From Synaphobranchus kaupii (Eukaryota; Chordata; Actinopteri; Anguilliformes; Synaphobranchidae), in NCBI GenBank assembly GCA_029718625.1, contig CM056395.1:19060309-19124308 (forward strand): DNA of 64,000 nucleotides, given 5' to 3'. The notes beneath the pieces are model-generated. The model did no database searches and had not been told where the DNA came from. It worked only from the letters and a program-made list of their open reading frames with translations. The position numbers were made by a program, and so were the translations under genes. Position 1 is the first letter of the stretch. The number at the start of each line of letters is the position of its first letter. Below, in pieces: positions 1 to 64,000 of this stretch.

Positions 1-1
1 A

Positions 2-3000
2 CCCAGTACAAATGCAGTCCCCACTACAACTTCAGCCCCAACTACAACTGCAGCCCCCACTACAACTGCAGCCCGCACTACAACTGCAGCTCCCACTACA
101 ACAGCAGCCTCCACTACAACTGCAGCACCCACTACAACTGCAGCAACAACAACTGCAGCCCCAACTACAACTTCAGCCCCCACTACAACTGCAGCCCACA
201 CTACAACAGCAGCCCCCACTATAACTGCAGCCCTCACTACAACTTCAGCCCCCACTACAACTGCAGCAACAATAACTGCAGCCCCAACTACAACTGCAGC
301 TCCCACTACAACTTCAGCACCCACTACAACAGCAGTTCCCACTACAACTGCAGCCCCCACTACAACAGCAGCCTCCACTGCAACTGCAGCACCCACTACA
401 CCTGCAACACCAACAACAACTGCAGCCCCCACTACAACTTCAGCACCCACTACAACAGCAGTTCCCACTACAACTGCAGCCCCCACTACAACAGCAGCCC
501 CCACTACAACAGCAGCCTCCACTGCAACTGCAGCCCCCACTACAACTGCAGCACCAACAACTGCAGCCCTCACTACAACTTCAGGCCCCACTACAACTTC
601 AGCACCCACTACAACAGCAGCTCCCACTGCAAGAGCAGCCTCCACTACAACAGCAACCCCCACTACAACAGCATCTCCCACTACAACTGCAGCACCAACC
701 ACAACTCCAGCTCCGACAACAACACCAGTTCTCACTACAACTGCAGCCCCAACTACGTCTGCAACACCCACTACAACTGCAGCCCCGACAACAACCCCAG
801 TTCCCACTACCACTGCAGCACCCAGTACAACTGCAGTCCCCACTACAACTTCAGCCCCAACTACAACTGCAGCCCCCACTACAACTGCAGCCCCCACTAC
901 AACTGCAGCTCCCACTACAACAGCAGCCTCCACTACAACTGCAGCACCCACTACAACTGCAGCAACAACAACTGGAGCACCAACTACAACTTCAGCCCCC
1001 ACTACAACTGCAGCACCCACTACAACTTCAGCCCCCGTGACAACTGCAGCTCCCACTACATCAGCAGCCTCCAATACAACTGTAGCCCACACTACAACAG
1101 CAGCCCCAACTACAACTGCAGCCCCCGCTACAACTTCAGCACCCACTACAACAGCAGTTCCCACTACAACTGCAGCCCCCACTACAACAGCAGCCTCCAC
1201 TGCAACTGCAGCACCCACTACACCTGCAGCACCAACAACAACTGCAGCCCCCACTACAACTTCAGCACCCAGTACAACAGCAGTTCCCACTACAACTGCA
1301 GCCCCCACTACAACAGCAGCCCCCACTACAACAGCAGCCTCCACTGCAACTGCAGCCCCCACTACAACTGCAGCACCAACAACAACTGCAGCCCTCACTA
1401 CAACTTCAGCTCCCACTACAACTTCAGCACCCACTACAACAGCAGCTCCTACTTCAAGAGCAGCCTCCACTACAACAGCAACCCCCACTACAACAGCATC
1501 TCCCACTACAACTGCAGTACCAACCACAACTCCAGCTCCGACAACAACACCATTTCTCACTACAACTGCAGCCCCAACTACATCTGCAGCACCCACTACA
1601 ACTGCAGCCCCGACAACAACCCCAGTTCCCACTACCACTGCAGCACCCAGTACAACTGTAGTCCCCACTACAACTTCAGCCCCAACTACAACTGCAGCCC
1701 CCACTACAACTGCAGCCCCCACTACAACTGCAGCTCCCACTACAACAGCAGCCTCCACTACAACTGCAGCACCCACTACAACTGCAGCAACAACAACTGC
1801 AGCCCCAACTACAACTTCAGCCCCCACTACAACTGCAGCACCCACTACAACTTCAGCCCCCGTGACAACTGCAGCACCCAGTTCAACTGCAGTCCCCACT
1901 ACAACTTCAGCCCCAACTACAACTGCAGCCCCCACTACAACTGCAGCCCCCACTACAACTGCAGCTCCCACTACAACAGCAGCCTCCACTACAACTGCAG
2001 CACCCACTACAACTGCAGCAACAACAACTGCAGCCCCAACTACAACTTCAACCCCCACTACAACTGCAGCCCACACTACAACAGCAGCCCCCACTATAAC
2101 TGCAGCCCTCACTACAACTTCAGCCCCCACTACAACTGCAGCACCAACCACAACTCCAGCTCCGACAACAACACCAGTTCTCACTACAACTGCAGCCCCA
2201 ACTACGTCTGCAGCACCCACTACAACTGCAGCCCCGACAACAACCCCAGTTCCCACTACCACTGCAGCACCCAGTACAACTGCAGTCCCCACTACAACTT
2301 CAGCCCCAACTACAACTGCAGCCCCCACTACAACTGCAGCCCGCACTACAACTGCAGCTCCCACTACAACAGCAGCCTCCACTACAACTGCAGCACCCAC
2401 TACAACTGCAGCAACAACAACTGCAGCCCCAACTACAACTTCAGCCCCCAGTACAACTGCAGCCCACACTACAACAGCAGCCCCCACTATAACTGCAGCC
2501 CTCACTACAACTTCAGCCCCCACTACAACTGCAGCAACAATAACTGCAGCCCCAACTACAACTGCAGCTCCCACTACAACTTCAGCACCCACTACAACAG
2601 CAGTTCCCACTACAACTGCAGCGCCCACTACAACAGCAGCCTCCACTGCAACTGCAGCACCCACTACACCTGCAACACCAACAACAACTGCAGCTCCCAC
2701 TACAACTTCAGCACCCACTACAACAGCAGTTCCCACTACAACTGCAGCCCCCACTACAACAGCAGCCTCCACTGCAACTGCAGCACCCGCTACACCTGCA
2801 ACACCAACAACAACTGCAGCCCCCACTACAACTTCAGCACCCACTACAACAGCAGTTCCCACTACAACTGCAGCCCCCACTACAACAGCAGCCTCCACTG
2901 CAACTGCAGCACCCACTACACCTGCAGCACCAACAACAACTGCAGCCCCCACTAAAACTTCAGCACCCAATACAACAGCAGTTCCCACTACAACTGCAGC

Positions 3001-6000
3001 CCCCACTACAACAGCAGCCCCCACTACAACAGCAGCCTCCACTGCAACTGCAGCTCCCACTACAACTGCAGCACCAACAACAACTGCAGCCCTCACTACA
3101 ACTTCAGCCCCCACTACAACTTCAGCACCCACTACAACAGCAGCTCCCACTTCAAGAGCAGCCTCCACTACAACAGCAACCCCCACTACAACAGCATCTC
3201 CCACTACAACTGCAGCACCAAGCACAACTCCAGCTCCGACAACAACACCAGTTCTCACTACAACTGCAGCCGCAACTACGTCTGCAACACCCACTACAAC
3301 TGCAGCCCCGACAACAACCCCAGTTCCCACTACCACTGCAGCACCCAGTACAACTGCAGTCCCCACTACAACTTCAGCCCCAACTACAACTGCAGCCCCC
3401 ACTACAACTGCAGCCCCCACTACAACTGCAGCTCCCACTACAACAGCAGCCTCCACTACAACTGCAGCACCGACTACAACTGCAGCAACAACAACTGCAG
3501 CCCCAACTACAACTTCAGCCCCCACTACAACTGCAGCCTCCACTACAACTGCAGCCCACACTACAACAGCAGCCCCCACTACAACTGCAGCACCCACTAC
3601 AACTTCAGCCCCCATGACAACTGCAGCACCCAGTACAACTGCAGTCCCCACTACAACTTCAGCCCCAACTACAACTGCAGCCCCCACTACAACTGCAGCC
3701 CCCACTACAACTGCAGCTCCCACTACAACAGCAGCCTCCACTACAACTGCAGCACCCACTACAACTGCAGCAACAACAACTGCAGCCCCAACTACAACTT
3801 CAGCCCCCACTACAACTGCAGCCCACACTACAACAGCAGCCCCCACTATAACTGCAGCCCTCACTACAACTTCAGCCCCCACTACAACTTCAGCACCCAC
3901 TACAACAGCAGCTCCCACTTCAAGAGCAGCCTCCACTACAACAGCAGCCCACACTACAACAGCAACCCCCACTACAACAGTATCTCCCACTCCAACTGCA
4001 GCACCAACCACAACTCCAGCTCCGACAACAACACCAGTTCTCACTACAACTGCAGCCCCAACTACGTCTGCAGCACCCACTACAACTGCAGCCCAGACAA
4101 CAACCCCAGTTCCCACTACCACTGCAGCACCCAGTACAACTGCAGTCCCCACTACAACTTCAGCCCCAACAACAACTGCAGCCCCCACTACAACTGCAGC
4201 CCCCACTACAACTGCAGCTCCCACTACAACAGCAGCCTCCACTACAACTGCAGCACCCACTACAACTGCAGCAACAACAACTGCAGCCCCAACTACAACT
4301 TCAGCCCCCACTACAACTGCAGCACCCAGTACAACTGCAGTCCCCACTACAACTTCAGCCCCAACTACAACTGCAGCCCCCACTACAACTGCAGCCTCCA
4401 CTACAACTGCAGCTCCCACTACAACAGCAGCCTCCACTACAACTGCAGCACCCACTACAACTGCAGCAACAACAACTGCAGCCCCAACTACAACTTCAGC
4501 CCCCACTACAACTTCAGCACCCACTACAACAGCAGTTCCCACTACAACTGCAGCCCCCACTACAACAGCAGCCACCACTGCAACTGCAGCACCCACTACA
4601 CCGGCAGCACCAACAACAACTGCAGCCCCCACTACAACTTCAGCACCCACTACAACAGCAGTTCCCACTACAACTGCAGCCCCCACTACAACAGCAGCCC
4701 CCACTACAACAGCAGCCTCCACTGCAACTGCAGCCCCCACTACAACTGCAGCACCAACAACAACTGCAGCCCTCACTACAACTTCAGCTCCAACTACAAC
4801 TTCAGCACCCACTACAACTGCAGCCCCCACTACAACTGCAGCTCCCACTACAACAGCAGCCTCCACTACAACTGCAGCACCCACTACAACTGCAGCAACA
4901 ACAACTGCAGCCCCAACTACGACTTCAGCCCCCACTACAACTGCAGCACCCACTACAACTTCAGCCCCCGTGACAACTGCAGCTCCCACTACATCAGCAG
5001 CCTCCACTACAACTGCAGCCCACACTACAACAGCAGCCCCAAATACAACTGCAGCCCCCACTACAACTTCAGCACCCACTACAACAGCAGTTCCCACTAC
5101 AACTGCAGCCCCCACTACAACAGCAGCCTCCACTGCAACTGCAGCACCCACTACACCTGCAGCACCAACAACAACTGCAGCCCACACTACAACTTCAGCA
5201 CCCAGTACAACTGCAGCCCCCACTACAACAGCAGCCTCCACTACAACAGCAGCCTCCACTGCAACTGCAGCCCCCACTACAACTGCAGCAACAACAACTG
5301 CAGCCCCCACTACAACTTCAGCACTCACTACAACAGCAGTTCCCACTACAACTGCAGCCCCCACTACAACAGCAGCTCCCACTTCAAGAGCAGCCTCCAC
5401 TACAACAGCAACCCCCACTACAACAGCATCTCCCACTACAACTGCAGCACCAACCACAACTCCAGCTCCGACAACAACACCAGTTCTCACTACAACTGCA
5501 GCCGCAACTACGTCTGCAACACCCACTACAACTGCAGCCCCGACAACAACCCCAGTTCCCACTACCACTGCAGCACCCAGTACAACTGCAGTCCCCACTA
5601 CAACTTCAGCCCCAACTACAACTGCAGCCCCCACTACAACTGCAGCCCCCACTACAACTGCAGCTCCCACTACAACAGCAGCCTCCACTACAACTGCAGC
5701 ACCGACTACAACTGCAGCAACAACAACTGCAGCCCCAACTACAACTTCAGCCCCCACTACAACTGCAGCCTCCACTACAACTGCAGCCCACACTACAACA
5801 GCAGCCCCCACTACAACTGCAGCACCCACTACAACTTCAGCCCCCATGACAACTGCAGCACCCAGTACAACTGCAGTCCCCACTACAACTTCAGCCCCAA
5901 CTACAACTGCAGCCCCCACTACAACTGCAGCCCCCACTACAACTGCAGCTCCCACTACAACAGCAGCCTCCACTACAACTGCAGCACCCACTACAACTGC

Positions 6001-9000
6001 AGCAACAACAACTGCAGCCCCAACTACAACTTCAGCCCCCACTACAACTGCAGCCCACACTACAACAGCAGCCCCCACTATAACTGCAGCCCTCACTACA
6101 ACTTCAGCCCCCACTACAACTTCAGCACCCACTACAACAGCAGCTCCCACTTCAAGAGCAGCCTCCACTACAACAGCAGCCCACACTACAACAGCAACCC
6201 CCACTACAACAGCATCTCCCACTCCAACTGCAGCACCAACCACAACTCCAGCTCCGACAACAACACCAGTTCTCACTACAACTGCAGCCCCAACTACGTC
6301 TGCAGCACCCACTACAACTGCAGCCCCGACAACAACCCCAGTTCCCACTACCACTGCAGCACCCAGTACAACTGCAGTCCCCACTACAACTTCAGCCCCA
6401 ACAACAACTGCAGCCCCCACTACAACTGCAGCCCCCACTACAACTGCAGCTCCCACTACAACAGCAGCCTCCACTACAACTGCAGCACCCACTACAACTG
6501 CAGCAACAACAACTGCAGCCCCAACTACAACTTCAGCCCCCACTACAACTGCAGCACCCAGTACAACTGCAGTCCCCACTACAACTTCAGCCCCAACTAC
6601 AACTGCAGCCCCCACTACAACTGCAGCCTCCACTACAACTGCAGCTCCCACTACAACAGCAGCCTCCACTACAACTGCAGCACCCACTACAACTGCAGCA
6701 ACAACAACTGCAGCCCCAACTACAACTTCAGCCCCCACTACAACTTCAGCACCCACTACAACAGCAGTTCCCACTACAACTGCAGCCCCCACTACAACAG
6801 CAGCCACCACTGCAACTGCAGCACCCACTACACCGGCAGCACCAACAACAACTGCAGCCCCCACTACAACTTCAGCACCCACTACAACAGCAGTTCCCAA
6901 TACAACTGCAGCCCCCACTACAACAGCAGCCCCCACTACAACAGCAGCCTCCACTGCAACTGCAGCCCCCACTACAACTGCAGCACCAACAACAACTGCA
7001 GCCCTCACTACAACTTCAGCTCCAACTACAACTTCAGCACCCACTACAACTGCAGCCCCCACTACAACTGCAGCTCCCACTACAACAGCAGCCTCCACTA
7101 CAACAGCAGCACCCACTACAACTGCAGCAACAACAACTGCAGCCCCAACTACGACTTCAGCCCCCACTACAACTGCAGCACCCACTACAACTTCAGCCCC
7201 CGTGACAACTGCAGCTCCCACTACATCAGCAGCCTCCACTACAACTGCAGCCCACACTACAACAGCAGCCCCAAATACAACTGCAGCCCCCACTACAACT
7301 TCAGCACCCACTACAACAGCAGTTCCCACTACAACTGCAGCCCCCACTACAACAGCAGCCTCCACTGCAACTGCAGCACCCACTACACCTGCAGCACCAA
7401 CAACAACTGCAGCCCCCACTACAACTTCAGCACCCAGTACAACTGCAGCCCCCACTACAACAGCAGCCTCCACTACAACAGCAGCCTCCACTGCAACTGC
7501 AGCCCCCACTACAACTGCAGCAACAACAACTGCAGCCCCCACTACAACTTCAGCACTCACTACAACAGCAGTTCCCACTACAACTGCAGCCCCCACTACA
7601 ACAGCAGCCTCCACTGCAACTGCAGCACCCACTACAACTGCAGCAACAACAACTGCAGCCCCAACTACAACTTCAGCCCCAACTACAACTGCAGCCCCCA
7701 CTACAACTGCAGCCCCCACTACAACTGCAGCCCCCACTACAACTGCAGCTCCCACTACAACAGCAGCCTCCACTACAACTGCAGCACCCACTACAACTGC
7801 AGCAACAACAACTGCAGCCCCAACTACAACTTCAGCCCCCACTACAACTGCAGCCCACACTACAACAGCAGCCCCCACTATAACTGCAGCCCTCACTACA
7901 ACTTCAGCCCCCACTACAACTTCAGCACCCACTACAACAGCAGCTCCCACTTCAAGAGCAGCCTCCACTACAACAGCAGCCCACACTACAACAGCAACCC
8001 CCACTACAACAGCATCTCCCACTCCAACTGCAGCACCAACCACAACTCCAGCTCCGACAACAACACCAGTTCTCACTACAACTGCAGCCCAAACTACGTT
8101 TGCAGCACCCACTACAACTGCAGCCCCGACAACAACCCCAGTTCCCACTACCACTGCAACACCCAGTACAACTGCAGTCCCCACTACAACTTCAGCCCCA
8201 ACTACAACAGCAGCCCTCACTACAACTGCAGCCCCCACTACAACTGCAGCTCCCACTACAACAGCAGCCTCCACTACAACTGCAGCACCCACTACAACTG
8301 CAGGAACAACAACTGCAGCCCCAACTACAACTTCAGCCCACACTACAACAGCAGCCCCCACTATAACTGCAGCCCTCACTACAACTTCAGCCCCCACTAC
8401 AACTTCAGCACCCACTACAACAGCAGCTCCCACTTCAAGAGCAGCCTCCACTACAACAGCAGCCCACACTACAACAGCAACCCCCACTACAACAGCATCT
8501 CCCACTACAACTGCAGCACCAACCACAACTCCAGCTCCGACAACAACCCCAGTTCCCACTACCACTGCAGCACCCAGTACAACTGCAGTCCCCACTACAA
8601 CTTCAGCCCCAACTACAACTGCAGCCCCCACTACAACTGCAGCCCCCACTACAACTGCAGCTCCCACTACAACAGCAGCCTCCAATACAACTGCAGCACC
8701 CACTACAACTTCAGCCCCTGTGACAACTGCAGCACCCAGTACAAGTGCAGCCTCCACTACAACTGCAGCCCACGCTACAACACCAGCCCCCACTATAATT
8801 GCAGCCCTCACTACAACTTCAGCCCCCACTACAACTTCAGCACCCACTACAACAGCAGCTCCCACTTCAAGAGCAGCCTCCACTACAACAGCAACCCCCA
8901 CTACAACAGCATCTCCCACTACAACTGCAGCACCAACCACAACTCCAGCTCCGACAACAACACCAGTTCTCACTACAAATGCAGCCCCAACTACGTCTGC

Positions 9001-12000
9001 AGCACCCACTACAACTGCAGCCCCGACAACAACCCCAGTTCCCACTACCACTGCAGCACCCAGTACAACTGAAGTCCCCACTACAACTTCAGCCCCAACT
9101 ACAACTGCAGCCCCCACTACAACTGCTGCCCCCACTACAACCGCAGCTTCCACTACAACTGCAGCACCCACTACAACTGCAGCAACAATAACTGCAGCCC
9201 CAACTACAACTGCAGCTCCCACTACAACTTCAGCACCCACTACAACAGCAGTTCCCACTACAACTGCAGCCCCCACTACAACAGCAGCCTCCACTGCAAC
9301 TGCAGCACCCACTACACCTGCTGCACCAACAACAACTGCAGCCCCCACTAAAACTTCAGCACCCAATACAACAGCAGTTCCCACTACAACTGCAGCCCCC
9401 ACTACAACAGCAGCCCCCACTACAACAGCAGCCTCCACTGCAACTGCAGCTCCCACTACAACTGCAGCACCAACAACAACTGCAGCCCTCACTACAACTT
9501 CAGCCCCCACTACAACTTCAGCACCCACTACAACAGCAGCTCCCACTTCAAGAGCAGCCTCCACTACAACAGCAACCCCCACTACAACAGCATCTCCCAC
9601 TACAACTGCAGCACCAACCACAACTCCAGCTCCGACAACAACACCAGTTCTCACTACAACTGCAGCCGCAACTACGTCTGCAACACCCACTACAACTGCA
9701 GCCCCGACAACAACCCCAGTTCCCACTACCACTGCAGCACCCAGTACAACTGCAGTCCCCACTACAACTTCAGCCCCAACTACAACTGCAGCCCCCACTA
9801 CAACTGCAGCCCCCACTACAACTGCAGCTCCCACTACAACAGCAGCCTCCACTACAACTGCAGCACCCACTACAACTGCAGCAACAACTGCAGCCCCAAC
9901 TACGACTTCAGCCCCCACTACAACTGCAGCACCCACTACAACTTCAGCCCCCGTGACAACTGCAGCTCCCACTACATCAGCAGCCTCCACTACAACTGCA
10001 GCCCACACTACAACAGCAGCCCCAACTACAACTGCAGCCCCCACTACAACTTCAGCACCCACTACAACAGCAGTTCCCACTACAACTGCAGCCCCCACTA
10101 CAACAGCAGCCTCCACTGCAACTGCAGCACCCACTACACCTGCAGCACCAAAAACAACTGCAGCCCCCACTACAACTTCAGCACCCAGTACAACTGCAGC
10201 CCCCACTACAACAGCAGCCTCCACTACAACAGCAGCCTCCACTGCAACTGCAGCACCCAGTACAACTGCAGTCCCCACTACAACTTCAGCCCCAACTACA
10301 ACTGCAGCCCCCACTACAACTGCAGCCCCCACTACAACTGCAGCTCCCACTACAACAGCAGCCTCCACTACAACTGCAGCACCCACTACAACTGCAGCAA
10401 CAACAACTGCAGCCCCAACTACGACTTCAGCCCCCACTACAACTGCAGCCCACACTACAACAGCAGCCCCCACTACAACTGCAGCACCCACTACAACTTC
10501 AGCCCCCGTGACAACTGCAGCACCCACTGCAACTGCAGCCCCCACTACAACAGCAGCCTCCACTGCAACTGCAGCCCCCACTACAACTGCAGCACCAACA
10601 ACAACTGCAGCCCTCACTACAACTTCAGCCCCCACTACAACTTCAGCACCCACAACAACAGCAGCTCCCACTTCAAGAGCAGCCTCCACTACAACAGCAG
10701 CCCACACTACAACAGCAACCCCCACTACAACAGCATCTCCCACTACAACTGCAGCACCAACCACAACTCCAGCTCCGACAACAACACCAGTTCTCACTAC
10801 AACTACAGCCCCAACTACGTCTGCAGCACCCACTAAAACTGCAGCCCCCACTACAACTGCAGCTCCCACTACAACAGCAGCCTCCACTACAACTGCAGCA
10901 CCAACTACAACTGCAGCAACAACAACTGCAGCCCCAACTACAACTTCAGCCCCCACTACAACTGCAGCCCACACTACAACAGCAGCCCCCACTATAACTG
11001 CAGCCCTCACTACAACTTCAGCCCCAACTACAACTGCAGGAACAACAACTGCAGTCCCCACTACAACTGCAGCCCCCACTACAACAGCAGCCTCCACTGC
11101 ACCTGCAGCTCCCACTACAACAGCAGCCTCCACTACAACTGCAGCCTCCACTACAACTGCAGCACCAACTACAACTGCAGCAACAACAACTGCAGCCCCA
11201 ACTACAACTTCAGCCCCCACTACAACTGCAGCCCCCACTACAACTGCAGCTCCCACTACAACAGCAGCCTCCACTACAACTGCAGCACCAACTACAACTG
11301 CAGCAACAACAACTGCAGCCCCAACTACAACTTCAGCCCCCACTACAACTGCAGCCCACACTACAACAGCAGCCCCCACTATAACTGCAGCCCTCACTAC
11401 AACTTCAGCCCCAACTACAACTGCAGGAACAACAACTGCAGTCCCCACTACAACTGCAGCCCCCACTACAACAGCAGCCTCCACTGCAACTGCAGCACCC
11501 ACAACACCTGCAGCACCAACAACAACAGCAGCCCCCACTACAACTTCAGCACCCAGTACAACAGCAGTCCCCACTACAACTTCAGCCCCAACTACAACTG
11601 CAGCCCCCACTATAACTGCAGCCCCCACTACAACTGCAGCTCCCACTACAACAGCAGCCTCCACTACAACTGCAGCACCCACTACAACTGCAGCAACAAC
11701 AACTGCAGCCCCAACTACAACTTCAGCCCCCACTACAACTGCAGCACCCACTACAACTTCAGCCCCCGTGACAACTGCAGCTCCCACTACATCAGCAGCC
11801 TCCACTACAACTGCAGCCCACACTACAATAGCAGCCCCCACTATAACTGCAGCCCTCACTACAACAGCAGCTCCCACTTCAAGAGCAGCCTCCACTACAA
11901 CAGCAGCCCACACTACAACAGCATCTCCCACTACAACTGCAGCACCAACCACAACTCCAGCTCCGACAACAACTGCAGCCCCCACTACAACTGCAGTCCC

Positions 12001-15000
12001 CACTACAACTGCAGTCCCCACTACAACTTCAGCCTCCACTACAACTGCAGCCCACACTACAACTGCAGCCCCAACTACAACCCCAGTTCCCACTACCACT
12101 GCAGCACCCAGTACAACTGCAGTCCCCACTACAACTTCAGCCTCCACTACAACTGCAGCCCACACTACAACAGCAGCCCCAACTACAACTGCAGCCCCCA
12201 CTACAACTTCAGCACCCACTACAACAGCAGTTCCCACTACAACTGCAGCCCCCACTACAACAGCAGCCTCCACTGCAACTGCAGCACCCACTACACCTGC
12301 AGCATCAACAACAACTGCAGCCCCCACTACAACTGCAGCACCAACAACAACTGCAGCCTTCACTACAACTTCAGCACCCACAACAACACCAGTTCTCACT
12401 ACAACTGCAGCCCCAACTACGTCTGCAGCACCCACTACAACTGCAGCCCTGACAACAACCGCAGTTCCCACTACCACTGCAGCACCCAGTACAACTGCAG
12501 TCCCCACTACAACTTCAGCCTCCACTACAACTGCAGCCCACACTACAACAGCAGCCCCAACTACAACTGCAGCCCCCACTACAACTGCAGTCCCCACTAC
12601 AACTTCAGCCCCCACTACAACTGCAGCACCCACTACAACTTCAGCCCCCGTGACAACTGCAGCTCCCACTACATCAGCAGCCTCCACTACAACTGCAGCC
12701 CACACTACAATAGCAGCCCCCACTATAACTGCAGCCCTCACTACAACAGCAGCTCCCACTTCAAGAGCAGCCTCCACTACAACAGCAGCCCACACTACAA
12801 CAGCATCTCCCACTACAACTGCAGCACCAACCACAACTCCAGCTCCGACAACAACTGCAGCCCCCACTACAACTGCAGTCCCCACTACAACTGCAGTCCC
12901 CACTACAACTTCAGCCTCCACTACAACTGCAGCCCACACTACAACTGCAGCCCCAACTACAACCCCAGTTCCCACTACCACTGCAGCACCCAGTACAACT
13001 GCAGTCCCCACTACAACTTCAGCCTCCACTACAACTGCAGCCCACACTACAACAGCAGCCCCAACTACAACTGCAGCCCCCACTACAACTTCAGCACCCA
13101 CTACAACAGCAGTTCCCACTACAACTGCAGCCCCCACTACAACAGCAGCCTCCACTGCAACTGCAGCACCCACTACACCTGCAGCATCAACAACAACTGC
13201 AGCCCCCACTACAACTGCAGCACCAACAACAACTGCAGCCTTCACTACAACTTCAGCACCCACAACAACACCAGTTCTCACTACAACTGCAGCCCCAACT
13301 ACGTCTGCAGCACCCACTACAACTGCAGCCCTGACAACAACCGCAGTTCCCACTACCACTGCAGCACCCAGTACAACTGCAGTCCCCACTACAACTTCAG
13401 CCTCCACTACAACTGCAGCCCACACTACAACAGCAGCCCCAACTACAACTGCAGCCCCCACTACAACTGCAGTCCCCACTACAACAGCAGCCTCCACTGC
13501 AACTGCAGCACCCACTACACCTGCAGCATCAACAACAACTGCAGCCCCCACTACAACTTCAGCACCCAGTACAACAGCAGTTCCCACTACAACTGCAGCC
13601 CCCACTACATCAGCAGCCCCCACTACAACAGCAGCCTCCACTGCAACTGCAGCCCCCACTACAACTGCAGCACCAACAACAACTGCAGCCCTCACTACAA
13701 CTTCAGCCCCCACTACAACTTCAGCACCCACTACAACAGCAGCTCCCACTTCAAGAGCAGCCTCCACTACAACAGCAACCCCCACTACAACAGCATCTCC
13801 CACTACAACTGCAGCACCAACCACAACTCCAGCTCCGACAACAACACCAGTTCTCACTACAACTGCAGCCGCAACTACGTCTGCAACACCCACTACAACT
13901 GCAGCCCCGACAACAACCCCAGTTCCCACTACCACTGCAGCACCCAGTACAACTGCAGTCCCCACTACAACTTCAGCCCCAACTACAACTGCAGCCCCCA
14001 CTACAACTGCAGCCCCCACTACAACTGCAGCTCCCACTACAACAGCAGCCTCCACTACAACTGCAGCACCCACTACAACTGCAGCAACAACAACTGCAGC
14101 CCCAACTACGACTTCAGCCCCCACTACAACTGCAGCCCACACTACAACAGCAGCCCCCACTACAACTGCAGCACCCACTACAACTTCAGCCCCCGTGACA
14201 ACTGCAGCACCCACTGCAACTGCAGCCCCCACTACAACAGCAGCCTCCACTGCAACTGCAGCCCCCACTACAACTGCAGCACCAACAACAACTGCAGCCC
14301 TCACTACAACTTCAGCCCCCACTACAACTTCAGCACCCACAACAACAGCAGCTCCCACTTCAAGAGCAGCCTCCACTACAACAGCAGCCCACACTACAAC
14401 AGCAACCCCCACTACAACAGCATCTCCCACTACAACTGCAGCACCAACCACAACTCCAGCTCCGACAACAACACCAGTTCTCACTACAACTACAGCCCCA
14501 ACTACGTCTGCAGCACCCACTAAAACTGCAGCCCCCACTACAACTGCAGCTCCCACTACAACAGCAGCCTCCACTACAACTGCAGCACCAACTACAACTG
14601 CAGCAACAACAACTGCAGCCCCAACTACAACTTCAGCCCCCACTACAACTGCAGCCCACACTACAACAGCAGCCCCCACTATAACTGCAGCCCTCACTAC
14701 AACAGCAGCCTCCACTGCACCTGCAGCTCCCACTACAACAGCAGCCTCCACTACAACTGCAGCCTCCACTACAACTGCAGCACCAACTACAACGGCAGCA
14801 ACAACAACTGCAGCCCCAACTACAACTTCAGCCCCCACTACAACTGCAGCCCCCACTACAACTGCAGCTCCCACTACAACAGCAGCCTCCACTACAACTG
14901 CAGCACCAACTACAACTGCAGCAACAACAACTGCAGCCCCAACTACAACTTCAGCCCCCACTACAACTGCAGCCCACACTACAACAGCAGCCCCCACTAT

Positions 15001-18000
15001 AACTGCAGCCCTCACTACAACTTCAGCCCCAACTACAACTGCAGGAACAACAACTGCAGTCCCCACTACAACTGCAGCCCCCACTACAACAGCAGCCTCC
15101 ACTGCAACTGCAGCACCCACAACACCTGCAGCACCAACAACAACAGCAGCCCCCACTACAACAGCAGCCTCCACTGCAACTGCAGCCCCCACTACAACTG
15201 CAGCACCAACAACAACTGCAGCCCTCACTACAACTTCAGCCCCCACTACAACTTCAGCACCCACTACAACAGCAGCTCCCACTTCAAGAGCAGCCTCCAC
15301 TACAACAGCAACCCCCACTACAACAGCATCTCCCACTACAACTGCAGCACCAACCACAACTCCAGCTCCGACAACAACACCAGTTCTCACTACAAATGCA
15401 GCCCCAACTACGTCTGCAGCACCCACTACAACTGCAGCCCCGACAACAACCCCAGTTCCCACTACCACTGCAGCACCCAGTACAACTGAAGTCCCCACTA
15501 CAACTTCAGCCCCAACTACAACTGCAGCCCCCACTACAACTGCTGCCCCCACTACAACCGCAGCTTCCACTACAACTGCAGCACCCACTACAACTGCAGC
15601 AACAATAACTGCAGCCCCAACTACAACTGCAGCTCCCACTACAACTTCAGCACCCACTACAACAGCAGTTCCCACTACAACTGCAGCCCCCACTACAACA
15701 GCAGCCTCCACTGCAACTGCAGCACCCACTACACCTGCAGCACCAACAACAACTGCAGCCCCCACTAAAACTTCAGCACCCAATACAACAGCAGTTCCCA
15801 CTACAACTTCAGCCCCCACTACAACAGCAGCCCCCACTACAACAGCAGCCTCCACTGCAACTGCAGCTCCCACTACAACTGCAGCACCAACAACAACTGC
15901 AGCCCTCACTACAACTTCAGCCCCCACTACAACTTCAGCACCCACTACAACAGCAGCTCCCACTTCAAGAGCAGCCTCCACTACAACAGCAACCCCCACT
16001 ACAACAGCATCTCCCACTACAACTGCAGCACCAACCACAACTCCAGCTCCGACAACAACACCAGTTCTCACTACAACTGCAGCCGCAACTACGTCTGCAA
16101 CACCCACTACAACTGCAGCCCCGACAACAACCCCAGTTCCCACTACCACTGCAGCACCCAGTACAACTGCAGTCCCCACTACAACTTCAGCCCCAACTAC
16201 AACTGCAGCCCCCACTACAACTGCAGCCCCCACTACAACTGCAGCTCCCACTACAACAGCAGCCTCCACTACAACTGCAGCACCCACTACAACTGCAGCA
16301 ACAACTGCAGCCCCAACTACGACTTCAGCCCCCACTACAACTGCAGCACCCACTACAACTTCAGCCCCCGTGACAACTGCAGCTCCCACTACATCAGCAG
16401 CCTCCACTACAACTGCAGCCCACACTACAACAGCAGCCCCAACTACAACTGCAGCCCCCACTACAACTTCAGCACCCACTACAACAGCAGTTCCCACTAC
16501 AACTGCAGCCCCCACTACAACAGCAGCCTCCACTGCAACTGCAGCACCCACTACACCTGCAGCACCAAAAACAACTGCAGCCCCCACTACAACTTCAGCA
16601 CCCAGTACAACTGCAGCCCCCACTACAACAGCAGCCTCCACTACAACAGCAGCCTCCACTGCAACTGCAGCACCCAGTACAACTGCAGTCCCCACTACAA
16701 CTTCAGCCCCAACTACAACTGCAGCCCCCACTACAACTGCAGCCCCCACTACAACTGCAGCTCCCACTACAACAGCAGCCTCCACTACAACTGCAGCACC
16801 CACTACGACTTCAGCCCCCACAACAACTGCAGCCCCAACTACGACTTCAGCCCCCACTACAACTGCAGCCCACACTACAACAGCAGCCCCCACTACAACT
16901 GCAGCACCCACTACAACTTCAGCCCCCGTGACAACTGCAGCACCCACTGCAACTGCAGCCCCCACTACAACAGCAGCCTCCACTGCAACTGCAGCCCCCA
17001 CTACAACTGCAGCACCAACAACAACTGCAGCCCTCACTACAACTTCAGCCCCCACTACAACTTCAGCACCCACAACAACAGCAGCTCCCACTTCAAGAGC
17101 AGCCTCCACTACAACAGCAGCCCACACTACAACAGCAACCCCCACTACAACAGCATCTCCCACTACAACTGCAGCACCAACCACAACTCCAGCTCCGACA
17201 ACAACACCAGTTCTCACTACAACTACAGCCCCAACTACGTCTGCAGCACCCACTAAAACTGCAGCCCCCACTACAACTGCAGCTCCCACTACAACAGCAG
17301 CCTCCACTACAACTGCAGCACCAACTACAACTGCAGCAACAACAACTGCAGCCCCAACTACAACTTCAGCCCCCACTACAACTGCAGCCCACACTACAAC
17401 AGCAGCCCCCACTATAACTGCAGCCCTCACTACAACTTCAGCCCCAACTACAACTGCAGGAACAACAACTGCAGTCCCCACTACAACTGCAGCCCCCACT
17501 ACAACAGCAGCCTCCACTGCACCTGCAGCTCCCACTACAACAGCAGCCTCCACTACAACTGCAGCCTCCACTACAACTGCAGCACCAACTACAACTGCAG
17601 CAACAACAACTGCAGCCCCAACTACAACTTCAGCCCCCACTACAACTGCAGCCCCCACTACAACTGCAGCTCCCACTACAACAGCAGCCTCCACTACACC
17701 TGCAGCACCAACTACAACTGCAGCAACAACAACTGCAGCCCCAACTACAACTTCAGCCCCCACTACAACTGCAGCCCACACTACAACAGCAGCCCCCACT
17801 ATAACTGCAGCCCTCACTACAACTTCAGCCCCAACTACAACTGCAGGAACAACAACTGCAGTCCCCACTACAACTGCAGCCCCCACTACAACAGCAGCCT
17901 CCACTGCAACTGCAGCACCCACAACACCTGCAGCACCAACAACAACAGCAGCCCCCACTACAACTTCAGCACCCAGTACAACAGCAGTCCCCACTACAAC

Positions 18001-21000
18001 TTCAGCCCCAACTACAACTGCAGCCCCCACTACAACTGCAGCCCCCACTACAACTGCAGCTCCCACTACAACAGCAGCCTCCACTACAACTGCAGCACCC
18101 ACTACAACTGCAGCAACAACAACTGCAGCCCCAACTACGACTTCAGCCCCCACTACAACTGCAGCCCACACTACAACAGCAGCCCCCACTACAACTGCAG
18201 CACCCACTACAACTTCAGCCCCCGTGACAACTGCAGCACCCACTGCAACTGCAGCCCCCACTACAACAGCAGCCTCCACTGCAACTGCAGCCCCCACTAC
18301 AACTGCAGCACCAACAACAACTGCAGCCCTCACTACAACTTCAGCCCCCACTACAACTTCAGCACCCACAACAACAGCAGCTCCCACTTCAAGAGCAGCC
18401 TCCACTACAACAGCAGCCCACACTACAACAGCAACCCCCACTACAACAGCATCTCCCACTACAACTGCAGCACCAACCACAACTCCAGCTCCGACAACAA
18501 CACCAGTTCTCACTACAACTACAGCCCCAACTACGTCTGCAGCACCCACTAAAACTGCAGCCCCCACTACAACTGCAGCTCCCACTACAACAGCAGCCTC
18601 CACTACAACTGCAGCACCAACTACAACTGCAGCAACAACAACTGCAGCCCCAACTACAACTTCAGCCCCCACTACAACTGCAGCCCACACTACAACAGCA
18701 GCCCCCACTATAACTGCAGCCCTCACTACAACTTCAGCCCCAACTACAACTGCAGGAACAACAACTGCAGTCCCCACTACAACTGCAGCCCCCACTACAA
18801 CAGCAGCCTCCACTGCACCTGCAGCTCCCACTACAACAGCAGCCTCCACTACAACTGCAGCCTCCACTACAACTGCAGCACCAACTACAACTGCAGCAAC
18901 AACAACTGCAGCCCCAACTACAACTTCAGCCCCCACTACAACTGCAGCCCCCACTACAACTGCAGCTCCCACTACAACAGCAGCCTCCACTACACCTGCA
19001 GCACCAACTACAACTGCAGCAACAACAACTGCAGCCCCAACTACAACTTCAGCCCCCACTACAACTGCAGCCCACACTACAACAGCAGCCCCCACTATAA
19101 CTGCAGCCCTCACTACAACTTCAGCCCCAACTACAACTGCAGGAACAACAACTGCAGTCCCCACTACAACTGCAGCCCCCACTACAACAGCAGCCTCCAC
19201 TGCAACTGCAGCACCCACAACACCTGCAGCACCAACAACAACAGCAGCCCCCACTACAACTTCAGCACCCAGTACAACAGCAGTCCCCACTACAACTTCA
19301 GCCCCAACTACAACTTCAGCCCCCACTACAACTGCAGCACCCACTATAACTTCAGCCCCCGTGACAACTGCAGCTCCCACTACATCAGCAGCCTCCACTA
19401 CAACTGCAGCCCACACTACAATAGCAGCCCCCACTATAACTGCAGCCCTCACTACAACAGCAGCTCCCACTTCAAGAGCAGCCTCCACTACAACAGCAGC
19501 CCACACTACAACAGCATCTCCCACTACAACTGCAGCACCAACCACAACTCCAGCTCCGACAACAACTGCAGCCCCCACTACAACTGCAGTCCCCACTACA
19601 ACTGCAGTCCCCACTACAACTTCAGCCTCCACTACAACTGCAGCCCACACTACAACTGCAGCCCCAACTACAACCCCAGTTCCCACTACCACTGCAGCAC
19701 CCAGTACAACTGCAGTCCCCACTACAACTTCAGCCTCCACTACAACTGCAGCCCACACTACAACAGCAGCCCCAACTACAACTGCAGCCCCCACTACAAC
19801 TTCAGCACCCACTACAACAGCAGTTCCCACTACAACTGCAGCCCCCACTACAACAGCAGCCTCCACTGCAACTGCAGCACCCACTACACCTGCAGCATCA
19901 ACAACAACTGCAGCCCCCACTACAACTGCAGCACCAACAACAACTGCAGCCTTCACTACAACTTCAGCACCCACAACAACACCAGTTCTCACTACAACTG
20001 CAGCCCCAACTACGTCTGCAGCACCCAGTACAACTGCAGCCCTGACAACAACCGCAGTTCCCACTACCACTGCAGCACCCAGTACAACTGCAGTCCCCAC
20101 TACAACTTCAGCCTCCACTACAACTGCAGCCCACACTACAACAGCAGCCCCAACTACAACTGCAGCCCCCACTACAACTGCAGCCCCCACTACAACAGCA
20201 GCCTCCACTGCAACTGCAGCACCCACTACACCTGCAGCATCAACAACAACTGCAGCCCCCACTACAACTTCAGCACCCAGTACAACAGCAGTTCCCACTA
20301 CAACTGCAGCCCCCACTACATCAGCAGCCCCCACTACAACAGCAGCCTCCACTGCAACTGCAGCCCCCACTACAACTGCAGCACCAACAACAACTGCAGC
20401 CTTCACTACAACTTCAGCCCCCACTACAACTTCAGCACCCACTACAACAGCAGCTCCCACTTCAAGAGCAGCCTCCACTACAACAGCAACCCCCACTACA
20501 ACAGCATCTCCCACTACAACTGCAGCACCAACCACAACTCCAGCTCCGACAACAACACCAGTTCTCACTACAACTGCAGCCGCAACTACGTCTGCAACAC
20601 CCACTACAACTGCAGCCCCGACAACAACCCCAGTTCCCACTACCACTGCAGCACCCAGTACAACTGCAGTCCCCACTACAACTTCAGCCCCAACTACAAC
20701 TGCAGCCCCCACTACAACTGCAGCCCCCACTACAACTGCAGCTCCCACTACAACAGCAGCCTCCACTACAACTGCAGCACCCACTACAACTGCAGCAACA
20801 ACAACTGCAGCCCCAACTACGACTTCAGCCCCCACTATAACTGCAGCCCTCACTACAACAGCAGCTCCCACTTCAAGAGCAGCCTCCACTACAACAGCAG
20901 CCCACACTACAACAGCATCTCCCACTACAACTGCAGCACCAACCACAACTCCAGCTCCGACAACAACACCAGGTCTCACTACAACTGCAGCCCCCACTAC

Positions 21001-24000
21001 AACTGCAGTCCCCACTACAACTGCAGTCCCCACTACAACTTCAGCCTCCACTACAACTGCAGCCCACACTACAACTGCAGCCCCAACTACAACCCCAGTT
21101 CCCACTACCACTGCAGCACCCAGTACAACTGCAGTCCCCACTACAACTTCAGCCTCCACTACAACTGCAGCCCACACTACAACAGCAGCCCCAACTACAA
21201 CTGCAGCCCCCACTACAACTTCAGCACCCACTACAACAGCAGTTCCCACTACAACTGCAGCCCCCACTACAACAGCAGCCTCCACTGCAACTGCAGCACC
21301 CACTACACCTGCAGCATCAACAACAACTGCAGCCCCCACTACAACTGCAGCATCAACAACAACTGCAGCCCCCACTACAACTTCAGCACCCAGTACAACA
21401 GCAGTTCCCACTACAACTGCAGCCCCCACTACATCAGCAGCCCCCACTACAACAGCAGCCTCCACTGCAACTGCAGCCCCCACTACAACTGCAGCACCAA
21501 CAACAACTGCAGCCCTCACTACAACTTCAGCCCCCACTACAACTTCAGCACCCACTACAACAGCAGCTCCCACTTCAAGAGCAGCCTCCACTACAACAGC
21601 AGCCCACACTACAACAGCAACCCCCACTACAACAGCATCTCCCACTACAACTGTAGCACCAACCACAACTCCAGCTCCGACAACAACACCAGTTCTCACT
21701 ACAACTGCAGCCCCAACTACGTCTGCAGCACCCACTACAACTGCAGCCCCGACAACAACCCCAGTTCCCACTACCACTGCAGCACCCAGTACAACTGCAG
21801 TCCCCACTACAACTTCAGCCCCAACTACAACTGCAGCCCCCACTACAACTGCAGCCCGCACTACAACTGCAGCTCCCACTACGACAGCAGCCTCCACTAC
21901 AACTGCAGCACCCACTACAACTTCAGCCCCCGTGACAACTGCAGCTCCCACTACATCAGCAGCCTCCACTACAACTGCAGCCCACACTACAACAGCAGCC
22001 CCAACTACAACTGCAGCCCCCACTACAACTTCAGCACCCACTACAACAGCAGTTCCCACTACAACTGCAGCCCCCACTACAACAGCAGCCTCCACTGCAA
22101 CTGCAGCACCCACTACACCTGCAGCACCAAAAACAACTGCAGCCCCCACTACAACTTCAGCACCCAGTACAACTGCAGCCCCCACTACAACAGCAGCCTC
22201 CACTACAACAGCAGCCCCCACTACAACTGCAGCCCCCACTACAACAGCAGCCTCCACTGCAACTGCAGCACCCACTACACCTGCAGCATCAACAACAACT
22301 GCAGCCCCCACTACAACTGCAGCACCAACAACAACTGCAGCCTTCACTACAACTTCAGCACCCACAACAACACCAGTTCTCACTACAACTGCAGCCCCAA
22401 CTACGTCTGCAGCACCCACTACAACTGCAGCCCTGACAACAACCGCAGTTCCCACTACCACTGCAGCACCCAGTACAACTGCAGTCCCCACTACAACTTC
22501 AGCCTCCACTACAACTGCAGCCCACACTACAACAGCAGCCCCAACTACAACTGCAGCCCCCACTACAACTGCAGCCCCCACTACAACAGCAGCCTCCACT
22601 GCAACTGCAGCACCCACTACACCTGCAGCATCAACAACAACTGCAGCCCCCACTACAACTTCAGCACCCAGTACAACAGCAGTTCCCACTACAACTGCAG
22701 CCCCCACTACATCAGCAGCCCCCACTACAACAGCAGCCTCCACTGCAACTGCAGCCCCCACTACAACTGCAGCACCAACAACAACTGCAGCCCTCACTAC
22801 AACTTCAGCACCCACTACAACAGCAGCTCCCACTTCAAGAGCAGCCTCCACTACAACAGCAGCCCACACTACAACAGCAACCCCCACTACAACAGCATCT
22901 CCCACTACAACTGTAGCACCAACCACAACTCCAGCTCCGACAACAACACCAGTTCTCACTACAACTGCAGCCCCAACTACGTCTGCAGCACCCACTACAA
23001 CTGCAGCCCCGACAACAACCCCAGTTCCCACTACCACTGCAGCACCCAGTACAACTGCAGTCCCCACTACAACTTCAGCCCCAACTACAACTGCAGCCCC
23101 CACTACAACTGCAGCCCGCACTACAACTGCAGCTCCCACTACGACAGCAGCCTCCACTACAACTGCAGCACCCACTACAACTTCAGCCCCCGTGACAACT
23201 GCAGCTCCCACTACATCAGCAGCCTCCACTACAACTGCAGCCCACACTACAACAGCAGCCCCAACTACAACTGCAGCCCCCACTACAACTTCAGCACCCA
23301 CTACAACAGCAGTTCCCACTACAACTGCAGCCCCCACTACAACAGCAGCCTCCACTGCAACTGCAGCACCCACTACACCTGCAGCACCAAAAACAACTGC
23401 AGCCCCCACTACAACTTCAGCACCCAGTACAACTGCAGCCCCCACTACAACAGCAGCCTCCACTACAACAGCAGCCTCCACTGCAACTGCAGCCCCCACT
23501 ACAACTGCAGCAACAACAACTGCAGCCCCCACTACAACTTCAGCACTCACTACAACAGCAGTTCCCACTACAACTGCAGCCCCCACTACAACAGCAACCT
23601 CCACTGCAACTGCAGCACCCACTAGAACTGCAGCAACAACAACTGCAGCCCCAACTACAACTTCAGCCCCCACTACAACAGCAGCTCCCACTTCAAGAGC
23701 AGCCTCCACTACAACAGCAGCCCACACTACAACAGCAACCCCCACTACAACAGCATCTCCCACTACAACTGTAGCACCAACCACAACTCCAGCTCCGACA
23801 ACAACACCAGTTCTCACTACAACTGCAGCCCCAACTACGTCTGCAGCACCCACTACAACTGCAGCCCCGACAACAACCCCAGTTCCCACTACCACTGCAG
23901 CACCCAGTACAACTGCAGTCCCCACTACAACTTCAGCCCCAACTACAACTGCAGCCCCCACTACAACTGCAGCCCGCACTACAACTGCAGCTCCCACTAC

Positions 24001-27000
24001 GACAGCAGCCTCCACTACAACTGCAGCACCCACTACAACTTCAGCCCCCGTGACAACTGCAGCTCCCACTACATCAGCAGCCTCCACTACAACTGCAGCC
24101 CACACTACAACAGCAGCCCCAACTACAACTGCAGCCCCCACTACAACTTCAGCACCCACTACAACAGCAGTTCCCACTACAACTGCAGCCCCCACTACAA
24201 CAGCAGCCTCCACTGCAACTGCAGCACCCACTACACCTGCAGCACCAAAAACAACTGCAGCCCCCACTACAACTTCAGCACCCAGTACAACTGCAGCCCC
24301 CACTACAACAGCAGCCTCCACTACAACAGCAGCCTCCACTGCAACTGCAGCCCCCACTACAACTGCAGCAACAACAACTGCAGCCCCCACTACAACTTCA
24401 GCACTCACTACAACAGCAGTTCCCACTACAACTGCAGCCCCCACTACAACAGCAACCTCCACTGCAACTGCAGCACCCACTAGAACTGCAGCAACAACAA
24501 CTGCAGCCCCAACTACAACTTCAGCCCCCACTACAACTGCAGCCCACACTACAACAGCAGCCCCCACTACAACTGCAGCACCCACTACAACTTCAGCCCC
24601 CGTGACAACTGCAGCACCCACTGCAACTGCAGCCCCCACTACAACAGCAGCCTCCACTGCAACTGCAGCCCCCACTACAACTGCAGCACCAACAACAACT
24701 GCAGCCCTCACTACAACTTCAGCCCCCACTACAACTTCAGCACCCACAACAACAGCAGCTCCCACTTCAAGAGCAGCCTTCACTACAACAGCAGCCCACA
24801 CTACAACAGCAACCCCCACTACAACAGCATCTCCCACTACAACTGCAGCACCAACCACAACTCCAGCTCCGACAACAACACCAGTTCTCACTACAACTAC
24901 AGCCCCAACTACGTCTGCAGCACCCACTAAAACTGCAGCCCCCACTACAACTGCAGCTCCCACTACAACAGCAGCCTCCACTACAACTGCAGCACCAACT
25001 ACAACTGCAGCAACAACAACTGCAGCCCCAACTACAACTTCAGCCCCCACTACAACTGCAGCCCACACTACAACAGCAGCCCCCACTATAACTGCAGCCC
25101 TCACTACAACTTCAGCCCCAACTACAACTGCAGGAACAACAACTGCAGTCCCCACTACAACTGCAGTCCCCACTACAACTGCAGCCCCCACTACAACAGC
25201 AGCCTCCACTGCACCTGCAGCTCCCACTACAACAGCAGCCTCCACTACAACTGCAGCCTCCACTACAACTGCAGCACCAACTACAACTGCAGCAACAACA
25301 ACTGCAGCCCCAACTACAACTTCAGCCCCCACTACAACTGCAGCCCCCACTACAACTGCAGCTCCCACTACAACAGCAGCCTCCACTACAACTGCAGCAC
25401 CAACTACAACTGCAGCAACAACAACTGCAGCCCCAACTACAACTTCAGCCCCCACTACAACTGCAGCCCACACTACAACAGCAGCCCCCACTATAAATGC
25501 AGCCCTCACTACAACTTCAGCCCCAACTACAACTGCAGGAACAACAACTGCAGTCCCCACTACAACTGCAGCCCCCACTACAACAGCAGCCTCCACTGCA
25601 ACTGCAGCACCCACAACACCTGCAGCACCAACAACAACAGCAGCCCCCACTACAACTTCAGCACCCAGTACAACAGCAGTCCCCACTACAACTTCAGCCC
25701 CAACTACAACTGCAGCCCCCACTATAACTGCAGCCCCCACTACAACTGCAGCTCCCACTACAACAGCAGCCTCCACTACAACTGCAGCACCCACTACAAC
25801 TGCAGCAACAACAACTGCAGCCCCAACTACAACTTCAGCCCCAACTACAACTGCAGCCCCCACTATAACTGCAGCCCCCACTACAACTGCAGCTCCCACT
25901 ACAACAGCAGCCTCCACTACAACTGCAGCACCCACTACAACTGCAGCAACAACAACTGCAGCCCCAACTACAACTTCAGCCCCCACTACAACTGCAGCAC
26001 CCACTACAACTTCAGCCCCCGTGATAACTGCAGCTCCCACTACATCAGCAGCCTCCACTACAACTGCAGCCCACACTACAACAGCAGCCCCCACTATAAC
26101 TGCAGCCCTCACTACAACAGCAGCTCCCACTTCAAGAGCAGCCTCCACTACAACAGCAGCCCACACTACAACAGCATCTCCCACTACAACTGCAGCACCA
26201 ACCACAACTCCAGCTCCGACAACAACACCAGGTCTCACTACAACTGCAGCCCCCACTACAACTGCAGTCCCCACTACAACTGCAGTCCCCACTACAACTT
26301 CAGCCTCCACTACAACTGCAGCCCACACTACAACTGCAGCCCCAACTACAACCCCAGTTCCCACTACCACTGCAGCACCCAGTACAACTGCAGTCCCCAC
26401 TACAACTTCAGCCTCCACTACAACTGCAGCCCACACTACAACAGCAGCCCCAACTACAACTGCAGCCCCCACTACAACTTCAGCACCCACTACAACAGCA
26501 GTTCCCACTACAACTGCAGCCCCCACTACAACAGCAGCCTCCACTGCAACTGCAGCACCCACTACACCTGCAGCATCAACAACAACTGCAGCCCCCACTA
26601 CAACTGCAGCACCAACAACAACTGCAGCCTTCACTACAACTTCAGCACCCACAACAACACCAGTTCTCACTACAACTGCAGCCCCAACTACGTCTGCAGC
26701 ACCCACTACAACTGCAGCCCTGACAACAACCGCAGTTCCCACTACCACTGCAGCACCCAGTACAACTGCAGTCCCCACTACAACTTCAGCCTCCACTACA
26801 ACTGCAGCCCACACTACAACAGCAGCCCCAACTACAACTGCAGCCCCCACTACAACTGCAGCCCCCACTACAACAGCAGCCTCCACTGCAACTGCAGCAC
26901 CCACTACACCTGCAGCATCAACAACAACTGCAGCCCCCACTACAACTTCAGCACCCAGTACAACAGCAGTTCCCACTACAACTGCAGCCCCCACTACATC

Positions 27001-30000
27001 AGCAGCCCCCACTACAACAGCAGCCTCCACTGCAACTGCAGCCCCCACTACAACTGCAGCACCAACAACAACTGCAGCCCTCACTACAACTTCAGCCCCC
27101 ACTACAACTTCAGCACCCACTACAACAGCAGCTCCCACTTCAAGAGCAGCCTCCACTACAACAGCAGCCCACACTACAACAGCAACCCCCACTACAACAG
27201 CATCTCCCACTACAACTGTAGCACCAACCACAACTCCAGCTCCGACAACAACACCAGTTCTCACTACAACTGCAGCCCCAACTACGTCTGCAGCACCCAC
27301 TACAACTGCAGCCCCGACAACAACCCCAGTTCCCACTACCACTGCAGCACCCAGTACAACTGCAGTCCCCACTACAACTTCAGCCCCAACTACAACTGCA
27401 GCCCCCACTACAACTGCAGCCCGCACTACAACTGCAGCTCCCACTACGACAGCAGACTCCACTACAACTGCAGCACCCACTACAACTGCAGCAACAACAA
27501 CTGCAGCCCCAACTACAACTTCAGCCCCCACTACAACTGCAGCCCACACTACAACAGCAGCCCCCACTATAACTGCAGCCCTCACTACAACTTCAGCCCC
27601 CACTACAACTGCAGCAACAATAACTGCAGCCCCAACTACAACTGCAGCTCCCACTACAACTTCAGCACCCACTACAACAGCAGTTCCCACTACAACTGCA
27701 GCCCCCACTACAACAGCAGCCTCCACTGCAACTGCAGCACCCACTACACCTGCAACACCAACAACAACTGCAGCCCCCACTACAACTTCAGCACCCACTA
27801 CAACAGCAGTTCCCACTACAACTGCAGCCCCCACTACAACAGCAGCCCCCACTACAACAGCAGCCTCCACTACAACTGCAGCCCCCACTACAACTGCAGC
27901 ACCAACAACAACTGCAGCCCTCACTACAACTTCAGGCCCCACTACAACTTCAGCACCCACTACAACAGCAGCTCCCACTTCAAGAGCAGCCTCCACTACA
28001 ACAGCAAGCCCCACTACAACAGCATCTCCCACTACAACTGCAGCACCAACCACAACTCCAGCTCCGACAACAACACCAGTTCTCACTACAACTGCAGCCC
28101 CAACTACGTCTGCAACACCCACTACAACTGCAGCCCCGACAACAACCCGAGTTCCCACTACCACTGCAGCACCCAGTACAACTGCAGTCCCCACTACAAC
28201 TTCAGCCCCAACTACAACTGCAGCCCCCACTACAACTGCAGCCCCCACTACAACTGCAGCTCCCACTACAACAGCAGCCTCCACTACAACTGCAGCACCC
28301 ACTACAACTGCAGCAACAACAACTGGAGCCCCAACTACAACTTCAGCCCCCACTACAACTGCAGCACCCACTACAACTTCAGCCCCCGTGACAACTGCAG
28401 CTCCCACTACATCAGCAGCCTCCAATACAACTGCAGCCCACACTACAACAGCAGCCCCAACTACAACTGCAGCCCCCACTACAACTTCAGCACCCACTAC
28501 AACAGCAGTTCCCACTACAACTGCAGCCCCCACTAAAACAGCAACCTCCACTGCAGCACCCACTACACCTGCAGCACCAACAACAACTGCAGCCCCCACT
28601 ACAACTTCAGCACCCAGTACAACAGCAGTTCCCACTACAACTGCAGCCCCCACTACATCAGCAGCCCCCACTACAACAGCAGCCTCCACTGCAACTGCAG
28701 CCCCCACTACAACTGCAGCACCAACAACAACTGCAGCCCTCACTACAACTTCAGCCCCCACTACAACTTCAGCACCCACTACAACAGCAGCTCCCACTTC
28801 AAGAGCAGCCTCCACTACAACAGCAGCCCACACTACAACAGCAACCCCCACTACAACAGCATCTCCCACTACAACTGTAGCACCAACCACAACCCCAGCT
28901 CCGACAACAACACCAGTTCTCACTACAACCGCAGCCCCAACTACGTCTGCAGCACCCACTACAACTGCAGCCCCGACAACAACCCCAGTTCCCACTACCA
29001 CTGCAGCACCCAGTACAACTGCAGTCCCCACTACAACTTCAGCCCCAACTACAACTGCAGCCCCCACTACAACTGCAGCCCGCACTACAACTGCAGCTCC
29101 CACTACGACAGCAGCCTCCACTACAACTGCAGCACCCACTACAACTGCAGCAACAACAACTGCAGCCCCAACTACAACTTCAGCCCCCACTACAACTGCA
29201 GCACCCACTACAACTTCAGCCCCCGTGACAACTGCAGCTCCCACTACATCAGCAGCCTCCAATACAACTGCAGCCCACACTACAACAGCAGCCCCAACTA
29301 CAACTTCAGCACCCACTACAACAGCAGTTCCCACTACAACTGCAGCCCCCACTACAACAGCAACCTCCACTGCAGCACCCACTACACCTGCAGCACCAAC
29401 AACAACTGCAGCCCCCACTACAACTTCAGCACCCAGTACAACAGCAGTTCCCACTACAACTGCAGCCTCCACTACAACAGCAGCCCCCACTACAACAGCA
29501 GCCTCCACTGCAACTGCAGCCCCCACTACAACTGCAGCACCAACAACAACTGCAGCCCTCACTACAACTTCAGCTCCCACTACAACTTCAGCACCCACTA
29601 CAACAGCAGCTCCTACTTCAAGAGCAGCCTCCACTACAACAGCAGCCCACACTACAACAGCAACCCCCAATACAACAGCATCTCCCACTACGACAGCAGG
29701 CTACACTACAACTGCAGCACCCACTACAACTGCAGCAACAACAACTGCAGCCCCAACTACAACTGCAGCCCCCACTACAACTTCAGCACCCACTACAACA
29801 GCAGTTCCCACTACAACTGCAGCCCCCACTACAACAGCAGCCTCCACTGCAACTGCAGCACCCACTACACCTGCAGCATCAACAACAACTGCAGCCCCCA
29901 CTAGAACTTCAGCACCCAGTACAACAGCAGTTCCCACTACAACTGCAGCCCCCACTACAACAGCAGCCCCCACTACAACAGCAGCCTCCACTGTAACTGC

Positions 30001-33000
30001 AGCCCCCACTGCAACTGCAGCACCAACAACAACTGCAGCCCTCACTACAACTTCAGCCCCCACTACAAATTCAGCACCCACAACAACACCAGTTCTCACT
30101 ACAACTGCAGCCCCAACTACGTCTGCAGCACCCACTACAACTGCAGCCCTGACAACAACCCCAGTTCCCACTACCACTGCAGCACCCAGTACAACTGCAG
30201 TCCCCACTACAACTTCAGCCTCCACTACAACTGCAGCCCACACTACAACAGCAGCCCCAACTACAACTGCAGCCCCCACTACAACAGCAGCCCACACTAC
30301 AACAGCAACCCCCACTACAACAGCATCTCCCACTACAACTGCAGCACCAACCACAACTCCAGCTCCGACAACAACACCAGTTCTCACTACAACTGCAGCC
30401 CCAACTACGTCTGCAACACCCACTACAACTTCAGCCCCTGTGACAGCTGCAGCACCCAGTACAACTGCAGTCCCCACTACAACTTCAGCCCCAACTACAA
30501 CTGCAGCCCCCACTACAACTGCAGCCCCCACTACAACTGCAGCTCCCACTACAACAGCATCTCCCACTACAACTGCAGCACCAACCACAACTCCAGCTCC
30601 GACATCAACACCAGTTCTCACTACAACTGCAGCCCCAACTACGTCTGCAACACCCACTACAACTTCAGCCCCCGTGACAACTGCAGCACCCAGTACAACT
30701 GCAGTCCCCACTACAACTTCAGCCCCAACTACAACTGCAGCCCCCACTACAACTGCAGCCCCCACTACAACTGCAGCTCCCACTACAACAGCAGCCTCCA
30801 CTACAACTGCAGCACCCACTACAACTGCAGCAACAACAACTGCAGCCCCAACTACAACTTCAACCCCCACTACAACTGCAGCCCACACTACAACTGCAGC
30901 CCCCACTACAACTGCAGCTCCCACTACAACAGCAGCCTCCACTACAACTGCAGCACCCACTACAACTGCAGCAACAACAACTGCAGCCCCAACTACGACT
31001 TCAGCCCCCACTACAACTGCAGCACCCACTACAACTTCAGCCCCCGTGACAACTGCAGCTCCCACTACATCAGCAGCCTCCACTACAACTGCAGCCCACA
31101 CTACAACTGCAGCAACAACAACTGCAGCCCCAACTACAACTTCAGCACCCACTACAACAGCAGTTCCCACTACAACTGCAGCCCCCACTACAACAGCAGC
31201 CTCCACTGCAACTGCAGCACCCACTACACCTGCAGCACCAAAAACAACTGCAGCCCCCACTACAACTTCAGCACCCAGTACAACTGCAGCCCCCACTACA
31301 ACAGCAGCCTCCACTACAACAGCAGCCTCCACTGCAACTGCAGCCCCCACTACAACTGCAGCAACAACAACTGCAGCCCCCACTACAACTTCAGCACTCA
31401 CTACAACAGCAGTTCCCACTACAACTGCAGCCCCCACTACAACAGCAGCCTCCACTGCAACTGCAGCACCCACTACAACTGCAGCAACAACAACTTCAGC
31501 CCCCACTACAACTGCAGCCCACACTACAACAGCAGCCCCCACTACAACTGCAGCACCCACTACAACTTCAGCCCCCGTGACAACTGCAGCACCCACTGCA
31601 ACTGCAGCCCCCACTACAACAGCAGCCTCCACTGCAACTGCAGCCCCCACTACAACTGCAGCACCAACAACAACTGCAGCCCTCACTACAACTTCAGCCC
31701 CCACTACAACTTCAGCACCCACAACAACAGCAGCTCCCACTTCAAGAGCAGCCTCCACTACAACAGCAGCCCACACTACAACAGCAACCCCCACTACAAC
31801 AGCATCTCCCACTACAACTGCAGCACCAACCACAACTCCAGCTCCGACAACAACACCAGTTCTCACTACAACTACAGCCCCAACTACGTCTGCAGCACCC
31901 ACTAAAACTGCAGCCCCCACTACAACTGCAGCTCCCACTACAACAGCAGCCTCCACTACAACTGCAGCACCAACTACAACTGCAGCAACAACAACTGCAG
32001 CCCCAACTACAACTTCCGCCCCCACTACAACTGCAGCCCACACTACAACAGCAGCCCCCACTATAACTGCAGCCCTCACTACAACTTCAGCCCCAACTAC
32101 AACTGCAGGAACAACAACTGCAGTCCCCACTACAACTGCAGCCCCCACTACAACAGCAGCCTCCACTGCAACTGCAGCTCCCACTACAACAGCAGCCTCC
32201 ACTACAACTGCAGCCTCCACTACAACTGCAGCACCAACTACAACTGCAGCAACAACAACTGCAGCCCCAACTACAACTTCAGCCCCCACTACAACTGCAG
32301 CCCCCACTACAACTGCAGCTCCCACTACAACAGCAGCCTCCACTACAACTGCAGCACCAACTACAACTGCAGCAACAACAACTGCAGCCCCAACTACAAC
32401 TTCAGCCCCCACTACAACTGCAGCCCACACTACAACAGCAGCCCCCACTATAACTGCAGCCCTCACTACAACTTCAGCCCCAACTACAACTGCAGGAACA
32501 ACAACTGCAGTCCCCACTACAACTGCAGCCCCCACTACAACAGCAGCCTCCACTGCAACTGCAGCACCCACAACACCTGCAGCACCAACAACAACAGCAG
32601 CCCCCACTACAACTTCAGCACCCAGTACAACAGCAGTCCCCACTACAACTTCAGCCCCAACTACAACTGCAGCCCCCACTATAACTGCAGCCCCCACTAC
32701 AACTGCAGCTCCCACTACAACAGCAGCCTCCACCAGAACTGCAGCACCCACTACAACTGCAGCAACAACAACTGCAGCCCCAACTACAACTTCAGCCCCC
32801 ACTACAACTGCAGCACCCACTACAACTTCAGCCCCCGTGACAACTGCAGCTCCCACTACATCAGCAGCCTCCACTACAACTGCAGCCCACACTACAACAG
32901 CAGCCCCCACTATAACTGCAGCCCTCACTACAACAGCAGCTCCCACTTCAAGAGCAGCCTCCACTACAACAGCAGCCCACACTACAACAGCATCTCCCAC

Positions 33001-36000
33001 TACAACTGCAGCACCAACCACAACTCCAGCTCCGACAACAACACCAGGTGTCACTACAACTGCAGCCCCCACTACAACTGCAGTCCCCACTACAACTGCA
33101 GTCCCCACTACAACTTCAGCCTCCACTACAACTGCAGCCCACACTACAACTGCAGCCCCAACTACAACCCCAGTTCCCACTACCACTGCAGCACCCAGTA
33201 CAACTGCAGTCCCCACTACAACTTCAGCCTCCACTACAACTGCAGCCCACACTACAACAGCAGCCCCAACTACAACTGCAGCCCCCACTACAACTTCAGC
33301 ACCCACTACAACAGCAGTTCCCACTACAACTGCAGCCCCCACTACAACAGCAGCCTCCACTGCAACTGCAGCACCCACTACACCTGCAGCATCAACAACA
33401 ACTGCAGCCCCCACTACAACTGCAGCACCAACAACAACTGCAGCCTTCACTACAACTTCAGCACCCACAACAACACCAGTTCTCAATACAACTGCAGCCC
33501 CAACTACGTCTGCAGCACCCACTACAACTGCAGCCCTGACAACAACCGCAGTTCCCACTACCACTGCAGCACCCAGTACAACTGCAGTCCCCACTACAAC
33601 TTCAGCCTCCACTACAACTGCAGCCCACACTACAACAGCAGCCCCAACTACAACTGCAGCCCCCACTACAACTGCAGCCCCCACTACAACAGCAGCCTCC
33701 ACTGCAACTGCAGCACCCACTACACCTGCAGCATCAACAACAACTGCAGCCCCCACTACAACTTCAGCACCCAGTACAACAGCAGTTCCCACTACAACTG
33801 CAGCCCCCACTACATCAGCAGCCCCCACTACAACAGCAGCCTCCACTGCAACTGCAGCCCCCACTACAACTGCAGCACCAACAACAACTGCAGCCCTCAC
33901 TACAACTTCAGCCCCCACTACAACTTCAGCACCCACTACAACAGCAGCTCCCACTTCAAGAGCAGCCTCCACTACAACAGCAGCCCACACTACAACAGCA
34001 ACCCCCACTACAACAGCATCTCCCACTACAACTGTAGCACCAACCACAACTCCAGCTCCGACAACAACACCAGTTCTCACTACAACTGCAGCCCCAACTA
34101 CGTCTGCAGCACCCACTACAACTGCAGCCCCGACAACAACCCCAGTTCCCACTACCACTGCAGCACCCAGTACAACTGCAGTCCCCACTACAACTTCAGC
34201 CCCAACTACAACTGCAGCCCCCACTACAACTGCAGCCCGCACTACAACTGCAGCTCCCACTACGACAGCAGCCTCCACTACAACTGCAGCACCCACTACA
34301 ACTGCAGCAACAACAACTGCAGCCCCAACTACAACTTCAGCCCCCACTACAACTGCAGCCCACACTACAACAGCAGCCCCCACTATAACTGCAGCCCTCA
34401 CTACAACTTCAGCCCCCACTACAACTGCAGCAACAATAACTGCAGCCCCAACTACAACTGCAGCTCCCACTACAACTTCAGCACCCACTACAACAGCAGT
34501 TCCCACTACAACTGCAGCCCCCACTACAACAGCAGCCTCCACTGCAACTGCAGCACCCACTACACCTGCAACACCAACAACAACTGCAGCCCCCACTACA
34601 ACTTCAGCACCCACTACAACAGCAGTTCCCACTAGAACTGCAGCCCCCACTACAACAGCAGCCCCCACTACAACAGCAGCCTCCACTACAACCGCAGCCC
34701 CCACTACAACTGCAGCACCAACAACAACTGCAGCCCTCACTACAACTTCAGGCCCCACTACAACTTCAGCACCCACTACAACAGCAGCTCCCACTTCAAG
34801 AGCAGCCTCCACTACAACAGCAACCCCCACTACAACAGCATCTCCCACTACAACTGCAGCACCAACCACAACTCCAGCTCCGACAACAACACCAGTTCTC
34901 ACTACAACTGCAGCCCCAACTACGTCTGCAACACCCACTACAACTGCAGCCCCGACAACAACCCGAGTTCCCACTACCACTGCAGCACCCAGTACAACTG
35001 CAGTCCCCACTACAACTTCAGCCCCAACTACAACAGCAACCCCCACTACAACAGCAACCCCCACTACAACAGCATCTCCCACTACAACTGCAGCACCAAC
35101 CACAACTCCAGCTCCGACAACAACACCATTTCTCACTACAACTGCAGCCCCAACTACGTCTGCAGCACCCACTACAACTGCAGCCCCGACAACAACCCCA
35201 GTTCCCACTACCACTGCAGCACCCACTACAACTGCAGCCCCGACAACAACCCCAGTTCCCACTACCACTGCAGCACCCAGTACAACTGCAGTCTCCACTA
35301 CAACTTCATCCCCAACTACAACTGCAGCCCCCACTACAACTGCAGCCCGCACTACAACTGCAGCTCCCACTACAACAGCAGCCTCCACTACAACTGCAGC
35401 ACCCACTACAACTGCAGCAACAACAACTGCAGCCCCAACTACAACTTCAGCCCCCACTACAACTGCAGCACCCACTACAACTTCAGCCCCCGTGACAACT
35501 GCAGCACCCAGTACAACTGCAGTCCCCACTACAACTTCAGCCCCAACTACAACTGCAGCCCCCACTACAACTGCAGCCCCCACTACAACTGCAGCTCCCA
35601 CTACAACAGCAGCCTCCACTACAACTGCAGCACCCACTACAACTGCAGCAACAACAACTGCAGCCCCAACTACAACTTCAACCCCCACTACAACTGCAGC
35701 CCACACTACAACAGCAGCCCCCACTATAACTGCAGCCCTCACTACAACTTCAGCCCCCACTACAACTTCAGCACCCACTACAACAGCAGCTCCCACTTCA
35801 AGAGCAGCCTCCACTACAACAGCAGCCCACACTACAACAGCAACCCCCACTACAACAGCATCTCCCACTACAACTGCAGCACCAACCACAACTCCAGCTC
35901 CGACAACAACACCAGTTCTCACTACAACTGCAGCCCCAACTACGTCTGCAGCACCCACTACAACTGCAGCCCCGACAACAACCCCAGTTCCCACTACCAC

Positions 36001-39000
36001 TGCAGCACCCAGTACAACTGCAGTCCCCACTACAACTTCAGCCCCAACTACAACTGCAGCCCCCACTACAACTGCAGCTCCCACTACGACAGCAGCCTAC
36101 ACTACAACTGCAGCACCCACTACAACTGCAGCAACAACAACTGCAGCCCCAACTACAACTGCAGCCCCCACTACAACTTCAGCACCCACTACAACAGCAG
36201 TTCCCACTACAACTGCAGCCCCCACTACAACAGCAGCCTCCACTGCAACTGCAGCACCCACTACACCTGCAGCATCAACAACAACTGCAGCCCCCACTAG
36301 AACTTCAGCACCCAGTACAACAGCAGTTCCCACTACAACTGCAGCCCCCACTACAACAGCAGCCCCCACTACAACAGCAGCCTCCACTGTAACTGCAGCC
36401 CCCACTACAACTGCAGCACCAACAACAACTGCAGCCCTCACTACAACTTCAGCCCCCACTACAACTTCAGCCCCCACTACAAATTCAGCACCCACAACAA
36501 CACCAGTTCTCACTACAACTGCAGCCCCAACTACGTCTGCAGCACCCACTACAACTGCAGCCCTGACAACAACCCCAGTTCCCACTACCACTGCAGCACC
36601 CAGTACAACTGCAGTCCCCACTACAACTTCAGCCTCCACTACAACTGCAGCCCACACTACAACAGCAGCCCCAACTACAACTGCAGCCCCCACTACAACT
36701 GCAGCCCCCACTACAACAGCAGCCTCCACTGCAACTGCAGCACCCACTACACCTGCAGCATCAACAACAACTGCAGCCCCCACTACAACTTCAGCACCCA
36801 GTACAACAGCAGTTCCCACTACAACTGCAGCCCCGACTACAACAGCAGCCCCCACTACAACAGCAGCCTCCACTGCAACTGCAGCCCCCACTACAACTGC
36901 AGCACCAACAACAACTGCAGCCCTCACTACAACTTCAGCCCCCACTACAACTTCAGCACCCACTACAACAGCAGCTCCCACTTCAAGAGCAGCCTCCACT
37001 ACAACAGCAGCCCACACTACAACAGCAACCCCCACTACAAAAGCATCTCCCACTACAACTGCAGCACCAAGCACAACTCCAGCTCCGACAACAACACCAG
37101 TTCTCAGTACAACTGCAGCCCCAACTACATCTGCAGCACCCACTACAACTGCAGCCCCGACAACAACCCCAGTTCCCACTACCACTGCAGCACCCAGTAC
37201 AACTGCAGTCCCCACTACAACTTCAGCCCCAACTACAACTGCAGCCCCCACTACAACTGCAGCCCGCACTACAACTGCAGCTCCCACTACAACAGCAGCC
37301 TCCACTACAACTGCAGCACCCACTACAACTGCAGCAACAACAACTGCAGCCCCAACTACAACTTCAGCCCCCACTACAACTGCAGCCCACACTACAACAG
37401 CAGCCCCCACTATAACTGCAGCCCTCACTACAACTTCAGCCCCCACTACAACTTCAGCACCCACTACAACAGCAGCTCCCACTTCAAGAGCAGCCCCCAC
37501 TATAACTGCAGCCCTCACTACAACTTCAGCCCCCACTACAACTTCAGCACCCACTACAACAGCAGCTCCCACTTCAAGAGCAGCCTCCACTACAACAGCA
37601 GCCCACACTACAACAGCAACCCCCACTACAACAGTATCTCCCACTACAACTGCAGCACCAACCACAACTCCAGCTCCGACAACAACACCAGTTCCCACTA
37701 CAACTGCAGCCCCAACTACGTCTGCAGCACCCACTACAACTGCAGCCCCGACAACAACCCCAGTTCCCACTACCACTGCAGCACCCAGTACAACTGCAGT
37801 CCCTACTACAACTTCAGCCCCAACTACAACTGCAGCCCCCACTACAACTGCAGCCCCCACTACAACTGCAGCTCCCACTACAACAGCAGCCTCCACTACA
37901 ACTGCAGCCCCCACTACAAATTCAGCACCCACAACAACACCAGTTCTCACTACAACTGCAGCCCCAACTACGTCTGCAGCACCCACTACAACTGCAGCCC
38001 TGACAACAACCCCAGTTCCCACTACCACTGCAGCACCCAGTACAACTGCAGTCCCCACTACAACTTCAGCCTCCACTACAACTGCAGCCTCCACTACAAC
38101 AGCAACCCCCACTACAACAGCATCTCCCACTACAACTGCAGCACCAACCACAACTCCAGCTCCGACAACAACACCAGTTCTCACTACAACTGCAGCCCCA
38201 ACTACGTCTGCAACACCCACTACAACTGCAGCCCCGACAACAACCCGAGTTCCCACTACCACTGCAGCACCCAGTACAACTGCAGTCCCCACTACAACTT
38301 CAGCCCCAACTACAACAGCAACCCCCACTACAACAGCAACCCCCACTACAACAGCATCTCCCACTACAACTGCAGCACCAACCACAACTCCAGCTCCGAC
38401 AACAACACCATTTCTCACTACAACTGCAGCCCCAACTACGTCTGCAGCACCCACTACAACTGCAGCCCCGACAACAACCCCAGTTCCCACTACCACTGCA
38501 GCACCCACTACAACTGCAGCCCCGACAACAACCCCAGTTCCCACTACCACTGCAGCACCCAGTACAACTGCAGTCTCCACTACAACTTCATCCCCAACTA
38601 CAACTGCAGCCCCCACTACAACTGCAGCCCGCACTACAACTGCAGCTCCCACTACAACAGCAGCCTCCACTACAACTGCAGCACCCACTACAACTGCAGC
38701 AACAACAACTGCAGCCCCAACTACAACTTCAGCCCCCACTACAACTGCAGCACCCACTACAACTTCAGCCCCCGTGACAACTGCAGCACCCAGTACAACT
38801 GCAGTCCCCACTACAACTTCAGCCCCAACTACAACTGCAGCCCCCACTACAACTGCAGCCCCCACTACAACTGCAGCTCCCACTACAACAGCAGCCTCCA
38901 CTACAACTGCAGCACCCACTACAACTGCAGCAACAACAACTGCAGCCCCAACTACAACTTCAACCCCCACTACAACTGCAGCCCACACTACAACAGCAGC

Positions 39001-42000
39001 CCCCACTATAACTGCAGCCCTCACTACAACTTCAGCCCCCACTACAACTTCAGCACCCACTACAACAGCAGCTCCCACTTCAAGAGCAGCCTCCACTACA
39101 ACAGCAGCCCACACTACAACAGCAACCCCCACTACAACAGCATCTCCCACTACAACTGCAGCACCAACCACAACTCCAGCTCCGACAACAACACCAGTTC
39201 TCACTACAACTGCAGCCCCAACTACGTCTGCAGCACCCACTACAACTGCAGCCCCGACAACAACCCCAGTTCCCACTACCACTGCAGCACCCAGTACAAC
39301 TGCAGTCCCCACTACAACTTCAGCCCCAACTACAACTGCAGCCCCCACTACAACTGCAGCTCCCACTACGACAGCAGCCTACACTACAACTGCAGCACCC
39401 ACTACAACTGCAGCAACAACAACTGCAGCCCCAACTACAACTGCAGCCCCCACTACAACTTCAGCACCCACTACAACAGCAGTTCCCACTACAACTGCAG
39501 CCCCCACTACAACAGCAGCCTCCACTGCAACTGCAGCACCCACTACACCTGCAGCATCAACAACAACTGCAGCCCCCACTAGAACTTCAGCACCCAGTAC
39601 AACAGCAGCCCACACTACAACAGCAGCCCCCACTATAACTGCAGCCCTCACTACAACTTCAGCCCCCACTACAACTGCAGCCCCCACTACAACAGCAGCC
39701 CCCACTACAACAGCAGCCTCCACTGTAACTGCAGCCCCCACTACAACTGCAGCACCAACAACAACTGCAGCCCTCACTACAACTTCAGCCCCCACTACAA
39801 CTTCAGCCCCCACTACAAATTCAGCACCCACAACAACACCAGTTCTCACTACAACTGCAGCCCCAACTACGTCTGCAGCACCCACTACAACTGCAGCCCT
39901 GACAACAACCCCAGTTCCCACTACCACTGCAGCACCCAGTACAACTGCAGTCCCCACTACAACTTCAGCCCCCACTACAACTGCAGCACCCACTACAACT
40001 TCAGCCCCCGTGACAACTGCAGCACCCAGTACAACTGCAGTCCCCACTACAACTTCAGCCCCAACTACAACTGCAGCCCCCACTACAACTGCAGCACCCA
40101 CTACAACTGCAGCAACAACTGCAGCCCCAACTACAACTTCAGCCCCCACTACAACTGCAGCCCACACTACAACAGCAGCCCCCACTATAACTGCAGCCCT
40201 CACTACAACTTCAGCCCCCACTACAACTTCAGCACCCACTACAACAGCAGCTCCCACTTCAAGAGCAGCCTCCACTACAACAGCAGCCCACAATACAACA
40301 GCAACCCCCACAACAACAGCATCTCCCACTCCAACTGCAGCACCAACCACAACTCCAGCTCCGACAACAACACCAGTTCTCACTACAACTGCAGCCCCAA
40401 CTACGTCTGCAGCACCCACTACAACTGCAGCCCCGACCACAACCCCAGTTCCCACTACCACTGCAGCACCCAGTACAACTGCAGTCCCCACTACGACTTC
40501 AGCCCCAACTACAACTGCAGCCCCCACTACAACTGCAGCCCCCACTACAACTGCAGCTCCCACTACAACAGCAGCCTACACTACAACTGCAGCACCCACT
40601 ACAACTGCAGCAACAACAACTGCAGCCCCAACTACAACTGCAGCCCCCACTACAACTTCAGCACCCACTACAACAGCAGTTCCCACTACAACTGCAGCCC
40701 CCACTACAACAGCAGCCTCCACTGCAACTGCAACACCCACTACACCTGCAGCACCAACAACAACTGCAGCCCCCACTACAACTTCAGCACCCAGTATAAC
40801 AGCAGTTCCCACTACAACTGCAGCCCCCACTACAACAGCAGCCCTCACTACAACAGCAGCCTCCACTGCAACTGCAGCCCCCACTACAACTGCAGCACCA
40901 ACAACAACTGCAGCCCTCACTACAACTTCAGCTCCCACTACAACTTCAGCACCCACTACAACAGCAGCTCCCACTTCAAGAGCAGCCTCCACTACAACAG
41001 CAGCCCACACTACAACAGCAACCCCCACTACAACAGCATCTCCCACTACAACTGCAGCACAAACCACAACTCCAGCTCCGACAACAACACCAGTTCTCAC
41101 TACAACTGCAGCCCCAACTACGTCTGCAGCACCCACTACAACTGCAGCCCCGACAACAACCCCAGTTCCCACTACCACTGCAGCACCCAGTACAACTGCA
41201 GTCCCCACTACAACTTCAGCCCCAACAACAACTGCAGCCCCCACTACAACTGCAGCCCCCATTACAACTGCAGCTCCCACTACAACAGCAGCCTCCACTA
41301 CAACTGCAGCACCCACTACAACTGCAGCAACAACAACTGCAGCCCCAACTACAACTTCAGCCCCCACTACAACTGCAGCAACAACAACTGCAGCCCCAAC
41401 TACAACTTCAGCACCCACTACAACAGCAGTTCCCACTACAACTGCAGCCCCCACTACAACAGCAGCCTCCACTGCAACTGCAGCACCCACTACACCTGCA
41501 GCACCAACAACAACTGCAGCCCCCACTACAACTTCAGCACCCACTACAACAGCAGTTCCCACTACAACTGCAGCCCCCACTACAACTGCAGCCCCCACTA
41601 CAACAGCAGCCCCCACTACAACAGCAGCCTCCACTGCAACTGCAGCACCCACTACACCTGCAGCATCAACAACAACTGCAGCCCCCACTACAACTTCAGC
41701 ACCCAGTACAACAGCAGTTCCCACTACAACTGCAGCCCCCACTACAACAGCAGCCTCCACTGTAACTGCAGCCCCCACTACAACTGCAGCACCAACAACA
41801 ACTGCAGCCCTCACTACAACTTCAGCCCCAACTACAAATTCAGCACCCACAACAAAACCAGTTCTCACTACAACTGCAGCCCCAACTACGTCTGCAGCAC
41901 CCACTACAACTGCAGCCCTGACAACAACCCCAGTTCCCACTACCACTGCAGCACCCAGTACAACTGCAGTCCCCACTACAACTTCAGCCTCCACTACAAC

Positions 42001-45000
42001 TGCAGCCCACACTACAACAGCAGCCCCAACTACAACTGCAGCCCCCACTACAACTGCAGCCCCCACTACAACAGCAGCCTCCACTGCAACTGCAGCACCC
42101 ACTACACCTGCAGCATCAACAACAACTGCAGCCCCCACTACAACTTCAGCACCCAGTACAACAGCAGTTCCCACTACAACTGCAGCCCCGACTACAACAG
42201 CAGCCCCCACTACAACAGCAGCCTCCACTGCAACTGCAGCCCCCACTACAACTGCAGCACCAACAACAACTGCAGCCCTCACTACAACTTCAGCCCCCAC
42301 TACAACTTCAGCACCCACTACAACAGCAGCTCCCACTTCAAGAGCAGCCTCCACTACAACAGCAGCCCACACTACAACAGCAACCCCCACTACAAAAGCA
42401 TCTCCCACTACAACTGCAGCACCAAGCACAACTCCAGCTCCGACAACAACACCAGTTCTCAGTACAACTGCAGCCCCAACTACATCTGCAGCACCCACTA
42501 CAACTGCAGCCCCGACAACAACCCCAGTTCCCACTACCACTGCAGCACCCAGTACAACTGCAGTCCCCACTACAACTTCAGCCCCAACTACAACTGCAGC
42601 CCCCACTACAACTGCAGCCCGCACTACAACTGCAGCTCCCACTACAACAGCAGCCTCCACTACAACTGCAGCACCCACTACAACTGCAGCAACAACAACT
42701 GCAGCCCCAACTACAACTTCAGCCCCCACTACAACTGCAGCCCACACTACAACAGCAGCCCCCACTATAACTGCAGCCCTCACTACAACTTCAGCCCCCA
42801 CTACAACTTCAGCACCCACTACAACAGCAGCTCCCACTTCAAGAGCAGCCCCCACTATAACTGCAGCCCTCACTACAACTTCAGCCCCCACTACAACTTC
42901 AGCACCCACTACAACAGCAGCTCCCACTTCAAGAGCAGCCTCCACTACAACAGCAGCCCACACTACAACAGCAACCCCCACTACAACAGTATCTCCCACT
43001 ACAACTGCAGCACCAACCACAACTCCAGCTCCGACAACAACACCAGTTCCCACTACAACTGCAGCCCCAACTACGTCTGCAGCACCCACTACAACTGCAG
43101 CCCCGACAACAACCCCAGTTCCCACTACCACTGCAGCACCCAGTACAACTGCAGTCCCTACTACAACTTCAGCCCCAACTACAACTGCAGCCCCCACTAC
43201 AACTGCAGCCCCCACTACAACTGCAGCTCCCACTACAACAGCAGCCTCCACTACAACTGCAGCCCCCACTACAAATTCAGCACCCACAACAACACCAGTT
43301 CTCACTACAACTGCAGCCCCAACTACGTCTGCAGCACCCACTACAACTGCAGCCCTGACAACAACCCCAGTTCCCACTACCACTGCAGCACCCAGTACAA
43401 CTGCAGTCCCCACTACAACTTCAGCCTCCACTACAACTGCAGCCTCCACTACAACAGCAACCCCCACTACAACAGCATCTCCCACTACAACTGCAGCACC
43501 AACCACAACTCCAGCTCCGACAACAACACCAGTTCTCACTACAACTGCAGCCCCAACTACGTCTGCAACACCCACTACAACTGCAGCCCCGACAACAACC
43601 CGAGTTCCCACTACCACTGCAGCACCCAGTACAACTGCAGTCCCCACTACAACTTCAGCCCCAACTACAACAGCAACCCCCACTACAACAGCAACCCCCA
43701 CTACAACAGCATCTCCCACTACAACTGCAGCACCAACCACAACTCCAGCTCCGACAACAACACCATTTCTCACTACAACTGCAGCCCCAACTACGTCTGC
43801 AGCACCCACTACAACTGCAGCCCCGACAACAACCCCAGTTCCCACTACCACTGCAGCACCCACTACAACTGCAGCCCCGACAACAACCCCAGTTCCCACT
43901 ACCACTGCAGCACCCAGTACAACTGCAGTCTCCACTACAACTTCATCCCCAACTACAACTGCAGCCCCCACTACAACTGCAGCCCGCACTACAACTGCAG
44001 CTCCCACTACAACAGCAGCCTCCACTACAACTGCAGCACCCACTACAACTGCAGCAACAACAACTGCAGCCCCAACTACAACTTCAGCCCCCACTACAAC
44101 TGCAGCACCCACTACAACTTCAGCCCCCGTGACAACTGCAGCACCCAGTACAACTGCAGTCCCCACTACAACTTCAGCCCCAACTACAACTGCAGCCCCC
44201 ACTACAACTGCAGCCCCCACTACAACTGCAGCTCCCACTACAACAGCAGCCTCCACTACAACTGCAGCACCCACTACAACTGCAGCAACAACAACTGCAG
44301 CCCCAACTACAACTTCAACCCCCACTACAACTGCAGCCCACACTACAACAGCAGCCCCCACTATAACTGCAGCCCTCACTACAACTTCAGCCCCCACTAC
44401 AACTTCAGCACCCACTACAACAGCAGCTCCCACTTCAAGAGCAGCCTCCACTACAACAGCAGCCCACACTACAACAGCAACCCCCACTACAACAGCATCT
44501 CCCACTACAACTGCAGCACCAACCACAACTCCAGCTCCGACAACAACACCAGTTCTCACTACAACTGCAGCCCCAACTACGTCTGCAGCACCCACTACAA
44601 CTGCAGCCCCGACAACAACCCCAGTTCCCACTACCACTGCAGCACCCAGTACAACTGCAGTCCCCACTACAACTTCAGCCCCAACTACAACTGCAGCCCC
44701 CACTACAACTGCAGCTCCCACTACGACAGCAGCCTACACTACAACTGCAGCACCCACTACAACTGCAGCAACAACAACTGCAGCCCCAACTACAACTGCA
44801 GCCCCCACTACAACTTCAGCACCCACTACAACAGCAGTTCCCACTACAACTGCAGCCCCCACTACAACAGCAGCCTCCACTGCAACTGCAGCACCCACTA
44901 CACCTGCAGCATCAACAACAACTGCAGCCCCCACTAGAACTTCAGCACCCAGTACAACAGCAGCCCACACTACAACAGCAGCCCCCACTATAACTGCAGC

Positions 45001-48000
45001 CCTCACTACAACTTCAGCCCCCACTACAACTGCAGCCCCCACTACAACAGCAGCCCCCACTACAACAGCAGCCTCCACTGTAACTGCAGCCCCCACTACA
45101 ACTGCAGCACCAACAACAACTGCAGCCCTCACTACAACTTCAGCCCCCACTACAACTTCAGCCCCCACTACAAATTCAGCACCCACAACAACACCAGTTC
45201 TCACTACAACTGCAGCCCCAACTACGTCTGCAGCACCCACTACAACTGCAGCCCTGACAACAACCCCAGTTCCCACTACCACTGCAGCACCCAGTACAAC
45301 TGCAGTCCCCACTACAACTTCAGCCCCCACTACAACTGCAGCACCCACTACAACTTCAGCCCCCGTGACAACTGCAGCACCCAGTACAACTGCAGTCCCC
45401 ACTACAACTTCAGCCCCAACTACAACTGCAGCCCCCACTACAACTGCAGCACCCACTACAACTGCAGCAACAACTGCAGCCCCAACTACAACTTCAGCCC
45501 CCACTACAACTGCAGCCCACACTACAACAGCAGCCCCCACTATAACTGCAGCCCTCACTACAACTTCAGCCCCCACTACAACTTCAGCACCCACTACAAC
45601 AGCAGCTCCCACTTCAAGAGCAGCCTCCACTACAACAGCAGCCCACAATACAACAGCAACCCCCACAACAACAGCATCTCCCACTCCAACTGCAGCACCA
45701 ACCACAACTCCAGCTCCGACAACAACACCAGTTCTCACTACAACTGCAGCCCCAACTACGTCTGCAGCACCCACTACAACTGCAGCCCCGACCACAACCC
45801 CAGTTCCCACTACCACTGCAGCACCCAGTACAACTGCAGTCCCCACTACGACTTCAGCCCCAACTACAACTGCAGCCCCCACTACAACTGCAGCCCCCAC
45901 TACAACTGCAGCTCCCACTACAACAGCAGCCTACACTACAACTGCAGCACCCACTACAACTGCAGCAACAACAACTGCAGCCCCAACTACAACTGCAGCC
46001 CCCACTACAACTTCAGCACCCACTACAACAGCAGTTCCCACTACAACTGCAGCCCCCACTACAACAGCAGCCTCCACTGCAACTGCAACACCCACTACAC
46101 CTGCAGCACCAACAACAACTGCAGCCCCCACTACAACTTCAGCACCCAGTATAACAGCAGTTCCCACTACAACTGCAGCCCCCACTACAACAGCAGCCCT
46201 CACTACAACAGCAGCCTCCACTGCAACTGCAGCCCCCACTACAACTGCAGCACCAACAACAACTGCAGCCCTCACTACAACTTCAGCTCCCACTACAACT
46301 TCAGCACCCACTACAACAGCAGCTCCCACTTCAAGAGCAGCCTCCACTACAACAGCAGCCCACACTACAACAGCAACCCCCACTACAACAGCATCTCCCA
46401 CTACAACTGCAGCACAAACCACAACTCCAGCTCCGACAACAACACCAGTTCTCACTACAACTGCAGCCCCAACTACGTCTGCAGCACCCACTACAACTGC
46501 AGCCCCGACAACAACCCCAGTTCCCACTACCACTGCAGCACCCAGTACAACTGCAGTCCCCACTACAACTTCAGCCCCAACAACAACTGCAGCCCCCACT
46601 ACAACTGCAGCCCCCATTACAACTGCAGCTCCCACTACAACAGCAGCCTCCACTACAACTGCAGCACCCACTACAACTGCAGCAACAACAACTGCAGCCC
46701 CAACTACAACTTCAGCCCCCACTACAACTGCAGCAACAACAACTGCAGCCCCAACTACAACTTCAGCACCCACTACAACAGCAGTTCCCACTACAACTGC
46801 AGCCCCCACTACAACAGCAGCCTCCACTGCAACTGCAGCACCCACTACACCTGCAGCACCAACAACAACTGCAGCCCCCACTACAACTTCAGCACCCACT
46901 ACAACAGCAGTTCCCACTACAACTGCAGCCCCCACTACAACTGCAGCCCCCACTACAACAGCAGCCCCCACTACAACAGCAGCCTCCACTGCAACTGCAG
47001 CACCCACTACACCTGCAGCATCAACAACAACTGCAGCCCCCACTACAACTTCAGCACCCAGTACAACAGCAGTTCCCACTACAACTGCAGCCCCCACTAC
47101 AACAGCAGCCTCCACTGTAACTGCAGCCCCCACTACAACTGCAGCACCAACAACAACTGCAGCCCTCACTACAACTTCAGCCCCAACTACAAATTCAGCA
47201 CCCACAACAAAACCAGTTCTCACTACAACTGCAGCCCCAACTACGTCTGCAGCACCCACTACAACTGCAGCCCTGACAACAACCCCAGTTCCCACTACCA
47301 CTGCAGCACCCAGTACAACTGCAGTCCCCACTACAACTTCAGCCTCCACTACAACTGCAGCCCACACTACAACAGCAGCCCCAACTACAACTGCAGCCCC
47401 CACTACAACTGCAGCCCCCACTACAACAGCAGCCTCCACTGCAACTGCAGCACCCACTACACCTGCAGCATCAACAACAACTGCAGCCCCCACTACAACT
47501 TCAGCACCCAGTACAACAGCAGTTCCCACTACAACTGCAGCCCCGACTACAACAGCAGCCCCCACTACAACAGCAGCCTCCACTGCAACTGCAGCCCCCA
47601 CTACAACTGCAGCACCAACAACAACTGCAGCCCTCACTACAACTTCAGCCCCCACTACAACTTCAGCACCCACTACAACAGCAGCTCCCACTTCAAGAGC
47701 AGCCTCCACTACAACAGCAGCCCACACTACAACAGCAACCCCCACTACAAAAGCATCTCCCACTACAACTGCAGCACCAAGCACAACTCCAGCTCCGACA
47801 ACAACACCAGTTCTCAGTACAACTGCAGCCCCAACTACATCTGCAGCACCCACTACAACTGCAGCCCCGACAACAACCCCAGTTCCCACTACCACTGCAG
47901 CACCCAGTACAACTGCAGTCCCCACTACAACTTCAGCCCCAACTACAACTGCAGCCCCCACTACAACTGCAGCCCGCACTACAACTGCAGCTCCCACTAC

Positions 48001-51000
48001 AACAGCAGCCTCCACTACAACTGCAGCACCCACTACAACTGCAGCAACAACAACTGCAGCCCCAACTACAACTTCAGCCCCCACTACAACTGCAGCCCAC
48101 ACTACAACAGCAGCCCCCACTATAACTGCAGCCCTCACTACAACTTCAGCCCCCACTACAACTTCAGCACCCACTACAACAGCAGCTCCCACTTCAAGAG
48201 CAGCCCCCACTATAACTGCAGCCCTCACTACAACTTCAGCCCCCACTACAACTTCAGCACCCACTACAACAGCAGCTCCCACTTCAAGAGCAGCCTCCAC
48301 TACAACAGCAGCCCACACTACAACAGCAACCCCCACTACAACAGTATCTCCCACTACAACTGCAGCACCAACCACAACTCCAGCTCCGACAACAACACCA
48401 GTTCCCACTACAACTGCAGCCCCAACTACGTCTGCAGCACCCACTACAACTGCAGCCCCGACAACAACCCCAGTTCCCACTACCACTGCAGCACCCAGTA
48501 CAACTGCAGTCCCTACTACAACTTCAGCCCCAACTACAACTGCAGCCCCCACTACAACTGCAGCCCCCACTACAACTGCAGCTCCCACTACAACAGCAGC
48601 CTCCACTACAACTGCAGCACCCACTACAACTGCAGCAACAACAACTGCAGCCCCAACTACAACTTCAGCCCCCACTACAACTGCAGCACCCACTACAACT
48701 TCAGCCCCTGTGACAACTGCAGCACCCAGTACAAGTGCAGCCTCCACTACAACTGCAGCCCACGCTACAACAGCAGCCCCCACTATAACTGCAGCCCTCA
48801 CTACAACTTCAGCCCCCACTACAACTTCAGCACCCACTACAACAGCAGCTCCCACTTCAAGAGCAGCCTCCACTACAACAGCAGCCCACACTACAACAGC
48901 AACCCCCACTACAACAGCATCTCCCACTACAACTGCAGCAACAACCACAACTCCAGCTCCGACAACAACACCAGTTCTCACTACAAATGCAGCCCCAACT
49001 ACGTCTGCAGCACCCACTACAACTGCAGCCCCGACAACAACCCCAGTTCCCACTACCACTGCAGCACCCAGTACAACTGAAGTCCCCACTACAACTTCAG
49101 CCCCAACTACAACTGCAGCCCCCACTACAACTGCAGCCCCCACTACAACTGCAGCACCAACCACAACTCCAGCCCCGACAACAACCCCAGTTCCCACTAC
49201 CACTGCAGCACCCAGTACAACTGAAGTCCCCACTACAACTTCAGCCCCAACTACAACTGCAGCACCCACTACAACAGCAGCCTCCACTGCAACTGCAGCT
49301 CCCACTACAACTGCAGCACCAACAACAACTGCAGCCCTCACTACAACTTCAGCCCCCACTACAACTTCAGCACCCACTAAAACAGCAGCTCCAACTTCAA
49401 GAGCAGCTTCCACTACAACAGCAACCCCCACTACAACAGCATCTCCCACTACAACTGCAGCACCAACCACAACTCCAGCTCCGACAACAACACCAGTTCT
49501 CACTACAACTGCAGCCCCAACTACGTCTGCAACACCCACTACAACTGCAGCCCCGACAACAACCCCAGTTCCCACTACCACTGCAGCACCCAGTACAACT
49601 GCAGTCCCCACTACAACTTCAGCCCCAACTACAACTGCAGCCCCCACTACAACTACAGCCCCCACTACAACTGCAGCTCCCACTACAACAGCAGCCTCCA
49701 CTACAACTGCAGCACCCACTACAACTGCAGCAACAACAACTGCAGCCCCAACTACAACTTCAGCCCCCACTACAACTGCAGCACCCACTGCAACTGCAGC
49801 CCCCACTACAACTGCAGCAACAACAACTGCAGCCCCCACTACAACTTCAGCACCCACTACAACAGCAGTTCCCACTACAACTGCAGCCCCCACTACAACA
49901 GCAGCCTCCACTGCAACTGCAGCACCCACTACAACTGCAGCAACAACAACTGCAGCCCCAACTACAACTTCAGCCCCCACTACAACTGCAGCCTCCACTA
50001 CAACTGCAGCCCACACTACAACAGCAGCCCCCACTACAACTGCAGCACCCACTACAACTTCAGCCCCCGTGACAACTGCAGCACCCAGTACAACTGCAGC
50101 CCCCACTACAACTGCAGCACCCACTACAACTGCAGCAACAACAACTGCAGCCCCAACTACAACTTCAGCCCCCACTACAACTGCAGCCCACACTACAACA
50201 GCAGCCCCCACTATAACTGCAGCCCTCACTACAACTTCAGCCCCCACTACAACTTCAGCACCCACTACAACAGCAGCTCCCACTTCAAGAGCAGCCTCCA
50301 CTACAACAGCAGCCCACACTACAACAGCAACCCCCACTACAACAGCATCTCCCACTCCAACTGCAGCACCAACCACAACTCCAGCTCCGACAACAACACC
50401 AGTTCTCACTACAACTGCAGCCCCAACTACGTCTGCAGCACCCACTACAACTGCAGCCCCGACAACAACCCCAGGTCCCACTACCACTGCAGCACCCAGT
50501 ACAACTGCAGTCCCCACTACAACTTCAGCCCCAACTACAACTGCAGCCCCCACTACAACTGCAGCCCCCACTACAACTGCAGCTCCCACTACAACAGCAG
50601 CCTACACTACAACTGCAGCACCCACTACAACTGCAGCAACAACAACTGCAGCCCCAACTACAACTGCAGCCCCGACTACAACTTCAGCACCCACTACAAC
50701 AGCAGTTCCCACTACAACTGCAGCCCCCACTACAACAGCAGCCTCCACTGCAACTGCAACACCCACTACACCTGCAGCACCAACAACAACTGCAGCCCCC
50801 ACTACAACTTCAGCACCCAGTACAACAGCAGTTCCCACTACAACTGCAGCCCCCACTACAACAGCAGCCCTCACTACAACAGCAGCCTCCACTGCAACTG
50901 CAGCCCCCACTACAACTGCAGCACCAACAACAACTGCAGCCCTCACTACAACTTCAGCTCCCACTACAACTTCAGCACCCACTACAACAGCAGCTCCCAC

Positions 51001-54000
51001 TTCAAGAGCAGCCTCCACTACAACAGCAGCCCACACTACAACAGCAACCCCCACTACAACAGCATCTCCCACTACAACTGCAGCACAAACCACAACTCCA
51101 GCTCCGACAACAATACCAGTTCTCACTACAACTGCAGCCCCAACTACGTCTGCAGCACCCACTACAACTGCAGCCCCGACAACAACCCCAGTTCCCACTA
51201 CCACTGCAGCACCCAGTACAACTGCAGCCCCCACTACAACTGCAGCACCAACAACAACTGCAGCCCTCACTACAACTTCAGCCCCCACTACAACTTCAGC
51301 ACCCACTACAACAGCAGCTCCCACTTCAAGAGCAGCCTCCACTACAACAGCAGCCCACACTACAACAGCAACCCCCACTACAAAAGCATCTCCCACTACA
51401 ACTGCAGCACCAACCACAACTCCAGCTCCGACAACAACACCAGTTCTCAGTACAACTGCAGCCCCAACTACATCTGCAGCACCCACTACAACTGCAGCCC
51501 CGACAACAACCCCAGTTCCCACTACCACTGCAGCACCCAGTACAACTGCAGTCCCCACTACAACTTCAGCCCCAACTACAACTGCAGCCCCCACTACAAC
51601 TGCAGCCCGCACTACAACTGCAGCTCCCACTACAACAGCAGCCTCCACTACAACTGCAGCACCCACTACAACTGCAGCAACAACAACTGCAGCCCCAACT
51701 ACAACTTCAGCCCCCACTACAACTGCAGCCCACACTACAACAGCAGCCCCCACTATAACTGCAGCCCTCACTACAACTTCAGCCCCCACTACAACTTCAG
51801 CACCCACTACAACAGCAGCTCCCACTTCAAGAGCAGCCCCCACTATAACTGCAGCCCTCACTACAACTTCAGCCCCCACTACAACTTCAGCACCCACTAC
51901 AACAGCAGCTCCCACTTCAAGAGTAGCCTCCACTACAACAGCAGCCCACACTACAACAGCAACCCCCACTACAACAGTATCTCCCACTACAACTGCAGCA
52001 CCAACCACAACTCCAGCTCCGACAACAACACCAGTTCCCACTACAACTGCAGCCCCAACTACGTCTGCAGCACCCACTACAACTGCAGCCCCGACAACAA
52101 CCCCAGTTCCCACTACCACTGCAGCACCCAGTACAACTGCAGTCCCCACTACAACTTCAGCCCCAACTACAACTGCAGCCCCCACTACAACTGCAGCCCC
52201 CACTACAACTGCAGCTCCCACTACAACAGCAGCCTCCACTACAACTGCAGCACCCACTACAACTGCAGCAACAACAACTGCAGCCCCAACTACAACTTCA
52301 GCCCCCACTACAACTGCAGCACCCACTACAACTTCAGCCCCTGTGACAACTGCAGCACCCAGTACAAGTGCAGCCTCCACTACAACTGCAGCCCACGCTA
52401 CAACAGCAGCCCCCACTATAACTGCAGCCCTCACTACAACTTCAGCCCCCACTACAACTTCAGCACCCACTACAACAGCAGCTCCCACTTCAAGAGCAGC
52501 CTCCACTACAACAGCAGCCCACACTACAACAGCAACCCCCACTACAACAGCATCTCCCACTACAACTGCAGCAACAACCACAACTCCAGCTCCGACAACA
52601 ACACCAGTTCTCACTACAAATGCAGCCCCAACTACGTCTGCAGCACCCACTACAACTGCAGCCCCGACAACAACCCCAGTTCCCACTACCACTGCAGCAC
52701 CCAGTACAACTGAAGTCCCCACTACAACTTCAGCCCCAACTACAACTGCAGCCCCCACTACAACTGCAGCCCCCACTACAACTGCAGCACCAACCACAAC
52801 TCCAGCCCCGACAACAACCCCAGTTCCCACTACCACTGCAGCACCCAGTACAACTGAAGTCCCCACTACAACTTCAGCCCCAACTACAACTGCAGCACCC
52901 ACTACAACAGCAGCCTCCACTGCAACTGCAGCTCCCACTACAACTGCAGCACCAACAACAACTGCAGCCCTCACTACAACTTCAGCCCCCACTACAACTT
53001 CAGCACCCACTAAAACAGCAGCTCCAACTTCAAGAGCAGCTTCCACTACAACGGCAACCCCCACTACAACAGCATCTCCCACTACAACTGCAGCACCAAC
53101 CACAACTCCAGCTCCGACAACAACACCAGTTCTCACTACAACTGCAGCCCCAACTACGTCTGCAACACCCACTACAACTGCAGCCCCGACAACAACCCCA
53201 GTTCCCACTACCACTGCAGCACCCAGTACAACTGCAGTCCCCACTACAACTTCAGCCCCAACTACAACTGCAGCCCCCACTACAACTACAGCCCCCACTA
53301 CAACTGCAGCTCCCACTACAACAGCAGCCTCCACTACAACTGCAGCACCCACTACAACTGCAGCAACAACAACTGCAGCCCCAACTACAACTTCAGCCCC
53401 CACTACAACTGCAGCACCCACTGCAACTGCAGCCCCCACTACAACTGCAGCAACAACAACTGCAGCCCCCACTACAACTTCAGCACCCACTACAACAGCA
53501 GTTCCCACTACAACTGCAGCCCCCACTACAACAGCAGCCTCCACTGCAACTGCAGCACCCACTACAACTGCAGCAACAACAACTGCAGCCCCAACTACAA
53601 CTTCAGCCCCCACTACAACTGCAGCCTCCACTACAACTGCAGCCCACAATACAACAGCAGCCCCCACTACAACTGCAGCACCCACTACAACTTCAGCCCC
53701 CGTGACAACTGCAGCACCCAGTACAACTGCAGCCCCCACTACAACTGCAGCACCCACTACAACTGCAGCAACAACAACTGCAGCCCCAACTACAACTTCA
53801 GCCCCCACTACAACTGCAGCCCACACTACAACAGCAGCCCCCACTATAACTGCAGCCCTCACTACAACTTCAGCCCCCACTACAACTTCAGCACCCACTA
53901 CAACAGCAGCTCCCACTTCAAGAGCAGCCTCCACTACAACAGCAGCCCACACTACAACAGCAACCCCCACTACAACAGCATCTCCCACTCCAACTGCAGC

Positions 54001-57000
54001 ACCAACCACAACTCCAGCTCCGACAACAACACCAGTTCTCACTACAACTGCAGCCCCAACTACGTCTGCAGCACCCACTACAACTGCAGCCCCGACAACA
54101 ACCCCAGGTCCCACTACCACTGCAGCACCCAGTACAACTGCAGTCCCCACTACAACTTCAGCCCCAACTACAACTGCAGCCCCCACTACAACTGCAGCCC
54201 CCACTACAACTGCAGCTCCCACTACAACAGCAGCCTACACTACAACTGCAGCACCCACTACAACTGCAGCAACAACAACTGCAGCCCCAACTACAACTGC
54301 AGCCCCGACTACAACTTCAGCACCCACTACAACAGCAGTTCCCACTACAACTGCAGCCCCCACTACAACAGCAGCCTCCACTGCAACTGCAACACCCACT
54401 ACACCTGCAGCACCAACAACAACTGCAGCCCCCACTACAACTTCAGCACCCAGTACAACAGCAGTTCCCACTACAACTGCAGCCCCCACTACAACAGCAG
54501 CCCTCACTACAACAGCAGCCTCCACTGCAACTGCAGCCCCCACTATAACTGCAGCACCAACAACAACTGCAGCCCTCACTACAACTTCAGCTCCCACTAC
54601 AACTTCAGCACCCACTACAACAGCAGCTCCCACTTCAAGAGCAGCCTCCAGTACAACAGCAGCCCACACTACAACAGCAACCCCCACTACAACAGCATCT
54701 CCCACTACAACTGCAGCACAAACCACAACTCCAGCTCCGACAACAATACCAGTTCTCACTACAACTGCAGCCCCAACTACGTCTGCAGCACCCACTACAA
54801 CTGCAGCCCCGACAACAACCCCAGTTCCCACTACCACTGCAGCACCCAGTACAACTGCAGTCCCCACTACAACTTCAGCCCCAACAACAACTGCAGCCCC
54901 CACTACAACTGCAGCCCCCACTACAACTGCAGCTCCCACTACAACAGCAGCCTCCACTACAACTGCAGCACCCACTACAACTGCAGCAACAACAACTGCA
55001 GCCCCAATTACAACTTCAGCCCCCACTACAACTGCAGCACCCAGTACAACTGCAGTCCCCACTACAACTTCAGCCCCAACTACAACTGCAGCCCCCACTA
55101 CAACTGCAGCCTCCACTACAACTGCAGCTCCCATTACAACACCAGCCTCCACTACAACTGCAGCACCCACTACAACTGCAGCAACAACAACTGCAGCCCC
55201 AACTACAACTTCAGCACCCACTACAACAGCAGTTCCCACTACAACTGCAGCCCCCACTACAACAGCAGCCTCCACTGCAACTGCAGCACCCACTACACCT
55301 GCAGCACCAACAACAACTGCAGCCCCCACTACAACTTCAGCACCCACTACAACAGCAGTTCCCACTACAACTGCAGCCCCCACTACAACTGCAGCCCCCA
55401 CTACAACAGCAGCCCCCACTACAACAGCAGCCTCCACTGCAACTGCAGCACCCACTACACCTGCAGCATCAACAACAACTGCAGCCCCCACTACAACTTC
55501 AGCACCCAGTACAACAGCAGTTCCCACTACAACTGCAGCCCCCACTACAACAGCAGCCCCCACTACAACAGCAGCCTCCACTGTAACTGCAGCCCCCACT
55601 ACAACTGCAGCACCAACAACAACTGCAGCACTCACTACAACTTCAGCCCCCACTACAAATTCAGCACCCACAACAAAACCAGTTCTCACTACAACTGCAG
55701 CCCCAACTACGTCTGCAGCACCCACTACAACTGCAGCCCTGACAACAACCCCAGTTCCCACTACCACTGCAGCACCCAGTACAACTGCAGTCCCCTCTAC
55801 AACTTCAGCCTCCACTACAACTGCAGCCCACACTACAACAGCAGCCCCAACTACAACTGCAGCCCCCACTACAACTGCAGCCCCCACTACAACAGCAGCC
55901 TCCACTGCAACTGCAGCACCCACTACACCTGCAGCATCAACAACAACTGCAGCCCCCACTACAACTTCAGCACCCAGTACAATAGCAGTTCCCACTACAA
56001 CTGCAGCCCCGACGACAACAGCAGCCCCCACTACAACAGCAGCCTCCACTGCAACTGCAGCCCCCACTACAACTGCAGCACCAACAACAACTGCAGCCCT
56101 CACTACAACTTCAGCCCCCACTACAACTTCAGCACCCACTACAACAGCAGCTCCCACTTCAAGAGCAGCCTCCACTACAACAGCAGCCCACACTACAACA
56201 GCAACCCCCACTACAACAGCATCTCCCACTACAACTGCAGCACCAACCGCAACTCCAGCTCCGACAACAACACCAGTTCTCAGTACAACTGCAGCCCCAA
56301 CTACATCTGCAGCACCCACTACAACTGCAGCCCCGACAACAACCCCAGTTCCCACTACCACTGCAGCACCCAGTACAACTGCAGTCCCCACTACAACTTC
56401 AGCCCCAACTACAACTGCAGCCCCCACTACAACTGCAGCCCACACTACAACTGCAGCTCCCACTACAACAGCAGCCTCCACTACAACTGCAGCACCCACT
56501 ACAACTGCAGCAACAACAACTGCAGCCCCAACTACAACTTCAGCCCCCACTACAACTGCAGCCCACACTACAACAGCAGCCCCCACTATAACTGCAGCCC
56601 TCACTACAACTTCAGCCCCCACTACAACTTCAGCACCCACTACAACAGCAGCTCCCACTTCAAGAGCAGCCCCCACTATAACTGCAGCCCTCACTACAAC
56701 TTCAGCCCCCACTACAACTTCAGCACCCACTACAACAGCAGCTCCCACTTCAAGAGCAGCCTCCACTACAACAGCAGCCCACACTACAACAGCAACCCCC
56801 ACTACAACAGTATCTCCCACTACAACTGCAGCACCAACCACAACTCCAGCTCCGACAACAACACCAGTTCCCACTACAACTGCAGCCCCAACTACGTCTG
56901 CAGCACCCACTACAACTGCAGCCCCGACAACAACCCCAGTTCCCACTACCACTGCAGCACCCAGTACAACTGCAGTCCCCACTACAACTTCAGCCCCAAC

Positions 57001-60000
57001 TACAACTGCAGCCCCCACTACAACTGCAGCCCCCACTACAACTGCAGCTCCCACTACAACAGCAGCCTCCACTACAACTGCAGCACCCACTACAACTGCA
57101 GCAACAACAACTGCAGCCCCAACTACAACTTCAGCCCCCACTACAACTGCAGCACCCACTACAACTTCAGCCCCTGTGACAACTGCAGCACCCAGTACAA
57201 GTGCAGCCTCCACTACAACTGCAGCCCACGCTACAACAGCAGCCCCCACTATAACTGCAGCCCTCACTAAAACTTCAGCCCCCACTACAACTTCAGCACC
57301 CACTACAACAGCAGCTCCCACTTCAAGAGCAGCCTCCACTACAACAGCAGCCCACACTACAACAGCAACCCCCACTACAACAGCATCTCCCACTACAACT
57401 GCAGCAACAACCACAACTCCAGCTCCGACAACAACACCAGTTCTCACTACAAATGCAGCCCCAACTACGTCTGCAGCACCCACTACAACTGCAGCCCCGA
57501 CAACAACCCAAGTTCCCACTACCACTGCAGCACCCAGTACAACTGAAGTCCCCACTACAACTTCAGCCCCAACTACAACTGCAGCCCCCACTACAACTGC
57601 AGCCCCCACTACAACTGCAGCACCAACCACAACTCCAGCTCCGACAACAACACCAATTCTCACTACAAATGCAGCCCCAACTACGTCTGCAGCACCCACT
57701 ACAACTGCAGCCCCGACAACAACCCCAGTTCCCACTACCACTGCAGCACCCAGTACAACTGAAGTCCCCACTACAACTTCAGCCCCAACTACAACTGCAG
57801 CCCCCACTACAACTGCAGCACCCACTACAACTGCAGCAACAATAACTGCAGCCCCAACTACAACTGCAGGTCCCACTACAACTTCAGCACCCACTACAAC
57901 AGCAGTTCCCACTACAACTGCAGCCCCCACTACAACAGCAGCCTCCACTGCAACTGCAGCACCCACTACACCTGCAGCACCAACAACAACTGCAGCCCCC
58001 ACTACAACTTCAGCACCCACTACAACTTCAGCACCCACTAAAACAGCAGCTCCAACTTCAAGAGCAGCTTCCACTACAACAGCAACCCCCACTACAACAG
58101 CATCTCCCACTACAACTGCAGCACCAACCACAACTCCAGCTCCGACAACAACACCAGTTCTCACTACAACTGCAGCCCCAACTACGTCTGCAACACCCAC
58201 TACAACTGCAGCCCCGACAACAACCCCAGTTCCCACTACCACTGCAGCACCCAGTACAACTGCAGTCCCCACTACAACTTCAGCCCCAACTACAACTGCA
58301 GCCCCCACTACAACTACAGCCCCCACTACAACTGCAGCTCCCACTACAACAGCAGCCTCCACTACAACTGCAGCACCCACTACAACTGCAGCAACAACAA
58401 CTGCAGCCCCAACTACAACTTCAGCCCCCACTACAACTTCAGCACCCACTAAAACAGCAGCTCCAACTTCAAGAGCAGCTTCCACTACAACAGCAACCCC
58501 CACTACAACAGCATCTCCCACTACAACTGCAGCACCAACCACAACTCCAGCTCCGACAACAACACCAGTTCTCACTACAACTGCAGCCCCAACTACGTCT
58601 GCAACACCCACTACAACTGCAGCCCCGACAACAACCCCAGTTCCCACTACCACTGCAGCACCCAGTACAACTGCAGTCCCCACTACAACTTCAGCCCCAA
58701 CAACAACTGCAGCCCCCACTACAACTGCAGCTCCCACTACAACAGCAGCCTACACTACAACTGCAGCACCCACTACAACTGCAGCAACAACAACTGCAGC
58801 CCCAACTACAACTGCAGCCCCGACTACAACTTCAGCACCCACTACAACAGCAGTTCCCACTACAACTGCAGCCCCCACTACAACAGCAGCCTCCACTGCA
58901 ACTGCAACACCAACCACAACTCCAGCTCCGACAACAACACCAGTTCTCACTACAAATGCAGCCCCAACTACGTCTGCAGCACCCACTACAACTGCAGCCC
59001 CGACAACAACCCCAGTTCCCACTACCACTGCAGCACCCAGTACAACTGCAGTCCCCACTACAACTTCAGCCCCAACTACAACTGCAGCCCCCACTACAAC
59101 TGCAGCACCCACTACAACTGCAGCAACAATAACTGCAGCCCCAACTACAACTGCAGGTCCCACTACAACTTCAGCACCCACTACAACAGCAGTTCCCACT
59201 ACAACTGCAGCCCCCACTACAACAGCAGCCTCCACTGCAACTGCAGCACCCACTACACCTGCAGCACCAACAACAACTGCAGCCCTCACTACAACTTCAG
59301 CCCCCACTACAACTTCAGCACCCACTACAACAGCAGCTCCCACTTCAAGAGCAGCCTCCACTACAACAGCAGCCCACACTACAACAGCAACCCCCACTAC
59401 AACAGCATCTCCCACTACAACTGCAGCACCAACCGCAACTCCAGCTCCGACAACAACACCAGTTCTCAGTACAACTGCAGCCCCAACTACATCTGCAGCA
59501 CCCACTACAACTGCAGCCCCGACAACAACCCCAGTTCCCACTACCACTGCAGCACCCAGTACAACTGCAGTCCCCACTACAACTTCAGCCCCAACTACAA
59601 CTGCAGCCCCCACTACAACTGCAGCCCACACTACAACTGCAGCTCCCACTACAACAGCAGCCTCCACTACAACTGCAGCACCCACTACAACTGCAGCAAC
59701 AACAACTGCAGCCCCAACTACAACTTCAGCCCCCACTACAACTGCAGCCCACACTACAACAGCAGCCCCCACTATAACTGCAGCCCTCACTACAACTTCA
59801 GCCCCCACTACAACTTCAGCACCCACTACAACAGCAGCTCCCACTTCAAGAGCAGCCCCCACTATAACTGCAGCCCTCACTACAACTTCAGCCCCCACTA
59901 CAACTTCAGCACCCACTACAACAGCAGCTCCCACTTCAAGAGCAGCCTCCACTACAACAGCAGCCCACACTACAACAGCAACCCCCACTACAACAGTATC

Positions 60001-63000
60001 TCCCACTACAACTGCAGCACCAACCACAACTCCAGCTCCGACAACAACACCAGTTCCCACTACAACTGCAGCCCCAACTACGTCTGCAGCACCCACTACA
60101 ACTGCAGCCCCGACAACAACCCCAGTTCCCACTACCACTGCAGCACCCAGTACAACTGCAGTCCCCACTACAACTTCAGCCCCAACTACAACTGCAGCCC
60201 CCACTACAACTGCAGCCCCCACTACAACTGCAGCTCCCACTACAACAGCAGCCTCCACTACAACTGCAGCACCCACTACAACTGCAGCAACAACAACTGC
60301 AGCCCCAACTACAACTTCAGCCCCCACTACAACTGCAGCACCCACTACAACTTCAGCCCCTGTGACAACTGCAGCACCCAGTACAAGTGCAGCCTCCACT
60401 ACAACTGCAGCCCACGCTACAACAGCAGCCCCCACTATAACTGCAGCCCTCACTAAAACTTCAGCCCCCACTACAACTTCAGCACCCACTACAACAGCAG
60501 CTCCCACTTCAAGAGCAGCCTCCACTACAACAGCAGCCCACACTACAACAGCAACCCCCACTACAACAGCATCTCCCACTACAACTGCAGCAACAACCAC
60601 AACTCCAGCTCCGACAACAACACCAGTTCTCACTACAAATGCAGCCCCAACTACGTCTGCAGCACCCACTACAACTGCAGCCCCGACAACAACCCAAGTT
60701 CCCACTACCACTGCAGCACCCAGTACAACTGAAGTCCCCACTACAACTTCAGCCCCAACTACAACTGCAGCCCCCACTACAACTGCAGCCCCCACTACAA
60801 CTGCAGCACCAACCACAACTCCAGCTCCGACAACAACACCAATTCTCACTACAAATGCAGCCCCAACTACGTCTGCAGCACCCACTACAACTGCAGCCCC
60901 GACAACAACCCCAGTTCCCACTACCACTGCAGCACCCAGTACAACTGAAGTCCCCACTACAACTTCAGCCCCAACTACAACTGCAGCCCCCACTACAACT
61001 GCAGCACCCACTACAACTGCAGCAACAATAACTGCAGCCCCAACTACAACTGCAGGTCCCACTACAACTTCAGCACCCACTACAACAGCAGTTCCCACTA
61101 CAACTGCAGCCCCCACTACAACAGCAGCCTCCACTGCAACTGCAGCACCCACTACACCTGCAGCACCAACAACAACTGCAGCCCCCACTACAACTTCAGC
61201 ACCCACTACAACTTCAGCACCCACTAAAACAGCAGCTCCAACTTCAAGAGCAGCTTCCACTACAACAGCAACCCCCACTACAACAGCATCTCCCACTACA
61301 ACTGCAGCACCAACCACAACTCCAGCTCCGACAACAACACCAGTTCTCACTACAACTGCAGCCCCAACTACGTCTGCAACACCCACTACAACTGCAGCCC
61401 CGACAACAACCCCAGTTCCCACTACCACTGCAGCACCCAGTACAACTGCAGTCCCCACTACAACTTCAGCCCCAACTACAACTGCAGCCCCCACTACAAC
61501 TACAGCCCCCACTACAACTGCAGCTCCCACTACAACAGCAGCCTCCACTACAACTGCAGCACCCACTACAACTGCAGCAACAACAACTGCAGCCCCAACT
61601 ACAACTTCAGCCCCCACTACAACTTCAGCACCCACTAAAACAGCAGCTCCAACTTCAAGAGCAGCTTCCACTACAACAGCAACCCCCACTACAACAGCAT
61701 CTCCCACTACAACTGCAGCACCAACCACAACTCCAGCTCCGACAACAACACCAGTTCTCACTACAACTGCAGCCCCAACTACGTCTGCAACACCCACTAC
61801 AACTGCAGCCCCGACAACAACCCCAGTTCCCACTACCACTGCAGCACCCAGTACAACTGCAGTCCCCACTACAACTTCAGCCCCAACAACAACTGCAGCC
61901 CCCACTACAACTGCAGCTCCCACTACAACAGCAGCCTACACTACAACTGCAGCACCCACTACAACTGCAGCAACAACAACTGCAGCCCCAACTACAACTG
62001 CAGCCCCGACTACAACTTCAGCACCCACTACAACAGCAGTTCCCACTACAACTGCAGCCCCCACTACAACAGCAGCCTCCACTGCAACTGCAACACCAAC
62101 CACAACTCCAGCTCCGACAACAACACCAGTTCTCACTACAAATGCAGCCCCAACTACGTCTGCAGCACCCACTACAACTGCAGCCCCGACAACAACCCCA
62201 GTTCCCACTACCACTGCAGCACCCAGTACAACTGCAGTCCCCACTACAACTTCAGCCCCAACTACAACTGCAGCCCCCACTACAACTGCAGCACCCACTA
62301 CAACTGCAGCAACAATAACTGCAGCCCCAACTACAACTGCAGGTCCCACTACAACTTCAGCACCCACTACAACAGCAGTTCCCACTACAACTGCAGCCCC
62401 CACTACAACAGCAGCCTCCACTGCAACTGCAGCACCCACTACACCTGCAGCACCAACAACAACTGCAGCCCCCACTACAACTTCAGCGCCCACTACAACT
62501 TCAGCACCCACTACAACTGCAGCCCCCACTACAACAGAAGCCCCCACTACAACTGCAGCCCCGACAACAACCCCAGTTCCCACTACCACTGCAGCACCCA
62601 GTACAACTGCAGTCCCCACTACAACTTCAGCCCCAACTACAACTGCAGCCCCCACTACAACTGCAGCCCCCACTACAACTGCAGCTCCCACTACAACAGC
62701 AGCCTCCACTACAACTGCAGCCCACACTACAACAGCAGCCCCAACTACAACTGCAGCCCCCACTACAACTTCAACACCCACTACAACAGCAGTTCCCACT
62801 ACAACTGCAGCCCCCACTACAACAGCAGCCTCCACTGCAACTGCAGCACCCACAACACCTGCAGCACCAACAACAACTGCAGCCCCCATTACAACTTCTG
62901 CACCCAGTACAACAGCAGTTCCCACTACAACTGCAGCCCCCACTACAACAGCAGCCTCCACTGCAACTGCAGCACCCACTACACCTGCAGCATCAACAAC

Positions 63001-64000
63001 AACTGCAGCCCCCACTACAACTTCAGCACCCAGTACAACAGCAGTTCCCACTACAACTGCAGCCCCCACTACAACAGCAGCCTCCACTGCAACTGCAGCA
63101 CCCACTACACCTGCAGCATCAACAACAACTGCAGCCCCCACTACAACTTCAGCACCCAGTACAACAGCAGTTCCCACTAGAACTGCAGCCCCCAGTACAA
63201 CAGCAGCCCCCACTACAACAGCAGCCTCCACTGCAACTGCAGCCCCCACTACAACTGCAGCACCAACAACAACTGCAGCCCTCACTACAACTGCAGCCCC
63301 CACTACAACTGCAGCACCCACTACAACAGCAGCACCCACTACAACAGCAGCTCCCACTTCAAGAGCAGCCTCCACTAAAACAGCAACCCCCACTACAACA
63401 GCATCTCCCACTACAACTGCAGCACCAACCACAACTCCAGCTCCGACAACAACACCAGTTCTCACTACAACTGCAGCCCCAACTACGTCTGCAACACCCA
63501 CTACAACTGCAGCCCCGACAACAACCCCAGTTCCCACTACCACTGCAGCACCCAGTACAACTGCAGTCCCCACTACAACTTCAGCCCCAACTACAACTGC
63601 AGCCCCCACTACAACTGCAGCCCCCACTACAACTGCAGCTCCCACTACAACAGCAGCCTCCACTACAACTGCAGCACCCACTACAACTGCAGCAACAACA
63701 ACTGCAGCCCCAACTACAACTTCAGCCCCCGTGACAACTGCAGCTCCCACTACATCAGCAGCCTCCACTACAACTGCAGCCCACACTACAACAGCAGCCC
63801 CAACTACAACTGCAGCCCCCACTACAACTTCAGCACCCACTACAACAGCAGTTCCCACTACAACTGCAGCCCCCACTACAACAGCAGCCTCCACTGCAAC
63901 TGCAGCACCCACAACACCTGCAGCACCAACAACAACTGCAGCCCCCACTACAACTTCTGCACCCAGTACAACAGCAGTTCCCACTACAACTGCAGCCCCC
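2..64000 (+). CDS. Giant mucin-like Thr/Ala/Pro repeat protein, internal fragment open at both ends
   Basis: Seen: codons starting at base 2 read without a stop to base 64000, giving 21,333 residues. The basic hexapeptide is AAPTTT with variants SAPTTT, AASTTT, AVPTTT, AAHTTT, AALTTT, AAPTIT and AATTT. Triple Thr is usually encoded ACT-ACA-ACT. I saw no Cys and no Trp. In-frame Met occurs only at 3614 and 5846, inside the repeat, so neither is a credible start. Tyr occurs at ten places from 29,702 onward. Charged residues are sparse: Arg in PTSRAAS and in AARTTT, a few Lys (ACA to AAA), Glu in TTEVP and one Asp near 27,455. Known of the family: Pro/Thr/Ser-rich tandem repeats in large exons are typical of mucins and are heavily O-GalNAc glycosylated in the Golgi before secretion or surface display. 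Inferred: an extended glycosylated spacer. No signal peptide, VWD, CysD, SEA, chitin-binding or membrane segment is present, so the mucin class is unresolved. The open frame is certain; translation is very likely; the function is inferred from composition only. Confidence 0.86.
3131..7606 (+). repeat. Tandem duplication, 2,232-base unit
   Basis: Copy 1 is about 3,131-5,362 and copy 2 about 5,363-7,594, with matching continuing to about 7,606. Both carry the only in-frame ATG codons seen (3614 and 5846, exactly 2,232 apart) and the same gcc gca act variant in the Pro-Val-Leu block. Differences are single bases, such as gtatct versus gcatct (3,980 / 6,212), gcccag versus gccccg (4,091 / 6,323), and an Asn codon in copy 2 near 6,899. 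The unit is 744 codons or 124 basic units. Confidence 0.88.
8800..11718 (+). repeat. Dispersed 2.9 kb segmental repeat, copy A (partner 15,217-18,138)
   Basis: This segment matches 15,217-18,138 with offset 6,417 up to about 10,390 and 6,420 after that. The 3-base change falls where a 27-base stretch near 10,384 is replaced by a 30-base stretch near 16,801. Shared rare variants include the Asn codon at 8,978 / 15,395, Glu-Val-Pro at about 9,070 / 15,487, and the acc gca gct tcc stretch at about 9,139 / 15,556. Single-base differences include ctgctgcacc at about 9,319 against ctgcagcacc in the partner. Confidence 0.82.
11719..13482 (+). repeat. Tandem duplication, 882-base unit
   Basis: Copy 1 is 11,719-12,600 and copy 2 is 12,601-13,482. 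I saw no base difference between them on a line-by-line comparison. Both carry Ile in AATTIAAP-type blocks (aca ata gca), Phe (gcc ttc act) and Leu (gcc ctg aca aca acc). The unit is 294 codons, or 49 basic units. A third copy starts at 19,312, and relatives lie at about 26,000-26,900 and 32,830-33,690. Confidence 0.87.
15217..18138 (+). repeat. Dispersed 2.9 kb segmental repeat, copy B (partner 8,800-11,718)
   Basis: This is the second copy of the 8,800-11,718 segment. Its right part from about 16,820 has been duplicated again in tandem with a 1,296-base unit. That tandem copy carries the private variant tacacctgc (Thr-Pro) seen at about 17,696 and 18,992 but absent at the equivalent place near 11,276. 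The 6.4 kb copy therefore predates the 1,296-base duplication. Confidence 0.8.
16820..19312 (+). repeat. Tandem duplication, 1,296-base unit
   Basis: Copy 1 is about 16,820-18,115. Copy 2 runs from about 18,116 to the divergence point near 19,312. Both contain the Gly block (gca gga aca aca), the PTSRAAS segment and the acc-to-Thr-Pro private variant at an exact spacing of 1,296. The unit is 432 codons, or 72 basic units. Confidence 0.85.
19312..20841 (+). repeat. Dispersed copy of the 12,601-14,130 segment (offset 6,711)
   Basis: Bases 12,601-14,130 realign here at a constant offset of 6,711. Single-base differences occur, for example Ile versus Thr near 19,346, Ser versus Thr near 20,028 and Phe versus Leu near 20,402. 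The match covers one full 882-base unit plus about 650 bases downstream, so the block moved or was amplified as a unit larger than its internal tandem period. Confidence 0.82.
22813..24528 (+). repeat. Tandem pair of 858-base higher-order units (good type example)
   Basis: Copy 1 is about 22,813-23,670 and copy 2 about 23,671-24,528. They share the variant Val in PTTTVAP (gta at about 22,913 and 23,771). One unit reads in order: PTSRAAS, His block, ATP and ASP blocks, Pro-Ala-Pro, Pro-Val-Leu, Thr-Thr-Ser, Pro-Val-Pro, Pro-Ser-Thr, an AARTTT block, Pro-Val-Thr-Thr (gtg), a second Thr-Thr-Ser, His, several SAP/AVP blocks, Ser-Thr-Ala-Thr, Pro-Lys-Thr and Ala-Thr-Thr-Thr. A related copy with an extra 18-base unit lies upstream, about 21,340-22,216 (offset 1,260-1,278). 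The 858-base unit corresponds to 286 codons. Confidence 0.85.
24514..28217 (+). repeat. Dispersed 3.7 kb segmental repeat, copy A (partner about 31,489-35,033)
   Basis: The offset to the partner steps from 6,975 to 6,957 (one extra 18-base unit near 25,150 here) and then to 6,816 (an extra 141-base tandem copy at about 25,698-25,979 here). Shared rare variants include the Gly codon at about 26,231 / 33,047 and Thr-Arg-Val (aca acc cga gtt) at about 28,143 / 34,959. It links the Tyr-free half to the Tyr-phased half. Confidence 0.8.
31489..35033 (+). repeat. Dispersed 3.5 kb segmental repeat, copy B (partner about 24,514-28,217)
   Basis: This is the partner of the 24.5-28.2 kb segment but lacks its 18-base and 141-base extra units. 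Private differences include tcc for tca at about 32,017, ggtgtc for ggtctc at 33,047 and an Asn codon at 33,485. It ends near 35,033, where the sequence passes into a short run of ATP-type units before the next Tyr marker. Confidence 0.78.
34803..39610 (+). repeat. Near-tandem duplication, offset 3,282
   Basis: Bases about 34,803-36,328 realign at about 38,085-39,610. Shared private variants include Thr-Arg-Val (34,959 / 38,241), Pro-Phe-Leu (cca ttt ctc), a doubled Pro-Val-Pro block and ser-ser (tca tcc). Beyond 36,328 the match continues with offset 3,336 (54 extra bases in copy 2) to about 36,632 / 39,968. The Tyr markers at 36,098 and 39,380 lie within the two copies. Confidence 0.8.
36210..48618 (+). 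repeat. Large duplication, 5,355-base unit, more than two copies
   Basis: From 36,481 to about 43,263 every position checked recurs 5,355 bases later, to about 48,618. To the left the offset steps to 5,373 and 5,391 by loss of single 18-base units, back to about 36,210. The copied block includes the complete 1,197-base Tyr superunit, which therefore occurs identically at 39,379-40,575 and 44,734-45,930, and the odd Ile at about 40,796 / 46,151. Because the copied length exceeds the offset, about 2.3 units are present. Confidence 0.87.
45931..58749 (+). repeat. Three successive Tyr superunits (4,671, 3,633 and 4,515 bases)
   Basis: Unit 1 is 45,931-50,601, unit 2 is 50,602-54,234 and unit 3 is 54,235-58,749. 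The start of unit 2 matches unit 1 at offset 4,671 to about 51,225, then at 3,633 to the end. Unit 2 is thus unit 1 minus 1,038 bases (around 46,555-47,592), or 346 codons. Unit 3 keeps the region missing from unit 2 and has its own 144- and 18-base insertions (offset to unit 1 moves from 8,304 to 8,466). Few base differences separate units 1 and 2, for example cagcag versus cggcag near 53,051. Confidence 0.82.
56080..62470 (+). repeat. Tandem duplication, 3,186-base unit
   Basis: Copy 1 is about 56,080-59,265 and copy 2 about 59,266-62,451, with matching on to about 62,470. Both contain a Tyr marker (58,751 / 61,937), the Pro-Ile-Leu variant (cca att ctc, 57,652 / 60,838) and Thr-Gln-Val (acc caa gtt, 57,508 / 60,694). 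I saw no base difference in the parts compared. This makes it one of the youngest large events in the window. The unit is 1,062 codons or 177 basic units. Confidence 0.86.
58025..58735 (+). repeat. Partial tandem repeat, 411-base offset
   Basis: The block from Ser-Ala-Pro-Thr-Lys-Thr (act aaa aca) through PTSRAAS and the Pro-Ala-Pro / Pro-Val-Leu module to Pro-Val-Pro occurs at about 58,031 and again at 58,442, 411 bases later. The same pair recurs 3,186 bases downstream at about 61,217 and 61,628, so this small event happened before the 3,186-base duplication. Confidence 0.78.
62471..64000 (+). repeat. Right-edge array segment without an exact partner in the window
   Basis: After the 3,186-base repeat ends, the array continues with ordinary units. 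There is a three-fold series of a Pro-Ser-Thr / AVP / Ser-Thr-Ala-Thr / Thr-Pro block (near 62,900, 63,010 and 63,130) and one Glu codon in aca gaa gcc near 62,537. The Pro-Ala-Pro module returns near 63,437. The frame is still open at the last base, where the window ends on a Pro codon. Confidence 0.75.

Follow-up and report, generated by a model that had tools for sequence, protein, structure and literature searches.

The analysed DNA, a stretch of 64,000 bp hereafter called the window, is probably the interior of one giant exon coding for a mucin-type repeat region rich in Pro, Thr and Ser (PTS). This best reading, put forward in the earlier note as a giant mucin-like frame, is supported by the residue composition of the translated window (Thr+Ser 53%, Pro 14% and Ala 27%), by the absence of any net frameshift and by indels that come in multiples of three, whereas the selection that had been read from the missing stop codons is not supported, because copied repeat units are not independent and counting each change only once predicts 0.6–1.9 stops.

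The open frame and its tandem array

The forward frame starting at base 2 contains no stop among its 21,333 codons, stays open to base 64000 and exceeds both window ends (2..64000, + strand; six-frame stop count and repeat finding), which confirms the claim that one frame is open across the 64 kb. The translated stretch has a mass of 1.966 MDa and comprises 9,993 Thr, 3,003 Pro and 1,349 Ser among 21,333 residues (S+T 53.2%), with neither Cys nor Trp, two Met and one Asp; these Thr, Pro and Ser counts, together with the hexapeptide array described below, correspond to a PTS domain. No signal peptide, terminal domain or domain boundary was found within the window, where the array runs end to end, and no Pfam family was matched in the 2,000 of 21,333 residues scanned. 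Similarly, Rfam and tRNA scans of the window returned nothing useful, nor did the first 3,000 bases when used as a query against phages and plasmids. A protein-pattern search of viral and genome contigs matched 486 and 595 stretches, none of which was confirmed by tblastn, where low-complexity handling may penalise the query. A match to the spindle fibril protein 8zxl among PDB sequences (E 2.5e-5) was set aside as compositional, no stretch being significant alone, and RNA folding of one 300-nt stretch gave a z of −2.15, with 7 of 200 shuffles as good.

Tandem Repeats Finder recovered a single array from base 2 to 64000 (+ strand) with a period of 18 bp, 3,578 copies and 79% matches, and its consensus, CCCACTACAACTGCAGCC, is read as CCC ACT ACA ACT GCA GCC and encodes PTTTAA. 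The base composition is even along the whole window and no array edge is visible within it, since all twelve consecutive segments, each about 300 units long, contain 66–84 distinct unit types. When parsed by codons, the array comprises 3,579 units with lengths of 18, 15 and 12 bp, including 3,448 six-codon units (201 distinct types) and 124 five-codon units. The whole set holds just 211 different sequences, and 69 of these occur once; most units are therefore copies of copies, and independent mutations are few. Variant units number in the thousands, and the longest uninterrupted PTTTxx run in the window is eight. The 15-bp unit TTTAA, which lacks the Pro codon, accounts for 99 of the 124 five-codon units and is scattered along the array; it apparently goes back to a single old 3-bp deletion that was copied many times.

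Exact internal repeat pairs were also observed at a length threshold of 900. The segment 36502..43263 (+ strand, 6,762 bp) recurs exactly at 41857..48618 (+ strand), with a shift of 5,355 bp, a multiple of 3, and the two copies overlap, which marks them as a tandem duplication. Likewise, the 3,213-bp segment 56073..59285 (+ strand) recurs exactly at 59259..62471 (+ strand) with a shift of 3,186 bp, and seven more exact pairs measure 905–1,525 bp; the shifts of all nine pairs are multiples of 3, as would result from unequal exchange of units made of whole codons or from assembly duplication. The exact duplications at 36502–48618 and 56073–62471 represent either very recent unequal exchange or assembly duplication.

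Differential variation was observed among the columns of the 18-bp unit. In column 15, the third and synonymous position of GCA, 3,572 of 3,578 copies have A, and most other third positions vary more. This invariance is probably a founder effect, since the mutations counted in the column fall only mildly below expectation: with flanks of 12, 18 and 30 bases, its young events number 4 against 8.1 expected, 3 against 6.5 and 3 against 4.0, respectively, and a DNA-level constraint on the GCA/CTGCAG core was rejected. In addition, the CpG observed/expected ratio of this founder-dominated array is 0.11, which hints at a methylated genome, and the counted substitutions are rich in transversions (109 transversions, 72 transitions), an unusual bias for a vertebrate genome with CpG methylation; the ratio is accordingly given no taxonomic weight.

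Stops, substitutions and indels

The openness of the frame is largely inherited from the unit, since a head-to-tail series of consensus units has stops in only one of its six frames and a competing reverse stretch with the consensus AAVVVG stays open for 9,900 codons and runs off the window (1..29700, − strand; six-frame stop count, coordinates converted by hand). This open run lies in the reverse frame that has 10 stops; the other two reverse frames have 651 and 2,825, and the forward frames from base 1 and base 3 have 37 and 147, the former with an open run of up to 2,038 codons. The contexts that the earlier note had given for these stops are for the most part right. In the forward frame from base 1, ACT AAA and ACT AGA account for 27 of the 37 stops, while the other 10 are ACT GAA and had gone unmentioned; in that from base 3, ATA ACT accounts for 68 of the 147 and GTG ACA for 37. 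Every stop of the 10-stop reverse frame coincides with a forward-frame Tyr codon (10 of 10 at TAC), so that the placing of reverse stops at Tyr is right for this one frame, whereas TCA is responsible for all 651 stops of the second reverse frame and ACT ACN for most of the 2,825 stops of the third.

Each substitution was counted a single time for a given exact flanking context. Groups that had fewer than three sites or no majority base were dropped, which left 57,960 of the 64,000 positions at 18-base flanks. These flanks gave 181 events, comprising 54 synonymous, 127 missense and 0 nonsense changes, where the event spectrum predicts 55.3, 124.2 and 1.49, respectively. Flanks of 24–60 bases gave 148–80 events with 1.28–0.77 nonsense changes expected, and counts limited to alleles unique in the window gave 70–230 events with 0.6–1.87 expected across seven settings. 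TCA codons are indeed frequent (651) and none has become a stop, as had been pointed out, but with 0.6–1.9 nonsense changes expected over the entire frame the selection read from them was rejected. The stop-depletion check against a shuffled null that the earlier note had proposed loses its significance once copied units are collapsed: a column shuffle treating all 3,448 six-codon units as independent yields 8.4 stops, with none of 400 shuffles stop-free, whereas the 201 distinct six-codon types yield 1.8 stops, with 15% of 2,000 shuffles stop-free. Random placement of 181 substitutions likewise leaves the frame stop-free in 15% of 1,500 runs, falling to 0.5% with 500 substitutions, so that about 500 independent mutations is the number at which an absence of stops becomes telling. 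The zero stops observed here are unremarkable, and the absence of stops alone is no proof of a gene. More generally, a long open frame in a homogenised repeat whose unit is a multiple of three is weak evidence for a gene, because its copied units are not independent.

The residues themselves showed no excess of synonymous over missense changes, the pattern taken as the mark of a coding exon, although mucin repeats need not show one. The missense classes lie close to their expected numbers: Ser or Thr was lost in 50 events (49.5 expected) and Pro in 19 (21.2 expected), and Cys was gained in none (0.65 expected). Acidic residues were gained in 2 events against 8.0 expected, the most suggestive of about 12 categories but, given their number, a weak signal, and gains above expectation were observed for aromatic residues (5 against 2.1) and Asn (11 against 7.5). 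Moreover, the mutation events are distributed over the 18 columns roughly as base composition predicts. Individual residues look near unconstrained, and the substitutions look neutral.

Indels are the better evidence for coding and are suggestive in that sense, a signal weakened by copying and by trinucleotide slippage. A frame-blind nucleotide alignment to the unit gave 142 gap runs, 18 of which are 1, 2 or 4 bases long. Grouped within 20 bases, the gap runs form 130 clusters, all of which sum to 3 or 6 bases, so that the short runs belong to losses of whole codons and are not frameshifts. Most of these clusters are copies of the one old 15-bp unit (99 identical copies), and the independent indels are therefore few. 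When lengths of 1–17 were searched between exact flanks, 18-base flanks yielded seven indel contexts against 197 substitution keys, five of them 3 bp and two 15 bp long and thus all multiples of 3, and flanks of 24 and 30 bases yielded 5 of 5 and 4 of 4 frame-keeping contexts against 160 and 142 substitution keys, respectively. Trinucleotide slippage could account for several of the 3-bp indels, which fall within AAC-AAC-AAC runs. The whole-codon unit lengths of the codon parse were dropped as evidence, being true by construction in a parse made on codons.

The array contains 791 C5 and 628 C4 runs, which are expected to be slippage-prone, and despite these 1,419 runs no frameshift was found in the array among the 130 gap clusters and seven indel contexts. 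For 70–230 events, indel:substitution ratios of 0.05–0.225 and 67% of indels shifting the frame, 2.3–35 frameshifts are expected, an expectation that depends on the neutral indel rate, the ratios being assumptions; the value 0.225 is a simulation setting from work on the alignment of non-coding DNA (PMC1534069). The chance of observing zero frameshifts is 0.096 at the most lenient setting and 0.009 at 70 events with a ratio of 0.1, and it is lower with more events or higher ratios. Altogether, the indel pattern gives moderate support to a frame that is kept.

Competing readings and the proposed exon

Because the missing-stop argument for coding fails, a live though unlikely reading is that of a non-coding minisatellite in an intron or between genes, with an 18-bp unit that is stop-free by chance and was kept open by the spread of a few unit types. 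It accords with a consensus open in most frames, with the mere 211 unit types, with the 0.6–1.9 nonsense events expected, with missense and synonymous changes at their neutral ratio and with events that follow base composition across the 18 columns. Set against it are the zero net frameshifts in the 130 clusters and seven contexts, to be compared with 70–230 substitution events and 1,419 C4/C5 runs, a result that would still arise by chance about one time in ten at the most lenient setting. It is somewhat less probable that the length was inflated by assembly, the 5,355-bp and 3,186-bp tandem repeats being duplicated or mis-joined reads, a view compatible with the other readings. Repeats of 6,762 bp and 3,213 bp with zero mismatches are what it would produce, but recent unequal exchange yields the same picture, about 55 kb would remain without both extra copies, and recurring 1,200-mers start at only 24% of positions, so that long exact copying does not account for most of the array.

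The least probable of the alternatives is a giant Thr/Pro-rich protein other than a mucin, such as a cell-wall or cuticle protein, a peritrophin-like linker, a surface adhesin or a microbial surface protein. PTTTxx runs of 7–12 units do occur in proteins some of which carry PF00415, PF00150 or PF00722, which we take to be RCC1 and glycosyl-hydrolase families; the bacterial matches P0019, P0027, P0071 and P0073 have runs of 1–3, and the moth and spider matches (P0003 and P0041) carry PF01607, chitin-binding type 2. These matches are short or compositional, though, and a 10,000-residue query found none at E 0.001 among 451 scored candidates with lengths of 5,500–17,500. An exact 35-base array word, present 53 times in the window, was not found in the contig collections of prokaryotes and viruses, although the genome of the window itself may be missing from these.

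Under the favoured reading of a mucin-type exon, the array would be transcribed and translated in a host that is probably a eukaryote, and its thousands of PTTTAA-like hexapeptides would form a PTS domain without Cys, whose Thr and Ser residues would be densely O-glycosylated, making the chain stiff and hydrated, with terminal domains encoded beyond the window. The array would grow and shrink by unequal exchange, which keeps the frame automatically because the units are 18, 15 and 12 bp long, and selection would mainly remove frameshifts and rare stops; near-unconstrained residues are to be expected if only bulk composition matters. It is possible, though doubtful, that the array continues as a single exon well past both ends of the window, that its protein exceeds the longest MUC12 allele and may rank among the largest proteins coded by one exon in any organism, and that nothing but a rare purging of frameshifts holds the frame while residues drift neutrally.

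Comparison with known systems

Three protein searches, each of which scored just those candidates that had most words in common with the query, yielded 93 matches from 7,970 candidates, 8 from 1,833 and none from 451. No true homologue was found among the candidates scored, the matches inspected being short or compositional. Repeats of the PTTTxx or TTTAAP type, as in the window, were observed in a mucin-2-like protein of Acanthaster (P0094), a mucin-5AC-like protein of Anguilla (P0101) and an uncharacterized protein of Eleutherodactylus (P0002), with longest uninterrupted PTTTxx runs of 10, 5 and 1, respectively, against 8 in the window. P0094 carries PF00094, P0002 carries PF01390 and P0101 carries PF25313, of which the first two are presumably VWD and SEA. 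Judged from their sequences, these proteins appear alike in repeat type, which does not imply homology. PTTTxx runs are shared by mucin-named, unrelated and bacterial proteins, occurring in many unrelated proteins with up to 12 units, in some cases longer than in the mucin-named ones, and with 1–3 units in the bacterial ones; the motif thus looks convergent and identifies neither mucins nor membership of a family. Mucins are secreted or membrane-bound proteins with heavy O-glycosylation. They are defined by a PTS domain together with VWD or SEA domains (PMC1552070).

The window resembles coding minisatellites and VNTRs in that its 18-bp unit is a multiple of 3 and is homogenised by unequal exchange. 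For a coding array, 64 kb with no edge is a very large size. Should the array form one exon, it would offer a test case for the limits to the growth of coding minisatellites and for the target of selection in them, since its substitutions look neutral and frame-breaking indels are the one class that appears to be missing. The earlier suggestion that the protein may rank with the largest known is conditional, the window holding neither a domain boundary nor an array edge, and MUC12 is comparable in size. In human MUC12, a tethered mucin, a giant tandem-repeat region comparable in order of size is coded by one exon, and the predicted proteins vary with copy number from 4,677 to 23,080 aa (PMC13345508). 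Since MUC12 is predicted to reach such a length, scale alone is not new and, barring a far longer array, the exon would belong to a known kind. Unlike MUC12, the array here is built of the 18-bp PTTTAA unit, and its ends and any flanking domains lie outside the window. The MUC12 repeat unit is presumably longer than, and different from, the 18-bp unit described here.
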